Below are positions 1 through 64,000 of a stretch of 64,000 nucleotides of DNA, piece after piece (within the stretch, counting starts at the first letter, position 1; each line of letters begins with the position of its first letter). The notes below the pieces were generated by a model. That model was not told where the DNA came from. It searched no databases and saw only the letters and a program-made list of their open reading frames with translations. Source of the DNA: Thiomicrorhabdus arctica DSM 13458 (GTDB taxonomy: Bacteria > Pseudomonadota > Gammaproteobacteria > Thiomicrospirales > Thiomicrospiraceae); NCBI RefSeq assembly GCF_000381085.1, contig NZ_KB905899.1, forward strand, positions 1,302,001-1,366,000, written 5' to 3'. Position numbers and translations under genes: made by a program.

Positions 1-98
1 TTCATTGTTTTTATCCATGACAGTTAAAGACTTCTTCAGCTGTGATTGTTATAATCGGCGGATTATTATTTAAAATTTACGAGTTGATTACGAACCCT

Positions 99-2867
99 AT
101 GGAAAAGCATTTCGATCCAAATACAATTGAAACAAAATGGTACCAAACTTGGGAGAATAAAGGTTATTTCAAGCCCAAGAATGACGATTCCACCCCCTAT
201 TCAATTATGATTCCGCCTCCAAACGTGACTGGAAGCCTACATATGGGGCACGCTTTCCAAGACACCATTATGGACACTCTCATTCGTTATCACCGAATGA
301 AAGGTGATGATACGCTGTGGCAACCTGGAACCGACCATGCCGGAATTGCGACCCAGATGGTTGTTGAACGTCAGCTTGCCGCTAAAGGCTTGAGCCGTCA
401 TGACCTTGGACGTGAAAAATTCATTGAGAAAATTTGGGAATGGAAAGAAGATTCTGGTGGCACGATAACGCAACAACTACGTCGAATGGGGGCTTCACCA
501 GACTGGACACGTGAGCGCTTTACTATGGATGATGGCCTGTCTGATGCGGTTAAAGAAGTCTTTGTTAGCCTATATGAAGAAGACCTAATCTACCGTGGTA
601 AACGCTTAGTGAACTGGGATCCTGTCCTGCATACGGCGGTTTCTGATTTAGAGGTTATCTCTGAGGAAGAGCAAGGTAATATGTGGCACATGAGTTATCC
701 ATTAACCGATGGCTCTGGTGCATTAGTGGTAGCAACAACACGCCCTGAAACCATGTTAGGAGATCAAGCGGTTGCCGTTCATCCTGATGATGAACGTTAT
801 CAACATTTGATCGGTAAAACCATTACTCTACCTTTAGTCGGTCGTCAAATCCCAATTATTGCAGATGATTACGTTGATCCAGAATTCGGTACTGGTTGTG
901 TCAAAATCACGCCTGCTCATGATTTTAACGATTACGAAATGGGCAAACGTCACGACCTACCGATGCTCAACATTCTCACCCATGATGCCTGCATTAATGA
1001 AGAAGCGCCTGAAAAATACCAAGGTTTAGATCGTTATGAAGCGCGTAAATTAATTGTTGCTGATCTAGAAGCCCTAGGTCTAATGGTCGATATCAAACCC
1101 CATACTTTAATGGTGCCTCGCGGGGATCGCTCTCACGCTGTCATCGAACCGTTTTTAACCGATCAGTGGTATGTTGCTGTTGAAGCCTTAGCGAAACCTG
1201 CCATTGATGCGGTTAAGAATGGCGACATTGAGTTTGTGCCTAAAAACTGGGAAAACACCTATTTTGAGTGGATGAATAATATTCAGGACTGGTGCATTTC
1301 TCGTCAAATATGGTGGGGACACAGAATTCCAGCCTGGTTCGATGATAACGGTAAAGTCTATGTCGGTCGTAATGAACAAGAGGTACGTGAAAAGAATGGA
1401 TTTGCCGCTGACTACAACCTCCGTCAAGATGATGATGTCTTAGATACCTGGTTCAGTTCTGCCCTTTGGACATTCTCAACTTTAGGTTGGCCCGAAAAAA
1501 CACCTGAATTGGCAAAATTTCATCCAACATCTGTATTGGTTACCGGTTTTGATATCATTTTCTTCTGGGTGGCTAGAATGATTATGATGGGGCTTAAATT
1601 CACAGGTGAAGTGCCCTTTAAACAGATTTATGTACATGGATTAGTTCGTGATGGTGAAGGCCAGAAAATGTCTAAATCGAAAGGCAACGTATTAGATCCG
1701 ATTGATCTTATTGACGGTATCGAGCTAGAAGACCTGGTTAAAAAACGTACCTACGGTATGATGCAGCCAGAAAAAGCGGCCAAAATTGAAAAATCAACTC
1801 GTAAACAGTTTGCTGATGGCATCCCTGCTTTCGGAACAGATGCGATTCGTTTTACCTTCGCTTCTTTAGCTTCGACAGGTCGCGACATCCGTTTCGACTT
1901 GCAACGCGCCGAAGGGTATCGTAATTTCTGCAACAAGCTTTGGAATGCAACGCGTTATGTCTTAATGAATACCGAAGGTTTTGACACAGGGGTGGATAAA
2001 AAAGCTGATATCGAGTTTTCACTAGCGGACAAATGGATTGTCTCTCGTTTACAGAATGTTGAAACTGAAGTGGCTAAACAGTTCGATGCGTACCGCTTTG
2101 ATTTAGCCGCAACCGCACTCTATGAATTTATCTGGAACGAGTATTGTGACTGGTATTTAGAGTTGGCTAAACCGATTTTGAATACGGACAGTTCTGATGC
2201 CGCTAAACGCGGGACACGTAAAACATTAGTGAGCGTTTTAGAAACGATTTTAAGAATGCTCCACCCAATTACGCCTTTCATTACCGAAGAAGCATGGCAA
2301 GCCGTTTCACCCCTGGCAGGAAAGCACAATGACACGATTATGCTTGAACCTTATCCTGAGGCAGATGCCTCTAAAATTGATTTGGATGCCGAAGCAGAAT
2401 TGGAATGGGTCAAAAAGTTCGTTATTGGCGTGCGTAAGATTCGTTCAGAGATGGACATTGCACCCAGCAAAGCATTGCCTGTTTTACTGGCTGGCTTAAA
2501 TGATAATGACCAAGCCTGGTTGAAAAACAATGAACTCTACCTTTTATCCCTAGCGAAACTGGCATCAATTGAAGTGCTGTTAGATGAAGTCAATGCGCCT
2601 GAATCTGCCGTTGCACTCGTAGGCGAAATGAAAGTTTTGATCCCCATGGCGGGGTTAATTGATAAAGAGGCTGAAATATCACGTTTAGATAAAGAGATTG
2701 GCAAACTCCAAGGCGAAATAAAACGTTTAGGCGGCAAGTTAAGTAATCAAGGATTTGTTGCAAAAGCACCTGAATCTGTCGTTGCCATTGAACGCGAGAA
2801 ATTAGCCAGTTATGAAACAGCACTTAAAAACCTAGAGGCTCAATATGAAAAAATCCAACAGCTTTAA
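99..2867 (+). CDS. valS: Valyl-tRNA synthetase
   Basis: Class I aminoacyl-tRNA synthetase that charges tRNA-Val in the cytoplasm. The 922-residue product has the HIGH-type motif HMGH at residues 48-51 and the KMSKS loop at 523-527. It also has a long editing (CP1) insertion between them and a C-terminal coiled-coil arm rich in Glu, Lys and Leu. An upstream in-frame extension to position 42 exists, but ATG 99 (MEKHFDPN) matches the usual start of the family. The 3' end overlaps the next gene by 23 bases, so the two are probably cotranscribed. A TATAAT hexamer at 50-55 may be its -10 box, but no good -35 is visible. Confidence 0.97.
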
Positions 2868-3579
2868 TGCAATAATTCCAAACGTATCTAAAGGCATTCT
2901 TGTTGCAAGCATACTGGTATTATCGACCTTCGGCATGCTCTCAGCAAGCAATGCTGTTGCGGCTTCGGGCTATACGCATTATGTCACCGACTCAATTAAA
3001 GTCCCTGTTCGAAGTGGTCCGAGTTATAAGCATAAAATTCATCGTATGTTGGAAACGGGCACACCGGTCAGCATTCTTGAAGTCAATAAAGATGGCTGGT
3101 CTCAAATTCAATATAAAATTGACAATAGTACCTACACAGGATGGATGGCTTCAAGTACCCTACTTAATCAACCCGTTGCCAAGGTTCGCCTTGAACAGCA
3201 AATCGCCAAAACGAGTTCTGTTGAAAAGAAGTTGAATGAATTACAACAGGAGTTGAGTACATTACAAACTCGCTTCACAATCACTGATAGCGCACTCTCA
3301 ACGATCAAACAAGAGAAATTTGAACTGACACAAGCATTAACTCATTTAAAAACCATTTCCAGTAATTCAGTTTTACTTGATAAACAAAACCAGGATATGA
3401 AGCAACGTTTAAGTCAGTTAGAAAGTCAAAATGCCATTATGACAGAGCAAATTGAACAGTCTGGCGACTCACTCAAACGCCAGTGGTTCTTAACGGGTGG
3501 TGGTGTTTTATTACTTGGACTTCTTCTAGGCCGTTTTTTCAGAACGCCTAATAAACGAAAAAAATGGGGTGAAATTTAA
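2845..3579 (+). CDS. SH3-domain membrane-anchored envelope protein (YgiM/TIGR04211 type)
   Basis: Probable periplasm-facing membrane protein of 244 residues. It has an N-terminal signal segment (about 15-40), a bacterial SH3 domain (about 45-110, with the characteristic [11 protein letters not shown] and GWMASS stretches), a predicted coiled coil (about 120-210) and one C-terminal membrane helix followed by a basic tail. This order (signal, SH3, coiled coil, anchor) is that of the YgiM family. SH3 domains of this class are thought to bind cell-wall peptides, but the exact role is unknown. The start codon lies inside the end of valS, implying translational coupling. A hairpin terminator follows. 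Confidence 0.85.
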
Positions 3580-3617
3580 AGGTCTACCCTTCAACCGGCG
3601 CACCGTATTAAGATCCA

Positions 3618-3650
3618 CAAAAAAGCCCTCACTTTAGAGGGCTTTTTTTA
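3618..3650 (+). terminator. Intrinsic terminator after the valS operon
   Basis: A GC-rich stem (AAAAGCCCTC paired with GAGGGCTTTT, six-base loop) is followed by a run of T on the plus strand. The A-run on the other side means it may also serve the convergent dsbC gene. Confidence 0.85.
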
Positions 3651-3707
3651 TTGGGCATCAATTAGAGACCATCAATGATTTACATAACACTCTAAAACAG
3701 ACAAGCA

Positions 3708-4424
3708 TCACTCATCAAGGATCTTAATGAGCTCTTTCGCAGGCACATAACCCGGTAGCAACTCGCCACTGTCCAAAATAATATTCGGCGTGCCATTCAC
3801 TTCAAAATATTTTGCTTCCATCATATGGTCTCGCACAGGATTAACGCATACTTTATTCGCAACGGGTTTACCGAGCATCGCATTATCCATCGCTTTAACA
3901 CTGTCTTTGGCACACCAAACAGAGACCGCTTTGTGATATGAAGGAGAACCCATGCCAGAGCGAGGATAACTGAGATAACGAACCGTGATACCTGCTTCAT
4001 TTAAAGCTGGAATTTCTTTGTGCAATTTAGCGCAATATGGGCAATCAATGTCCGAAAAAACGGTTATAAAATGGGTTTGCTTTCCTTTCGCAGGATAGAT
4101 AATCATAGACGATTCGGATATTTTCTGCATAGCACTCTGCCTGGCATGAGACTTCGCTAAGTCCGTTAGATTGTCTCTGGTTTCCAGCGCAATCAAATTG
4201 CCATTGAGTAGATACTTTCCATCAGTAGACATATAAACCACTGTCATACCCACCTGAACTTGATAAAGATCCTTAATGGGTGTCGCTGTAATAATCGCTT
4301 CCGGCGCATTTGGCAGCATTGTCTTTAATTGAGCTTTGATGGCTGCTGTGTCTGCTGTTGCTGTATTTATCACCACCGAGCTGACTAAAGTAACAGAGAG
4401 TAAAAACTTTCTCATGGAAAACAT
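3708..4424 (-). CDS. dsbC: Thiol:disulfide interchange protein DsbC
   Basis: Periplasmic disulfide isomerase, 238 residues. It shows a signal peptide at the N-terminus, an N-terminal dimerisation domain, and a thioredoxin fold with the CPYC active site in the stretch FSDIDCPYCAKLH. The cis-proline loop (GTPNII) lies near the C-terminus, and a second cysteine pair (WCAKD and KVCVNP) matches the structural disulfide of DsbC. Start chosen at ATG 4424 because an AAGG ribosome-binding site lies about ten bases upstream; ATG 4415 is also possible. It is transcribed alone and converges with the valS operon. Confidence 0.92.
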   Translation of the reverse strand: MFSMRKFLLSVTLVSSVVINTATADTAAIKAQLKTMLPNAPEAIITATPIKDLYQVQVGMTVVYMSTDGKYLLNGNLIALETRDNLTDLAKSHARQSAMQKISESSMIIYPAKGKQTHFITVFSDIDCPYCAKLHKEIPALNEAGITVRYLSYPRSGMGSPSYHKAVSVWCAKDSVKAMDNAMLGKPVANKVCVNPVRDHMMEAKYFEVNGTPNIILDSGELLPGYVPAKELIKILDE

Positions 4425-4624
4425 ATTGAAAAGACCTTTTGAATATTCATTGTGAAATAGAGCATGATTAAAAAACATAGTACTTTGTTAAACTGAACCG
4501 ATTATAACCGCTAAACAAATTCAACCTAAAACTTAAAGGCTTGAAATAAACTGTCGGTCAAAATATCTCTTTTCAGTCGTTAATCGCACCTTAGAGACGA
4601 GTCTAAAATGCAGAACAGATCTTT

Positions 4625-5536
4625 TTAGCCACGAGGATGATGTTGTTGATGGAGTTTATGCAAACGTTCTTTGGCAACGTGTGTATAGATCTGTGTCGTG
4701 GATAAATCACTATGGCCTAATAATAATTGTACTGTTCTTAAATCGGCACCATGATTAATTAAATGTGTCGCAAATGCATGCCGTAAGGTATGCGGAGATA
4801 ATTTACTACGAATACCCGCGTCATACGCTAGATTTTTAACGCGATGCCATAGTGTTTGCCGCGTCATAGTTCGTCCAATACGTGAAATAAAGAGACTGGG
4901 AATCCAGCGTTGCTTAACCAAAACTGGACGTGATTCTTTGATATAACGCTCTAGCCATTCAATGGCCACTTCACCAATGGGCACAATACGTTCTTTACTC
5001 CCTTTACCGGTCACCTGTACCAGACCTGCTGATAGGTTTAGTTGCTCAAAAGGCAAATCCACCACTTCAGAAACCCGCAAGCCACTGGCATACATCAGTT
5101 CCAAAATAGCCCTGTCTCGAATCCCTAAGACCGTAGTGGTATCAGGCGCCTCCAGTAAAGACTCCACCTGTTGCTCGGTGATGACCGTTGGAATCGACTG
5201 AGGGACTTTAGGCGACTTTAGCAAAGCCGTAGGGTCGGAAGCAAACAATGAGTTCACTACAGCCCATTGATAGAAGCGTTTTAAGGTTGAAAGGAGACGA
5301 GCATTGCTCTTGGCCATCCGACCGCTCTCTTGTAGATCATACATTAGATTTTCAATATGAGAACGTTCGACCAGATCAAAACGGTGCAATTTATTATCGG
5401 ATAACCAGGTCTGGTAGAGTTGTAAATCGGTTTTATAAGCGGAAATGGTGTTATGACTTAAGCCTTCTGAAACGGACAGAAAGACCAGAAAATCATGAAT
5501 ATGATGAAACGATTGTGAATTATTTGGCATACCCAA
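4625..5536 (-). CDS. xerD: Site-specific tyrosine recombinase XerD
   Basis: Chromosome dimer resolution recombinase acting at dif with XerC. The 303 residues comprise an N-terminal SAM-like core-binding domain (about 10-95) and a catalytic domain with all six conserved residues visible: R154, K178, H249, R252, H275 and the nucleophile Y284. Length and the absence of a phage-type neighbourhood (no attachment repeats or excisionase nearby) support a housekeeping Xer protein over a mobile integrase. XerD rather than XerC is assigned from overall sequence character, so this sub-assignment is less certain. It stands between dsbC and the rplS terminator. Confidence 0.9.
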   Translation of the reverse strand: MGMPNNSQSFHHIHDFLVFLSVSEGLSHNTISAYKTDLQLYQTWLSDNKLHRFDLVERSHIENLMYDLQESGRMAKSNARLLSTLKRFYQWAVVNSLFASDPTALLKSPKVPQSIPTVITEQQVESLLEAPDTTTVLGIRDRAILELMYASGLRVSEVVDLPFEQLNLSAGLVQVTGKGSKERIVPIGEVAIEWLERYIKESRPVLVKQRWIPSLFISRIGRTMTRQTLWHRVKNLAYDAGIRSKLSPHTLRHAFATHLINHGADLRTVQLLLGHSDLSTTQIYTHVAKERLHKLHQQHHPRG

Positions 5537-5662
5537 AGTATAGCAAATAGCATAAGACTGGTGAGACGTGAATCGCTTAGGTGAAATAGAAAAATAACAA
5601 ATTAAGGGAAAAAGTGAATCTGACCATAGAATTTTAGGTATTAAATTTAAGATAACAGAAAT

Positions 5663-5690
5663 AAAAAACGCCCAATTAAGGGCGTTTTTT
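5663..5690 (-). terminator. Terminator of the rpsP-rimM-trmD-rplS operon
   Basis: A perfect inverted repeat (11-base arms AAAAAACGCCC and complement, loop AATTAA) gives a U-run on either strand. It lies 24 bases past the rplS stop codon. Confidence 0.9.
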
Positions 5691-5713
5691 AGAATAAGCT
5701 AATCGTTAGACGA

Positions 5714-6058
5714 TTATACTTTTTCTCTGATACGTGCAGCACGACCAGAAAGCTCACGCAGATAGTAAAGTTTCGCACGACGAATTGCACCACGACGCTT
5801 AACTTCAACACTGTCAACGACAGGACTATAAGTCTGGAAAGTACGCTCAACACCCACACCGTGTGAAATCTTACGCACGATGAAGTTAGAGTTAATGCCA
5901 CGGTTCTTAATCGCAATCACGACGCCTTCAAATGCCTGAAGACGTTCGTTTTTACCTTCTACAACCTTAACCTGTACAACCACTGTATCACCAGGACCAA
6001 ATACTGGTAATACTTTAGTCATCTGTTCTGCTTCAATACGCTTAATGATATCGCTCAT
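5714..6058 (-). CDS. rplS: 50S ribosomal protein L19
   Basis: Large-subunit ribosomal protein located at the interface with the 30S subunit. The 114-residue protein reads [12 protein letters not shown] at the start and contains the family stretch [12 protein letters not shown] and a basic C-terminus. Start chosen at 6058: a GGAG Shine-Dalgarno lies about ten bases upstream, inside a longer in-frame extension (to 6085) that would give an overlong N-terminus. It is the last gene of the classical rpsP-rimM-trmD-rplS operon and is followed by a strong terminator. Confidence 0.97.
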
Positions 6059-6185
6059 TTTAAGCTTCTCCATATATCGGTTCAATCAATTCTATTGTGA
6101 ACCAGAAGGGTTATCCCTTCTAAAAGTTTATTCAACATTCGCTAACCAAGTAAACACTTGCTAGCCAGAGGTTAAATCCGAGTTT

Positions 6186-6875
6186 TTAACTGTTTATGTC
6201 AGACAAAATATCTGGACGACGCTGCTGGGTTCGTACTAATTTCTGAGCTTGTCGCCAAGCATCAATTTTGGCATGGTTACCCTCCATCAAAACCGAAGGG
6301 ACACACATACCGTCCACAACCTCAGGTCGGGTGTAGTGCGGACAATCCAACAGACCGTCTGAAAATGAGTCTTGCTCAGCGGATTGACTATGCCCTAATG
6401 CGCCAGGAATTAAACGGATAACCGCATCCATTAACATCATGGCTGGCAGTTCCCCGCCACTGACAACAAAATCACCAATGCTGATCTCTTCATCCACAGA
6501 TGAAGTAATCAAACGCTCATCAACCCCTTCATAGCGGCCACAGAGCAAGGTAATATTGTCGTACTGAGTCAAATCAGCTACTTTCTGCTGAGTGAGAGGC
6601 TGACCTTGCGGTGATAAATACACCACATGCGGTTTTGCCTGTAACTCACCTTCAATCGCAGAAAGCGTCTCTTTTAACGGTTGATACATCATGACCATTC
6701 CTGGCCCGCCCCCGTAAGGACGATCATCAACTGTTTTGTGCTTATCCAAAGTAAACTGGCGTGGATTCCAGGTTTTTAAAGCATAAAGTTCAGATTGAAT
6801 TGCACGCCGACTCACACCTGATTCCGTTAATGCTGCAAACATTTCCGGAAACAAGGTAATGACATCAAATCTCAC
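6186..6875 (-). CDS. trmD: tRNA (guanine-N1)-methyltransferase
   Basis: SPOUT-class methyltransferase that makes m1G37 next to the anticodon and so protects against frameshifting. The 229-residue protein has the N-terminal [12 protein letters not shown] segment, the YGGGPGMVM loop and the trefoil-knot motif [13 protein letters not shown]. The start is most likely GTG 6875, which overlaps the end of rimM by 11 bases and has a GGAAGAAG ribosome-binding site upstream. An alternative TTG at 6905 would add ten residues absent from the family. It lies third in the rpsP operon. Confidence 0.95.
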
Positions 6876-7386
6876 TGTCTTCTTCTTCCAATTCCCAATC
6901 GACAATAATTTGCCGATTGTCTATATCCACTGACTGAATAAAACGATCCATAACAAATGGAATCAAAATTTCTTGATCCCCTTTTATACGCAACACATCG
7001 TGTGCGCCTGTCTGGACAATCTCAGTCACCTCGCCCAATGCAATATTATCTTGCGTTGTGACTTGGCAGCCAATCAAATCAATCCAAAACCAACCATCAT
7101 TTGCTTGCTGCAGTTGAGAACGGTTTATGGCGATTTCGCAACCCATGTATTCACGGGCTACGTCACGATCAGTCACATTTTCGATCAGAGCAACCAGTGT
7201 TTTACCACCTGACTGCACTTTACTGTCAAGTATTTTGACTTGACGCCACTCGTCTTTGCATTTAATCCACCAAGGCGAGTAGTCTAAAATATTTTTTCTA
7301 GGGTCAGTATGGGAGAAAATCTTCACCCAACCACTGACTCCAAAAATACCGTTAATCTGGCCGACGACCAATTTTTCATCAGACAT
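6865..7386 (-). CDS. rimM: 16S rRNA processing protein RimM
   Basis: Ribosome maturation factor for the 30S head domain that binds S19. At 173 residues it has the usual two-domain form: an N-terminal RimM barrel ([21 protein letters not shown]) and a C-terminal PRC-barrel-like domain ([27 protein letters not shown], with the acidic end [12 protein letters not shown]). It lies between rpsP (29 bases upstream) and trmD (11-base overlap), the normal order for gammaproteobacteria. Confidence 0.96.
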
Positions 7387-7415
7387 ATCTAGACCTTTTT
7401 AACGGGAAGAAAGAA

Positions 7416-7661
7416 TTAAGCGACAGCCGCTTGCTTAACAATACTAGCAACACGTGGGCTCATTTGAGCACCTTGACCAATCCAAAACTCTAGACGCGCC
7501 TGATCAAGACGAGTTTTTTCTTCAGCACCCGTTGCTACTGGGTTATAAAATCCAACTTGTTCAATAAAACGACCGGTTGCTTTGTAACGTTGATCTGCAA
7601 CGACCATTTTATAGAAAGGACGCTTTTTAGATCCACCACGTGCTAAACGAATAACTACCAT
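7416..7661 (-). CDS. rpsP: 30S ribosomal protein S16
   Basis: Small-subunit assembly protein, 81 residues beginning [18 protein letters not shown], the diagnostic S16 N-terminus. Start set at ATG 7661, which has an AAGGAAA ribosome-binding site; a longer in-frame extension to 7775 crosses the promoter and has no family similarity. It is the first gene of the rpsP-rimM-trmD-rplS operon, with a good promoter about 90 bases upstream. Confidence 0.97.
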
Positions 7662-7746
7662 AATATATTTCCTTTTAATCAGGCGATGAGAGGTAATCCC
7701 CTCAACTAATTCTTCTGTTTTCACCAACCATTTGGCGAACTGCGGG

Positions 7747-7775
7747 ATTATACAGATATTCAACTTCAACTTCAA
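7747..7775 (-). promoter_or_regulatory. Sigma-70 type promoter of the rpsP operon
   Basis: On the minus strand TTGAAG (7770-7775) is followed by 17 bases and TATAAT (7747-7752). The -35 hexamer belongs to a short tandem run of GTTGAA units, so alternative -35 registers six bases apart exist. The distance to ATG 7661 leaves an untranslated leader of roughly 75 bases. Confidence 0.65.
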
Positions 7776-7904
7776 CGTGTTATCTTAATTATTTGCAACG
7801 GATACCACACACCTCTAAATTCAATAACCTCTTTGTTTTTAAAGACTTTGTGGGTTTTTATGAAAGCTAACTCATTTTATTATTCAAATAACTCATTTTT
7901 GCCG

Positions 7905-7944
7905 ACAAAAAAGCCTTAAGCGATACCCGTTCGCTTAAGGCTTT
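7905..7944 (-). terminator. Terminator downstream of ffh
   Basis: A 14-base-pair stem (7910-7923 with 7931-7944, seven-base loop) contains GCCTTAAGCGA, and a run of U follows on the minus strand. It lies about 115 bases past the ffh stop codon. Confidence 0.85.
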
Positions 7945-8012
7945 GAAATGTAATGAAGATTAAACATCTCCATCAAACTTGTTTCGATTACAGCAACTCC
8001 AATCTCTAAACT

Positions 8013-8034
8013 GTCTGCTCAGGCCTGGGCAGAC
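8013..8034. repeat. Imperfect 22-bp palindrome related to the ACCAGGCCTGGT repeat
   Basis: Arms GTCTGC and GCAGAC flank the core CAGGCCTG; a single symmetrical position breaks the symmetry. It lies between the ffh stop and its terminator, the same type of position as several exact copies of the dispersed palindrome. Confidence 0.6.
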
Positions 8035-8059
8035 TTAAAAAAGGAGTTTAATTGGTTCT

Positions 8060-9445
8060 CTATCTCATTCCAGGAGGCATTCCACCCATACCACCCATTC
8101 CAGGTGGCAACTTACCCGCTAAACCACGCATCATATTTTTCATACCACCCTTTGACACTTTTTTCATCATCTTCTGCATTTGCGTAAATTGTTTTAACAA
8201 ACGGTTCACGTCTGGAACGGTTGTACCTGAACCCATTGCAATACGACGTTTACGAGAGCCTTTAATGACCGCTGGAAAGCGACGCTCTTGACGCGTCATG
8301 GAATGAATCATAGCCTCTAAACGCTTAAATTCTTTCTCTGCCACATCCCCACTGATTTGGTCTTTCATCTGGCTCATTCCAGGCAACTTGCCCATTAAGC
8401 CACCCACGCCACCCATATTTTGAATTTGCTGGAGTTGCTCCAGAAAATCTTCTAAGTCAAAGGCACCTGATTTCTGAATTTTTTGAGCGAATTTTTCAGC
8501 TTTTTTCTGATCAATCTTCGACTCTGCGTCTTCAATTAAACTCAGGACATCTCCCATACCGAGAATACGACCTGCCATACGATCTGGATGGAATGTTTCT
8601 AAAGCATCGACCTTTTCTCCAGAACCAATAAACTTGATTGGCTTACCGGTGATTTCACGGATAGAAAGCGCTGCGCCACCACGCGCATCTCCGTCTGTCT
8701 TGGTTAAGATCACCCCGGTTAACGGCAAGGCATCATTGAAAGCTTTTGCCGTATTTGCAGCATCCTGTCCTGTCATCGAATCAACGACAAATAAGGTTTC
8801 GCAAGGTTTAATACTCTGGTGAAGGTGCTGAATTTCTTCCATCATTTCAGCATCTATGTGTAAGCGACCTGCCGTATCCAAAATCAGGACATCGACAAAT
8901 TGTTTCTTCGCTTCAGCATGGGCATTTTTCGCAATCTGTACCGGATCTTGATCTGCAGACGAGGGAAAGAAGAGAACATCAACCTGTTCCGCTAATGTCT
9001 CCAACTGTTTAATCGCTGCTGGACGATAGACATCCGCTGAGACCAACATGACTTTTTTCTTGTCACGCTCTTTAAGTAACTTGGCCAACTTAGCAACAGA
9101 GGTCGTTTTACCTGCCCCTTGTAAGCCGGCAACCATAATCACCGCAGGCGGTTCAACATTGAAGTTAAGAGGTTCGGCCTCCACCCCCATGACTTCTGCT
9201 AACTGCTCTCGTACAATTTTGATAAAAGCCTGACCCGGGTTCAAACTGGTTGAGACCTCTTGACCAATCGCACGTTGTTGCACCTTCTCAATAAACTGTT
9301 TAACGACGGGTAAGGCCACATCTGCCTCAAGCAGCGCACGACGCACATCTCTCAGTGCGTCTTTCACATTAGCTTCCGTCAGACGACCTTGACCACGAAT
9401 GGATTTAAAGGTTTTCGATAAACGATCTGATAGATTGTCAAACAT
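8060..9445 (-). CDS. ffh: Signal recognition particle protein Ffh
   Basis: GTPase of the signal recognition particle that, with 4.5S RNA and FtsY, targets membrane proteins to the translocon. The 461 residues show the N domain helix bundle, the G domain with P-loop GLQGAGKTT (107-115), DTAGR and TKTDGDARGG motifs, and a C-terminal methionine-rich M domain with GSGTTVPDVNRLL for RNA binding. The end GMGGMGGMPPGMR is the usual low-complexity tail. It is divergent from ypjD, a pairing conserved in enterobacteria. Confidence 0.97.
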   Translation of the reverse strand: MFDNLSDRLSKTFKSIRGQGRLTEANVKDALRDVRRALLEADVALPVVKQFIEKVQQRAIGQEVSTSLNPGQAFIKIVREQLAEVMGVEAEPLNFNVEPPAVIMVAGLQGAGKTTSVAKLAKLLKERDKKKVMLVSADVYRPAAIKQLETLAEQVDVLFFPSSADQDPVQIAKNAHAEAKKQFVDVLILDTAGRLHIDAEMMEEIQHLHQSIKPCETLFVVDSMTGQDAANTAKAFNDALPLTGVILTKTDGDARGGAALSIREITGKPIKFIGSGEKVDALETFHPDRMAGRILGMGDVLSLIEDAESKIDQKKAEKFAQKIQKSGAFDLEDFLEQLQQIQNMGGVGGLMGKLPGMSQMKDQISGDVAEKEFKRLEAMIHSMTRQERRFPAVIKGSRKRRIAMGSGTTVPDVNRLLKQFTQMQKMMKKVSKGGMKNMMRGLAGKLPPGMGGMGGMPPGMR

Positions 9446-9644
9446 ACAAAACTCCTAACAAAACAGTACATTACTTACACATCACAAACATAAGTTTGTG
9501 CTTTTAAACGCGTACGGTCTTCAATTCAAAAAATAATTCCGCTATTATAGCTGAAATATCTCACAGATTGATGTCTTCATAGTGACCCTTGTCCATGAAG
9601 CCACTCTTCTTAGTGAGACTTCTAATCATCAAAGGTTCGGTTTT

Positions 9645-10436
9645 ATGTTAATCAGTGGATTTAGTGCGTTATTTGCCAGTCTCTTATACTTGTATGCAAG
9701 TAGCTTGATTTGGCGCAAGATTCAAAGCCGAGCATCCGTTGATGTACGTATCAAAGTAATTCAACTCGCGGTGGTTGCAACGGTTCTTCATGCCTATGCC
9801 CTTAGCTCAATGTTGTGGGTAGATCACGGCATCAATCTTAATATTGGTATTGTGCTCTCACTCATTGCCGTACTTGGCAGTGCTATTTTGCTGATTACCA
9901 ATATCAATAAAAGCACCGAAACGCTCGGAATCTTTATTTATCCGCTTGCCGCATTGACCACATTGATCCCTTTAACCATTCACGGCGAAACCCCACTGTC
10001 TTTTGAATTGGGTAGCCATGTTCTCATCTCAATTTCTGCCTACAGCATTATGGGGCTTGCGACAGCACAAGCCATTTTGTATGCGATACAAGAACGGCGC
10101 TTTCGTACCAAACAGCTCTCACGATTGATGCAAGCTTTACCACCGTTGCAAGTGATGGAAAACACCCTCATTCAGTTGGTTTTGATTGGTTTTGTTTTCT
10201 TGAGTTTTGCTTTGTTGAGTGGATTCTTCTTTATTGAAGATATTTTTGCACAACACCTCATTCACAAAACGTTCTTCTCAATTTTATCTTGGCTTGTCTA
10301 TGCCACTTTTCTATTTGGCCATTTTAAATATGGCTGGCGAGGTCAAAAAGCCGCACGATATACTATTTGGGCTTATTTTCTATTGATTCTAAGTTATGTC
10401 GGAACCAAAATTGTATTGCGATTTCTAGGATTCTAA
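9645..10436 (+). CDS. ypjD: Inner membrane protein, cytochrome c assembly (CcsA/YpjD) family
   Basis: Multi-pass integral membrane protein of 263 residues with about eight hydrophobic helices. It belongs to the CcsA/CcmC-like superfamily, whose characterised members handle haem; the YpjD branch is small and its role has been linked to CorB-type transport in enterobacteria by neighbourhood. Start set at ATG 9645, which has an AAAGG site ten bases upstream; a GTG at 9582 would add a non-hydrophobic tail. Its neighbours, ffh upstream and a CorB-type gene downstream, match the E. coli ffh-ypjD-yfjD order. Confidence 0.85.
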   Translation: MLISGFSALFASLLYLYASSLIWRKIQSRASVDVRIKVIQLAVVATVLHAYALSSMLWVDHGINLNIGIVLSLIAVLGSAILLITNINKSTETLGIFIYPLAALTTLIPLTIHGETPLSFELGSHVLISISAYSIMGLATAQAILYAIQERRFRTKQLSRLMQALPPLQVMENTLIQLVLIGFVFLSFALLSGFFFIEDIFAQHLIHKTFFSILSWLVYATFLFGHFKYGWRGQKAARYTIWAYFLLILSYVGTKIVLRFLGF

Positions 10437-10460
10437 AGGTCATTCATAAGAAGGTTGTTT

Positions 10461-10514
10461 ATGAAAACAGCACACGAATTATTCGCCGTAACAGAGGTCA
10501 CGTTAACTTGTTGA
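10461..10514 (+). CDS. Possible 17-residue small ORF between ypjD and corB
   Basis: ATG 10461 opens a 17-codon frame (MKTAHELFAVTEVTLTC) that ends in TGA. An AAGAAGG ribosome-binding site lies at good spacing. It is too short for recognition and could be a chance ORF, a leader peptide or the remains of a longer gene. The ribosome-binding site is its only support. Confidence 0.25.
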   Translation: MKTAHELFAVTEVTLTC

Positions 10515-10545
10515 GTCAGGGCTTTTTTCGGTACCGATAAAACGG

Positions 10546-10551
10546 TATAAT
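10546..10551 (+). promoter_or_regulatory. Possible -10 box for the corB-like gene
   Basis: TATAAT lies 31 bases before the TTG start codon. The matching -35 position holds only a T-run, so the promoter is weakly supported. If used, the untranslated leader would be only about 25 bases. Confidence 0.4.
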
Positions 10552-10581
10552 TCGCATTCATTCACAACCGATTACACCACA

Positions 10582-11853
10582 TTGAATTCGTTAGATATTT
10601 CGATCCTTTTTGGCATACTTGCTCTTCTCATTATTTTATCTGCCCTGTTTTCAAGCTCTGAAACCAGCATGATGGCCTTAAATCGCTATCGATTAAAGCA
10701 CCAAGCGAATGCTGGACACAAAGGTGCTATTAAAGCCCAAAAACTTCTTGAGTCCCCAGATAGACTTCTCGGCGTTATCTTACTTGGCAATAATTTTGTC
10801 AATATTTTCGCCTCATCCATTGCCACCATCATCGCTATGAAACTTATTGGTGAAGCGGGGATTGCGTTAGCCGCAGGACTGTTAACGTTAATCATTTTAG
10901 TGTTCGCGGAGGTTGCACCTAAAACCTTAGCGGCACTTTATCCCGAAAGAATCGCGTACCCTGCGGCTTACATTTTAACCCCTCTATTGAAAATACTCTC
11001 TCCAGTCGTGTGGTTTGTAAACTTCTTCGCCAATGGTCTGCTCAAGATGTTTCGTATTGATATCAAACAGAACGATGACCAACACTCTTTAAGCCATGAA
11101 GAGTTGCAAACCTTAATCGATGAAGCCACCAATCAATTGCCGGCTCAATATCGTGACATGCTGTCCAGCGTATTAAACTTGGAAAGCGTGACCGTCGAAG
11201 ACGTTATGATTCCGAAGCAAGATATGTACGGTGTTGACTTAAACCAACCCTTTGAAGGGGTTTTAAAAGCCATCCAGAAATCTCCTTATACCCGTATCCC
11301 GCTGTACCGTGGTTCCATAGAAGAGGACTTAATCGGCATAGTCAACCTACGCCGCGCTTTGCCTATTTTAATGCGCAATGATACCTCCCTGAAAGACATA
11401 ATAAAAATAACTCGACCCGCTTACTTTATTCCAGAAACCACCTCTTTAAACGTACAATTACGAAAATTCAATGATCACAAACGTCGAATGGCACTGATTG
11501 TTGATGAATATGGCGATTTGCAAGGCCTATTGACCATGGAGGATTTGCTTGAAGAGATTGTTGGCAAACTTTCTACCGATTCCAAAAGTAAATATGAAAA
11601 TACCGTAGCATTGCATGCTGATGGCACAATGACGATTAATGCTTCAGAGTTCATTCGTGACCTTAATAGAGATTATCAACTTACCTTACCGACCGATGGA
11701 CCTAAGACCCTCAATGGTCTTATCCAAGAAGTGTTGGAAACATTACCGTTTCCAGGGACCTGCATCAAGGTAGATGACTATGTATTAGAAGTGGTTGAAA
11801 CCTCAAGCAATGCTATCGAAACCATTCGCTTAACCCCTCCAAGCGACGAATAA
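10582..11853 (+). CDS. corB: CNNM/CorB-type membrane protein with CBS pair and CorC_HlyC domain
   Basis: Inner membrane protein of 423 residues implicated in magnesium/cobalt efflux or tolerance. Layout: DUF21/CNNM transmembrane domain (about 1-190, with SETSMMALNRYRLKHQA and the LGNNFVNI motif), paired CBS domains (about 200-325, PYTRIPLYRGS and DEYGDLQGLLTMEDLLEEIVG) and a C-terminal CorC_HlyC transporter-associated domain. The only start giving a family-length N-terminus is TTG 10582, since the frame is closed upstream by TAA at 10504 without an ATG. No clear Shine-Dalgarno precedes it. An inositol monophosphatase gene follows after 17 bases. Confidence 0.88.
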   Translation: MNSLDISILFGILALLIILSALFSSSETSMMALNRYRLKHQANAGHKGAIKAQKLLESPDRLLGVILLGNNFVNIFASSIATIIAMKLIGEAGIALAAGLLTLIILVFAEVAPKTLAALYPERIAYPAAYILTPLLKILSPVVWFVNFFANGLLKMFRIDIKQNDDQHSLSHEELQTLIDEATNQLPAQYRDMLSSVLNLESVTVEDVMIPKQDMYGVDLNQPFEGVLKAIQKSPYTRIPLYRGSIEEDLIGIVNLRRALPILMRNDTSLKDIIKITRPAYFIPETTSLNVQLRKFNDHKRRMALIVDEYGDLQGLLTMEDLLEEIVGKLSTDSKSKYENTVALHADGTMTINASEFIRDLNRDYQLTLPTDGPKTLNGLIQEVLETLPFPGTCIKVDDYVLEVVETSSNAIETIRLTPPSDE

Positions 11854-11870
11854 TTTAAAGAGATGACTTT

Positions 11871-12677
11871 ATGAATAAGCATATATTTACCGACGAACAG
11901 CAATGGGCTAAACTCAAAAACGGCATTATTACTCTGGCTAAAAATGAAGTATTATCTCGATTTGAGCGAGTCTCCGCAAAAATAAAAACGGATGGATCAC
12001 TGCTGACCGAAGCGGATACTCAGATGCAAATTCAGACCCAGGCTTTCTTAAACAAAAACTGGCCCGAGTATGCCTTTTTAGGTGAAGAGTCGACTTTAGA
12101 AGAACAAGAACTCGCGATGAACAGCGCAGACGGTTGCTGGATACTTGATCCTGTTGATGGCACCAGTAATTTCGCCATTGGCATCCCTGTTTATTCAGTC
12201 TCTTTGGCGTTAATGATACAGGGTGAAATTATCGTCGGATTAGTTTACGACCCTTCACGAGCTGAGATGTTTGCTGCCAGAAAGAAACTTGGTGCTGAAT
12301 TAAACGACACCCTGCTACAGGCACAAACAGCTAAAACGGCTTTAAGCCAATGCAGTAGCATTGTCGACTTTAAACGCCTTCAGCCCGCCTTAGCGATAAG
12401 TCTCGCGACCCAAGCACCTTACTCTTCGCAACGCAGTTTTGGTTCAGTCGCGCTTGACTGGTGTTGGATTGCCGCAGGTCGTGGTCAAGTTTACCTGCAC
12501 GGAGCACAAAATATTTGGGACTATGCTGCGGGTTGGTTGATTTTAGAGGAAGCAGGTGGTTTAAGCTGTACCCTAGAACAAGAAAAAGTAGTGGTTGCCC
12601 GAGTTGAGAAACGCTCAGCGGTCGCAGCCACTACGCCAGCTTTATTTAAAGAGTGGAAAGCTTTTCTCATGCCCTAA
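11871..12677 (+). CDS. Inositol monophosphatase family phosphatase
   Basis: Magnesium-dependent sugar or inositol phosphatase, 268 residues. The metal-binding motifs are intact: GEES (about 72-75), WILDPVDGTSNF (about 92-103) and the C-terminal WDYAAGWLILEEAGG. The family includes SuhB, CysQ and histidinol-phosphate phosphatases; the sequence alone does not separate these substrates. The short gap to the CorB-like gene suggests cotranscription. A terminator hairpin follows directly. Confidence 0.85.
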   Translation: MNKHIFTDEQQWAKLKNGIITLAKNEVLSRFERVSAKIKTDGSLLTEADTQMQIQTQAFLNKNWPEYAFLGEESTLEEQELAMNSADGCWILDPVDGTSNFAIGIPVYSVSLALMIQGEIIVGLVYDPSRAEMFAARKKLGAELNDTLLQAQTAKTALSQCSSIVDFKRLQPALAISLATQAPYSSQRSFGSVALDWCWIAAGRGQVYLHGAQNIWDYAAGWLILEEAGGLSCTLEQEKVVVARVEKRSAVAATTPALFKEWKAFLMP

Positions 12678-12685
12678 AACAACAG

Positions 12686-12719
12686 AAAAAGGAGAGTCCA
12701 AGATGATCTCTCCTTTTTT
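12686..12719 (+). terminator. Terminator after the corB-phosphatase operon
   Basis: An 11-bp stem (AAAAAGGAGAG with its complement, about 11-base loop) ends in a T-run on the plus strand, nine bases past the stop codon. Confidence 0.85.
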
Positions 12720-12949
12720 CTCAATCTCTTATGCACTCGACGAACTTTAAATTTCCTCCCCCTCCTCACATATTCACAAGCTCGCTTTAATGAGTTCCTG
12801 GAATACCTTCTGACCCGATTTATTGCGTTTAATTTCATTAAATTTTTCGCGTATGGCGTTAATATATTTGATTAGTTCTTTGAATGACTAAACCTGATAA
12901 TAAAACCATATCAAGATTCCATCCTTATGATTTTTAAAGGTGTTCATAC

Positions 12950-13543
12950 ATGATAAGACTATTTATAAATATGCAAAAAATGATGGATTTAAATCATTAC
13001 CTCTCTTTTTTAGCTCCACTCGCTTTACGCCTGTATTTAGTGCCTGTTTTCTGGGTAGCAGGTATGAATAAGGTCAACACTTTTCCAGACATTATCGAAT
13101 GGTTTGGCAACAAGGAATGGGGACTCGGATTACCATTCCCTGAACTCATGGCTTTTTTAGCAACTTCTGCAGAAGTTGGAGGAGCCATCTTATTACTGTT
13201 CGGATTAGGCACTCGTTGGGCCACCATCCCCTTAATGTTTACCATGGTTATTGCTGCGACAGGCGTACATTGGCAAAACGGTTGGCAAGCCGTGCATGAT
13301 TTAATGTCACCCTGGGCAAATGAACATTCAACGGCCGCACTTGAACGTTTAGACCGTGCCAAAGAAATTTTACAAACCCATGGTAACTACGAATGGCTTA
13401 CTGAACACGGTAATTTTATTGTCAGTAACAACGGCATAGAATGGGCGGCCACCTACTTCATTATGCTACTGGTTTTATTCTTTATAGGTGGGGGTAAATA
13501 TGTCAGTGTCGATTATTGGATACGCAAACGCTGTATGCTATAA
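12950..13543 (+). CDS. DoxX family membrane protein
   Basis: Small integral membrane protein of 197 residues with four hydrophobic segments, the DoxX-family layout. It has an inserted soluble loop (about 115-165) between helices three and four. DoxX proteins are associated with terminal oxidases, thiosulfate oxidation or detoxification in different bacteria, so no specific role is assigned. The start has an AAAGGTG site eight bases upstream; internal ATGs at codons 8, 11 and 12 are alternatives. It is a single gene, convergent with fadL. Confidence 0.75.
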   Translation: MIRLFINMQKMMDLNHYLSFLAPLALRLYLVPVFWVAGMNKVNTFPDIIEWFGNKEWGLGLPFPELMAFLATSAEVGGAILLLFGLGTRWATIPLMFTMVIAATGVHWQNGWQAVHDLMSPWANEHSTAALERLDRAKEILQTHGNYEWLTEHGNFIVSNNGIEWAATYFIMLLVLFFIGGGKYVSVDYWIRKRCML

Positions 13544-13560
13544 AACGACATAAACACATA

Positions 13561-13595
13561 AAAAAGCCCGCTTATTCAATGAATAAACAGGCTTT
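13561..13595 (-). terminator. Terminator between the DoxX gene and fadL
   Basis: An imperfect stem (AAAGCC...TTATTC with GAATAA...GGCTTT, three-base loop) has an A-run on the plus side. It therefore best terminates the minus-strand fadL transcript. Confidence 0.65.
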
Positions 13596-13608
13596 ACAAC
13601 GTCTCGAT

Positions 13609-13638
13609 TTTAAAGTGACCAGGCCTGGTCACTTTAAA
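13609..13638. repeat. Perfect 30-bp palindrome containing ACCAGGCCTGGT
   Basis: All 30 bases are self-complementary around the AGGCCT centre; the core ACCAGGCCTGGT is at 13618-13629. It lies 18 bases past the fadL stop codon, between convergent genes. This is the longest copy of the dispersed palindrome in the window. Confidence 0.85.
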
Positions 13639-13656
13639 GAAGAAATTCCATTAAGA

Positions 13657-14943
13657 TTAATACGTCCAGACGAGCTGCGCGCTTAAAATATCAACCGATA
13701 AATCGTATGAACCGACTAAAACACTATTCCCTAAATCAGATTGAAGTGTGTAGTCAACATCTGCTCTATCAGCCATGATACGAGTGTATGCAAAATCAAT
13801 CGACATTTTAGAACTGACTTTGTAACCAGCACCGACTGAAACCCACTTGCGATCTGCATCAGGCGTTCTTGGAGAACGGCTGTATTTATCAGGCACAGGG
13901 GTTTCATCTAACGCTACACCCGTACGCAACTTCCATGTATCGTCTAATTGGTAAACCATACCGACTGCATAACGCATACTATCGCCAAAGTTTTGATTAG
14001 ATTCTGAATTTGGTCCATTGTTATCAAACTTAACAATCAATTCATCATAGGCCTTCCAACCTGTCCACGTACTGCTCGCTAACAGCTGAATTTTATCATT
14101 CACTTTATAATCAACAGCCAGACTTGCCGTTGCGGGTAGGTTAACGCTAGCAGATGCATTCGCGTCGAACAGCACCTGATTTAAGGTATAACCACCTAAA
14201 TTGTAGCTTGAGTTAATCCCGGTGTAGTCCACATTACCTTTAACGTTATGTGTCATTGCAGATCGATAGGACAAGCCAATATTGAGCGCTTCTACCGGGG
14301 TGTACATCAGCCCCAAATTGTAGCCATACGCCCAACTATCGCCAGTCACTTCTGCAGTACCATCAGTATCACCAATAGCCGATTGGTTAATTTTTTGTTG
14401 CAAAACCACATCTACATACTGGGCGTTCAAACCAACACCAAACGAAAACTGATTGTTTATTTTACGAGCAATTGCTGGATTAATATTTAAGGTTTTCAGA
14501 TTTGTTTCAGTCGCATGATAGCGCCCAACCCAATTTTCATCATAAGAAATATGTTGACCAAATGGAGTATTAATTCCTAAACCAGCATCATAGTCACCCA
14601 ACTTACCTTTCCAATAAATATTAGGCACTAAACCAAGGGTTGCCCCATTATCACCAGAACCAGAAATATCATTACCTGGAGCACCAAAATAGGAGTGATT
14701 GTTAGAAAAATCGGCCACGGGTGAAATAATATGCGCACCTAAGATAGCCTGACTACCTTTAATTTTAGTCATTCCAGCTGGGTTAAACCACAGGACACTG
14801 GCGTCTTCTGCATTAGCCGCCGCACCCGCATAAGAGAGCCCCTGACCACTAGCACTTTGTTCAATTAATGCAAAACCTGATGCATTGGCGGCTTGTGATG
14901 CTAAAGCGATTAAAACTGCATTTGTTAGTTTATTGAATGACAT
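13657..14943 (-). CDS. FadL/TodX-type outer membrane transporter
   Basis: Outer membrane beta-barrel for hydrophobic substrates such as long-chain fatty acids or aromatics, 428 residues. A signal peptide ends near ANASG. The mature N-terminus has the FadL hatch features (FALIEQSASGQGLSYAGAAANAEDASVLWFNPAGM), and the NPAGM segment is diagnostic. The C-terminus ends in an aromatic residue (LVWTY), as expected for barrel assembly. It is transcribed alone. Substrate specificity cannot be read from the sequence. Confidence 0.92.
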   Translation of the reverse strand: MSFNKLTNAVLIALASQAANASGFALIEQSASGQGLSYAGAAANAEDASVLWFNPAGMTKIKGSQAILGAHIISPVADFSNNHSYFGAPGNDISGSGDNGATLGLVPNIYWKGKLGDYDAGLGINTPFGQHISYDENWVGRYHATETNLKTLNINPAIARKINNQFSFGVGLNAQYVDVVLQQKINQSAIGDTDGTAEVTGDSWAYGYNLGLMYTPVEALNIGLSYRSAMTHNVKGNVDYTGINSSYNLGGYTLNQVLFDANASASVNLPATASLAVDYKVNDKIQLLASSTWTGWKAYDELIVKFDNNGPNSESNQNFGDSMRYAVGMVYQLDDTWKLRTGVALDETPVPDKYSRSPRTPDADRKWVSVGAGYKVSSKMSIDFAYTRIMADRADVDYTLQSDLGNSVLVGSYDLSVDILSAQLVWTY

Positions 14944-15101
14944 ATTATTTCCTGTTTTTTTAAATTTGCGACATTCTATCAGGACTTAGGTCATACCGAT
15001 AATTGAAATTAATGAGGAGGGGGATAAGTAAATTGAATTGCCATACCGGATGGAACGATAAACAACCAGACCTGACCATTATAAAGACCCTTGGTGATTA
15101 A

Positions 15102-16469
15102 TCAGAGAACGTTCAAGGCTTCTTGCAAACTCTTTACGCCGATGACTTCCATCCCAGGAACCCCCCCTTTTGGCACATTACCGATGGGAACGATGGCTCT
15201 TTTAAAGCCATGTTTGGCGGCTTCAAACAGTCTCTCTTGACCACTAGGAACCGGACGAATCTCACCTGCCAAACCAACCTCACCAAAGACAATTAACTCT
15301 TGGGAGAGTGGCTGATTTCGCATGCTTGATAGAATCGCAGAGAGTACGGCTAAATCGGCACTGGTTTCTGTGACCTTGACCCCGCCGACCACATTGACAT
15401 AGACATCTTGATCACTGGCTTGAATGCCACCATGACGATGCATTACCGCCAATAGCATAGCAATTCGATTTTGATCTAAACCAACCATGACCCGCTTAGG
15501 AGCGCCATACAATGCATCGTCGACCAAGGCTTGTATCTCAACTAATAACGGTCTTGAACCTTCCCAGATGACCATGACGACTGAACCTGATGAAATCTCA
15601 TCTCCCCGGGAGAGAAAGATAGCCGAAGGATTTTTGATCTGTTTCATCCCTTTTTCAGTCATGGCGAACACACCTAATTCATTGACCGCACCAAATCTAT
15701 TTTTGATGGCTCGTAGTGTTCTAAAACGGCTGTCTGACTGGCCTTCTAAAAATACAACGGTATCAACAATATGCTCCAAGACTCTTGGTCCTGCAACTTC
15801 ACCTGACTTAGTCACATGCCCGACTAAAAAGATTGCAATATTATTCTGCTTAGCATAACGGGTTAAATAAGCCGCTGTCTCACGCACCTGGGAAACCCCA
15901 CCCGCCGCACCACTGACCTCAGCGAGTTGCATGGTTTGAATAGAATCGACCACCATAACTTTCGGTGATTCATTCTGTGCTGCTGCGGTAATTAGCTCGA
16001 CATCCGTCTCGGTTAATAGACGTAGTTTTTGATCTGGTAACTCCATGCGTTTTGCGCGCAGAGCCACTTGTTGTAAAGACTCTTCACCCGTCACATACAA
16101 GACATTATGCACCATGCTTAAATGACACATAACTTGTAATAAAATGGAAGATTTACCAACCCCAGGATCTCCGCCAATTAACACCACAGAACCTGGTACG
16201 ATGCCTCCCCCCAACACACGATCTAACTCGGTCATGGTGGATGATATTCTAGGAACGGATGCTAAATCGACATCGACAATGGACTTGACCTGACACTCCA
16301 TCGCCCCTGAAAAGCCTTTAGGGGCAGCTGAACCACTCGCACTTTTCGCTGGGCTGAGTTTAAATTCCTTGAGGGTGTTCCATGCGCTGCAGGCCATGCA
16401 TTGGCCTTGCCACTGGGAGTGTTCTGCACCACAATCAGTACAGACGTAGGCGGACTTTATTTTTGCCAT
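15102..16469 (-). CDS. radA: DNA repair protein RadA (Sms)
   Basis: RecA-related ATPase that drives branch migration during recombination, 455 residues. Four zinc-finger cysteines (C10, C13, C24, C27), Walker A GDPGVGKSS (100-108), the RadA-specific KNRFG motif (about 256) and a C-terminal Lon-protease-like domain are all present. A 158-bp miniature inverted-repeat element sits 20 bases before its start codon. Without that element the gene would follow directly after the FMN glutamate-synthase-like gene. Confidence 0.96.
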   Translation of the reverse strand: MAKIKSAYVCTDCGAEHSQWQGQCMACSAWNTLKEFKLSPAKSASGSAAPKGFSGAMECQVKSIVDVDLASVPRISSTMTELDRVLGGGIVPGSVVLIGGDPGVGKSSILLQVMCHLSMVHNVLYVTGEESLQQVALRAKRMELPDQKLRLLTETDVELITAAAQNESPKVMVVDSIQTMQLAEVSGAAGGVSQVRETAAYLTRYAKQNNIAIFLVGHVTKSGEVAGPRVLEHIVDTVVFLEGQSDSRFRTLRAIKNRFGAVNELGVFAMTEKGMKQIKNPSAIFLSRGDEISSGSVVMVIWEGSRPLLVEIQALVDDALYGAPKRVMVGLDQNRIAMLLAVMHRHGGIQASDQDVYVNVVGGVKVTETSADLAVLSAILSSMRNQPLSQELIVFGEVGLAGEIRPVPSGQERLFEAAKHGFKRAIVPIGNVPKGGVPGMEVIGVKSLQEALNVL

Positions 16470-16488
16470 GAATACTATCGCTCTTTAT

Positions 16489-16646
16489 GAGACCTTTGCA
16501 CAAGTCAGGGACGCGAGAAAAATGAGATAAAATTTTACTGATTAAGGCGGGAAACTTGTTAATAGCGAGCTATTGACAAGTTTCTCAACGAAAAGCAGGG
16601 AGATTTTAGCCTTTTTTATCCGTTTATGACCTCGTGCAAAGGCCTC
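16489..16646. mobile_element. 158-bp MITE with IS5-like terminal inverted repeats
   Basis: The ends GAGACCTTTGCAC (16489-16501) and GTGCAAAGGCCTC (16634-16646) are inverted copies with one mismatch. TTTAT occurs directly outside both ends (16484-16488 and 16647-16651), consistent with target duplication. Inside lies a hairpin with 16-base arms (16551-16566 and 16569-16584, one G-T position). No coding capacity. The sequence GAGACCTTTGCA is common at ends of IS5-family elements; this assignment is from memory of the family. Confidence 0.8.
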
Positions 16647-16647
16647 T

Positions 16648-18195
16648 TTATGATTGTTTGACTGAAGATGTCGCCTGAATATCGATGCCTTGAAAAGCCA
16701 TTGGCGTTTCTTCAGGAAAAATTTGGGCCAATGGTAATGACTTTCCTGTGCCTTGCACCACTCTGACATGCTCTCGTGTGAATTGACGCGGTTCGGCCAC
16801 TCCGCAAGAGTGTGCTATTAAAGACACTTCATGAATAAGATTGTGATGATAACTTGCAACGCGTTTGGATTTTTTCTCTGGGACCAAACCGCTTTGTAAA
16901 CGTTTGTTATGTGTCGTTATCCCGGTCGGACAACTGTCTTGATGGCACTGCATTGCCTGAATACAGCCTAATGAAAACATGAAACCTCGGGCAGAATTAA
17001 TAAAGTCTGCTCCCATGGCTAAAGCCCAAGCGACCATCGTCGGACTCGTTAGCTTTCCAGAGGCTATCACCCGGACTTTCTCTCGTAACTGATACTTAGT
17101 CAATAAATCTATGACATAAGGTAAGGATTCGGCTAAGGGCAGACCGACATCATCCATCAATGCAATAGGCGCTGAACCCGTCCCTCCTTCCGCGCCATCA
17201 ATCGTAATAAAATCAGGTGCAGAATCTAAACCGCGTTGCTGAACCGACTGACAAAAGGTCTCAAACCAGGCTGGAGATCCCATGACAAATTTGAAACCCA
17301 CAGGTTTACCGGTTACATCCCTTACCTGATGAATCATGTCTAACAGGCTCTCATTATCAAAAATTTCAGGATGGCGATTGGGACTGATCGAATCTTCTCC
17401 GACAGGAATCCCTCTTATATCGGCAATTTGTTGCGTGACTTTCGCACCTGGTAATATTCCACCTTTTCCCGGTTTTGCACCTTGACTCATTTTAATCTCA
17501 AACATTCGAACTTGTTCGTGGGCGGCGGCCTCCCTTAATTTTTCATTGCTCAAGTTACCACTTTTATCACGATACCCATATTTAGCCGTACCAATCTGTG
17601 CGACCAAGTCCGCACCGCCCTGCAAATGAAACTCAGACAGCCCTCCTTCACCAGTATTCATCCAGCAACCCGCCTGCTTTGCACCTTGGCTCAAAGCTAA
17701 CACAGCAGGTTTAGACAAGGCGCCAAAACTCATGCCCGAAATATTAAACAAGGATTGTGCTCGAAAGGGGGTTTGAGTATTTGGCCCAATCAACATAGGA
17801 GGGGAAGAGACTGAGTCCTTTTCTAACATCGGAAATGCACAATTAGTAAACAATATTTTGCCAGGATGACTGATATTTCGCGTTGAGCCAAATCCTTGGG
17901 TAGTCGAAATGTTTTTTGAAGCACGGTATACCCAGGTACGTTGTGCTCGGTTAAAAGGGCGTTCATCTTGGTCCGCTGCATACATGTATTGACGCATGAA
18001 TTTGCCTAAATATTCGAATAGATAACGAAATCGAGCGATCACCGGGTAATTGTGACGAATTGCGTGTTCAGTTTGCATCCGATCGACAATAAATGTGACC
18101 AGCAACAGCGCAACGGTAAAGCCTGTCACCATGATAAAAATAATAGACATCCAATGTAAAATCATTGCAACCCAACCCAATGTCATTGTTTCCAT
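16648..18195 (-). CDS. FMN-binding glutamate synthase family protein
   Basis: Membrane-anchored protein of 515 residues: one or two N-terminal membrane helices (about 10-40) followed by a GltB-like FMN/iron-sulfur barrel. Family stretches seen include MSFGALSKPAVLALSQGA, TGEGGLSEFHLQGGADLVAQIGTAKYG, and a cysteine-rich region near IQAMQCHQDSCPTGITTH. Members are related to glutamate synthase central and FMN domains, but stand-alone versions lack the amidotransferase part and their substrate is unknown. Its stop codon lies inside the target duplication of the adjacent mobile element. Confidence 0.85.
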   Translation of the reverse strand: METMTLGWVAMILHWMSIIFIMVTGFTVALLLVTFIVDRMQTEHAIRHNYPVIARFRYLFEYLGKFMRQYMYAADQDERPFNRAQRTWVYRASKNISTTQGFGSTRNISHPGKILFTNCAFPMLEKDSVSSPPMLIGPNTQTPFRAQSLFNISGMSFGALSKPAVLALSQGAKQAGCWMNTGEGGLSEFHLQGGADLVAQIGTAKYGYRDKSGNLSNEKLREAAAHEQVRMFEIKMSQGAKPGKGGILPGAKVTQQIADIRGIPVGEDSISPNRHPEIFDNESLLDMIHQVRDVTGKPVGFKFVMGSPAWFETFCQSVQQRGLDSAPDFITIDGAEGGTGSAPIALMDDVGLPLAESLPYVIDLLTKYQLREKVRVIASGKLTSPTMVAWALAMGADFINSARGFMFSLGCIQAMQCHQDSCPTGITTHNKRLQSGLVPEKKSKRVASYHHNLIHEVSLIAHSCGVAEPRQFTREHVRVVQGTGKSLPLAQIFPEETPMAFQGIDIQATSSVKQS

Positions 18196-18294
18196 TTAGC
18201 ATATCCCTTTGTATCAAATTGGCTTGACGACCATTTTGCCATGTTTAGTATAGACTGCTTTTTATACGTTTATATCACCAAGAAAACCATAAAT

Positions 18295-18322
18295 AAAAAA
18301 GCCCGCATTGAAGCGGGCTTTA
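18295..18322 (-). terminator. Terminator of the petABC operon
   Basis: Stem AAAGCCCGC with GCGGGCTTT (six-base loop) and a U-run on the minus strand, 22 bases past the petC stop codon. Confidence 0.9.
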
Positions 18323-18343
18323 ACTGACTGATTGACATTATCG

Positions 18344-19003
18344 TTAATGCTCGATGTCTTTCCAATACTCTCTTTTCAAAAGATAAGCCAGCAACAACAA
18401 AACAAGTAAAAAAGCGACAACCTTCCAGCCTAAGTCTAAGCGATCAATCTTCGAGGGTTCACCTACATAGTCCAGAAAGTTTGTAATATCACGCGCAGCT
18501 TCAGCATACTCTTCTTCACTTGAGTGACGTTGAATCCCCTCAAGTACGTTCGGCATAGCTGTGCCTTTTAAAACATGATTTTCCCATTCACCTTTCTCAT
18601 TTTGCTCATAGCCACGTAAAAAGCTATAAATATAATCCGTGCCTTTTAATCGAGACATCAGAGATAAATCAGGTGGTTCAGTTCCAAACACATCCATTGC
18701 CACACCTGGCAATATACGGGTTGTAACGTCTTCATATACTGTGCTTTGACCGTAAGCCATTTCGGCAACAATGGCATCTTCGTCCCAACCTAAATTACGT
18801 GCAATACGATTATAACGCATGTATTTTAGTGAGTGACAGGCCATACAATAATTAGAAAACAAGATTGCGCCACGTTTCAGAGAGTCTTGATCACGTAAAT
18901 TATTCTGTGCTGGCTCCAGGGTAATACCGTACCCTCCGGAAGCCTGAACACTAGCTGATAAAGAGAGCATACAGAAACTTAATATTAATAAAAATTGTTT
19001 CAT
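18344..19003 (-). CDS. petC: Cytochrome c1 of the bc1 complex
   Basis: Haem c subunit of the quinol:cytochrome c oxidoreductase, 219 residues. It has a signal peptide (about 1-21), the haem attachment site CMACH (53-57), an axial methionine in GTAMPNVLEG and one C-terminal membrane helix (about 192-212). It accepts electrons from the Rieske protein and passes them to soluble cytochrome c. It starts immediately after petB without overlap and ends the petABC operon. Confidence 0.96.
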   Translation of the reverse strand: MKQFLLILSFCMLSLSASVQASGGYGITLEPAQNNLRDQDSLKRGAILFSNYCMACHSLKYMRYNRIARNLGWDEDAIVAEMAYGQSTVYEDVTTRILPGVAMDVFGTEPPDLSLMSRLKGTDYIYSFLRGYEQNEKGEWENHVLKGTAMPNVLEGIQRHSSEEEYAEAARDITNFLDYVGEPSKIDRLDLGWKVVAFLLVLLLLAYLLKREYWKDIEH

Positions 19004-20233
19004 TTAAGTAACCCTCTCTGGAACAGGCTTAGTATGTTCATTTTTCGAAGTAAAGGGTAATACCAAGAAAAACATGAAGTACAACGCGGTAAATATTTGC
19101 GCTAACTTTGTTAATTCAGGGGTTGCAGGCTGAGTTCCCAACCAACCTAAAACGACAAAACTCACCACCAAGATTGTTAAGAGGATTTTAAAAGAGATCC
19201 CACGATAACGAATTGATTTAACTTTACATCGATCTAACCATGGCATAGCGAATAACACGGCAATCGCACCGCCCATGGCAACTACACCTAAAAATTTATC
19301 TGGTATCGCACGTAAGATTGCATAAAACGGCGTGAAATACCAAACGGGTGCAATATGATCAGGTGTTTTCAATGGATTCGCTGGTTCAAAGTTGGGCGCT
19401 TCAATAAAGTACCCCCCCCCTTCTGGTGCATAAAATATCACCAAGGCAAATAGCGTCATAAAGAATACGGCGCCCATCGTGTCTTTTACAGAATAGTAAG
19501 GATGGAAAGCAATCCCATCGATTGGCAGACCTTTATTATTTTTATATTTTTTAATCTCAACTCCATCAGGGTTATTCGAACCTACCTGGTGCAGTGCCAC
19601 AATGTGCATAAAGATCAAAATAACCAGTACCAAAGGTAAGGCAATCACGTGTAATGCAAAGAAACGATTCAAGGTGACATCAGAGATAACAAAATCACCT
19701 CGAACCCATAAGGCTAAGTCAGGTCCAATGACAGGAATGGCTCCAAATAAAGAGATAATAACCTGAGCACCCCAGTAAGACATTTGACCCCATGGCAGTA
19801 GATAACCCATAAAGGCTTCTGCCATTAAGACTAAGAAAAGCATCATGCCTAGTAACCACACCAGCTCCCTAGGCTCCTTATAAGAGCCGTAAAGCAATCC
19901 TCTCATCATATGCAGATAAACCACTAGAAAGAAAGCGGAAGCCCCCGTAGAGTGCATATAACGAATAAGCCAACCCCACTGCACATCACGCATAATGTAT
20001 TCAATTGAGTTAAACGCTTCTGCCGCACTCGGTTTATAGCTCATGGTTAGCCAAATACCAGAAACGATCTGATTGACAAAAACCAATAATGCTAAGGCGC
20101 CAAAGAAATACCAAAAGTTAAAGTTTTTAGGTGCATAGTACTCACCGACATGCTTGTTCCAGGTACTGATTAACGGATAACGTTTATCAAACCAGGCTAA
20201 TAAAGTTGATTGCTGCTTATTTTGTTCGGACAT
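19004..20233 (-). CDS. petB: Cytochrome b of the bc1 complex
   Basis: Membrane core of the bc1 complex carrying the two b haems and the quinol oxidation and reduction sites; 409 residues with eight expected helices. Haem-ligand histidines occur in the WLIRYMHSTGASAFF/HMMRG region and in FFALHVIALP. The quinone-site tetrapeptide PEGG appears in YAPEGGGYF. The start ATG shares one base with the petA stop. The three Gly codons after PE are all GGG, producing an uninterrupted nine-G run at 19412-19420. Confidence 0.96.
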   Translation of the reverse strand: MSEQNKQQSTLLAWFDKRYPLISTWNKHVGEYYAPKNFNFWYFFGALALLVFVNQIVSGIWLTMSYKPSAAEAFNSIEYIMRDVQWGWLIRYMHSTGASAFFLVVYLHMMRGLLYGSYKEPRELVWLLGMMLFLVLMAEAFMGYLLPWGQMSYWGAQVIISLFGAIPVIGPDLALWVRGDFVISDVTLNRFFALHVIALPLVLVILIFMHIVALHQVGSNNPDGVEIKKYKNNKGLPIDGIAFHPYYSVKDTMGAVFFMTLFALVIFYAPEGGGYFIEAPNFEPANPLKTPDHIAPVWYFTPFYAILRAIPDKFLGVVAMGGAIAVLFAMPWLDRCKVKSIRYRGISFKILLTILVVSFVVLGWLGTQPATPELTKLAQIFTALYFMFFLVLPFTSKNEHTKPVPERVT

Positions 20234-20850
20234 TATGCAACGCCTCCTTCTGCAGGACCTTCACCAATACGGATCAAATAATCCGTAAGAAAATGATGTG
20301 GTGGAATGACTAGGTTGGTCGGAGCAGGTACTGACTGAAAGACTCGACCAGCCAAATCAAAACGTGAACCGTGACATGGGCAAAAGAACCCTCCTTGCCA
20401 ATCGGCACCAACATCAGGAGAACCGATTGCTGGTCTATAGAGAGGAGCACAACCTAAATGAGTACAAATCCCAACAACGACCAAATATTCATCTTTAATG
20501 GCTCGAGTAGGGTTTTGACAATACTTAGGTTGTATCGACTCTAATGAAGCCGGATCTCGCAACTGTCCATCTAAAGGCGCTAAACCGCCAAGCATATCTG
20601 AGGTTCTACGCACAACCCATACAGGCTTGCCGCGCCACGCAACCGTTAACATCTGCCCTAGCTGAAGTTGACTAATATCAGCATTCACTGGTGCACCAGC
20701 GGCCTTAGCTTTTTCACTTGGCTGCCAAGAGCTGACAAACGGGACGGCCAAAAAAGTTGCTCCTGCAGCTCCGACGACACCTGTCGCGCCCGTAAGAATT
20801 TTACGGCGTTGTAAATTAACGCTCACATTATTTTGTTCTTCTGTCGACAT
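20233..20850 (-). CDS. petA: Rieske iron-sulfur subunit of the bc1 complex
   Basis: Ubiquinol-cytochrome c reductase iron-sulfur protein, 205 residues. A twin-arginine signal-anchor (QRRKILTGATG, about 14-40) leads to the Rieske domain. The [2Fe-2S] ligands are C129, H131, C157 and H160, and the flanking disulfide is C134-C159 (motifs CTHLGC and CPCHG). It is first in the petABC operon. The PetABC complex links quinol oxidation to cytochrome c reduction, as needed in respiratory sulphur or hydrogen oxidisers. Confidence 0.97.
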   Translation of the reverse strand: MSTEEQNNVSVNLQRRKILTGATGVVGAAGATFLAVPFVSSWQPSEKAKAAGAPVNADISQLQLGQMLTVAWRGKPVWVVRRTSDMLGGLAPLDGQLRDPASLESIQPKYCQNPTRAIKDEYLVVVGICTHLGCAPLYRPAIGSPDVGADWQGGFFCPCHGSRFDLAGRVFQSVPAPTNLVIPPHHFLTDYLIRIGEGPAEGGVA

Positions 20851-20973
20851 ACCTGTCTCTTCCTAGTTTACCCAAGCAAATTCCCCTTATTCTACCGAAG
20901 GTTACTGGAAATTAAAATCAGTATTTACCCATAAGCCCTTTTAATAAGTTTTATCTATGTCGTTTTATAAGCA

Positions 20974-21004
20974 AATATAATACCTCCAAACGACCGTATA
21001 TCAA
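20974..21004 (-). promoter_or_regulatory. Possible promoter of petABC
   Basis: On the minus strand TTGATA is followed after 18-19 bases by TTATATT, beginning right after the NIF3 gene's stop. It fits a sigma-70 promoter of moderate quality. Confidence 0.45.
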
Positions 21005-21005
21005 C

Positions 21006-21746
21006 TCACACAGGATTTTTAACATCCACAAAGTGACACTCAATATTAAATTTCTCGGCCAAGTGCTCACCTAGCATTTTAATACCTAGACGTTCAGTTG
21101 CATGATGCCCAGCCGCTAAATAATGAATGCCCGCTTCACGCGCTATGTGAGTAGTTTGTTCTGAAACTTCACCACTAATATAGACATCTGCACGCCAGTC
21201 GATGGCTTGATTTATGTAATTTTGAGCTCCGCCACTGCACCAAGCGATGGTTTGAACGACATCAGGCCCTCCGGGTAAATGCAGGACTTGTCTATTTAAG
21301 CTATTGGACACTTGCTCTACAAAGTTTTTAATTGGCACTGCTTTTGCAAGCCTGCCTAATCTCACAAGACCAGGTATAGGAGTGATATCTTCTAATGCCC
21401 ATAATTTTCCAAGCATTGCATTATTACCCAATTCGAAATGGCCATCTAATGGTAAATGATAGGCCAATAAGTTCATATCATTAACTAGCAGGGTTTTAAT
21501 GCGCTTCTGTTTAAACCCTGTAATTTCTGGTGATTCACTCTTCCAGAAATACCCGTGATGAACCAAAATGGCATCGGCCTGCAACTCTACCGCCTTATCC
21601 AGCAAGGCCTGACAAGCTGTCACACCGGTGACGATATGCTTAATTTCAGCCTTACCTTCTACCTGTAAACCGTTCGGAGCATAATCCTTGTACTGCTCAA
21701 TTGCTAAAAAATCGGCTAAATATTCCACTAATTCTGAACGTAACAT
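21006..21746 (-). CDS. NIF3/YbgI dinuclear metal-binding protein
   Basis: Conserved hexameric protein of the NIF3 family, 246 residues, once annotated as type 2 GTP cyclohydrolase I. Metal-ligand motifs are visible: HHGYFW (about 63-68), YHLPLD (about 95-100) and GHHATERLG near the C-terminus. Biochemical function in bacteria is unsettled. Start ATG 21746 gives the family N-terminus LVEYLADFL. It lies between hisD and petA; a terminator separates it from hisD. Confidence 0.9.
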   Translation of the reverse strand: MLRSELVEYLADFLAIEQYKDYAPNGLQVEGKAEIKHIVTGVTACQALLDKAVELQADAILVHHGYFWKSESPEITGFKQKRIKTLLVNDMNLLAYHLPLDGHFELGNNAMLGKLWALEDITPIPGLVRLGRLAKAVPIKNFVEQVSNSLNRQVLHLPGGPDVVQTIAWCSGGAQNYINQAIDWRADVYISGEVSEQTTHIAREAGIHYLAAGHHATERLGIKMLGEHLAEKFNIECHFVDVKNPV

Positions 21747-21787
21747 CCTACCCTCTCCACTGCTGTCAAAAACCTTTTAAATAGGCA

Positions 21788-21824
21788 CAAAAAAACCACC
21801 AGGCCTGGTCAGACCGAGTGGTTT
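21788..21824 (-). terminator. Terminator of the his/mur operon containing the palindrome
   Basis: Stem AAACCAC (21793-21799) with GTGGTTT (21818-21824), followed by a U-run on the minus strand. The loop region carries an exact ACCAGGCCTGGT (21798-21809), which could fold into a competing hairpin. Confidence 0.75.
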
Positions 21825-21851
21825 CTTTACGAACGTAAAGATCAAATGAGA

Positions 21852-23153
21852 TTAATCTTTGATACGGTAACGAGCGGAAGCAGCGTGTGCTTGAAGCCCC
21901 TCACCATCCGCTAAAACGCCAGCAATGCGTCCAAGGGTATTTGCACCTTCTGCGGAACACATAATCAAGCTTGAACGCTTTTGGAAGTCATAAACTCCTA
22001 AAGGGGATGAGAAACGTGCTGTTCTTGACGTCGGTAAAACGTGATTAGGTCCGGCACAGTAATCACCAATAGCTTCCGCTGTAAAGCGCCCCATAAAAAT
22101 TGCGCCAGCATGTCGAATCTTTGGCAGTAATGCCTTAGGATTTTCAATGGATAACTCTAAGTGCTCAGGTGCAATGAGATTAATCATTTCAAGCGCTTGC
22201 TCTTCATCATTCACCACGATAATCGCACCACGGTCTTCCAAAGCTTTACGGATAATGGTTTGGCGCGGCATCGTCGGCAGGAGACGATTCATGCTCTCTA
22301 ACACCTTATCAGCAAACTCGGCGTCAGGCGTTACCAAAATAGACTGTGCGTCTTCATCGTGTTCAGCTTGAGAGAATAAATCTACAGCAATCCAATCAGG
22401 ATTCGTTTTACCGTCACAATACACTAAGATCTCAGAAGGACCGGCAATCATATCGATGCCGACGGTTCCGAAAACCATACGCTTCGCAGTGGCAACGTAA
22501 ATATTTCCAGGCCCTACAATTTTATCAACCGCAGGAACTGTTTCAGTCCCATAAGCCAAAGCTGCAACCGCTTGTGCACCCCCCAAGGTAAAGACGGCAT
22601 CCACATCACAAATAGCCGCTGCCGCCAACACCATATCGCTGACTTCGCCATCCGGTGTAGGCACAACCATGATAAGTGTTTCAACACCGGCTACTTTTGC
22701 AGGAATTGCATTCATAATCACCGAGGAAGGGTAAGCCGCCTTGCCACCTGGCACATACAGTCCAACACTGTCTAAAGGGGTGACCTGTTGACCCAACATA
22801 GTACCGTCAGCCTCTTCATAACTCCATGAAGCTTGAACTTGTCTTTCGTGATAGTCACGCACACGTTTTGCAGAAGTTTCTAGCGCTTGACGCTGGTCTG
22901 CAGGAATTCTTTCTAAAGCCGCGAATAAGCGCTCTTTAGAAATTTCTAATTCGGCGGCAGAGTTCAAAGATAAGCGATCGAACTTAGCGGTGTATTCAAG
23001 TAACGCGGTATCGCCATTTAGACGAACACTGTTAACCACTTCTTTAACGACATCATTAATTGACTCATTAGAAACAGTTTCCCATGCAAGAAGAGTGTCT
23101 AACTCTTCTCTAAATCCTTCTGCACTAGCAGATAAACGACGAATATTAAGCAT
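21852..23153 (-). CDS. hisD: Histidinol dehydrogenase
   Basis: Zinc enzyme for the last two steps of histidine biosynthesis, histidinol to histidine with two NAD+. The 433 residues show the family stretches [46 protein letters not shown] and [14 protein letters not shown]. Start set at ATG 23153 ([14 protein letters not shown]), preceded by a GAGAG site and overlapping hisG by eight bases; a longer frame extends to 23237 inside hisG. It ends the murA-hisG-hisD group. Confidence 0.96.
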
Positions 23154-23787
23154 TTTGACTCTCGATGACTGATTTAAACTTTTGAACAATCTCATCAATT
23201 TGATGAAACTTGGTTTTATACGCATGCTGATTAACAATCAGGCGTGAGCTGATGTCCGCAATATGCTCCATCGGCACTAAGCCGTTGGCACGCAAAGTAT
23301 TTCCAGTATCGACTAAATCGACGATTCTATCGGCTAAATCAATCAGCGGAGCAATTTCCATAGAACCATAAAGTTTGATTAAATCAACCTGCTCACCCTT
23401 TTGAGCGTAATACGCTTGGGCAGACTTTAGGTATTTAGTCGCAATCTTAAGACGATGACCATGTGCTTTTTCAAATTCAGGGCCAGCCACCATTAACTGG
23501 CATTTGGCAATTTGCAAATCCAACAACTCATAGAGGTTGTCAGTTGGCGCCTCCATGAGCACATCTTTACCAGCAACACCGATATCGGCCGCGCCATGGG
23601 CAACATAAGTCGGCGCATCGGTTGCACGCACAATCAATAGCCGTACATTTGGGTTATTTGTTGGCAAAATAAGTTTACGGCATTTGCTCGGATCTTCTAA
23701 AGGTTCAATGCCCGCCGCTTCAAGCAACGGAAGAGTATCTTTGTAAATACGCCCTTTAGAGAGCGCGATAGTTAGCTGTTCATTCAT
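23146..23787 (-). CDS. hisG: ATP phosphoribosyltransferase, short (HisG-S) form
   Basis: First enzyme of histidine synthesis, joining ATP and PRPP. At 213 residues it is the short form, which lacks the C-terminal regulatory domain and normally works with HisZ, a HisRS-like partner not present in this window. Family motifs include [42 protein letters not shown] and the PRPP loop [16 protein letters not shown]. The gene overlaps hisD by eight bases. Confidence 0.95.
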
Positions 23788-23860
23788 AAGTTCATCAAAT
23801 AGTTAATACGTTCAAAAATTAAGCGTGATTTAAATCATGCTCGACAAATAGACACAATCG

Positions 23861-25123
23861 TTAATCAGATAAACGATAGATATGTGCACCTATTTTATGA
23901 AATTTTTCTTCAATCAGTTCATATCCACGATCAATATGATAAACCCGATTAACGATTGTTTCACCTTCTGCAACTAGGCCGGCAAGGATTAAGCTTGCTG
24001 AAGCACGTAGATCTGTGGCCATTACGGGCGCACCATGCAGTTTCTTAACACCGCGAATGGTTGCGGTATTGCCTTCAATAGAGATATCCGCTCCCATTCT
24101 AGCCAATTCTGAAACATGCATAAAGCGGTTTTCAAAAATCGTTTCCTGAATTGTTGACTCACCATCTGCTAAAGCATTCATCACTAAAAACTGTGCCTGC
24201 ATATCCGTTGGGAAAAGTGGATATGGGTCAGTAACGATATTCACAGGTTTTAATGAGCGATTGCGCATATCCAAAGTAATGGTGTTTGCTGTACAAGTGA
24301 TATCAGCACCGGCTTCTGTAAATTTGTCTAATACGATACTTAAGTGTTTGGGGTTAACTTTAGTGACGGTTAACTTACTTTTGGTAATTGCCGCTGCGGC
24401 TAAATAAGTCCCGGCTTCAATACGATCGGGAATGACCGAATACTCAACGCCCGACAGGCGTTCAACCCCCTCAATTACCAAAGTACTCGTGCCTAGTCCA
24501 CTGATTTTAGCACCCATCTTATTTAAGAACTCAGCCAAATCTGTCACTTCTGGCTCTCGTGCTGCATTTCTCAAATAAGTGGTACCTTCAGCTAACACGG
24601 CAGCCATCAATAGGTTTTCAGTTCCCGTAACGGTCACGGGAGTCATCGAAATGTCTGCGCCTTTGAGACGACCATTAGATTTCGCAATGATATAACCTTG
24701 CTCAACCTGAATATCAGCCCCCATCTTCTGCATTCCATGAATATGGATATCCACAGGGCGTGAACCAATCGCACAACCGCCAGGCAAAGAAACTTTCGCT
24801 TCACCAAAGCGGCCTAATAATGGTCCTAACACCAAGATTGAAGCACGCATCGTATTGACCAGCTCATAAGGCGCTTCTTTAGAAGTCAAATGACTGGCAT
24901 CCAACTCAATATTCAGGTGTTCATCAAACAAAACATCAACGCCCATCGAGGCCAGCAACTGAATAGAGGTTGTCACATCCATCAAATGCGGAACATTAGA
25001 TAATTTTGTCGGTGTTTCGGCGAGTAAACAGCCCATCAGAATCGGTAGAGCTGCATTTTTAGCCCCTGAAATTTCAATATTACCGGAGAGTTCTCCCTGA
25101 CAACTTACTACTAATTTATCCAT
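23861..25123 (-). CDS. murA: UDP-N-acetylglucosamine 1-carboxyvinyltransferase
   Basis: First committed enzyme of peptidoglycan synthesis (enolpyruvyl transfer from PEP to UDP-GlcNAc), 420 residues. K22 in the SGAKNAALP stretch and the catalytic C117 in [13 protein letters not shown] are both present. C117 is the residue alkylated by fosfomycin, so this version has the susceptible form. Start set at ATG 25123 ([10 protein letters not shown]), because the in-frame extension to 25303 runs through ibaG. It follows ibaG, the enterobacterial order. Confidence 0.97.
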
Positions 25124-25193
25124 AAATTTTGCTTTATCTATTCTTGTATTATGTAAAAATCGAGGAGTTAAACTAAACCACTCCTGATTTTTA

Positions 25194-25412
25194 CTATGCG
25201 ACTTTGGTCTTAATAGACAGTGCATGCAATTCGCCACTGGCAAACTGCGCTTTAAAAATATCATTGACCATGCGATGACACTTGATTGGTGACAATCCTG
25301 CAAAAACTGGACTAATCACGACGATGGTAGACGTGCAATCTTCACCACTTGTTTCAACCTGACTATCAGGGATGGCGGCTTCTATCATTTTCTTAACGGT
25401 ATCTGGAGACAT
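25194..25412 (-). CDS. ibaG: BolA/IbaG family protein
   Basis: Small BolA-like protein of 72 residues, of the IbaG (YrbA) branch that partners with monothiol glutaredoxins in Fe-S cluster handling. It has the BolA core including the invariant [17 protein letters not shown] region, here with a single histidine/cysteine pair, and ends [12 protein letters not shown]. Its position upstream of murA and downstream of the mla operon is conserved across gammaproteobacteria. Confidence 0.92.
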
Positions 25413-25435
25413 GTGAGCCTACTCCTGGTAAAAAA

Positions 25436-26200
25436 TTATTCGCGTATTTTAACGCCTTTGTGTAATAAAATCAGATTTATCGCAGACACAATCAGCAAGA
25501 ACAATAACGTGACTGACAAACTTAAATAAACCGATACGTCAGACTGCCCAAAGAACCCATAACGAAATCCATCAACCATATAGAAGAACGGATTAAATTG
25601 TGAAATTTCTTGCCAGACACCCGGCAAAGCGTGAATTGAATAAAATACGCCACTTAAAAACGTTAATGGCATAATGACAAAATTCTGGAACGCGGCTAAA
25701 TGGTCATACTTATCCGAAATAATGCCCGCTAACATACCCAGCCCCCCCATCATCGCGGCACTTAAAATAGCAAACAACATAATCCATAATGGTGACTGCC
25801 AACTCAAGTCAAACCAAATAATGCCAACCACTAATATTGCTAAACCAACGGCAACACCACGCACTATCGCCGCCCCAACAAATGCAACATACAACTCAAG
25901 AGGTGAAATTGGACTCAGTAAGACAAAGGTTAAATTACCGTGCATTTTCGATTGAATCAAACTTGAAGACGTATTCGCAAAGGCGTTTTGCAAAATTGCC
26001 ATCATTACCAGACCTGGTATTATAAACTGACTATAATCTAAACCAGAATAGACATCTATCTGCGTATCTAACACTTGTCCAAAAACCAACAAATACAATA
26101 ATGTCGCCACCACTGGCGCAAATACAGTCTGTACCACGACCGAATAAAAACGTCTTATTTCTTTAATAAAGAGCGCCCAACACCCAGCATAATTTATCAT
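25436..26200 (-). CDS. ABC-2 type transporter permease
   Basis: Membrane subunit of an ABC exporter, 254 residues with six hydrophobic segments and the ABC-2 family signature near FLSGVFYSIHALPGVWQEISQFNPFFYMVDGFRYGFFG. Similar to YadH. The start shares one base with the stop of the ATPase gene (TAATG). The substrate is not known. A near copy of the ACCAGGCCTGGT palindrome (one mismatch) is at 26007-26018, encoding Pro-Gly-Leu-Val. Confidence 0.88.
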   Translation of the reverse strand: MINYAGCWALFIKEIRRFYSVVVQTVFAPVVATLLYLLVFGQVLDTQIDVYSGLDYSQFIIPGLVMMAILQNAFANTSSSLIQSKMHGNLTFVLLSPISPLELYVAFVGAAIVRGVAVGLAILVVGIIWFDLSWQSPLWIMLFAILSAAMMGGLGMLAGIISDKYDHLAAFQNFVIMPLTFLSGVFYSIHALPGVWQEISQFNPFFYMVDGFRYGFFGQSDVSVYLSLSVTLLFLLIVSAINLILLHKGVKIRE

Positions 26201-27123
26201 CAGGTTGTCTCTCCAGAGGTTAAATCTAAAAACACTTCTTCCAAAGAAGCATCTCGACTACTTATATCAGTCACTTGCAGTTGATTTTCGTGCAGCCACG
26301 CTAGCAACTCAGTCATGGAAGCCGTTTTTTCCAATTTAAACACTAAACCATTGTGCTCTCTTTCAACTAAACGTTGCTCTAAAGCCGGTATTAGCTGATA
26401 CGCTGCCTGAGAGAGTGTTACCCGTAAATAACGATAGGTATGTTTAGACAATAAAGCATGCGTCGAATCTAAGGCTTTCACCTCGCCATCTTGCATAATC
26501 GCTATTTTTTCACACAGGGCTTCAGCCTCTTCTAAATAGTGCGTCGTCAAAATAACCGTATGACCTTGCTGGTGTAACTCTTTGGTAAATTCCCAAAGCG
26601 TTCTGCGTAAATCCACATCCACCCCAGCGGTCGGTTCATCCAAAACCAAAACTTGTGGCTTATGAACTAAGGCCATCGCAATTAATACGCGACGTTTCAT
26701 GCCGCCGGAAAGCTGACTGGTATTGGCATCGGATTTATCAGATAGAGCTAAACGCTCCAATAATTCGCCAATCCAAGCAGACTGTTTTGCACCTTTTAAT
26801 CCAAAATATCCAGACTGCAATTGTAAAAGTTCACGAATAGAGAAAAATGGATCTGAAATCAGCTCTTGAGGGACTAAACCCAATATACGGCGAGTGTGAC
26901 GGTAATCGTCAATCACATCAAAACCCTTAATTTTAATACGGCCTGAACTTGGAACGATCAGTCCTGACATAGCATTAATAAGAGTGGATTTACCTGCGCC
27001 ATTAGGTCCAAGCAAACCAAAGAAACTGCCTTCTTCTACCGAAAAAGAAATTTCTTTTAATGCTTCTAATTCGCCATATTGTTTTTTGACTTGATGAAAT
27101 TCAACAGCCGGGATTTGTAACAT
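26200..27123 (-). CDS. ABC transporter ATP-binding protein
   Basis: ATPase partner of the ABC-2 permease, 307 residues, YadG-like. Walker [13 protein letters not shown] (about 34-45), signature LSGGMKRRVLIAMAL and Walker B VLVLDEPTAGVDVD are intact, followed by an about 80-residue C-terminal extension. It forms a translationally coupled pair with the downstream permease. The pair lies between mlaB and ibaG, which suggests an envelope-related substrate, but this is inference. Confidence 0.9.
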   Translation of the reverse strand: MLQIPAVEFHQVKKQYGELEALKEISFSVEEGSFFGLLGPNGAGKSTLINAMSGLIVPSSGRIKIKGFDVIDDYRHTRRILGLVPQELISDPFFSIRELLQLQSGYFGLKGAKQSAWIGELLERLALSDKSDANTSQLSGGMKRRVLIAMALVHKPQVLVLDEPTAGVDVDLRRTLWEFTKELHQQGHTVILTTHYLEEAEALCEKIAIMQDGEVKALDSTHALLSKHTYRYLRVTLSQAAYQLIPALEQRLVEREHNGLVFKLEKTASMTELLAWLHENQLQVTDISSRDASLEEVFLDLTSGETT

Positions 27124-27172
27124 ATCAGACCTTTTTAAATAAATATTTGAATCGTCTTAGAGATACTTACAT

Positions 27173-27460
27173 TCACTCTGGAAGCCCCAAAACGGTCTCT
27201 AAATCATATAAAGTTGTTAAGGTATGCAATTCAGAGGGTATGTTTTTTACTTTGAGAGCGGTTGCCGTATTACCCGCCCAAACTAACAATAAGGCTAATG
27301 CGGCACTATCTACCAGCTTGACCTCCGAAAAATCAACCTCTAAAACAGGGTAGTTTAAAACAGCCTTGCTTTTTAGCAGTTGTGGTAACGTTTGCAAAGT
27401 CACCTCGACCGGCAAAGCCATTAAGCCACTGGCTTCAGACCACATTAATTCTGACATCAC
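27173..27460 (-). CDS. mlaB: MlaB, STAS-domain subunit of the phospholipid transporter
   Basis: Small STAS-domain protein of 95 residues that binds the MlaF ATPase and stabilises the MlaFEDB complex. It has the STAS core LEVDFSEVKLVDSAALALLLVWA (split here: the SAALALLL helix is typical). Positioned directly after mlaC, as in E. coli. Sequence divergence is high in this family, so the assignment leans on both the fold signature and position. Confidence 0.85.
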   Translation of the reverse strand: MMSELMWSEASGLMALPVEVTLQTLPQLLKSKAVLNYPVLEVDFSEVKLVDSAALALLLVWAGNTATALKVKNIPSELHTLTTLYDLETVLGLPE

Positions 27461-27496
27461 TGACCTTTGCTTATTAATACTTTTATGTTGTTAGAT

Positions 27497-28123
27497 TTAA
27501 CCATTAAATGCACTATTTTTAGCCTTCATATCGGCAATCACGGCATCAATGCCAATTTTAGAAAAATCAGAATCATAGGCTTTACGGTAATTTAATAACA
27601 TGCTAATTCCCTCAATAGAAACATCATAAAGCATCCACTTTTTGCTCTCTGCATTTAGGTAAGCACGATAAATGACATCTGTTTGATTCCCATCTGACTG
27701 AAGTACGACAGAAGGCACAGTAACACGCCCTGGTTTCTCTGTCTGTGCATTCATGACATTCACTGACTCAATCTTCAATTTTAGTAAACTCTGTGAGTAA
27801 GAACGAATTAAAGTATTCGAAAAAGCGGCCATAAATTCGCTTTGTTGGGATTCCGTCGCTGTTCGCCAATGCCTACCCATAACGTAGCGTGCCATTTTGT
27901 AGGTATCGACATAAGGCAGCACATAAATAGAAGCAAAAGCCTTCACTTTTTCAGGGCTTGATTCTAACTCAACTCGCTGTTCATTCATGGCTTTAATAAG
28001 TTCTTTAGACAAGACACTGACCATTTTTGCAGGATCATCTTGTGGCACTGATACGGCATAACTTTCCACCGCCCATAGACAAGAAAGTAGCGTTATTATA
28101 AAAAGCTGTAATGTTTTTTTCAT
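27497..28123 (-). CDS. mlaC: MlaC, periplasmic phospholipid-binding protein
   Basis: Periplasmic shuttle that carries phospholipids between the outer-membrane MlaA complex and inner-membrane MlaFEDB; 208 residues with signal peptide (MKKTLQLFIITLLSCLWAVESYA). Family features include YVLPYVDTYKMARYVMGRHWRTAT and the C-terminal DVSIEGISMLLNYRKAYDS. Start at ATG 28123 is backed by an AGGAG site about ten bases upstream. It lies after mlaD and before mlaB. Confidence 0.93.
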   Translation of the reverse strand: MKKTLQLFIITLLSCLWAVESYAVSVPQDDPAKMVSVLSKELIKAMNEQRVELESSPEKVKAFASIYVLPYVDTYKMARYVMGRHWRTATESQQSEFMAAFSNTLIRSYSQSLLKLKIESVNVMNAQTEKPGRVTVPSVVLQSDGNQTDVIYRAYLNAESKKWMLYDVSIEGISMLLNYRKAYDSDFSKIGIDAVIADMKAKNSAFNG

Positions 28124-28136
28124 AACCAATTTACTC

Positions 28137-28601
28137 CTATTTTGAATCACTGAATTTCACTAAAAACTGACCAATTAGATCTTCCAATACCAACGCAGAT
28201 TGTGTCAGCTCAACTTGCGAGCCATCTACTAGAACTTCTTCAGCTCCTCCTGGCCCCAGACCGACGTATTGATCCCCCAATAAGCCCGAGGTTAAAATAG
28301 AGGCTGATGAATCGGATGGCAGTGCATTAAAGGCTTTATCAATTTGCATCTCAACCTTCGCTTTAAATGAAACAGGATCCACTCCAATCGCAGTAATTCG
28401 GCCAATGACTACGCCACTCAGCTTCACAGGCGCACGCACTTTTAAACCGCCAATATTATCAAACAATGCGCTTACTTGATAAGTGGGCTGCTCTTTCCAA
28501 CCTGAAAAGTTACTCACTTGTAAGGCAATTCCAGCCAAAGCAACAAGGCTCATCAAAACAAAGGTTCCGACCCATAATTCAATTTTGGTTTGTTTGTTCA
28601 T
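28137..28601 (-). CDS. mlaD: MlaD, MCE-domain subunit
   Basis: Inner-membrane-anchored MCE protein forming a hexameric ring on MlaE; 154 residues with one N-terminal membrane helix (about 8-28) and an MCE domain (about 38-118) showing YQVSALFDNIGGLKVRAPVKLSGVVIGRI and SASILTSGLLGDQYVGL. Length is normal. It is separated from mlaE by 73 bases, the widest gap in the operon. Confidence 0.95.
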   Translation of the reverse strand: MNKQTKIELWVGTFVLMSLVALAGIALQVSNFSGWKEQPTYQVSALFDNIGGLKVRAPVKLSGVVIGRITAIGVDPVSFKAKVEMQIDKAFNALPSDSSASILTSGLLGDQYVGLGPGGAEEVLVDGSQVELTQSALVLEDLIGQFLVKFSDSK

Positions 28602-28674
28602 TTTTCTAAAACCTTATTTCAGTTAACTGTTCCGCTATAGAACATTTTATTCGTTTTTTGTAAAAGCTACTTAA

Positions 28675-29460
28675 TCAGTTGAACATCAAAGACGTTAGGA
28701 TAAAGTCCAACCCGAGTACACCCAAAGAAGAGTGTACGACGGTTTTCGTAGTTGCATTACTTACCCCTTCAGAAGTTGGCATCGCATTAAAGCCTTGAAA
28801 AAGGGCAACCGTGGCAACTAAAACTGCAAATGCGATCGACTTAATAATGCCATTCATGACATCATCATGCCAATCGACATGGGCATGCATCTGTGACCAA
28901 AAGGCACCCTCATCTACGCCTAACCAACCGACCGAAACCAAATAGCCTCCAAGAATACCCAAACCAGTGAACAATAACGTCAACAAAGGTAAAGAGATAA
29001 TCGCGGCCAAAAAGCGGGGTGCATAAATAAATTTTAAGGGATCAATCGCCATCATCTCCAAGGCTGATATTTGTTCGGTAGAACGCATTAAACCAATCTC
29101 GGCTGTGAGTGCTGAACCCGCTCGTCCGGCAAACAACAGAGCGGCCACTACGGGCCCCAACTCTCTTAATAGTGATAAAGCCGTCATGGTACCCACCGCT
29201 TCTTCAGAGTTATAGTCAACCAAAACATTGTAACCTTGCAAGCTAAGTACCATACCGACAAACAATCCAGCCGTTAAAATAATCGGTAATGAGAGCACGC
29301 CAGAAACATAAACCTGCTTAAGTAACAGATCTAAGCGCAATATCGCACTAGGTGTGGCAGATAATACAGATACAATAAACATTGACCCACGACCAAAAGT
29401 CGCCAGGCCAGCGATGACATCCGCACCTACCGATTGAACAAAATCCATAAATCGTGACAT
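28675..29460 (-). CDS. mlaE: MlaE, permease subunit
   Basis: Integral membrane subunit of the phospholipid ABC transporter, 261 residues with five to six hydrophobic helices and the MlaE family stretches LPIILTAGLFVGMVLSLQ and ELGPVVAALLFAGRAGSALTAEIG. Its ATG overlaps the mlaF stop by one base (TAATG), immediately after a ten-G tract in the 3' end of mlaF. One added G in that tract would put mlaF in frame with this gene. Confidence 0.95.
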   Translation of the reverse strand: MSRFMDFVQSVGADVIAGLATFGRGSMFIVSVLSATPSAILRLDLLLKQVYVSGVLSLPIILTAGLFVGMVLSLQGYNVLVDYNSEEAVGTMTALSLLRELGPVVAALLFAGRAGSALTAEIGLMRSTEQISALEMMAIDPLKFIYAPRFLAAIISLPLLTLLFTGLGILGGYLVSVGWLGVDEGAFWSQMHAHVDWHDDVMNGIIKSIAFAVLVATVALFQGFNAMPTSEGVSNATTKTVVHSSLGVLGLDFILTSLMFN

Positions 29461-30284
29461 TATCCCCCCCCCCTAACCTGACCGTATAACGCGATATCGT
29501 CGAGATAAGGTCGATTGGGAAAGTGAAACGGTACTGGACCATCTGGCAAACCATTTATGAACTGGTTTACATAACCGCTCGATTCTTTTAACAACTCTTC
29601 TTTAGTTCCTTGAGCAATAATTTTACCTTCTGAGATAATACAGACATAATCTGCAATCGACAGCACTTCCTTTACATCATGCGAAACAATGACACTAGTA
29701 AGACCTAGAGTGGCATTCAGTTTATGAATCAGTTCAACCAGTACACCTTTTGTAATGGGATCTTGGCCAACAAAAGGTTCATCATAAAAAATCATTTCAG
29801 GATCCAATGCAATCCCTCTCGCTAATGCCACTCGTCGAGACATACCACCGGATAACTCAGCCGGCATTAATGATCTTGCACCTCTTAATCCGACCGCTTG
29901 CAATTTCATCAAGACCAAGGCATAAATCAACTCTTCCGGAAGTTTAGTATGCTCTCTTAATGGGAATGCAACGTTGTCAAAGACATTCAAATCGGTCAAT
30001 AAAGCGCCGCTTTGAAATAACATGCCCATTTTGCGCCTTAACTCATAGACTTTTTTACGCGATAAAGCGTGAATATTTTGACCTTCTACCCAGACTTCAC
30101 CTGAGTCAGGCGTTAATTGTCCAGCAATTAACTTTAACAAGGTCGTTTTACCACTGCCACTTGGACCCATAATCGCCGTTATCTTACCCTTAGGGATAGA
30201 AAGAGTAATATCGTCAAATATCTTGCGATTGCCACGTGAAAAGCACAGGTTTTTAATTTCAATTAAGGTTTCGGTTGTTTGCAT
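29460..30284 (-). CDS. mlaF: MlaF, ATPase subunit of the phospholipid transporter
   Basis: ATPase that powers MlaFEDB, 274 residues. Walker A MGPSGSGKTT, the signature LSGGMSRRVALARGIA and Walker B MIFYDEPFVGQDP are present. Start at ATG 30284 (MQTTETLIEI) gives the same N-terminal length as E. coli MlaF; ATG 30314 and TTG 30341 lie upstream in frame, and no candidate has a strong ribosome-binding site. The C-terminus ends Val-Arg-Gly-Gly-Gly, encoded by a ten-G run. It is the first gene of mlaFEDCB. Confidence 0.93.
   Translation of the reverse strand: MQTTETLIEIKNLCFSRGNRKIFDDITLSIPKGKITAIMGPSGSGKTTLLKLIAGQLTPDSGEVWVEGQNIHALSRKKVYELRRKMGMLFQSGALLTDLNVFDNVAFPLREHTKLPEELIYALVLMKLQAVGLRGARSLMPAELSGGMSRRVALARGIALDPEMIFYDEPFVGQDPITKGVLVELIHKLNATLGLTSVIVSHDVKEVLSIADYVCIISEGKIIAQGTKEELLKESSGYVNQFINGLPDGPVPFHFPNRPYLDDIALYGQVRGGG
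29463..29472 (-). repeat. Ten-G homopolymer at the mlaF/mlaE junction
   Basis: Ten consecutive C on the plus strand (G on the coding strand) immediately precede the mlaF stop codon. Runs of this length are prone to slippage. A one-base gain removes the stop and joins mlaF to the mlaE ATG in frame. Confidence 0.9.
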
Positions 30285-30409
30285 TTGAGTTACCCAGTTG
30301 TCATCCAAATTCATTTCATTTCTTTTAAACACAACATTCAATCTGCATTCGGCTATAAAAATTGATTATTCAGCATATTATATAGAAACTTTTAACTGAA
30401 GCAGCTTCC

Positions 30410-31084
30410 CTAATACCCTAAAAACTCGCTGAGTACTTTAAGGTTCATCACCTGCACCATATCAATGACATCACCACCCACAATACACGGTGCAGCCAAC
30501 TCCTTTTTAACACAATCACTTTCCAACAAGCTTTGCATAAACGCCTTCAATATAATGACCTGCTCTTTTGCATCCCCAGTCAAATTTGGTAAATAAGCCA
30601 GAGGTTCTCCAGACATCCAAAAACCTTGATTTTGCCAAGCCCAGCCAGGCAATTTATATTGAGTCGAAATCAACGTCACCGGCAAACCAACAATTTTTGG
30701 GTGTTCAAACGGTTTTTCAGACCACACCACCACACCACAAGCTTGGGCTCCAAGTGTTTCAACGACCTGAAGCAATTGTGACAAATCCTCAGCTGTAAAA
30801 TATTCCTCGACCACAAAATAGAAATAGAATGGCGCTTCGACGGCTTCAATGATTGCATCTAAATCGCTACTCTCCCAGGCAATCCATTCAGACTGAGGCA
30901 CAAGCACAACTCTAAAAGCGTTACTGTAATAATCCAACAGCCAATCAGATGGTAAATCCTCAGGGTAAAACTGACCGACTAAATCAGTTCGCTGCCAATC
31001 ATAAAGCCCTATTTGTAAATTCTCCAAAAATTCTAAACCTATCCAACATTTCAACAATAGCGGTATTTTATCTTTAGTCTGCAT
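30410..31084 (-). CDS. Uncharacterised protein with an N-terminal DUF72-like segment
   Basis: I do not recognise this 224-residue protein with certainty. Its first third (GLYDWQRTDLVGQFYPEDLPSDWLLDYYSNAF, given here only as landmarks 26-57) resembles the opening of DUF72/YecE TIM-barrel proteins, where a conserved W, FYP and LPxxWLxYY pattern is found. The remainder does not show the usual DUF72 motifs. It has no signal peptide or membrane helix and few basic residues. It is divergent from yrbG and 69 bases from mlaF territory. Possibly a decayed or specialised DUF72 relative. Confidence 0.55.
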   Translation of the reverse strand: MQTKDKIPLLLKCWIGLEFLENLQIGLYDWQRTDLVGQFYPEDLPSDWLLDYYSNAFRVVLVPQSEWIAWESSDLDAIIEAVEAPFYFYFVVEEYFTAEDLSQLLQVVETLGAQACGVVVWSEKPFEHPKIVGLPVTLISTQYKLPGWAWQNQGFWMSGEPLAYLPNLTGDAKEQVIILKAFMQSLLESDCVKKELAAPCIVGGDVIDMVQVMNLKVLSEFLGY

Positions 31085-31198
31085 AATTAACAGCTAAAAA
31101 GCCATTTTAACCGAATTTAAACGACAATGACCCTTAATCAATTGAAAACAGAACCGTTTTAATGCCACTTCAAAACTTAAGACCCTCATTAATATTAT

Positions 31199-31227
31199 TT
31201 ATTTTACCTGTCAGTTTCCGTTATAAT
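31199..31227 (+). promoter_or_regulatory. Possible promoter of the yrbG-kdsC-lptCAB operon
   Basis: TATAAT (31222-31227) lies 38 bases before the yrbG start. The -35 position holds only TTATTT, so the promoter is likely weak or activator-dependent. Confidence 0.45.
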
Positions 31228-31264
31228 CAGAGCCCATTTTTACACATTTTAATAAACGGCGATT

Positions 31265-32257
31265 ATGACAACGACATTACTCCTACCTAGCATTGTTTTA
31301 TTAATTGGCTTAGTTCTTCTTGTCTGGAGTTCTGATATTTTTGTTGATGGAGCCGCCAGCGTATCAAACCACCTAGCGATCTCTCCGCTTATAATAGGAG
31401 TCGTTGTCCTGGGTTTTGGAACCTCAATGCCAGAGATTATCGTGGCGACTTTAGCCGCTTTGGATAACAGTCCTGGTCTAGCCATCGGTAATGCGGTAGG
31501 TTCAAATATAGCCAATATCGCGATGGTTTTAGGAGTGGCCGCGATTATTAGTCCAATCGTTATAAAATCGTCCATCCTTAAGCGTGAACTACCTATGCTT
31601 TTAGCTATCTCTTTGGGAGCTTACGTATTGGTCTTAGACGGTAACCTTGGTTTCGCAGACGGGATCGTATTAGTAGTCGCATTAATCCTCGCCGTAATTT
31701 GGATGATTAAAGCCAATATAGATCTTAATCCATCCGACCCGCTATCAAGTGAAACCATTCAAGCAGTCGACACATTGCCTGAACTGAGCATGAAAAAAAG
31801 TATCGTCTTTGTGGTGGGTGGATTACTGATTTTAATGGTCAGTGCCAAGATGATGGTTTGGGGTGCCGTTGAAATTGCAACCGCCTTTGAAATTTCTGAA
31901 GCGGTGATTGGACTAACCATTATTGCCATTGGTACGAGCCTACCAGAATTGGCCGCGGCTATCTCTGCGGCGCGTAAAAATGAAGCCGATCTTATGATTG
32001 GTAACATTATCGGCTCAAACATGTTTAACATTTTAGCCGTTTTAGCCGTTCCAGCTTTGCTCTCGCCCTCTATTTTAGACAGTGACATGCTCATAATTGA
32101 CATGCCTGTAATGCTTGGTTTTACTGTATTAATGCTACTGTTTGCCTTACCTAGAAATGGCATAGCAGTCATCAACAAATCAAAAGGACTTTTACTTACC
32201 ATTGGTTTTGTGGCATATTTAATCGTCTTATTTCTGCGCTCAACTCATGTGGTGTAA
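31265..32257 (+). CDS. yrbG: Calcium/sodium antiporter (CaCA family, YrbG)
   Basis: Inner-membrane cation/calcium antiporter with an internal duplication, 330 residues and about ten helices. Both alpha-repeat motifs are visible: GFGTSMPEIIVATLAALDNSPGLAIGNAVGSNIANI region and the second copy AIGTSLPELAAAISAARKNEADLMIGNIIGSNMFNI region. It starts the LPS operon as in E. coli, where the gene precedes kdsD-kdsC. Here kdsD is missing and kdsC follows after 27 bases. Confidence 0.93.
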   Translation: MTTTLLLPSIVLLIGLVLLVWSSDIFVDGAASVSNHLAISPLIIGVVVLGFGTSMPEIIVATLAALDNSPGLAIGNAVGSNIANIAMVLGVAAIISPIVIKSSILKRELPMLLAISLGAYVLVLDGNLGFADGIVLVVALILAVIWMIKANIDLNPSDPLSSETIQAVDTLPELSMKKSIVFVVGGLLILMVSAKMMVWGAVEIATAFEISEAVIGLTIIAIGTSLPELAAAISAARKNEADLMIGNIIGSNMFNILAVLAVPALLSPSILDSDMLIIDMPVMLGFTVLMLLFALPRNGIAVINKSKGLLLTIGFVAYLIVLFLRSTHVV

Positions 32258-32284
32258 CTAAAATACTGCTTAGAAGGAACGAAC

Positions 32285-32827
32285 ATGAACATCCCTGAAA
32301 ACATCGCGAATAAAGCTCAAAAAATTAAACTGCTGATTTTGGATGTTGATGGCGTCATGACTAATAACATGTTGATTTACAGTGATGACGGTATTGAAAG
32401 TAAAACGTTTAATACTCGTGATGGCCACGGTATGGTATTACTGCAAAAAAGTGGCATTGATATTGGAATTATTACCGGCCGAAAATCTCAATTAGTCACG
32501 AACCGCATGCAAGATCTTAAGGTAAAACACGTCTACCAAGGAGTTCCTGATAAACTACCCACTTTCTTGAAGCTGGTTGAAACATTGGAATTATCTTTCG
32601 ACGAAATCGCATACATTGGTGATGACATTCTAGACCTGCCTATTTTAATGCGCATTGGACTCGCTGTGACACCTGCTGATGGAGATGATGAAGTTAAATC
32701 CCGCGTGGATTACATCTCGACTTATAAAGGTGGCCAAGGCTGTGTTCGAGAGATCTGTGAAATTATTTTACGTTCCCAGAATCTGTGGCAACACCACATG
32801 GACTTCTTTTTAAGAGACCTAACTTAA
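32285..32827 (+). CDS. kdsC: 3-deoxy-D-manno-octulosonate 8-phosphate phosphatase
   Basis: HAD-family phosphatase that releases Kdo for lipopolysaccharide synthesis, 180 residues. The catalytic LILDVDGVMTNN motif (DxDG, about 18-21), the FNTRDGHGM loop, ITGRKS and the GDDILDLP metal-binding motif are all present. It has no cap domain, as normal for this tetrameric enzyme. It precedes lptC by 45 bases. Confidence 0.95.
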   Translation: MNIPENIANKAQKIKLLILDVDGVMTNNMLIYSDDGIESKTFNTRDGHGMVLLQKSGIDIGIITGRKSQLVTNRMQDLKVKHVYQGVPDKLPTFLKLVETLELSFDEIAYIGDDILDLPILMRIGLAVTPADGDDEVKSRVDYISTYKGGQGCVREICEIILRSQNLWQHHMDFFLRDLT

Positions 32828-32872
32828 CAACCACCCGATTAAGCAACACTCTCGAACACATCAGGAATCACT

Positions 32873-33496
32873 ATGCGGTTATCCAGTGTACGAATCATCC
32901 TTTTCAGTTTCATCCTGGCTATCCTAGCGCTGTGGATTACCTCTCGACAAGGCGCTCAACCACAAGACGCTCAAAATCCTCAAGTTAATGCGGATAATTA
33001 CAGCTGGCAATCAACCAACAGTACCACTTGGAAAATTAATCGTAACGAGCCCAATCAGCAAACGACCTTGCAGACTAAACACTTTCGTTATTATGAAACC
33101 TTAAAAAAAAGTGACTTTACCCAACCCATAATTACTCACTCTGAGGCGAACAATGTCGTCATCATCAAAAGCGAACGAGGCCAAAGCCTTAATGATGAAT
33201 TAATTACATTATCTGGCAATGTCATCATTAAACAGATCCGTTCAGAGAGTGCTCCCTCTAAGAGACAACAAGATCACAAAACCAAAAATAGCATACTGAA
33301 TACCGAACACATCACTTATAATGCCAGTAATGGCGAGTTAGAAACCGATGCTAAGGTCCTACTCACTCAGACTAATAGTTCTACCACAGCAACCGGATTT
33401 AAAGCCAACCTTGAAACAGGGCAATACCAATTACTCAATGATGTTCAGGGAATTTATTACCCTAACCAACCGCTTAAAAAGCTAAAATCTCAATAG
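32873..33496 (+). CDS. lptC: LptC, LPS export inner-membrane linker
   Basis: Bitopic protein connecting the LptBFG extractor to the periplasmic LptA bridge; 207 residues with one N-terminal helix (about 5-22) and a beta-jellyroll periplasmic domain. Family hallmarks: the conserved LNTEHITYNASNGELETDAKVLLTQ segment in the C-terminal half. Sequence conservation is low as usual for LptC, but the position between kdsC and lptA is decisive. Confidence 0.9.
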   Translation: MRLSSVRIILFSFILAILALWITSRQGAQPQDAQNPQVNADNYSWQSTNSTTWKINRNEPNQQTTLQTKHFRYYETLKKSDFTQPIITHSEANNVVIIKSERGQSLNDELITLSGNVIIKQIRSESAPSKRQQDHKTKNSILNTEHITYNASNGELETDAKVLLTQTNSSTTATGFKANLETGQYQLLNDVQGIYYPNQPLKKLKSQ

Positions 33497-33529
33497 AGCT
33501 AATAATTCTCTTACTAAGGTCACGTGCAA

Positions 33530-34111
33530 ATGCCTCAATCCAGAATTCGATTTAAAATCATCTTATTAGCCAGCTTTTCGTCCTTTTTATTAGCCAAAAG
33601 CCCTGAGAGTTTTGCACTGACACAAACTCCAGATGAAGAACAACCTGTTCATATTTCTGCCAACAGTCTAGATGCACAAGAAAAAAGTGGCATTAGTATC
33701 TACAAAGGTAATGTCATCGTGACCCAAGGCAGCCTGACTTTAAAGGGTGATGAAATCATCGTAAAGCATCCAAATAACCTGTTAAAAACCGTCAAAGCGA
33801 CAGGACAACCAGCGCGTTTCAAACGCTTTAGCCAAACGGACCAGTCCTGGTTAAAAGGTAAAGCGAATATGATTGAATATGATGCGCTTAATAAAACTGT
33901 TTTATTAGTGGGCAGTGCTCAAGTAGAACAACCTGGACAGCACCTTATTAAGGGGCCTAAACTATTTTACGACATGACCAATCAGACCCTAAAAGCGCAG
34001 AGTACCGAACAGGAAAAAGGACGCATTTCCGTCACCTTTAACCCTGCGACTAATACAGTCCCCAATCCAGCTTCGGAAAACAAACCCACTACTCTTCCGC
34101 CTGAACAATAA
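33530..34111 (+). CDS. lptA: LptA, periplasmic LPS bridge protein
   Basis: OstA-domain protein that polymerises into the periplasmic LPS bridge; 193 residues with signal peptide (about 1-30). The start of the OstA fold is clear in PVHISANSLDAQEKSGISIYKGNVIVTQGS. Start set at ATG 33530 because AAGG lies ten bases upstream; a GTG at 33524 is too close to that site. It ends in a disordered Pro/Thr-rich tail, and lptB starts nine bases later. Confidence 0.93.
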   Translation: MPQSRIRFKIILLASFSSFLLAKSPESFALTQTPDEEQPVHISANSLDAQEKSGISIYKGNVIVTQGSLTLKGDEIIVKHPNNLLKTVKATGQPARFKRFSQTDQSWLKGKANMIEYDALNKTVLLVGSAQVEQPGQHLIKGPKLFYDMTNQTLKAQSTEQEKGRISVTFNPATNTVPNPASENKPTTLPPEQ

Positions 34112-34120
34112 GGAACATTA

Positions 34121-34843
34121 ATGTCACACTTTTATGCACGTGGGTTGGCAAAAAGCTATAAGAAAAGACAAGTAGTTGCCTCTGTTGATATTGATGTTTA
34201 CAGTGGTCAGGTAGTGGGTTTATTGGGCCCCAACGGGGCCGGAAAAACAACGACTTTTTATATGATGACCGGTCTAGTTGACAACGATAAAGGCCTACTT
34301 TTTTTAGATGATCAAGAGATTAGTCGACTGCCCATTCACAAACGTGCAAAACTAGGCATCGGTTATTTGCCGCAAGAAGCCTCGGTATTTCGCAAACTCA
34401 ATGTGACTGAAAATATTATGGCCATCCTGGAGATGCGCCCAGAACTTTCAAAAGATCAACGAAATATCATTTTTGAGAACTTAATCGATGATCTTCAAAT
34501 TGGGCATATTTTAGAGCAACCAGGCCAGGCGCTCTCAGGTGGAGAACGTCGCCGTGTTGAAATTGCTCGAGCACTCGCAATGGAACCGCGTTTCATTTTA
34601 CTGGATGAACCTTTTGCAGGGGTTGATCCCATCTCGGTTAAAGACATTCAAAGCATCATTCTTCACCTCAAAGACAAAGGTATTGGAGTCTTAATCACCG
34701 ACCATAATGTCCGTGAAATTCTTGGCGTTTGCGACCATGCCTACATATTGCATGCAGGCACAATTCTAGCAGCTGGCACGCCTGACGAAATTTTGGCAAA
34801 TCCTGAGGTAAAACGAGTGTATCTTGGTCATGATTTTAAGTAA
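34121..34843 (+). CDS. lptB: LptB, LPS export ATPase
   Basis: ATPase of the LptBFG transporter, 240 residues. Walker [14 protein letters not shown] (about 34-46), Q-loop [12 protein letters not shown], signature [15 protein letters not shown] and Walker [14 protein letters not shown] are intact. In E. coli and most gammaproteobacteria rpoN follows lptB; here it does not, and hpf follows after a 300-base gap. Confidence 0.96.
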
Positions 34844-35143
34844 TCTAAACTCTACAAAACCATATCAATAGTCATTTACTCTGTTTCTTAGTGGTTTAAA
34901 GTGCATTCTTTGTTTTAATTTCTCCATCTAAATTCTAGAAATTATTTTCAATACATCAATCAATGTCGAGTGATTATTCACTAGCATTTTTCATCAAAAA
35001 TCAAGACTGCCATTTTTTTATTAGGGTGGTATACTGAAAATTCGAACGGTTTTTAACTCGTGAATTATTGAGCGGATAAGCCTTAATATTCCTCGCAAAA
35101 ATCATTCACATCGCACAATAAAACCACTAAAGGAGCGATCACT
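34844..35143 (+). other. Gap between lptB and hpf where rpoN would be expected
   Basis: No coding sequence or recognisable rpoN remnant is visible in 300 AT-rich bases. It holds a small hairpin near 34968-34982 (AGTGA-TTAT-TCACT) and the hpf promoter. Confidence 0.6.
35007..35035 (+). promoter_or_regulatory. Extended -10 promoter of hpf
   Basis: CTGCCA (35007-35012), 17 bases, then TATACT (35030-35035) preceded by TGG, an extended -10 element. The distance to the hpf start leaves an untranslated leader of about 100 bases. No sigma-54 type -24/-12 element was seen. Confidence 0.55.
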
Positions 35144-35479
35144 ATGCAAATTAATATTACCGGTCACCATATCGATGTAACTGAGCCACTTCGTGCTTAT
35201 GTATCCGAGAAAATGACTAAACTTAAACGTCACTTTGACCACGTCACCAATGTTCACGTTATCTTAACAGTTGAAAAACAAGTTCAAAAAGCCGAAGCAA
35301 CAGTACATGTCTCGGGAGCAGATTTATTCGCTCAGAATGAAACAGTAGATATGTATTCATCTATAGATGGACTGATTGATAAGCTAGATCGTCAAATTAT
35401 CAAACATAAAGAAAAAGTGAATGACCACCATAAAAAATCTGGTGGTGTTAAAAACATGGTTGTTGAAGAGGAAGCATAG
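35144..35479 (+). CDS. hpf: Ribosome hibernation promoting factor
   Basis: Short-form HPF/YfiA protein of 111 residues that binds the 30S decoding centre and promotes ribosome dimerisation in stationary phase. It begins MQINITGHHIDVTEPLRAYV, a textbook family N-terminus, with the basic helix KLDRQIIKHKEKVNDHHKK. A very strong AAAGGAG site precedes the start. It has its own promoter and a terminator. Confidence 0.95.
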   Translation: MQINITGHHIDVTEPLRAYVSEKMTKLKRHFDHVTNVHVILTVEKQVQKAEATVHVSGADLFAQNETVDMYSSIDGLIDKLDRQIIKHKEKVNDHHKKSGGVKNMVVEEEA

Positions 35480-35499
35480 CACCTCGTTCAGTCATTAAT

Positions 35500-35557
35500 C
35501 GCCTTATCCGTTTTAAACGATAGTACCAAACCTCGTTTACAATGAATAAGGCGTTTT
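35500..35557 (+). terminator. Probable terminator of hpf
   Basis: CGCCTTAT (35500-35507) pairs with ATAAGGCG (35546-35553) and is followed by TTTT. The intervening 38 bases could form a smaller inner stem, so the structure is less compact than usual. Confidence 0.5.
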
Positions 35558-35709
35558 AGTATCTGGATTTGAGAAATGGATCTACTGCTCACACTAAAAA
35601 ATATTCTCTCGTTAGAAGCAAAACGACCTACTCATTTATCATCTAATGCTTTTCTCCTGATACAATACCCACAACCCCGAATAGCAATTTAAGATCAAAC
35701 TAACTTATT

Positions 35710-35889
35710 GACATCTTTGCACGGGTTAGGGGTAATAGAAAAATGAGCTCGAATTTCACTGTTTAACGCTGAAAGTGAATTAAACGGTTGTCGACTGACA
35801 CATTGTCTAAGCGCATAGCAGTGATATTTTAACCATTTTTATACCTTCAAGCGGCACATCGCCCATGTATAATATTGTGCAAAGGTCTC
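35710..35889. mobile_element. 180-bp MITE-like element related to the one upstream of radA
   Basis: The right end GTGCAAAGGTCTC (35877-35889) is an exact inverted GAGACCTTTGCAC. The left end GACATCTTTGCAC (35710-35722) has two mismatches. The first 60 or so bases align without gaps to the 16489 element at roughly three bases in four, including AGAAAAATGAG. No clear target duplication. A TATAAT hexamer at 35868-35873 points toward mgtE. Confidence 0.65.
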
Positions 35890-35921
35890 AAAGTAATTCG
35901 ACGCTGAGTAAAGGCATAACC

Positions 35922-37280
35922 ATGGCAAAAACTGAGACTGAAATTGATAAAGGCACGCTGACAGGTCAGCTACTTGAAGCCGTTGAAGGGCGACACACCA
36001 AACAAATTTTAGCACTGCTTTCCTTACTTGTTGCCGAAGAAATCGCCGAACTCCTGGAATCTACACCTCCAAAAGAACGTGGAATCATTTGGCAAAGCCT
36101 TAATTCTGAACAGCAAGGTGAAATACTCTCCCATACCAATGATGAAGTAAGGGCCCGCTTACTTCAAACTTTGCAATCCCATGAAATTGCCTCTATTGCA
36201 GAAGATCTTGAAACGGATGATATTGCCGACATCATGCAATCTTTGGATGCTCCAGGTCAAAAGGCTTTACTTGCCTCTCTGGATCAAAATGATAGAGCGG
36301 CTGTTGAAACAGCTTTAGCCTACCCCGAAGACACGGCTGGTGGCTTAATGAGTACAGACTTCGTCTCCATTCGTGCAGACATTACACTAGACGTGGTACT
36401 GCGGTATCTTAGAAAGCTGGGGGAACTTCCTTCTTCCACAGCTGAACTTTTTGTTCGAGACCGTAATGATCATTATGTTGGCACCCTAAAACTGACCAGT
36501 TTATTAGTGCATGATGAAGATATGCTCGTTCAAGATGTACTTGACACCAAAACACCAGTCATGCGAGCACACCTACCGGCTAAATATGTAGCCCACTCAT
36601 TTGAAAAAAACGATTTGATCTCAGCTGCCGTTGTCGATGAGAATGACAAAATATTAGGCCGCATTACCATTGATGATGTAGTCGATCTCATTCGTGAAGA
36701 AGCTGAACATGACCAAATGGCCCGTGCTGGTCTAGATGAAGATGATGATATATTTGCACCTGCAAGTCGTTCCGCCCGACGTCGAACTTTTTGGCTTGGA
36801 ATCAACTTACTCACCGCGGTGTTTGCATCCCTTGTTATCGGCTTATTTGATGCATCCATTGAAAAGCTTGTCGCACTTGCCGTACTTATGCCAATCATCG
36901 CCAGTATGGGAGGCATTGCTGGAACACAAACCTCCACAATTGTCATTCGTGCTTTAGCTACGGGAAAATTAGCCAAAAGAAACAGCCGTTCTCTGCTAAT
37001 CAAAGAAACCACTGTTGGCTTATTAAACGGTCTAATTTGGGCTGTGCTGACCGCCATAGGTGTTCAGCTTTGGTTTCAAGACTGGGCACTTAGTGCCATT
37101 TTTGCAACGGCAATGATGATTAACCTATTTGCAGCGGCGTTTGCGGGCGCCATGATTCCATTGTTACTTCAGCGTATGAAAATTGACCCTGCACTCGCTT
37201 CTGGCCTCATGCTCACTACCGTTACGGACTCTTTGGGATTCTTTGTCTTCTTAGGATTAGCGACGGTCGTTTTGTTGTAA
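35922..37280 (+). CDS. mgtE: Magnesium transporter MgtE
   Basis: Homodimeric Mg2+ channel, 452 residues: an MgtE N-terminal superhelical domain (about 20-130), paired CBS domains (about 135-260) and a five-helix membrane domain (about 285-452) with MPIIASMGGIAGTQTSTIVIRAL. Start set at ATG 35922 with a TAAAGG site; an in-frame extension to 35865 begins within a mobile element. The cytoplasmic domains gate the channel by sensing intracellular Mg2+. Confidence 0.95.
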   Translation: MAKTETEIDKGTLTGQLLEAVEGRHTKQILALLSLLVAEEIAELLESTPPKERGIIWQSLNSEQQGEILSHTNDEVRARLLQTLQSHEIASIAEDLETDDIADIMQSLDAPGQKALLASLDQNDRAAVETALAYPEDTAGGLMSTDFVSIRADITLDVVLRYLRKLGELPSSTAELFVRDRNDHYVGTLKLTSLLVHDEDMLVQDVLDTKTPVMRAHLPAKYVAHSFEKNDLISAAVVDENDKILGRITIDDVVDLIREEAEHDQMARAGLDEDDDIFAPASRSARRRTFWLGINLLTAVFASLVIGLFDASIEKLVALAVLMPIIASMGGIAGTQTSTIVIRALATGKLAKRNSRSLLIKETTVGLLNGLIWAVLTAIGVQLWFQDWALSAIFATAMMINLFAAAFAGAMIPLLLQRMKIDPALASGLMLTTVTDSLGFFVFLGLATVVLL

Positions 37281-37512
37281 CTTGTTTAACACCATCAAAC
37301 ACCCCTAATTAGCTCTGAGTAGACTTCTTAGAGTGGAACACCTATTAAGTCAGTCCCTTCTAAGATGATTGAAAACACTTTCAGTAATGTGGATATAACA
37401 ATATTCTGCTTGTATTAAACGACAACAGTCACTATTATTTAGTCATAAATGATTAATCGTTATTGCAACGACCTGCTAAACTGGCGCTTTACAGCCATTA
37501 CCAAAGACTATA

Positions 37513-37541
37513 TTGTGTGGTCATTAAAACTTAAATACTGT
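37513..37541 (+). promoter_or_regulatory. Possible promoter of the OmpA-family lipoprotein gene
   Basis: TTGTGT, 17 bases, then TACTGT; four of six matches in each hexamer. It lies 25 bases before the start. Confidence 0.35.
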
Positions 37542-37565
37542 CATCCTTTAAACCTGGAGAGTCAT

Positions 37566-38210
37566 ATGAATATCATCAACAAAAAATTATTAGGGTCAGT
37601 TGCTATTGCAACCACACTTTCACTTGCGGCTGGTTGTTCATCAACCTCAGAAACAAGAGAAACTGATAAAAATGTCGTCACAGCCCTGGGTGCTATTGGT
37701 GGAATGATTGCCGCAAATTCATTAGGCATGGATAACAATGCAGGAAAAGTTGCCATAGGTGCGCTAGCGGGTTACACAGCACGCCAAGTGTTTAACGAAG
37801 TCAATACTGAAACAGCTAAGGATCCTAATACGGATGTAGAGGCCGTCAAAATCGGTGGGAAAGAGTATGTTCAAGTCAGCGTCAAAAACGTCAACTTCCG
37901 TTCTGGTTCAGCAGACCTAGAACCCTATGAATTAACGCGCTTACAGCCTATTATAAACACCCTAAGAAAACACCCAAATACGCGCGTACATATTGAGGGA
38001 CATACCGATTCGGATGGCACACAAAGCTACAACCAACAACTGTCTGAAAGACGAGCTAAAAATGTTTCTTTTCACTTAATGAACAATGGCATTTCTAGTA
38101 ACCGTATCCAGACCTATGGTTACGGTGAAGATCGCCCAATTGCTAGCAATGCAACCACTGAAGGCAAACGTGAAAACCGCCGAGTGACCTTCTTAATCAG
38201 CGAAAGCTAA
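37566..38210 (+). CDS. OmpA-family peptidoglycan-associated lipoprotein
   Basis: Outer-membrane lipoprotein of 214 residues. A lipobox (LSLAAGC, Cys at about 22) ends the signal peptide, followed by a glycine-zipper-like segment (ALGAIGGMIAANSLGMDNNAGKVAIGALAGY region) and a C-terminal OmpA domain. The peptidoglycan-binding pattern is clear in VHIEGHTDSDG, NQQLSERRAKNV and the closing GKRENRRV. Start at ATG 37566 is preceded by GGAG at about seven bases. It resembles YiaD-type proteins. Confidence 0.9.
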   Translation: MNIINKKLLGSVAIATTLSLAAGCSSTSETRETDKNVVTALGAIGGMIAANSLGMDNNAGKVAIGALAGYTARQVFNEVNTETAKDPNTDVEAVKIGGKEYVQVSVKNVNFRSGSADLEPYELTRLQPIINTLRKHPNTRVHIEGHTDSDGTQSYNQQLSERRAKNVSFHLMNNGISSNRIQTYGYGEDRPIASNATTEGKRENRRVTFLISES

Positions 38211-38269
38211 CCCCTTAGGGTATAAAGTTTATCGTTGACCAGGCCGGGGTTAAATCTACCCGACAGTCC

Positions 38270-38310
38270 AGATACAAAAAAGCCACTCATTGAGTGGCTT
38301 TTTTGTATCT
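38270..38310. terminator. Bidirectional terminator between the OmpA-like gene and prfC
   Basis: A perfect inverted repeat with 20-base arms around position 38290 (core GCCACTCA and TGAGTGGC, flanked by A6 and T6) gives a U-run on both strands. Genes converge here. Confidence 0.92.
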
Positions 38311-38335
38311 AAAAGAGAACGAGATAACCTTAAGA

Positions 38336-39910
38336 CTAATGTTCTCTAGTGGCGACAAACTGCAGATTCGGCCAACGCTCTTCGATCAAAGAGAGGTTCA
38401 CCCGAGTCGGAGCTATATACACTAACAAATTAGCCGCATCATAAGCCACGTTCTCACGTACCTTCGCGGTAAATTTATCAATTTCAGTCTTATCACCCAC
38501 CACCCAACGAGCCGTATTAACGTTAACCGGTTCAAATAAACAGGTGACGTTATACTCATCCATTAGACGCTGTGCAACCACTTCAAACTGAAGAATACCC
38601 ACCGCACCTAGAATCAAATCATTGTTATTGACCGGACGGAATAACTGGGTAGCCCCTTCTTCTGATAACTGAGTCAACCCTTTTTGTAAGGCCTTCATCT
38701 TCATTGGATCTTTCAAACGAGCTCGACGGAAAAGTTCGGGTGCAAAATTTGGAATACCTGTAAATTTAAGGTCTTCGCCCTGAGTAAACGTATCCCCAAT
38801 CTTAATCGTACCATGATTATGCAAACCAATGATATCGCCAGGGTAGGCCTCTTCTGCATGTTCACGTTTATTTGCAAGAAACGTAATCGCCTTGGCAATC
38901 TTAACGTCTTTGCCAATCCGTACATGTTTGAATTTCATACCCTTCTCATATCGGCCGGAAACAATACGCATAAATGCCACACGGTCTCGATGTGCTGGAT
39001 CCATATTTGCTTGAATTTTAAAGATAAAACCAGTGACCTTAGTTTCATCGGCCTTTACAAAACGTGTTTCAGATTGACGACCCATTGGGGGTGGAGCATA
39101 GTTCGCAAAGCCATCTAGCAACTCTTGCAAGCCAAAGTTATTGACCGCTGAACCGAAGAAAACGGGGGTTAACGTACCCGCCAAAAAAGCGTCCAAATCA
39201 AACTCATGACTGGCACCACGCACCAATTCAACCTCTTCACGCAATTCGTCAGCTTGATCTCCAAGCAACTCGCTTAGGAGTGGATTATCGAGACCTTCAA
39301 TAAGCTCACCTTGACCTGCACGCAACCCATCAGATGCTCCAAACAGACGGATAGTATCATCGTAGAGATGGTAAATTCCTTTAAAACGTTTGCCCATCCC
39401 TATTGGCCATGTCATAGGTGCACAATTAATTTTTAAAACGTCTTCTACTTCATCTAATAGATCAATCGGTTCACGGCCTTCTCTATCCAATTTATTGATA
39501 AAGGTCAAAATCGGCGTGGTACGCAAACGACAAACTTCCATTAATTTAACGGTTCTGTCTTCAACCCCTTTCGCAACATCGATGACCATTAAGGCCGAAT
39601 CCACCGCCGTTAGAGTGCGATAAGTGTCTTCAGAGAAATCCTCATGTCCCGGAGTATCCAACAGGTTGATCATGACATCTTTATAGGGAAACTGCATGAC
39701 AGAGGAGGCAATCGAGATACCACGCTCTTGTTCCATTTTCATCCAATCGGATGTCGCGCCACGATCCGTCTTACGACTTTTAACCGCACCGGCCATCTGA
39801 ATCGCACCACCATATAACAATAGCTTCTCAGTGACGGTCGTCTTACCGGCATCTGGATGCGAGATAATTGCAAAGGTTCTACGTTTGCTGGTTTCTAACA
39901 TTAAGGACAT
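38336..39910 (-). CDS. prfC: Peptide chain release factor 3
   Basis: Translational GTPase that recycles RF1/RF2, 524 residues. G-domain motifs [21 protein letters not shown] and [10 protein letters not shown] are present near the N-terminus, with domains II and III following. ATG 39910 and an ATG nine bases downstream are both possible starts. It stands alone between the convergent lipoprotein gene and the secDF terminator. Confidence 0.96.
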
Positions 39911-39989
39911 TATTTTCTTCTTATTTTCAGTAGTCGATGAGTTGGCTAAATATCACTAAATAGTCCTTATCGGTAATCTTTTAAAACTA

Positions 39990-40018
39990 AAAAAGCCAGA
40001 TAATCCTCTATCTGGCTT
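39990..40018 (-). terminator. Terminator downstream of secDF
   Basis: Stem AAGCCAGATA (39993-40002) with TATCTGGCTT (40009-40018) and a six-base loop. The minus strand then runs into T-rich sequence. The dispersed palindrome lies between this hairpin and the secF stop. Confidence 0.8.
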
Positions 40019-40043
40019 CAAAAGGCGGTCAACGCATAGAATG

Positions 40044-40055
40044 ACCAGGCCTGGT
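40044..40055. repeat. ACCAGGCCTGGT palindrome after secF
   Basis: Exact copy of the dispersed 12-bp palindrome, within four bases of the secF stop codon. Confidence 0.9.
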
Positions 40056-40058
40056 TAA

Positions 40059-41102
40059 TTATCTTGGGATGCCTTCCGCATCCTCATCATCTAAACGTTT
40101 ACCTTTAGTGGCTGCCTTAGCTTCCAACCTGGCTTCATGCTCATGAAATAGACGTTGCAACTCTAGCTCAGCCGCTTCCGAATCCTTCTCTTCTTTGGGT
40201 GCTGACATTAGGTCCTCTTTAGAAACACCCAACATTAAAGCTACCGCACTAGCAACATAGGTTGATGAATAGGTTCCAACCACTACACCGACTATCAACG
40301 CCGCTGCAAAACCGTGAATCACTTCGCCCCCTAGAAAAAACAGGGCCAGTAACACCAATAAGGTCGTTAAAGAGGTCATTATCGTACGCGACAGCATTTG
40401 GTTGACCGCAATATTGGTCACCTGTACAGGCGAACCATCGCGCATGACTCTAAAGTTTTCGCGAACTCGGTCAAATACAACAATCGTATCGTTTAATGAG
40501 TACCCGATAACGGCCAAAATGGCTGCCAATACGGTTAGATCAAACTGCATGCCCGTCCAAGCGAACACACCAACAGTCAAGATCACATCGTGAATCAATG
40601 CCGTGACGGAACCCACCGAAAAACGCCACTCAAAACGTAACGCGACGTAGATTAACACGCCAAAAAGTGCATATAAAACGGCTAGAGCGCCATCTTCTGT
40701 AAGCTCATCACCCACTTGAGGTCCGACAAACTCAACACGGCGTAAAGTAATGTCATCCTCACTCACTGCTTTAAGCGAATCCATTACTTGATTACTTAAC
40801 TGTGCTGAATTTAACCCCTCACGTGGTGCAATACGAATAAGCACATCTTCAGCTGAACCAAAATGTTGTGCAATCGCCGAGCCAAAGCCAGCTTCTGACA
40901 AATCCGTTCTTAATTTAGGGAGATCAACAGGCTGAGGATACGATAACTCAATCAATGTTCCGCCAGTAAAATCAATACCAAAATTTAAGCCTTTAAGCCA
41001 TAACCCAGCAAAGGAAGCGATAATTAGCACGATAGATAATGCCAGCGCGATATGACGCTGACCCATGAAATTGATATTGGTTGTATGCATTTCGTTACTC
41101 AT
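40059..41102 (-). CDS. secF: Protein translocase subunit SecF
   Basis: Membrane component that with SecD uses the proton gradient to assist late steps of protein export. The 347 residues show the N-terminal helix, the GLNFGIDFTGGTLIEL periplasmic motif and a C-terminal five-helix block with IGYSLNDTIVVFDRVREN. The cytoplasmic C-terminal tail of about 45 charged residues is longer than in E. coli. It starts nine bases after secD. Confidence 0.96.
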   Translation of the reverse strand: MSNEMHTTNINFMGQRHIALALSIVLIIASFAGLWLKGLNFGIDFTGGTLIELSYPQPVDLPKLRTDLSEAGFGSAIAQHFGSAEDVLIRIAPREGLNSAQLSNQVMDSLKAVSEDDITLRRVEFVGPQVGDELTEDGALAVLYALFGVLIYVALRFEWRFSVGSVTALIHDVILTVGVFAWTGMQFDLTVLAAILAVIGYSLNDTIVVFDRVRENFRVMRDGSPVQVTNIAVNQMLSRTIMTSLTTLLVLLALFFLGGEVIHGFAAALIVGVVVGTYSSTYVASAVALMLGVSKEDLMSAPKEEKDSEAAELELQRLFHEHEARLEAKAATKGKRLDDEDAEGIPR

Positions 41103-41111
41103 GTCATCGTC

Positions 41112-43007
41112 CTAAATTGAGAGCTTTTGAATACGTTTGTTACCATACATCAGGTTGATGACGGCACGTGTTCCTAAGATGGCAGTAAACATCGAGGTAA
41201 TAATCCCGATAGACAAGGTAATCGCAAAGCCTTTAATAGGGCCTGTTCCAAAACTAAATAAGACAATAGCCGCTAACAACGTTGTAATATTGGCATCGGC
41301 AATTGTCACAAAGGCTTTTTCATAACCAGCATGAATCGCAGACTGAATTGGACTGGTCCGCATCTCTTCTCGAATACGTTCAAAAATGAGTACGTTGGCA
41401 TCTACTGCCATACCTACTGTCAAGACAATCCCCGCAATACCGGGCAATGTAAGCGTTGCTTGTAACATTGATAAAACCGCAATAATAATGATCAAATTCA
41501 GTGTTAAAGCGACGTTCGCCACCATGCCAAACATTTTATAGCGCCAAGCCATCAAAATGAGAACCAAAACGAAACCAACAATCACCGACATAAACCCTTG
41601 ATTGATATTGTCTTGACCTAAACTGGGTCCAACAGTACGTTCTTCAACGATTTCCATTGGCGCGGCTAAAGCTCCAGCACGCAGCAATAAAGCTAAATCT
41701 TGTGCTTCTTGGGGTGAATCTAAGCCCGTAATTTGGAAGCGGTCAGCGAACTGTCCACGAATGACTGCCGCATTAATCACATCTTTATTGGTAATGCGGT
41801 TTTTAACTTTAACACCATTTTCTTCAATGGTTTCAACACGATTCTCAATGAAAACCACCGCCATGCGGTTGCCAACATTTTCTTTAGTCGTCGCCAGCAT
41901 TTTACGACCACCGGCACCATCTAACGTCACATTGACCATAGAAGAGCCCTGTTGTGAATCAATCCCTGAAGAGGCATTGACCACATTTTCTCCACTCACA
42001 ATTGTGTGGCGCTTTAAGAGAATCGGTTTACCGTCTCTAAAGTGATAAATGATTGAACCGTTCGGTGCATAACCCGTTTTTTCTGCACGGTAGGGATCAC
42101 CCTTCTCTTCCACCAATCGGAATTCAAGCGTTGCAGTTGCCCCTAAAATCTCTTTAGCACGCGCTGTATCCTGTACGCCAGGCAACTCCACCACAATACG
42201 GCGATCGCCTTGTTGTTGAATCACTGGCTCAGCAACGCCTAGCTCATTCACACGATTACGTAAGGTATTGATATTCTGCTGTAAAGCGTACTTTTGCGTC
42301 TCAGCAATGGTTTTTGGTGACAAGCTCAACAATACCTGTGGGCTAGCGGTTTCCTCAACTGTTTTAAACTTAAAACGATCAGAATAGCTCGCGTTCAATA
42401 CGGCCAGGCCAGCTTGCATTGTTGGTAAATCTTTAAATTTAACAGCCAACGCTTTATTTTTTGCCTCACCCTCGACGTCTACAGTCAGATATCGTACTTT
42501 CTCTTCTCTTAAGGTGCCTTTAATTTCATCAACATAACGAGCATAAGCTTTAGATACGGCTGTTTCCATATCCACGTCCATTAAGAAGTGAACCCCTCCA
42601 CGCAGATCCAAACCCAGATACATAGGTGAGGCACCTAAATTTCTCAGGAAATGAGGTGTTGCGGGAGCTAAGTTGAGTGCCACCACGGCCTGTCGGCCTA
42701 ACAAATCCTTGAGTACCGACTTTGCTTTAAGTTGATCTTCAGTATTTTCGAATCGAATCAGAAAATGACCCGCTTCAAACACAGAAGATTTCACTGGCAG
42801 GCCTGCGGCTTGCAATGTATTGGCGACTTTGCTTTGTGTCTCTGCAGTGAACTCTACAGATTTAGCGGGTGAGACTTGTACGGCTGGATCGTCTCCAAAT
42901 AGGTTTGGCATTGCATAGGTCAATCCAATGACGGTAATGACGACCAACAACAGGTATTTCCATGCCGGATAGACATTGGTGATGATATTTTGTTTTGATT
43001 CAAACAT
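41112..43007 (-). CDS. secD: Protein translocase subunit SecD
   Basis: Partner of SecF, 631 residues with an N-terminal helix, a large periplasmic region (P1 head, with LGLDLRGGVHFLMDVD) and a C-terminal six-helix RND-like domain containing the GMAVDANVLIFERIREE motif. Start set at ATG 43007 (MFESKQN), with GGAA about ten bases upstream; the TTG at 43031 would add eight residues. It is separated from yajC by a hairpin terminator, so some transcripts may end before secD. Confidence 0.95.
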   Translation of the reverse strand: MFESKQNIITNVYPAWKYLLLVVITVIGLTYAMPNLFGDDPAVQVSPAKSVEFTAETQSKVANTLQAAGLPVKSSVFEAGHFLIRFENTEDQLKAKSVLKDLLGRQAVVALNLAPATPHFLRNLGASPMYLGLDLRGGVHFLMDVDMETAVSKAYARYVDEIKGTLREEKVRYLTVDVEGEAKNKALAVKFKDLPTMQAGLAVLNASYSDRFKFKTVEETASPQVLLSLSPKTIAETQKYALQQNINTLRNRVNELGVAEPVIQQQGDRRIVVELPGVQDTARAKEILGATATLEFRLVEEKGDPYRAEKTGYAPNGSIIYHFRDGKPILLKRHTIVSGENVVNASSGIDSQQGSSMVNVTLDGAGGRKMLATTKENVGNRMAVVFIENRVETIEENGVKVKNRITNKDVINAAVIRGQFADRFQITGLDSPQEAQDLALLLRAGALAAPMEIVEERTVGPSLGQDNINQGFMSVIVGFVLVLILMAWRYKMFGMVANVALTLNLIIIIAVLSMLQATLTLPGIAGIVLTVGMAVDANVLIFERIREEMRTSPIQSAIHAGYEKAFVTIADANITTLLAAIVLFSFGTGPIKGFAITLSIGIITSMFTAILGTRAVINLMYGNKRIQKLSI

Positions 43008-43135
43008 AGGTTCGATTCCAATCTTAAACAACAGGGCTAGAAGGTTAAAAAACTTGCTTTACAAGAATTTGTTATAAGGTCTTTTGAGCGTTTTCCAAGG
43101 GCCGTTAGAGCTTAAAAATTCGCCCTTAGAAACAA

Positions 43136-43160
43136 CAAAAGGGGCCTTAAGCCCCTTTTG
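43136..43160 (-). terminator. Hairpin between yajC and secD
   Basis: A perfect ten-base-pair stem (CAAAAGGGGC with GCCCCTTTTG, five-base loop) lies 15 bases past the yajC stop. It could end the tgt-yajC transcript or attenuate secDF. Confidence 0.7.
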
Positions 43161-43175
43161 TATGTATTAACGATT

Positions 43176-43502
43176 TTATTCGCCTTTCAACGTGCCTTTA
43201 GGCAGTAAGCGTGAAATGTTTTGACGTTCTATCTTAACAATCACTTCATCGGCAATTTCGATATCGCAGAAGTTATCACCCATTTCACGAATCTTTCCAG
43301 CTAATCCACCGTAAGTGACAACTTCGTCACCTTTTTTAAGCGCTTCAACCAGAGATTTGTGCTCTTTAACTTTTTTCTGTTGTGGACGAATCAACAAGAA
43401 GTAGAATACGACAAATAATAAAACTAATGGGATAATCCCTTCCCAACCGCCGCCTACTGACGCAGTTCCTTCTGCCATTGCATCACTGATAAAAAAGCTC
43501 AT
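43176..43502 (-). CDS. yajC: Preprotein translocase accessory subunit YajC
   Basis: Single-span membrane protein of the SecDF-YajC complex, 108 residues. One helix (about 20-40, IIPLVLLFVVFYFLLIRPQ) is followed by the conserved QQKKVKEHKSLVEALKKGDEVVTYGGLAGKI region. It lies in the standard queA-tgt-yajC-secD-secF order. Confidence 0.96.
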   Translation of the reverse strand: MSFFISDAMAEGTASVGGGWEGIIPLVLLFVVFYFLLIRPQQKKVKEHKSLVEALKKGDEVVTYGGLAGKIREMGDNFCDIEIADEVIVKIERQNISRLLPKGTLKGE

Positions 43503-43576
43503 TACGTACTCCTAGAATTTATAAATAAATTGACCGCTGTATTGTGTCACAGCTAAAATAAAAAATCTCAACTAAA

Positions 43577-43592
43577 TGACCAGGCCTGGTCA
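43577..43592. repeat. 16-bp palindrome TGACCAGGCCTGGTCA after tgt
   Basis: A perfect 16-base palindrome with the 12-bp core at 43579-43590, 13 bases past the tgt stop. A six-T run follows on the plus strand, although no plus-strand gene reads into it. Confidence 0.9.
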
Positions 43593-43604
43593 CTTTTTTA
43601 AGCC

Positions 43605-44735
<1,131 letters not shown>

Positions 44736-44797
44736 CTACTTTTTATTTAATTGGGGTGTGGCGCTATTGAGTGAAAGCACTCACATCTGATTTTGAT

Positions 44798-45868
44798 CTA
44801 ATTATATTTAGAGGACGCAGGAAATACTAACATTGCATCGCCATAGCTGAAAAAACGATAAGACTGATTAACCGCATGTTGATAAGCTGCCATGGTACGT
44901 TCATAACCGGCTAAAGCCGAAACCAACATAATTAAAGTGGACTCAGGGAGGTGAAAGTTGGTGAAGAGGACATCCACTTCCTTAAAAACATAACCCGGAG
45001 TAATGAAAATATCCGTTTCACCTTGATAAGGTGCGATTTGTCCGGTTGAACTAAATTTAGCAGCACTTTCCAAACAACGCACAGAAGTCGTGCCAATGGC
45101 AATCACTCGCCCCCCCTTCTGGCGAGTGTGGCGCACTTTCTCGACCAACTGCTCATCGACTTCCAAGTATTCAGAGTGCATCACATGCTCACGAATATCA
45201 TCAACCTGCACAGGTTTAAAAGTACCTGCACCAACATGCAAGGTCACAAAACCAATCTCAGCACCCTTTGCCTGAATTCCATCTAACAACTCTTGATCAA
45301 AATGTAAGCCCGCGGTTGGTGCAGCAACTGCTCCTGGCTTTTGTGAATAGACCGTTTGATAACGTTCTTTATCTTCTGGTAGATCTTCAGGACGTTCAAT
45401 ATAAGGTGGTAAAGGCATATGACCATAGCGTTCAATCAACTCTAAAGCACTTTTATCACAGCGCACCTTCAGTACAAACAGAGCACCTTGTCGCCCTACT
45501 ACTTCGACATCAAAAGCATCCTCGATGCGCAATAACGCGCCCGCTTTGGGAGAACGGCTTGATTTTAGGTGACTTAATAGCGTCTTATCATCCACAACCC
45601 GCTCAATCAACAATTCAATTTTACCTCCTGTGCTTTTCTCACCAAACAAGCGTGCAGGAATCACTTTAGTATTGTTGAACACTAATAAATCATGCGGTTG
45701 AACATAAGAGAGTAAATCAGGGAATTGTGCATCGATGATGCTGCTATCAGGCTGCATCACTAATAAGCGACTACCACGTCTCTCGGCAGTAGGCTGCTGA
45801 GCAATAAGGTTTTCAGGGAGGTCAAAAAAGAAATCTTGTCGTTTCACAGGCTTTGTCAGATTGTACAA
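44798..45868 (-). CDS. queA: S-adenosylmethionine:tRNA ribosyltransferase-isomerase
   Basis: Converts preQ1 in tRNA to epoxyqueuosine using SAM; about 356 residues. Family stretches: [56 protein letters not shown]. No ATG lies at the family start: TTG 45868 (AAGGA site, six-base spacing) is preferred, GTG 45847 would align best with E. coli QueA, and a longer frame continues to 45961. The start is therefore uncertain but always non-ATG. Confidence 0.92.
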
Positions 45869-46015
45869 AGCCAATCCTTGTCCATTTCGATAAAGGGCGG
45901 CTATTTTCGCTGATTGTGCCTTTATTTTCAAGCTGTTATTAACAACTTGAATGCAAATCAAGCAGGGATCGAATAGATCAGCGTCCAGTCAAATAGCTTT
46001 TATAGTGATTAAAGA

Positions 46016-47902
46016 CTAGGTTGCCAACAATTTTGTTAATTGACCAGGGGGAATTGGGCGACTAAAGAGATAACCCTGACCAATATCACAACCTAAATCA
46101 AATAACACTTTACGTTGTTCTTCTGTCTCAATGCCTTCTGCCACAACAATTAGATCCAAATCATGCGCTAAATTAATAATGGCTTTCGCGATCGAAAATT
46201 GACGTTTATCTTCGATAATATTTATGACAAATGCACGATCCACCTTTAGTGTATCTAAAGGAAAAAGCGTCAGGTAGTGTAGTGATGCAAATCCTGTACC
46301 AAAATCATCTAGCGCAATCGTAAAACCTTGAGACTTTAACTGTTGAATTTTCTCTAAACTCCGTTCAACATTGTCCAATAGAATACTTTCGGTTAACTCA
46401 ATCTGCACGGATTTAGGGCAAATACCCATCGTTTCAAATTGTGCAATCGCATGGTCACAAAAATTTTCATCTGAAAACTGGCGGGCTGAAACATTCACAG
46501 AATACTTAATATCGATACCACTGTCCTGCCACTGCACAATGTGTTTTCCTGCTTGAGAAATCATCGACTCACTCAAAGCCCAAATCAAGCCCGTTTCTTC
46601 CGAAATAGGAATAAAAACTGAAGGTGATGGCGCCAAAGAACCATCATCAGTAATCCAGCGCGCTAAGACTTCCACGCCAATCGTTTTACCGGTTTTTAGA
46701 TCGACTAAAGGTTGATAATAAGGCTGAATTAACCCCCGAGACAAAGCTCCGCGCAGCCGATTTTGTAAATCAACCATTTCCGTCGCATGTTCCGCCATCT
46801 CCTGAGAAAAGAAAGCCATATTTAAACCCTGACTTTTAGCCTTATACATTGCCGCATCAGCATGCTGAATCAATTCTTCTGGTGTTCCACCATCTTGCGG
46901 ATAAACAGCCACTCCTGCTGTCGCCCCAATACTCAAACTATGACTATTTATTCGAAATGGCGCTTCTAACAACTGATTCATTTTTGTGACACACTCTTGA
47001 ATCAATTCCGTGTCCACTGAAAGTTTATTGACCAAAACAAACTCATCACCGCCAAAGCGGGAAACAACGCCCTTTTGACTCACTAGACAGCTGTTTTTAA
47101 AACGCCTAGCCACTTCTTTAAGTAAAGCATCTCCCACTGAATGACCATAGGCATCATTTACATATTTAAAGCGATTCAAATCAATAAAAAAGACAGAAAA
47201 GGACCTTTTATTTCCTGAGAGCTTATCTGTTTCGATTAAATTCGTCATGTAATCATGAATAAAACGGCGATTAGGCAAATCAGTTAATGGGTCATAAAAT
47301 CCTAAACGCTCAATTTTTTCAGAAGCTAACTTCCGTTCAGTAATATCAACATTAATAGACCTTACACCGACAACTTCACCTGCAGAGCTGTAAATAGGAC
47401 CACACATATGCTCCAACCAACGAATTTCGTCTAATTTGGTTCTAATGCAAAATTCAATTTTCTCTGGGCTACCATCCTCATTCACTTTATGAATATGCGA
47501 CGCCCATCGAGCACGATCTTCAGCACAAATAATCGCATCCATAAAGTTGGGGGTTTGATAAAAATCTTCTGGCGAGTACCCCGTAATCCTTTGCACGGCA
47601 GGTGAAACGTATTCATACTCACCCTCAACCGTTTGTAGATAGGTAAACTCTGATGAGAAATCTACAACCGCTTTAAAGAGAACGCTTTCACGTTTTTGTG
47701 TTGCATTAGTCTGAGTGATTCGACCCCACAGACCAGCCAGCAAGAACATCACAAGCAGCGGCACGATCCAATAACTCATATGAAAAGTATTTTGCACGAG
47801 GTGTAGTTCTATGAATGCGAAAGGCACAATCAAAACAAAGGCCCAAAGCAGTGCTTTTAAGTAATGTGTTTGAACAGACACAGGGTGCATTACTCTTTCC
47901 AT
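46016..47902 (-). CDS. Membrane PAS-GGDEF-EAL cyclic-di-GMP protein
   Basis: Probable bifunctional cyclic-di-GMP synthase/phosphodiesterase of 628 residues. Two N-terminal membrane helices (about 15-60), a PAS domain with PAC motif (about 80-200), a GGDEF domain with intact RFGGDEF (about 295), and an EAL domain in which the signature reads EVLAR. The later EAL motifs (NVSARQF, ELTES, LDDFGTGFASL, KVDRAFV, VAEGIE) are complete, so phosphodiesterase activity is plausible. Start set at ATG 47902; an upstream frame extends to 47956. Orphan gene; target unknown. Confidence 0.9.
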   Translation of the reverse strand: MERVMHPVSVQTHYLKALLWAFVLIVPFAFIELHLVQNTFHMSYWIVPLLVMFLLAGLWGRITQTNATQKRESVLFKAVVDFSSEFTYLQTVEGEYEYVSPAVQRITGYSPEDFYQTPNFMDAIICAEDRARWASHIHKVNEDGSPEKIEFCIRTKLDEIRWLEHMCGPIYSSAGEVVGVRSINVDITERKLASEKIERLGFYDPLTDLPNRRFIHDYMTNLIETDKLSGNKRSFSVFFIDLNRFKYVNDAYGHSVGDALLKEVARRFKNSCLVSQKGVVSRFGGDEFVLVNKLSVDTELIQECVTKMNQLLEAPFRINSHSLSIGATAGVAVYPQDGGTPEELIQHADAAMYKAKSQGLNMAFFSQEMAEHATEMVDLQNRLRGALSRGLIQPYYQPLVDLKTGKTIGVEVLARWITDDGSLAPSPSVFIPISEETGLIWALSESMISQAGKHIVQWQDSGIDIKYSVNVSARQFSDENFCDHAIAQFETMGICPKSVQIELTESILLDNVERSLEKIQQLKSQGFTIALDDFGTGFASLHYLTLFPLDTLKVDRAFVINIIEDKRQFSIAKAIINLAHDLDLIVVAEGIETEEQRKVLFDLGCDIGQGYLFSRPIPPGQLTKLLAT

Positions 47903-48086
47903 ATAAGACTCATCTTTTTCACGGTCGCTCACAAAGCTATAAGTTATTCTAATCACAAAGTATCAATCAAGCTGATAGAAAGGTCAATGTGACATTTTTT
48001 ATTTGCCGATAAGTAAATAGCCTATGCAAATACCATACCAGCCATACCAACTGTATGACGAAGACCGTTAAAATCTACGGAAGTGG

Positions 48087-48115
48087 TTGACAGAGTTCTT
48101 TCAACCTCCTATAAT
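48087..48115 (+). promoter_or_regulatory. Consensus promoter of the tRNA-Leu/tRNA-Val unit
   Basis: TTGACA, exactly 17 bases, then TATAAT: a perfect sigma-70 promoter starting 50 bases before tRNA-Leu. It is the strongest promoter in the window. Confidence 0.92.
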
Positions 48116-48136
48116 TCGCGCCACTATCTTTATAGT

Positions 48137-48223
48137 GCCAGTGTGATGGAATTGGTAGACATGACGGATTCAAAATCCGTTGCTCGTGAGAGCGTGGCGG
48201 TTCGAGTCCGCCCACTGGTACCA
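48137..48223 (+). tRNA. tRNA-Leu (CAA)
   Basis: 87 nucleotides with encoded CCA. Acceptor arm GCCAGTG pairs with CACTGGT; the anticodon loop TTCAAAA reads CAA. It has the long variable arm of a type II tRNA (TGCTCGTGAGAGCGT) and a normal T-loop TTCGAGT. Confidence 0.97.
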
Positions 48224-48255
48224 TCTAAGCAATAGCTTAAAAATCTTTATATTGT

Positions 48256-48332
48256 ACGACTGTAGCTCAGTTGGTTAGAGCACTACCTTGACATGGTAGG
48301 GGTCGGTGGTTCGAATCCACTCAGTCGTACCA
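48256..48332 (+). tRNA. tRNA-Val (GAC)
   Basis: 77 nucleotides with encoded CCA. Acceptor ACGACTG pairs with CAGTCGT, D-arm GCTCAGTTGGTTAGAGC, anticodon loop TTGACAT (GAC), T-loop TTCGAAT. Cotranscribed with tRNA-Leu 32 bases upstream. Confidence 0.97.
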
Positions 48333-48807
48333 ATTTATCCCTTGAAAATCAGCTCCAAACCTTATCATACTACTCTAAATATACGAGCCCCTTGCTCCCA
48401 ATACATAATACCTATAAACACCAAACCTATCTAATAGTGTTCTGAATCAATATAAAAAAACCACTCAATTGTATTTTCGTTAAACGGTCGCTATACGCCC
48501 GGTCTTTTTTCAATTTTTAAGTTATTGTGTACGTCCATAGCCTTTCTATTATGAGATACATGAATAAAAGTAAAACCTGAGCCTTATCAATATCTTAAGA
48601 AAAATGCATACACTGTAATCATCATTGAATCTAGTGTTCCTCTTTTACAACGACGGTTTGTTTTATCCTTATGCACACAAACTGTCTTGAAGAAGCCCTG
48701 ATAGCCCAGAAATAACTTTAATCATTTATCACTCTCTATGATTATTAATTAGTATAATACCGCACTTTAAAACACATGCTCAATGGCGATATAAAGGATC
48801 CAACTCT
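48333..48807 (+). other. 475-base gap between tRNA-Val and the polyene cluster
   Basis: No coding sequence is visible on either strand. The sequence is AT-rich. A TATAAT at 48753-48758, 50 bases before the ACP start, may be the -10 of the left cluster operon, but no good -35 accompanies it. I could not find a convincing tRNA terminator or a regulator gene. Confidence 0.5.
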
Positions 48808-49071
48808 ATGCTAACCCCAGAACAACTAGAAATGGCCCAGCTGATTATTGAAGCTGTTAACCTTGAAGATATCCAAGCGGATGAAATCGACCCTGAAGAT
48901 GCTCTATTTACAAATGGGTTAGGACTAGATTCAATTGATGCTCTAGAAATATCTTTAGAGTTGAGTAAGAAATATGGCGTTAAAATTAAGTCAAGTGATG
49001 TCAATATCAATGAAATATTTGGTTCCATTGCATCCTTAACGGCCTTTGTTCAAGCAAATAAACAAAACTAA
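48808..49071 (+). CDS. Acyl carrier protein of the polyene cluster
   Basis: 87-residue ACP with the phosphopantetheine attachment motif GLDSIDALE (Ser42). In aryl-polyene systems the ACP carries both the aryl starter and the growing polyene chain, often with two ACPs sharing the work; only one is present here. An AAGGA ribosome-binding site lies nine bases upstream. It opens the left operon and is followed ten bases later by the ligase. Confidence 0.93.
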   Translation: MLTPEQLEMAQLIIEAVNLEDIQADEIDPEDALFTNGLGLDSIDALEISLELSKKYGVKIKSSDVNINEIFGSIASLTAFVQANKQN

Positions 49072-49081
49072 GCTTTAAGAG

Positions 49082-50467
49082 ATGCTTTCATTTTTACTGA
49101 ACAGCCAAAGTCCGACAGAACTCCAACGACTTTGGCAGTCAACTCCTTTCATTTACCGCGAGGCTCCCGATCAAAGCTTAACCCGCTGGGAAGTCTTTCT
49201 GGCTGCAGAGCAACTTAGTCAAACAGCTTTAAGCATCCATTCGAATATGAAATACTCTGCACTGTTATTATTTGAACAAAGAGATTATTTTTTGGTTGGT
49301 TTACTTGCTACAGCAATGCAAAAAGGGCAGGTCATTTTACCGCCTAATTTAGCCGAAGCAACCTTAGAAAAATTAAAGAATGACATGCCAGAATTGTCTG
49401 TTTTAGGGGATGATCTGCCTAAGGGGTTACACAGCCAGCCTCAAATTACTTCTAAACTCATTGACGAAATCTTTCATGCTGTTAAAAAGAACCCTTTGCC
49501 TTTTGATCAGCAAAGGATGACCGTAACGTTTGAAGCCATTAAAAAAAGTGAAATCTGGCTGTATACATCAGGCTCTACAGGTAAACCCAAAAAAATTATT
49601 AAAACCTGGCAGCACATGATTTATTCAGCATCATTAGCCATTGACAGGTTCCAGCTCATGTTGCCTTGTTATATCGTCGCAACGGTACCAAATCAGCATA
49701 TGTTTGGTTTAGAAACGACCCTATTTTGGCCTTTTTTCTCCAAAGCAAGCCTGTGGTATGAACGACCCATTTTTGCCGAAGATGTCATTTCGGCACTTTC
49801 AAATAATTCAATTGAACCCGCTTTCTTGGTATCGACACCTTTACATCTCACAAAGCTACTTGCATTTAAGCTTAAGTGGCCAGCCCACTTGAACCGCCTT
49901 TTATCAGCGACCGCCCCCTTATCCAAGACGCTGGCTGAACAACTTGAAAGTGAATTTAAAGCATCATTATTTGAAGTTTATGGCAGTACCGAAACCGCCT
50001 CGATTGCATCACGACAGACGACGGTTACGGAAGTTTGGCAAACCTACACATCGGTTACTTTTGAGCGCCTTACCAATGAACGCTATGCGGTAAAAACCTC
50101 TTGTTTAGAGGACTCCCAGGTATTAAGTGATCAAATAGAACTCTTAGATGAACACCATTTTAAACTTGGTAAACGCGATAGTGACTTAATTAAAGTGGCC
50201 GGAAAAAGAGCTTCTTTAACAGAATTGAACACCCATTTGCTGTCAATTTCGGGGATTACAGAGGGGGTTTTCATTCAAGATCCATCCACAGAACGTCTCA
50301 GACTATTCGTAACTACATCGCTGACTCCATCAGATATTTTGCGCGAGCTTAGAAAGTTACTTGATCCCGCATTTCTGCCACGCCCGATTACCTACGTGAA
50401 AGCACTTCCCAGAAGTGAAGTCGGCAAAATATTGTATAATAAATTACTTTGTAAACGCCCTAGTTGA
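49082..50467 (+). CDS. AMP-dependent acyl/aryl-ACP ligase (ApeH-like)
   Basis: Adenylating enzyme of the ANL superfamily, 461 residues, expected to load an aromatic acid starter on the ACP. ANL motifs: A3 YTSGSTGKPK (161-170), A5 VYGSTETAS, A8 KRDSDLIKVAGKRAS and A10 lysine in SEVGKILYNK. At 461 residues it is shorter than typical acyl-CoA synthetases but normal for cluster-borne aryl ligases. The dehydratase gene follows after 18 bases. Confidence 0.85.
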   Translation: MLSFLLNSQSPTELQRLWQSTPFIYREAPDQSLTRWEVFLAAEQLSQTALSIHSNMKYSALLLFEQRDYFLVGLLATAMQKGQVILPPNLAEATLEKLKNDMPELSVLGDDLPKGLHSQPQITSKLIDEIFHAVKKNPLPFDQQRMTVTFEAIKKSEIWLYTSGSTGKPKKIIKTWQHMIYSASLAIDRFQLMLPCYIVATVPNQHMFGLETTLFWPFFSKASLWYERPIFAEDVISALSNNSIEPAFLVSTPLHLTKLLAFKLKWPAHLNRLLSATAPLSKTLAEQLESEFKASLFEVYGSTETASIASRQTTVTEVWQTYTSVTFERLTNERYAVKTSCLEDSQVLSDQIELLDEHHFKLGKRDSDLIKVAGKRASLTELNTHLLSISGITEGVFIQDPSTERLRLFVTTSLTPSDILRELRKLLDPAFLPRPITYVKALPRSEVGKILYNKLLCKRPS

Positions 50468-50485
50468 GACAAGCCTTCAAAGCTT

Positions 50486-50818
50486 ATGGAATACATGCAA
50501 TCAATTGATTCTTTTAAAATACCTGCTCAACATCCTTGTTTACCAGGACACTTCCCAGGTCGACCGATTGTACCCGGTGTAGTCTTACTGGAATTCGTAG
50601 AAAAAATCGTAAAAAAACATTTCTCAGAATGGGAGATAGTTGAACTCAATCAGGTCAAGTTTCTACAGCCAGTCTTGCCTGAAGAATTGCTTGAACTTTC
50701 AGTGGATTCGAGTAGACTCGAAAGTCACCATAGCACCCTATTTCAGTTAATCAATACCAAGAACCAGAGCCGAGTTGCGACGGGAAAGTTAAAACTAACA
50801 GTAGTGAATAAAGGCTAA
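50486..50818 (+). CDS. Hotdog-fold 3-hydroxyacyl-ACP dehydratase (ApeI-like)
   Basis: FabZ/FabA-like hotdog protein of 110 residues with the catalytic region HPCLPGHFPGRPIVPGVVLLE (His22). In characterised aryl-polyene systems such a protein pairs with a second, divergent hotdog subunit (ApeP) to form the dehydratase; here that partner is in the opposite operon at 58541-58987. The acyltransferase gene follows after four bases. Confidence 0.85.
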   Translation: MEYMQSIDSFKIPAQHPCLPGHFPGRPIVPGVVLLEFVEKIVKKHFSEWEIVELNQVKFLQPVLPEELLELSVDSSRLESHHSTLFQLINTKNQSRVATGKLKLTVVNKG

Positions 50819-50822
50819 ACAC

Positions 50823-51704
50823 ATGGCTGAAAACTGGCAACAAGAAACCGAGATGTCGAATGCCTTTTGGTTAAAATTAATCATTAAAATTGCATTAAAA
50901 CTACCGCGTTGGTCTGTTAGATTGCTCCTTCATCCCATTGTGCTATTCTTCCTTCTGATTGCAACTGAAAAAAGACACGCCTCATACCATTATCTTTCAA
51001 AAGTACTCTCGTACCCACCCAAAATTTGGCATGTTTATAAACACTTCTACTGGTTCTCAGCTGTATTGTTGGATCGAGTCTATTTCCTCACGAACCAACA
51101 TAGTTACTTTGATCTTTCATTTGCGCACCGTCAGGAAGTCATTGACTCTTTTAATGAGCATCCCGGCCAGTTCTTTTTAAGTGGTCATTATGGCAGTGTG
51201 GAGGCTTTAAAAACTCAGGCTATGAACAAACATTATGAAATAAAACCTGTTATCAAACTCGATCACAATCCGACCATAGTGAGTCTTTTGAAAGAACTTA
51301 ACCCCGAATTCTATGAAGGTGTTATTCCATATAAGGGATTAGAAACCACTTTTGAAATTTACGAAAACTTAAAGAAAGGAACCTCTATTGCCTTGCTTGC
51401 GGATAGGCCTATTGGCGGGAGCAAAACGCTCCTGGTGAATTTCCTAGGTGACCAAATCCCTCTACCTGAAGGTATTTTTGAGATGATTTTGCGTTTTCCC
51501 TATCCAATCAATTTTTTCTTTTCCCAGTATCTCGGGGGCAATCGCTATCGTGTTGAGTATTTTCAAATTGAGCTGAGCAAAACAGATACACCACAAATAC
51601 TTGCCCAAAAATTCGCGGATCACTTGGCTCTACAATGCAAAAACTCCCCATATAACTGGTTTAATTTTTATACTTATTGGATAACGTCTTCTCATGAGAC
51701 TTAA
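50823..51704 (+). CDS. LpxL-type acyltransferase
   Basis: Lysophospholipid/lipid A acyltransferase superfamily protein of 293 residues. The active-site HxxxxE motif is H122-E127 within SGHYGSVEAL; a second conserved block reads LADRPIGGSKTLLVNFLGD. One hydrophobic anchor (about 33-48) precedes it. In polyene clusters these enzymes are thought to transfer the chain to a lipid or sugar anchor. It overlaps the LolA-like gene by 11 bases. Confidence 0.85.
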   Translation: MAENWQQETEMSNAFWLKLIIKIALKLPRWSVRLLLHPIVLFFLLIATEKRHASYHYLSKVLSYPPKIWHVYKHFYWFSAVLLDRVYFLTNQHSYFDLSFAHRQEVIDSFNEHPGQFFLSGHYGSVEALKTQAMNKHYEIKPVIKLDHNPTIVSLLKELNPEFYEGVIPYKGLETTFEIYENLKKGTSIALLADRPIGGSKTLLVNFLGDQIPLPEGIFEMILRFPYPINFFFSQYLGGNRYRVEYFQIELSKTDTPQILAQKFADHLALQCKNSPYNWFNFYTYWITSSHET

Positions 51705-52293
51705 GCAAGTAGCATTTAAAATTATTTTTTTGACAAACTTATGCTTACCGTTGACAGCATTTTCTCAAGAAATTAAACTCTCTGAATTGTTTAAGGCCTT
51801 AAACCAAGTACAGACTGAGCATAAAAGCTTCATTGAAGAACAATTTGATCCCTTATTAGAGATTTCACAAACTCAATCTGGCGAGATGTATTATCAATCG
51901 CCCAATTTGCTAGAGCAACGTTATGAAAAGCCAATAGCAGGCACCATCACGTTTACCCCTACACTGATTAAGTTCAATTTTCCAGACCGAACGCTAGAAC
52001 TTCCCGTAGAAGGCTTTCCTGAAGTTGCTCTATTTTCGCAAACTTTTTTAAATCTACTCAATGGTAACTTAGCGCTCTTGCAAAAAAACTTTGAGTTAGC
52101 ATTTAAGGCATCAGAAAACCAGGTTTGGCAGCTTAGTTTAACGCCAACCAACCAGCTTAAAAAGCATATACAAGCAATTCAAATCATAGGTTCACAGACT
52201 GAGATACAATCGATTCTACTCACTAAAACGTCAGGGGATTGGCGTAAAATTACATTGCAACCCATTGCGGTCAAGACAATTGAAGTCAAATGA
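51694..52293 (+). CDS. LolA-like periplasmic carrier of the polyene cluster
   Basis: 199-residue protein with signal peptide (about 1-24) and an OM lipoprotein carrier (LolA) fold: FIEEQFDPLLEISQTQSGEMYYQSPNLLEQRY is the typical N-terminal part. Cluster-specific LolA paralogues are thought to move the polyene lipid across the periplasm with the MMPL exporter, whose gene overlaps this one by four bases. This is not the housekeeping LolA by context. Confidence 0.83.
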   Translation: MRLKQVAFKIIFLTNLCLPLTAFSQEIKLSELFKALNQVQTEHKSFIEEQFDPLLEISQTQSGEMYYQSPNLLEQRYEKPIAGTITFTPTLIKFNFPDRTLELPVEGFPEVALFSQTFLNLLNGNLALLQKNFELAFKASENQVWQLSLTPTNQLKKHIQAIQIIGSQTEIQSILLTKTSGDWRKITLQPIAVKTIEVK

Positions 52294-54599
52294 AAATGAC
52301 AAATCGTCAAATCATTTTTTCTTCTTTAATCTGGATTTTTATCGGTATTATTGCCTGGGCAAGCCTCGTCGCTTTTTTCAATAAATCACCCTTTCAAAAT
52401 GACATCACCCAGTTTTTTCCAAACCAGCAAAGTATTGAGGCCCAATACTTAAAAAACCGTCTGACACCTACTCAAAAAACGAGCTGGTTAATGCTTGCTG
52501 TTAAAACGAATCAACCTAAACAAACACTTTATGACATCAGTCACACAGTACAATCCCAATTATTAACACTGAAGGGTGTCAAGCAAGTATTAAATGGGGC
52601 TGAGCCTTACCAAAGCCCGTTACAACAATCACCAACGCCTAAGCTGTATGCTTACCGTTATCTAATGACTTCGTTTGAATCTGCACAATTGAGTGCACAC
52701 ATTCAGCAAAGATGGCAAGAGTATCAATTAGGCTTTGTGCTAGACAAACATTGGTTGCTAGACGACCCTACATTTCAATGGGCTCTTTATCAAAACAAAC
52801 TCAAACCTATTCAGCAATTAGTCAAAGAGAACGGTGTTTGGGTCAGCCCCCAATCCACAAAAGCATTACTCTTGATTGAAACCGAAAAACAGCCTAAGGT
52901 GCTGGCCAATCTTTATAAACAATTAGAACGTTCATTAGGTAAGAATAATTTCCAACTGTCTGGCGCCGACTGGGTAGCGTTGCAAGCAGAACAGCAGATT
53001 AGAAAAGGGGTGAACTGGATTACCAGCATCGCACTGGGCATGGTATTTTTAGCGCTTTTTATTGCATTTCGCTCTCCAAAACTCATTTTATTCAGTAGCT
53101 TACCGCTTCTTGGGGCCTTTTCAGTTGGCATACTCAGCACAATTAGCCTTTTTGGCAGTATGCAATTAATCACCTTGGCACTCGGAGCAATTCTATTAGG
53201 GGTGGCAATAGATTACCCAATCCATACCATTTCAGCCTACCAATCTAGAAAACTTTCAGTCGTCCAGCAAATATGGCCGACTATTCGCCTTGGCGCGCTG
53301 ACCAGTGCATTTGGATTTTTAATGCTGTGGTGGATAAATATTGAAGGTTTGCAACAGATGGCCATCTTTGCTTCGAGCGGGTTGCTCACCGCGTTATTCA
53401 TTACTCGAGCTCTCAAACCTTTCCTCGCGTCTCACTATAAAATAGATGACATAACATCTAGCGAACCACCCGCTAAAAGCATGATCAATCAAACTCCAAG
53501 TCTTTATTTTGTAGGTTACCTTCTACCAGGCCTGGTCATTATTGCAGCGATTCTGTTTTTAAAACCTATTCAGTGGCAGGATGATATCGCCAGCTTGAGT
53601 CCAGTCTCGAAGGGTTTGATTCAAACCGATAGACAACTACGGTCGTTATTTCAGTATCAAGAGGTGGGTAAACAGCTGCTTTTACCGGCTAAAAATATTG
53701 AAGTTCTTTTACAACATGAAGAAGCTTTGCTGGCTGAATTAGAACATCTGAAAACGACAGGTGCGATTCAGCAATTTCAATTGCTTGCACAGAGTTTACC
53801 TAGCCAACGTTTACAAGCCAAACGCCAGAAAAACTTACCTGATGCTAAAATGGTTTTAACTTCACTGAGCCATGCTGTAGAGGCTACACGCTTTACAACG
53901 ACACACTTTCAACCTTTTATAAACAGCTTGGAACTCAGTCGAAAACTGCCTTTAATGACTTATGTTAAGTTCATTGAGACTAATGAAACCTCAGCACGAT
54001 TAGCGAGCCAATTGGTTCTATCACTTTCAGATCAAATGGTCGGGGTCATTCCGCTTTCAGGTGTGGTTTCGGATCAAGTCATTGAGGATTTTGTCCAACA
54101 ACATGCCGACTTAGGGCTTATCTATTTCAATCAGCGCAAATTGGTTGCCAAGCAAATCACAGAAATTCGCTTTGGACTGTTTCAAATATTAGGCTTTATC
54201 CTATTGATGTTAGGAATTAGCCTTTGGTTAAAATACCGTAGTGTTAGACAAGTGATCATTGTTTTAAGTCCTATCATCATGGCGATTGGGTTAACCTTAG
54301 CCACGCTTGCACTGCTCAATATATCGTTAAGTATTTTTCACTTAATGAGCCTAATGCTTGTCGCAGCCATCGGTATTGATTACAGTCTGTTATTTTTTGA
54401 AGGTGCGCAACAGACCAAAAACTCTCATGAATGGAGCCGCTCAATTCGAGTCGCATTTTTAACCACTTTAGGCTCATTTAGCATATTGAGCATGAGCCAA
54501 CTCGCACTGCTTAATGCGATTGGTATAACGGTTTTAATCGGCGTATTATGGGTCTACAGCTTAGCGTTTCTGCTTGCGAAAAATCCAAACCGACAGTGA
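52290..54599 (+). CDS. MMPL/RND-family exporter of the polyene cluster
   Basis: Large membrane exporter of 769 residues built of two repeats, each with a single helix, a periplasmic domain and a five-helix bundle. Proton-relay type motifs occur in both halves (GVAIDYPIH and AAIGIDYSLLF). Members in aryl-polyene and hydroxybenzoquinone clusters export the lipid product. It contains one exact copy of the dispersed palindrome at 53525-53536, read as Pro-Gly-Leu-Val. It ends the left operon and converges with the flavoenzyme gene 18 bases away. Confidence 0.88.
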   Translation: MKMTNRQIIFSSLIWIFIGIIAWASLVAFFNKSPFQNDITQFFPNQQSIEAQYLKNRLTPTQKTSWLMLAVKTNQPKQTLYDISHTVQSQLLTLKGVKQVLNGAEPYQSPLQQSPTPKLYAYRYLMTSFESAQLSAHIQQRWQEYQLGFVLDKHWLLDDPTFQWALYQNKLKPIQQLVKENGVWVSPQSTKALLLIETEKQPKVLANLYKQLERSLGKNNFQLSGADWVALQAEQQIRKGVNWITSIALGMVFLALFIAFRSPKLILFSSLPLLGAFSVGILSTISLFGSMQLITLALGAILLGVAIDYPIHTISAYQSRKLSVVQQIWPTIRLGALTSAFGFLMLWWINIEGLQQMAIFASSGLLTALFITRALKPFLASHYKIDDITSSEPPAKSMINQTPSLYFVGYLLPGLVIIAAILFLKPIQWQDDIASLSPVSKGLIQTDRQLRSLFQYQEVGKQLLLPAKNIEVLLQHEEALLAELEHLKTTGAIQQFQLLAQSLPSQRLQAKRQKNLPDAKMVLTSLSHAVEATRFTTTHFQPFINSLELSRKLPLMTYVKFIETNETSARLASQLVLSLSDQMVGVIPLSGVVSDQVIEDFVQQHADLGLIYFNQRKLVAKQITEIRFGLFQILGFILLMLGISLWLKYRSVRQVIIVLSPIIMAIGLTLATLALLNISLSIFHLMSLMLVAAIGIDYSLLFFEGAQQTKNSHEWSRSIRVAFLTTLGSFSILSMSQLALLNAIGITVLIGVLWVYSLAFLLAKNPNRQ
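53525..53536. repeat. ACCAGGCCTGGT palindrome inside the MMPL gene
   Basis: Exact copy within coding sequence, in the codon register CCA-GGC-CTG-GTC. Confidence 0.9.
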
Positions 54600-54617
54600 A
54601 ACTGAACCAATACAACG

Positions 54618-55847
54618 TTATTCAATGATGGAAAACCGATAGATGGTATCTACCATTTTCTTAGGATTCGTCACAAAAACATTCTCTTGATTCCAAACAT
54701 AACCACTGAGAACCGAGACCACTGATTGTGACACTTTTTCTGCTTTGTCGTCACAGAATAGAATCGATTGCAAACGACCATCATACCAAGCGTTAACATA
54801 TTCTCGAAAAACATTAATGCCCACCATCATGTAATCGGCATAATCTATTTGCCAATCTACAGAGTGACCATTTAGCTCCTTAATGGTAAGCTCTGCCGCT
54901 TTCGCTCCCGACTCTAGCGCTAACGTTACCCCAGAACTGAAGACCGGATCCAAAAATTCTGAGGCATTACCCACTAACACAAAGTTCTTATCAAATAGCT
55001 TGGTAACGGCTGCCGAGTACCCATTGATACAACCTACAGCTTGAATTTTAGTCGCCTGTGCATAGCGCTTTGACGCGGGTAGGTTTGTTTGAATGATATA
55101 ATCAAAAAACTCAGATTCCGTCAGATTAAAACTTTTAAAGTATTGTTCATCACAGACAATACCGACCGAAGTTACGCCATCGTTAAAAGGAATATTCCAC
55201 AACCAGGCCTGATTATCATCATGAATACCCACAAAAATATAGCCATCTTTCCCGTCTACCAATGAGCGTACGTCTCCAGTTACTCGACAGAAGATGGCTT
55301 TACGCATCGCTTGTTCAGAAGGTTTCTCCAACCCTAATAACCTCGGTAAAACACGACCATAACCAGACGCATCGATCACTTTTTTGGGTTGATATCGTTG
55401 TACCTCTCCGGACTTAGTTCTTACGGTAATAATGCAATCTTGGGCATCAAAATCGATTACTTCAGATTCAAACTCCACAACGACCCCTTTTCTTTGGGCA
55501 TCCAACAGAAGCTCATGGTCAAAAGTTTCGCGCTTTACTTGAAATGAACTATTAAAGGATTCCCCTAAGTTATTCTCAAAATTAATAACCTCTAAATCGC
55601 TATCTGTTTGGAAGACAACGCCTGGTTTGTATTGAAAATTTGCCTGTTGGATGCACGCTAACATATTCGCTTCATCCAATAGAAAGTTGCATCTCGGGAG
55701 TAATGATTCACCGATCACGAAACGCGGAAAGACCATTTTCTCAACCAGTTTTACTTTAAAACCAGATTGCACAAGTTTGGCACCAGCAATAGAACCTGCT
55801 GGCCCGCCGCCTATAATAAATACGTCATAGTTTTGATTTAAATTCAT
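54618..55847 (-). CDS. FAD-dependent oxidoreductase with halogenase-type motifs
   Basis: Flavoprotein of 409 residues in the tryptophan halogenase/geranylgeranyl reductase superfamily. The dinucleotide-binding GGGPAGSIAG is at 13-22. GESLLP follows at 46-51. K74 in QYKPGVVF aligns by position with the catalytic lysine of phenolic and pyrrole halogenases, and WLWNIP (215-220) satisfies the WxWxIP halogenase motif. These residues are necessary but not sufficient for halogenation; some relatives are plain monooxygenases or reductases. It ends the right operon, eight bases after the glycosyltransferase. Confidence 0.8.
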   Translation of the reverse strand: MNLNQNYDVFIIGGGPAGSIAGAKLVQSGFKVKLVEKMVFPRFVIGESLLPRCNFLLDEANMLACIQQANFQYKPGVVFQTDSDLEVINFENNLGESFNSSFQVKRETFDHELLLDAQRKGVVVEFESEVIDFDAQDCIITVRTKSGEVQRYQPKKVIDASGYGRVLPRLLGLEKPSEQAMRKAIFCRVTGDVRSLVDGKDGYIFVGIHDDNQAWLWNIPFNDGVTSVGIVCDEQYFKSFNLTESEFFDYIIQTNLPASKRYAQATKIQAVGCINGYSAAVTKLFDKNFVLVGNASEFLDPVFSSGVTLALESGAKAAELTIKELNGHSVDWQIDYADYMMVGINVFREYVNAWYDGRLQSILFCDDKAEKVSQSVVSVLSGYVWNQENVFVTNPKKMVDTIYRFSIIE

Positions 55848-55855
55848 TCACTTCT

Positions 55856-56599
55856 CTAGTCTTGAATAATTTTTGGATTTTTTGTGAGCGATCTGACCAG
55901 GCCTGGTAGGTTCATGCCTTTTTTGAATAATTTTTTGGCGACCATAAAAGTTATTTGAGTAATATCAAATCCGGCTCTGAAGTGGCTAGCGCGTCGATTA
56001 TCTGCATAAACAGTATCAATCGGAATAAAAGCAAAACCGTAGTTTAAATGCGCGGCATCCACAAGCACTTCACTTTCAAAAACGAACCCTGATTTATTCT
56101 CATATGGAAAATGTAACTTGTTTAATAGACTTGCTGGATACAGACGAAAACCTGATTGGCTATCAGCAATAGGTCGACCTGCAGCCCAACCTACCCAAAA
56201 ATCGGCAATACTATTGGCAATACGCCTTGAACGGGGGGCATTTTGACGATCCTTTAATCTGGATGCAATACATAAATCTTTTGAATTTTTTTCATAATGA
56301 GCCAGTAATTTGGGAATGTCTAAAGGACTATGCTGCGCATCGCCATCCAAGGTCACGATAGCTTCAACTCCAAGCTTTAACGCTCTTTCAAACCCTGCTT
56401 GCAACGCTTTAGCTTTACCACCATTAACAGGTAAATCCATTAAAATAGCATTCGTTTTTCTCACCAATTCAGCCGTATCATCTTCTGACGCATCATTCAC
56501 GACAATCACCAACGAAGTCTGTTTTAAAGCCTCACTCACAACCTGTGTAATTGTCAGAGTTTCATTGTAGGCGGGAATTACTACTGCAAAATTTTTCAT
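55856..56599 (-). CDS. Family 2 glycosyltransferase
   Basis: GT-A glycosyltransferase of 247 residues similar to dolichol-phosphate mannosyl transferases. The VVIPAYNE start, NDASEDDT and the metal-binding LDGDAQH (85-87 DGD) are visible, but there is no C-terminal membrane domain. Start at ATG 56599 is supported by an AAAGGA site; an in-frame extension to 56662 overlaps the upstream gene. It may glycosylate the polyene or its lipid anchor. An exact dispersed palindrome sits at 55896-55907, encoding Pro-Gly-Leu-Val. Confidence 0.85.
   Translation of the reverse strand: MKNFAVVIPAYNETLTITQVVSEALKQTSLVIVVNDASEDDTAELVRKTNAILMDLPVNGGKAKALQAGFERALKLGVEAIVTLDGDAQHSPLDIPKLLAHYEKNSKDLCIASRLKDRQNAPRSRRIANSIADFWVGWAAGRPIADSQSGFRLYPASLLNKLHFPYENKSGFVFESEVLVDAAHLNYGFAFIPIDTVYADNRRASHFRAGFDITQITFMVAKKLFKKGMNLPGLVRSLTKNPKIIQD
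55896..55907. repeat. ACCAGGCCTGGT palindrome inside the glycosyltransferase gene
   Basis: Exact copy near the 3' end of the gene, in the register CCA-GGC-CTG-GTC on the coding strand. Confidence 0.9.
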
Positions 56600-56633
56600 T
56601 AAACATCCTTTACACTCATTCAACCAATCCCAT

Positions 56634-57323
56634 TTATCTAATTTTATGGAGTATTTTTTCATTATTTAAAAGCTGACTTACAAATCGTCCAGTACAGTAC
56701 CAATTTAAAAAAAAGGCCTCTAATAAAATTTTATAAACTTGCGTCAAATTTAGATGCCACTCTTTTTCAGCGGGTAAACAACGCGTTGAAAACCCCATGT
56801 TTTTAGCCATGACCGAACAACGTAGTAAATGATAACGATTAGAAATCAATGTCACGTTTAGAGGTAACTTTGTTTGTTGCAGGTATTCTCGGGTGTACTT
56901 TAGGTTCTGTAACGTATTCTTAGACCTGTCTTCAAGAATCAAGGAGGTTGTATCGCGATAAGCGCTGATGAACTTAGATGAATTGAATAAATAGGCTTGT
57001 CCAGCTTGCGCTTCGCTGAGGGTATTTTTGCAGATGATACCGCCCTGCAGAATAAGACACTTAGGTTTTTCGATAGGGAGCCAGTCTATGACCGTGTTTA
57101 AACGTTGTTTAAATTCGGTGTCTGGCTGATTTTTATTAAGTTGTTTTCCAAACAGAATCCAAATCTCATGTTGGAAGGTTGGTTGAGCTGTTTTAGCAAC
57201 TTGATATACCTTCATAACATACCAGACAATTATAAGACCCAGCGTACCTAACGCCCATAACATTGAAAGGGACAGCATCAAGACACCATCCCAGTCTATT
57301 GAGGCAACTTTACTAACTTTCAA
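56634..57323 (-). CDS. DUF218/YdcF-like membrane protein
   Basis: 229-residue protein with one N-terminal helix (about 14-38) and a DUF218 domain (about 50-215). Pattern residues of the family are present: ILFGKQLN, LILQGG, LEDRSKNTLQNLKYTREYL and LISNRYHLLRCSVMAKNMG. DUF218 proteins such as ElyC and SanA act in envelope biogenesis, but no reaction is firmly known. It lies between the lipoprotein gene (four bases) and the glycosyltransferase. Confidence 0.8.
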   Translation of the reverse strand: MKVSKVASIDWDGVLMLSLSMLWALGTLGLIIVWYVMKVYQVAKTAQPTFQHEIWILFGKQLNKNQPDTEFKQRLNTVIDWLPIEKPKCLILQGGIICKNTLSEAQAGQAYLFNSSKFISAYRDTTSLILEDRSKNTLQNLKYTREYLQQTKLPLNVTLISNRYHLLRCSVMAKNMGFSTRCLPAEKEWHLNLTQVYKILLEAFFLNWYCTGRFVSQLLNNEKILHKIR

Positions 57324-57327
57324 CGTA

Positions 57328-57717
57328 CTAGTGTATTAGTTGTACTTGGATTGCACGATCCAGATTCATTATCCAACCATTATAATTACTATGAATAGTC
57401 TTTTCTTCTTCGTCATAATCCAGCTGTTCGCTCGATTTATACAATAAACTATATTGGCTACTTGAATATGGAATTGTAATTCTAGCCACATGCCTTCTTA
57501 AAAATAATGTTCCCTCTAAAGTACTTGCATCAACCTCTTTAATTATCCAGCCTAAACCCATACCGGCACGCTTAATCGCTTGTTTAACTTGGTCTGAATT
57601 TTCGATACTGTTTGGAACAACCTTAGACTCAACTTCATGTATGGGTTTTACGCCACAAGCTGTTAATAAAAAAGAAACCACGGCGAGCATTAAAAAAGAT
57701 ATCCATTTTTTTTGCAT
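57328..57717 (-). CDS. Small lipoprotein of unknown function
   Basis: 129-residue lipoprotein: signal peptide with lipobox LLTACG (Cys at about 21) and a small alpha/beta domain ending in the pattern IHSNYNGWIMNLDRAIQVQL. This domain type, with IHxxYNxWIxNLxRxI, recurs in lipoproteins of many proteobacteria; no function is known to me. It is not the DUF3261 lipoprotein frequently found in aryl-polyene clusters, which is longer. Confidence 0.75.
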   Translation of the reverse strand: MQKKWISFLMLAVVSFLLTACGVKPIHEVESKVVPNSIENSDQVKQAIKRAGMGLGWIIKEVDASTLEGTLFLRRHVARITIPYSSSQYSLLYKSSEQLDYDEEEKTIHSNYNGWIMNLDRAIQVQLIH

Positions 57718-57794
57718 TATTTTTTCCTTACAGATTTAGAATTTTCAAAGCCCATCAAAGCTTGGATTTACACTTATTATACGACATTAACAAT

Positions 57795-58529
57795 CTATAC
57801 CATGCCGCCATTAATAGACATTACTTGCCCAGTGATATAACTCGACTTGCTTGAAGCTAAAAAGCTTACTAAATCGGCGATTTCTTGAGGTTTGCCTGCT
57901 CTTTGCATCGGCACCACCTGCTTAAGCCGTTCAGGGGGAAAGCTACAATTCGCCATCTCACCTTCAATGACACCTGGTGCCACGACATTTACCGTAATTT
58001 TACGAGATGCTAACTCTAGTGCCAGCGATTTACTCGCGCCAATCAAACCGGCTTTTGCCGCAGCGTAATTTGCCTGTCCACGATTGCCCATAATACCGGC
58101 GACCGATGCGATGTTAATCACTCGTCCCCAACGGGTTCTAATCATAGGCAACAATAAAGGCTGAGTGACGTTAAAAAACCCATCCAAAGTGACCGCAATC
58201 ACTTTTTGCCACTGCTCATGTGTCATCCCGGCCATGACCGCATCGTCGTGGATGCCGGCATTATTAATGATGACTTGAACTGGCCCCGTCTCCAGAATTG
58301 TTTCAATAGCCTGTTCAACCGCGACAGTATCAGTCAGATCAAAACAGATTGCATAGGCAATCCCACCCTGCTTCTGAATACTCTTAGCGAGTAATTCGGC
58401 CTTTGATAACTGCGAGTTTGCATGAATCCACACTTCATAACCATCGGTTGCAAGCTGAGTGGCGATTGCGGAGCCTAAGTCGCCACTTCCGCCGGTGACT
58501 AATGCTTTTATCTTCCTTTTTTCTACCAT
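57795..58529 (-). CDS. 3-ketoacyl-ACP reductase (ApeQ/FabG-like)
   Basis: Short-chain dehydrogenase of 244 residues that reduces the beta-keto group during chain extension. The NAD(P)-binding TGGSGDLG is at 12-19, NNAG at about 89-92, and the catalytic triad Ser142, Tyr155 and Lys159 is intact. Follows the dehydratase gene by 11 bases in the right operon. Confidence 0.9.
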   Translation of the reverse strand: MVEKRKIKALVTGGSGDLGSAIATQLATDGYEVWIHANSQLSKAELLAKSIQKQGGIAYAICFDLTDTVAVEQAIETILETGPVQVIINNAGIHDDAVMAGMTHEQWQKVIAVTLDGFFNVTQPLLLPMIRTRWGRVINIASVAGIMGNRGQANYAAAKAGLIGASKSLALELASRKITVNVVAPGVIEGEMANCSFPPERLKQVVPMQRAGKPQEIADLVSFLASSKSSYITGQVMSINGGMV

Positions 58530-58540
58530 GTTTTTTCCTT

Positions 58541-58987
58541 TTAATCCGAATCAGGATGTATGACCATCACTCTGCCTGAACAAATCTTTCTCAACTTAGC
58601 ATCCGTAATATAAAACGCATACCGTTTGCATGTTTCATCTACCATAATAATCGTCGCAGTCACCTCTAAAAACTCAGTCAGTGGATCAAATACCCCCCAT
58701 TCAACTCCTTTGACTGATGCAATATAACCTAACTTTGGTACACCTAACGTCGAAGACAGTTCCATTAATCCACCATGCACTGCAATTGCTTGCGCACCAT
58801 ACTCAATCAAGTGCATCTTAGAAAGTTTACCATCCGTTTTTAAAGGGTTATTTACCTCTAAATGCGACTGTGTTCTGCAAATAACTTCGGCATCTGTGTA
58901 AGACACTACTTGCTCTAATAAACACATGCCTCCCGCATGGGGAATGAGTGCTTCAATATCGGATTTAGTTAAGATAACCGTCATCAC
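58541..58987 (-). CDS. ApeP-like dehydratase subunit
   Basis: Hotdog-fold protein of 148 residues with the ApeP signature region ALIPHAGGMCLLEQV (about 11-25), typical of the divergent dehydratase subunit in aryl-polyene clusters. It would pair with the ApeI-like protein at 50486-50818. It overlaps the chain-length-factor gene by four bases (ATGA), so the two are translationally coupled. Confidence 0.85.
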   Translation of the reverse strand: MMTVILTKSDIEALIPHAGGMCLLEQVVSYTDAEVICRTQSHLEVNNPLKTDGKLSKMHLIEYGAQAIAVHGGLMELSSTLGVPKLGYIASVKGVEWGVFDPLTEFLEVTATIIMVDETCKRYAFYITDAKLRKICSGRVMVIHPDSD

Positions 58988-59793
58988 CCTAAAGAAACCT
59001 TGATAAAATTATTCCAATTTAATGGGAAGTGCATGTCACTCTTCTCATGACCCGACTGATATAACGCAATGGATTGTAAAAGAGGGTACGCTTCTGCTGC
59101 TGGCACCCCCGTATAAGGATTACTTTTCAAAGGCTTAAACGGCGCATCTTGTGTGAGCGAAAGTGACAACAATGGATAATCACTTTCGATCACTTCACTG
59201 GCATCTAATATCATCGAAAAGGCAAATGGGGCTTGGGATTTTTGCACCGTATCAACTGGCATTAATTCATCCAAAGGTAAATCGTAAATAACCATGAGAA
59301 CAGGTTTGCCATAATTTTGAGATTGTAGAATAGCCTCGAGTAAACCATTTGCAATCGCATATTCCCCTACCGAAATAGCACTGGCAGCCGCCTGATTTTC
59401 TTGACCGATCATCCAGTACCCCGCCGGTGCGTTGTGCACCGAGTTATGGAACTGAGTTGGTGAAATCATAGGCTCTTCTTCACTCACGGCCTGACACATT
59501 CGGGCTGAAATAAGCGTGTCTCCATCTTTACAAACGAATAATACGGGTAGTTTTGCTTCTGTTTCAGGATAAGCCTGCTGAAAAGAGACCAGCGCTTCTT
59601 CAGCTGTTTTCAAAGCCAGTTGAATAGTTGCAGTGGTGCGACGGCGTTCATTAGCCGGTAAAAAAGTCGGACTGTATTTCTCAATGGTCTTAGACATATC
59701 CGGTAACTGGTTTGTTAGCATCATTTTTTTAAACGTTTCAAAATTCACCAGGCCTGGTGCAGTTAAACCGATGCTGAGTATTTGAGCCTTCAT
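58984..59793 (-). CDS. Ketosynthase chain-length factor (ApeC-like)
   Basis: 269-residue beta-ketoacyl synthase N-terminal-like protein (PF13723 type). The position of the active-site Cys is not conserved (NAPAGYWMIG in the surrounding region), as expected for a non-catalytic partner that sets chain length. Coupled by four-base overlaps to both the upstream ketosynthase and the downstream dehydratase, which supports a heterodimer. An exact dispersed palindrome is at 59747-59758, encoding Pro-Gly-Leu-Val near the N-terminus. Confidence 0.85.
   Translation of the reverse strand: MKAQILSIGLTAPGLVNFETFKKMMLTNQLPDMSKTIEKYSPTFLPANERRRTTATIQLALKTAEEALVSFQQAYPETEAKLPVLFVCKDGDTLISARMCQAVSEEEPMISPTQFHNSVHNAPAGYWMIGQENQAAASAISVGEYAIANGLLEAILQSQNYGKPVLMVIYDLPLDELMPVDTVQKSQAPFAFSMILDASEVIESDYPLLSLSLTQDAPFKPLKSNPYTGVPAAEAYPLLQSIALYQSGHEKSDMHFPLNWNNFIKVSLG
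59747..59758. repeat. ACCAGGCCTGGT palindrome inside the chain-length-factor gene
   Basis: Exact copy in the register CCA-GGC-CTG-GTG on the coding strand. Confidence 0.9.
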
Positions 59794-61022
59794 TCAGCCG
59801 ACTCCCTTTTTAAAATTACAGAAGCATTATTGCCCCCAAAGCCAAAAGAGTTACTCATAACATACTGGAGCCGCCGATTCGTCTCCGACAAGTGGATCGT
59901 CTCTAACGGCACCGAGATATTAGACCGAGCCAACTTTTGTACTAACATCGAATCTAGATTCGTTAAGTTCAAATTAGCTGGCACCACCTGTTCCTCTAAC
60001 ATCCATTGGCAAAAAATAATTTCAGTAATGCCTGCTGCGCCTAAAGTATGTCCAGTAAACCCTTTGGTAGAACTTATCCAAGTAGATGACTTTTCTGACA
60101 TCAAATGGCTCACCCCCGAGACTTCAGACAGATCATTACTCGGTGTGGCCGTACCATGCAAATTAATATAATCAAGTTCATCTATACCAATATTGGCTTG
60201 CTCCGTCGCCGCCAGCATCGCCAACTGTGCACCTTCTCCTTCCGGGTGTGGCGTTGATATATGATATGCATCACTACTCTCACCAACTCCGGCAATTTCG
60301 ACCGGGGATGGATTTGTTTCATCAGAAAACTTGGCGTGACTTAACAACATAAAACCGCCCGCTTCTCCTATATTAATGCCATCCCGCGATTCATCTAAGG
60401 GTTTACAAACAGTTGAACTCACTAAGCCTAGGGCATTAAACCCGTGTACAGTCGTCAAACACAAAGAATCTACCCCTCCAACAACGACCGCATCTACAAT
60501 TCCCGCATTCAACCAACGTTGGGCCACCGCGAATACTTTTGCACTCGAAGAACAGGCGGTTGAGATAACAAAACTCGGACCTTCTATATTTAGAGCCTGG
60601 CAACAAAATTGCGCCAGTGAATCCATTTGCTGCGTTTTTTGATAACAATAACTATCAGCATCCAACTTATGTCTAAAAACATCTTCCGTTGTTGCAATAC
60701 CAGAAGTGCTCGTTCCCACAACTAAGCCAATTCGATTCGGCCCAAACTTCTCAATGAGCGCTTCTACTTTGTTATTAAACCCCTCTGTTTGCAACGTTTT
60801 CCACGCTAACTGATTATTACGACAGAGAAACGCCTCCAACGCCTTAGGCAACGTTACACTCTCAACCCCCTTAACCTCGCCTAGAAAAGTTATGATCTCT
60901 GGCATCTGTTGATGAAAGTTAGTCTCTTGTGAAAGACCGCTTTTTCCCTCTGTCCAAGCATCGATATGAGGTTTTTTACCCGATCCCAGTGCAGAAACCA
61001 AGGTGGAAGCTATAATATGCAT
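59790..61022 (-). CDS. Beta-ketoacyl-ACP synthase (ApeO-like)
   Basis: Condensing enzyme of 410 residues that extends the polyene with malonyl units. The Cys-His-His triad is complete: C157 in STACSSS, H289 in NLHGTATP and H325 in GFTGHTLG. First gene of the right operon, with a GGAAAAG site about nine bases before ATG 61022. Only this ketosynthase is present in the window; the second one (ApeR-type) found in many aryl-polyene clusters is not seen. Confidence 0.92.
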   Translation of the reverse strand: MHIIASTLVSALGSGKKPHIDAWTEGKSGLSQETNFHQQMPEIITFLGEVKGVESVTLPKALEAFLCRNNQLAWKTLQTEGFNNKVEALIEKFGPNRIGLVVGTSTSGIATTEDVFRHKLDADSYCYQKTQQMDSLAQFCCQALNIEGPSFVISTACSSSAKVFAVAQRWLNAGIVDAVVVGGVDSLCLTTVHGFNALGLVSSTVCKPLDESRDGINIGEAGGFMLLSHAKFSDETNPSPVEIAGVGESSDAYHISTPHPEGEGAQLAMLAATEQANIGIDELDYINLHGTATPSNDLSEVSGVSHLMSEKSSTWISSTKGFTGHTLGAAGITEIIFCQWMLEEQVVPANLNLTNLDSMLVQKLARSNISVPLETIHLSETNRRLQYVMSNSFGFGGNNASVILKRESAE

Positions 61023-61050
61023 AAATCGACTTTTCCGTAAAATTCTGAAA

Positions 61051-61079
61051 ATTATAATATAAGCTAAGTTTAGTACAAA
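61051..61079 (-). promoter_or_regulatory. Possible promoter of the right polyene operon
   Basis: On the minus strand TTTGTA, 17 bases, then TATAAT, ending 28 bases before the ketosynthase start. The -10 is perfect, the -35 poor. Confidence 0.5.
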
Positions 61080-61399
61080 ATAAGTCTATATCTCAATGAA
61101 GTTTCTATTTAATTCCCGTCAAGTTTTCTCTAAAGAAGCCATTGACTAAATCCAAAAAATTGCTTTCTCAAAGGTCCGCTTTCAAGCCATTAGAATTACC
61201 TGGCAAAGAGGGCTGCTTATGCCATATCCACAAAACCTTTAACGACGAACATAATCTTCTGTGCAGATTTATATGCGTTTTTATGGTCTAAGCGTTATTT
61301 TAGAGCATTACTTAAGCAGTCAATAAGATGACTTTTAAACACAAAAAACCGCATGAATAAAAGAGGTGAATTGTTTTTTTTGATGAAATGAAGCAAGTT

Positions 61400-61431
61400 A
61401 ATAAGGAACGACAATCACTATGTTCCTTATT
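61400..61431. repeat. Ten-base-pair inverted repeat in the cluster's upstream gap
   Basis: AATAAGGAAC (61400-61409) and GTTCCTTATT (61422-61431) are perfect inverted copies separated by 12 bases. There is no T-run after it, which argues against a simple terminator; it could be a protein-binding site. Confidence 0.5.
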
Positions 61432-61530
61432 AGGATTAGGGCGCGTTTTTGATTAAAAGAAATCCATCAACACCGACATGCCTGTTAACTTTGGTACAAC
61501 CATTGCCATTTATCAATTGACTGCCTTAGC

Positions 61531-62016
61531 TTATTTCTGAGTATCAAACTGCCAGACGTCTTTGACTGAAACTTGACTCAATTGATAGAAAAATTGTCGT
61601 AAAGAGCTTCCTTTATGCGCGGGCAAAAACAGTTGTCGTACATAAAACTCTCCTACAAACAAAACTACTGAACCGCTATAAAACACCCCTTCAACCCATC
61701 CTGTAGTGTGATTAACGTCCATCAAGCCATCCACTTTTAGAACACATAGTATAAAAAAGAAAACAACCCAGAGCCAAGTAACTTGACGGGTGTAACGCCT
61801 TTCAGCCATTGAATTTTCTGCCCCCATTAGGAGCGCATAACGGGTTATCAAAGGCGTTTGACTCGAACGCAAGCTCATCAAAAAAACTAATAACATACCG
61901 CTTAAAAGCACTAATGCGAACAATTGCATCAAGAACTGTAGTGTGCCAACACTAAAAACAAGCAATAGAAAAAATCCCACGATCAAACCTATACTGCTTA
62001 GAATTCTATAAATCAT
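61531..62016 (-). CDS. COG4648-like membrane protein
   Basis: 161-residue protein with four hydrophobic helices (about 5-25, 28-48, 80-100, 110-128). The segment PLITRYALLMGAENSMAERRYTRQVTWLWVVFFF (landmarks 56-89) resembles the COG4648 family of small membrane proteins that accompany aryl-polyene genes, so it is a likely accessory member of the cluster. The start shares one base with the MipA gene stop. Assignment to COG4648 is by recall and moderate. Confidence 0.55.
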   Translation of the reverse strand: MIYRILSSIGLIVGFFLLLVFSVGTLQFLMQLFALVLLSGMLLVFLMSLRSSQTPLITRYALLMGAENSMAERRYTRQVTWLWVVFFFILCVLKVDGLMDVNHTTGWVEGVFYSGSVVLFVGEFYVRQLFLPAHKGSSLRQFFYQLSQVSVKDVWQFDTQK

Positions 62017-62915
62017 TATTCCAGACCTTTTACCGTTTCTACAGATGTCATAAAATTCCAGGTCAGGGTTAAGCCAAACATATTACTGAAATGCGTTTCA
62101 ACTAGAGGGCTCTTTTTAAAAACCGCTTGACTCATGTCAAATCCACGCCAAAAACCGCCTAGCCAGAATTGGTCAAAATGATAATTCACTGAAAGATGAT
62201 AGCTAACACCAGAAAAACCATCAGTCGTTTTATAGGCCGGTCGGTCTGGTGTTGCATCACGAGAATCAACGCCATAATAATAGTTATGATTTTCTGAATC
62301 AGCGAAGTTAGCCGCAGCGCCAACCGTGATTTTAATACGTTGCTTATGACTCAGAGCCTTTCTGTAATAGTAGAAGACACCTGGATTAGCTACCCATCCC
62401 TCTTGATGAATGCGTTTGAAATCAGAAGCAATAATCGCCCTAATGGGCAATTCGAATTTTAGTTCATTTAATTGATATTGGTACAAACGATAGGTTAAAA
62501 CAGGCCCCAAACCGATAGAGCCATCCAGATCACTCATGCCAGCACGCTTTTTATTATCTCTACTCGCAACAGGGATACTGCCTGATAAACTTAAATCTAA
62601 CTCAATCGTAGGGGTTTTCAAAAAAGGCTTGGTAAGCGCTTGCTGATTAATGGAAAAATGCTTGCCGCGATAGACAATATAAGGAAGTGGGATAAGTAAC
62701 TGATTCTGTTCTTTTGATCCAGGGTAGTCGGGATAAGAAAGTAGCGCGGGTCCCAACCCAAACTCCCATTTTGGGAGAACTTGCTCTGCTAGAGCATTAT
62801 TCGAAAATATGAATGATATACACAAAAAAGAGACTCTAATGAAGAGTCGCTGAACATACAGATTGTACAAACAAGCTTTGACCTTTTCACTTGCAATTAA
62901 TTTGTGTAAATTCAT
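62016..62915 (-). CDS. MipA/OmpV family outer membrane protein
   Basis: Outer-membrane beta-barrel of 299 residues with a signal segment (ends near NNALA, about 43) and MipA/OmpV features: WEFGLGPALLSYPDYPGSKEQ at the start of the mature part, a GLGPVLTYRLYQ strand and an aromatic C-terminal strand region. Start at ATG 62915 is supported by AGGA seven bases upstream; an earlier in-frame ATG at 62945 has none. It is coupled to the COG4648-like gene, which could tie it to the polyene cluster. Confidence 0.8.
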   Translation of the reverse strand: MNLHKLIASEKVKACLYNLYVQRLFIRVSFLCISFIFSNNALAEQVLPKWEFGLGPALLSYPDYPGSKEQNQLLIPLPYIVYRGKHFSINQQALTKPFLKTPTIELDLSLSGSIPVASRDNKKRAGMSDLDGSIGLGPVLTYRLYQYQLNELKFELPIRAIIASDFKRIHQEGWVANPGVFYYYRKALSHKQRIKITVGAAANFADSENHNYYYGVDSRDATPDRPAYKTTDGFSGVSYHLSVNYHFDQFWLGGFWRGFDMSQAVFKKSPLVETHFSNMFGLTLTWNFMTSVETVKGLE

Positions 62916-63297
62916 GTAATGTCCTAAGGATAAAGAGTCCAACATAATAAAATCAGACTTTTTATAGCTTGCTACTTATTCTTTTATGTCATTATACAGT
63001 GGCTTAGCCTACTATAATTCAACAACACATAAGAAGTCGCTTTGGCAAGTCATGCTAGTATGAATAAACACTCAAAAAATTGTTTAAAGTGAACTTTGCG
63101 TAAACACTAAAATACTTTTCATATCATATGATGCTGCGAGAGGTTACTAAAAATCTTAGACATTAGAAAAGAATGAGAAAGAATCTGCCGTAAAGCGCCT
63201 CAAAGATAATGTCGACCCGTTATTATGGGTTATTTTAGGCAATAAAAAAGCCAGGCTTCAAATAACATAAGTCATTGAAAAACCTGGCTTTAGAATG
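62916..63297 (-). other. Gap between tRNA-Asn and the MipA gene
   Basis: Contains the tRNA-Asn terminator (63244-63291) and a TATAAT on the minus strand (62991-62996) that could be the mipA -10 box without a clear -35. Nothing else is visible. Confidence 0.5.
63244..63291 (-). terminator. Terminator of tRNA-Asn
   Basis: AAAGCCAGG (63247-63255) pairs with CCTGGCTTT (63283-63291); the minus strand then shows a U-run. The loop is long, about 27 bases. Confidence 0.7.
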
Positions 63298-63373
63298 TGG
63301 CTCCCGATTCAGGATTCGAACCTGAGACATACGGATTAACAGTCCGGTGTTCTACCAGCTGAACTAATCGGGA
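63298..63373 (-). tRNA. tRNA-Asn (GTT)
   Basis: 76 nucleotides with encoded CCA. Acceptor TCCCGAT pairs with ATCGGGA, anticodon loop CTGTTAA reads GTT, T-loop TTCGAAT. D-arm and variable region closely match the E. coli asparagine tRNA. Confidence 0.97.
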
Positions 63374-63408
63374 GTGATAGATATCAAACAACTCGTTTGA
63401 TGTGGCGT

Positions 63409-63436
63409 ATTATAGGGAAATAATTTTAGCGTGCAA
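63409..63436 (-). promoter_or_regulatory. Promoter of tRNA-Asn
   Basis: On the minus strand TTGCAC, 16 bases, then TATAAT, 36 bases before the tRNA 5' end. Confidence 0.5.
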
Positions 63437-63648
63437 GTGTTTTTTATAAAAAAACATGACTTTTTACAAAGCTTAACCAATATCAAAAGCTTAACGTCGT
63501 TTATATCGTTTTTTATGAACAATTCATAAACTCATCACATATATATTCGTAATTTCTCCCAGTTTAAGGATCTCTTATATTAGAATATTACTTATTATAA
63601 TATTTAGTAAAATTCCTTATCAAATTTCTATAAACATAGAGAGCTATT

Positions 63649-64000
63649 ATGCCTATCAAAAAAATTGTCATTCCAGTAGCGGGTTTAGGTACCCGTTTTT
63701 TACCCGCCACTAAAGCTATCCCAAAAGAGATGATTACTTTGGTTGATAAACCTTTAATCCAATACGTTGTTCAAGAAGCTGTGAATGCAGGATTTACGGA
63801 TATTATTTTAGTCACCCACTCTTCCAAGCAAGCAATTGAAAACCATTTCGACCACCATTTTGAGCTTGAGACGACGTTAATTAATAAAAAGAAAACCGCT
63901 CTATTAGAAACTCTTAGAAATATCATTCCTGATACCGTTAATATTATTTCTGTGCGCCAGCCTGAACCTCGTGGTTTAGGGCATGCTGTTTTATGCGCCG
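63649..64000 (+). CDS. galU: UTP-glucose-1-phosphate uridylyltransferase, 5' part
   Basis: The first 117 codons of GalU, cut by the window end. It begins [20 protein letters not shown], with the nucleotide-binding [17 protein letters not shown] motif, and reaches the [15 protein letters not shown] segment. GalU makes UDP-glucose for surface polysaccharides and glycolipids. Start ATG 63649 follows an AGAGAG site. The open frame continues past position 64000. Confidence 0.95.

Follow-up and report, generated by a model that had tools for sequence, protein, structure and literature searches.

Uptake sequences, as passages of one account state, are known from two families only, the Neisseriaceae and the Pasteurellaceae (PMC12616744). 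In the Neisseriaceae, portions of a second account report that DUS occur in dialects, as inverted pairs and as dyad-overlapped pairs (PMC3630211). Here, we describe a 12-bp word, ACCAGGCCTGGT, a GC-rich palindrome in the 42% GC genome of Thiomicrorhabdus arctica, which on the sequence evidence set out below is probably one dialect, the local one, of a self-mark that resembles uptake sequences and spans the family. A text search of the literature did not find the 12-mer. Among the matches listed, searches with four shorter motif words returned nothing on bacteria of this family, and those combining genus names with uptake-sequence terms turned up no account of a motif of this kind in that group.

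The window, which is the whole 64,000-nucleotide stretch of DNA analyzed, contains ACCAGGCCTGGT exactly at each of the seven places where an earlier note had put it. Four copies follow a stop codon at a distance of 3-42 bases, within the roughly 55 bases that the note had given. These are found at 13618-13629, between a DoxX-type ORF and a convergent fadL-like gene and with extended arms TTTAAAGTG...CACTTTAAA; at 21798-21809, 42 bases beyond the hisD stop; at 40044-40055, 3 bases beyond the secF stop; and at 43579-43590 in the tgt-yajC gap, 14 bases beyond the tgt stop. The remaining three, likewise described before as intragenic, fall within an MMPL-type transporter ORF (copy at 53525-53536, ORF at 52290-54599), a family-2 glycosyltransferase ORF (55896-55907; ORF at 55856-56662, minus strand) and a beta-ketoacyl-synthase-like ORF (59747-59758; ORF at 58984-59793, minus strand). 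Copies with one mismatch occur at 2509-2520 (ACCAAGCCTGGT), 5404-5415 (ACCAGGTCTGGT), 26007-26018 (ACCAGACCTGGT), 33840-33851 (ACCAGTCCTGGT) and 55202-55213 (ACCAGGCCTGAT). Of two near copies proposed earlier, the one at 26007-26018 is among these, whereas 8013-8034 holds nothing within two mismatches. Rfam models match three tRNAs in the window and nothing else.

The claim that far fewer than one copy would arise by chance is borne out by 100 dinucleotide-preserving shuffles of the window, in which the maximum count is 0. Counts in the complete genome and in relatives, which the earlier note had proposed as a check, also reveal enrichment, in the relatives for part of the genomes. The 2.55 Mb genome holds 333 copies against 0.07-0.35 expected under Markov models of orders 0-4, and the same word read backwards, used as a control, has 0 copies genome-wide. 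The shuffles and the Markov expectation together rule out a chance origin. Among 76 sampled sites, 46 are intergenic, although intergenic sequence makes up 14% of the DNA (p 2e-20), and 30 are internal to ORFs. Site density, estimated from the sampled-site counts, is highest in convergent gaps (~0.97/kb), intermediate in tandem gaps (0.61/kb) and lowest in divergent, promoter-bearing gaps (0.16/kb), where sites are sparse.

Across the family, 27 of 62 genomes carry 84-718 copies of ACCAGGCCTGGT, 5 carry 6-38 and 30 carry 0-3, and copy number ranges from 718 to 0-3 inside a single genus. In 11 genomes a related word takes its place, namely AACAGGCCGGGT, AACAGGCCTGTT, CTGCCAGG(C/T)TGGG or ACCGGCCGGT. 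We label these dialects D2, D3, D4 and D5, respectively, with D1 for ACCAGGCCTGGT and D1r for its relaxed form. D2 reaches 482 and 275 copies in two of the 62 genomes (at most 8 in others), D3 up to 114 copies, D4, counted as CTGCCAGGYTGGG, 215, 225 and 253 copies in three (at most 1 in others), and D5 1025 copies in one (at most 15 in others). Thiomicrorhabdus cannonii is a D2 species. Related dialects with a common core occur in related species. A SecD tree built from 49 genomes places D2 and D4 in one clade each, and all dialect labels together require 12 changes compared with 27.6 in shuffles, indicating that dialects follow the species tree. Those that are not single clades are D1 (7 changes), genomes without a word (5), D1r (3) and D3 (3).

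The dialects also differ in symmetry. D2 and D4 are asymmetric and non-palindromic and carry a one-sided A-tract. As regards an orientation skew of the KOPS/Chi type, D4 is distributed over the two strands as 94/121, 101/124 and 123/130 copies (positions partly listed). D1 extends into a symmetric 24-bp palindrome that has an A/T tract in each arm, and the D1 word reads as two D2/D4-like half-sites overlapped into a palindrome. At sampled loci, 7 of 8 exact close pairs of D2 or D4 words are oriented head to head, 16-29 bp apart, and at least 6 such pairs also occur in one genome (G036). Near gene ends, D2 and D4 form inverted pairs; for D1 the palindrome itself stands for the pair. A 16-base form of the motif is also present in three viral contigs.

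Individual slots tend to hold the word of the genome they belong to. Defining the slot as the tgt-yajC gap or the stretch up to 130 bp 3' of secF, and allowing at most one mismatch, the genome's own dialect is found in 14/17 D1, 3/3 D4 and 1/2 D2 genomes, and no dialect word occurs there in any of 13 motif-less genomes. Among relaxed-D1 genomes, the slot is filled in only 2/8, which counts against the uptake reading. At the tgt/secF locus of nine Thiomicrorhabdus genomes, all 12 bases match in 48/61 site-pairs, against a mean identity of 57% in the flanks, a contrast to be read with the caveat that these pairs are not independent and that the motif may draw the alignment to itself. Conservation at this locus is weaker in other genera (3/21 identical pairs in four genomes of group g6, 1/3 in G006/G009), and pairs from genomes without PilT are too few to judge (0/4 among G052, G053 and G060; 1/1 in G010/G015). 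The group designated 'PilT+ g1' in this comparison mistakenly includes one genome, G048, with no PilT match. Between the T. arctica genome and that of its relative NP51, six site positions comprise one identical and five with 1-2 substitutions, with no indel inside the 12 bases. Sites at these six positions turn over by substitution, which rules out an insertion-element origin for them.

Several steps could generate this pattern. AAAn(T)GACCAGGCC half-sites would be bound at the cell surface by a DNA receptor belonging to the natural-transformation machinery, probably in concert with type IV pili; overlapping two such half-sites would yield the 12-bp palindrome, flanked left and right by A/T tracts. 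Fragments bearing the word would be preferentially taken up and then recombined into the chromosome and, because of this preference, the word would build up by mutation and biased uptake wherever it is tolerated, chiefly just past gene ends. A shift in receptor specificity would be followed by the genome, giving rise to dialects. The receptor, the uptake bias and the drive are what we infer here.

Components of such machinery are widespread, with a PilT-type ATPase above cut-off in 52/62 family genomes and ComEC in 56/62, although ComEC also matches in the E. coli control and its presence is no proof of competence. Several motif-less genomes carry both, which counts against the proposed mechanism. 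Among the N-methyl matches of the T. arctica genome, no ComP/ComN-like receptor was recognized; the seven above cut-off comprise four pseudopilins of the T2SS and three pilin-like proteins that are acidic. The pilin-like proteins, encoded on contig C3, are unsupported as receptor, as their divergence does not track dialect, and FimT is likewise unsupported, PF12019 matching in only 3/62 genomes, all motif-less. Also against the proposed mechanism, five genomes that are 99-100% complete and PilT-less, meaning without a PilT-type match over the cut-off (G010, G015, G052, G053 and G060), keep 162-212 exact copies of ACCAGGCCTGGT. Their ratio of one-mismatch to exact copies is 1.78-2.07, compared with 0.26-0.99 in 16 PilT-bearing D1 genomes, a comparison that omits G035 (0.93), G048 (1.02) and G057 (0.39), which lack a PilT match and are 82-86% complete. 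Ratios of 1.4-2.0 also occur in PilT-bearing G005, G011 and G012, and the near-copy variants of G010, G052 and G053 are position-specific, mostly at outer positions, rather than random decay. We interpret these spectra as relaxed dialects and, given both observations, claim no link between PilT loss and decay.

Other explanations account for parts of these data. A nucleoid-associated or chromosome-segregation protein, such as MatP, SlmA or Noc, could recognize the motif: a long symmetric 24-bp palindrome suits a dimeric cytoplasmic protein, and the motif persists in genomes without a PilT match. We consider such a site unlikely, as spacing is random-like for 100 sites on contig C1, within its first 827 kb (CV 0.90, KS p 0.37), two dialects are asymmetric, and both the range of copy number within one genus and the different words of sister species are unexpected for a housekeeping site. 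Slightly less plausible is a HIP1-like iterated palindrome, created and maintained by a methyltransferase and methylation-dependent mismatch repair. The GC-rich word in a genome of lower GC agrees with this, and passages on HIP1 describe near-copies that differ mainly at outer positions, as here, and alternate words that replace HIPs in some genomes (PMC4390886). However, not all bearers have a palindrome, D2 and D4 instead carrying one-sided A-tracts; the intergenic bias is strong; and, beyond the long motif, short cores show no over-representation (observed/expected 0.99 for AGGCCT, 0.75 for GGCC and 0.80 for CCAGG/CCTGG).

Folding and placement bear on a third possibility, a transcription terminator or a REP/MITE-like mobile palindrome spread by insertion. 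Of the window's four intergenic sites, three fold better than shuffled sequence does (z -4.4, -4.8 and -2.6), and sites are denser in convergent and tandem gaps than in divergent ones. Nevertheless, the secF site folds no better than shuffles (z -0.05) and adjoins a separate T-tailed hairpin at 39992-40019, so that the plain-terminator reading is weakened; many sampled sites lie in ORFs, and the six positions compared with NP51 lack the indels that insertion predicts. Altogether, we regard this explanation as improbable. Of the options listed in the earlier note, a chromosome-organizing site and a methylation or regulatory target are weakened because divergent gaps are site-poor, spacing over the first 827 kb of C1 is random-like, short cores are not enriched and two dialects are non-palindromic. 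The uptake signal fits best, given the dialects of sister species, the own dialect in the same slots, the gene-end enrichment, the inverted pairs of asymmetric dialects and the turnover by substitution.

A more far-reaching version of the uptake-signal reading can be put forward only tentatively. The motif may represent a third independent origin of uptake sequences, in sulfur oxidizers, with a dimeric receptor unlike ComP/ComN and with palindromic and asymmetric dialects switching within a genus; or, more boldly, it may be a self-mark kept without type IV pili through a novel uptake or gene-conversion route. If true, this free-living third lineage, in which five dialects exist alongside sister clades that lack a motif, would make it possible to test directly how specificity of uptake originates, switches and is lost, and its genomes would be fresh material for a co-variation approach to receptors.

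In our analysis, the motif resembles DUS and USS with dialects. It shares with the cyanobacterial HIP1 and alternate HIPs an over-represented GC-rich palindrome swapped for other words in some genomes but, unlike HIPs, which passages of the same source describe as palindromes of 5-8 bases tied to methyltransferases (PMC4390886), it spans 12-24 bp, includes two asymmetric dialects and has short cores that are not enriched. The Pasteurellaceae USS, in the parts of the account that cover it, has a 9-bp core with less conserved AT-rich segments, two dialects and inverted repeats able to serve as terminators (PMC12616744). The core here is unrelated, and the A-tracts lie near it, one-sided in D2 and D4 and two-sided in D1. 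Unlike the Neisseriaceae DUS, the commonest dialect here is palindromic, the core differs and A/T tracts flank it. Like the DUS as portrayed in sections of its description, it is a word on the 12-bp scale with hundreds to thousands of copies, common-core dialects that follow phylogeny and inverted pairs near terminators, with a counterpart in the dyad-overlapped pairs of S. muelleri (PMC3630211).

The earlier note listed seven exact copies of the palindrome ACCAGGCCTGGT in the window (C1:1302001-1366000 of the Thiomicrorhabdus arctica genome), and all seven are present at the positions it gave. Of its near copies, the one at 26007 is confirmed with one mismatch, and nothing within two mismatches is found at 8013-8034. 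The genome-wide comparison with a Markov model, which the note had proposed, returns 333 copies against 0.07-0.35 expected (orders 0-4, the expectation per genome being derived from a 584-kb sample); orders 5 and 6 give high expectations (4.5 and 55) because they are inflated by the motif itself. As a control, the reversed word has 0 copies in this genome, and among 12-bp palindromes in the initial 464 kb of the sample, the runner-up occurs twice versus 58 times for ACCAGGCCTGGT.

With symmetrised flanks, 58 of these sites yield the extended consensus AAAnYG-ACCAGGCCTGGT-CRnTTT, and among 41 one-mismatch variants in 584 kb, positions 1, 2 and 6 take 14, 14 and 8. With genes defined by ORF calls made in the analysis in place of annotation, 46 of 76 sites in the 584-kb sample fall between genes, in a sequence of which ORFs of 100 aa or longer take up 86% (p 2e-20). 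Convergent gaps hold 15 intergenic sites in 15.4 kb, tandem gaps 25 in 41.3 kb and divergent gaps 3 in 18.4 kb, with 3 unassigned. The 30 sites within ORFs fall in the three frames 18, 10 and 2 times, the rarest reading ACC AGG CCT GGT. The intervals between the first 100 sites of contig C1 are compatible with an exponential (CV 0.90, KS p 0.37).

Across 62 family genomes (the genus is placed by NCBI in Piscirickettsiaceae, Thiotrichales), ACCAGGCCTGGT, here dialect D1, has 84-718 copies in 27, 6-38 in five and 0-3 in 30. K-mer counts in stretches sampled from the low-count genomes brought up related words, which were then counted across all 62: D2, AACAGGCCGGGT (G022 482, G036 275); D3, AACAGGCCTGTT (G046 114, G047 101, G033 42, G023 23, G041 13, and 32 in the D1 genome G034); D4, CTGCCAGGYTGGG (G007 215, G008 225, G013 253); and D5, ACCGGCCGGT (G026 1025, at most 15 in any other genome). 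By these counts, a word is known for 38 of the 62 genomes. Among the remaining 24, readable samples of 3.8-60 kb per genome cover 18, several of them too short for a judgement; the stretches sampled from G002 contain no readable base, and G017, G020, G037, G039 and G043 lie outside the sampling. The A-tract is one-sided in D2 (AAAACTC-AACAGGCCGGGT) and D4 (AAAATC-TGCCAGG), and judged from sequence the D1 palindrome reads as two D2/D4-type half-sites overlapping at GGCC. Of the eight exact D2/D4 pairs closer than 80 bp, seven face head-to-head at 16-29 bp, and a tail-to-tail pair follows tgt in G008 and G013 as well, one mismatch allowed.

Other repeats were also seen. Weak dispersed words around ATGATTGCCGGTAAA in G028 (L083-L085; pieces six times in 60 kb) are perhaps another dialect. 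G021, the genome with the top D1 count, has CGCGTGGATTGAAAC 38 times in 40 kb on a single strand (L064, L065), resembling a CRISPR array. Long repeat units in G008 (L060, L061, L117; ACCACAGCGGA and others, 18-34 sampled copies) perhaps mark a repeat-protein gene, and the IMG/VR viral contigs L281, L282 and L283 hold one TGACCAGGCCTGGTCA copy each.

At the tgt-yajC-secD-secF locus, available for 49 of the 62 genomes, a genome's own word often recurs in two slots (the gap after tgt or 130 bp after secF, at most one mismatch). This holds for 14 of 17 D1 genomes, all three D4 genomes and one of two D2 genomes, the contig of the other stopping before the secF slot. Among genomes labelled relaxed-D1 from near-copy counts it holds for 2 of 8, and G052 and G053 carry AGCAGGCCTGCT there. 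Among the five D3 genomes, a one-mismatch form is present in G046, CAGGCCTG variants in G023, G041 and G047, and no form in G033; in the only D5 genome the word lies 244 bp 3' of secF. No word occupies these slots in any of 13 motif-less genomes. A T-tailed hairpin, separate from the word, lies 3' of the secF site in several D1 genomes including the window's.

Aligning the locus across nine Thiomicrorhabdus genomes gives 48 identical site-pairs out of 61, versus a flank mean of 57% identity, with the caveat that the pairs are interdependent and that MAFFT may align preferentially on the motif; elsewhere, identical pairs number 3/21 (four genomes of genus g6), 1/3 (G006/G009), 0/4 (G052/G053/G060) and 1/1 (G010/G015). 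The MAG labelled Thiomicrorhabdus sp. NP51 shares 91% lnt identity with T. arctica and T. cannonii HH3 64% (single-gene scan). Six site positions compared with NP51, in aligned blocks of 71-86% identity, differ by 0, 1, 1, 1, 1 or 2 substitutions in 12 bases, with no indel. A SecD tree groups the D2 genomes in one clade and the D4 genomes in another. Label changes number 5 for motif-less and 7 for D1; for all labels together they number 12, versus 27.6 in shuffles.

Biased DNA uptake with recombination would build up the word and its dialects. ComEC is present in 56 of 62 genomes and a PilT-type ATPase over the cut-off in 52, neither tracking the motif closely. No PilT-type ATPase passes the curated cut-off in G010, G015, G052, G053 and G060, each 99-100% complete, and these still carry the word, with dialect-like near-copy spectra in G010, G052 and G053; most of their sisters have two. 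Recent loss, another uptake machine or a different role of the word could each account for this. The alternative of a highly iterated palindrome kept by a methyltransferase and methylation-dependent mismatch repair is weakened by the asymmetric dialects and by short cores that are not enriched outside the motif (O/E AGGCCT 0.99, GGCC 0.75, CCWGG 0.80, with 338 places of up to three mismatches masked).

For the uptake reading, a receptor was sought among T. arctica N-methyl matches over the cut-off, namely type II secretion GspG-J and three acidic pilin-like proteins (311, 452 and 190 aa) near miaB, and none was recognised. The three are not supported as candidates: their identities are 52, 45 and 41% to NP51, of the same dialect, and 52, 53 and 42% to T. 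cannonii, of another, and therefore they do not track dialect. Their cluster on contig C3 (L136:16223-19397, L137:75-1916) joins the unusually long 311- and 452-aa proteins, the latter glycine-rich in its C-terminal part, to the 190-aa pilin, along with a response regulator, a histidine kinase and a 295-aa protein in which a similar CPD motif occurs; between T. arctica and NP51 its pilins are 41-52% identical and miaB 94%. A FimT/GspH-type minor pilin (PF12019) occurs in only 3 of 62 genomes, all motif-less (G040, G042, G051; L125-L127).

A literature search did not find the 12-mer ACCAGGCCTGGT in the papers covered, nor such a motif in this family among the matches listed, and a 2025 paper (PMC12616744) gives Neisseriaceae and Pasteurellaceae as the sole families in which uptake sequences are known. 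Copy numbers in the hundreds, dialects, replacement slot by slot, inverted pairs, permissive placement and turnover by substitution match what biased uptake with recombination is considered to produce in species with the DUS of Neisseriaceae or the USS of Pasteurellaceae. By this analogy ACCAGGCCTGGT would behave like a DUS and is a candidate member of that class.
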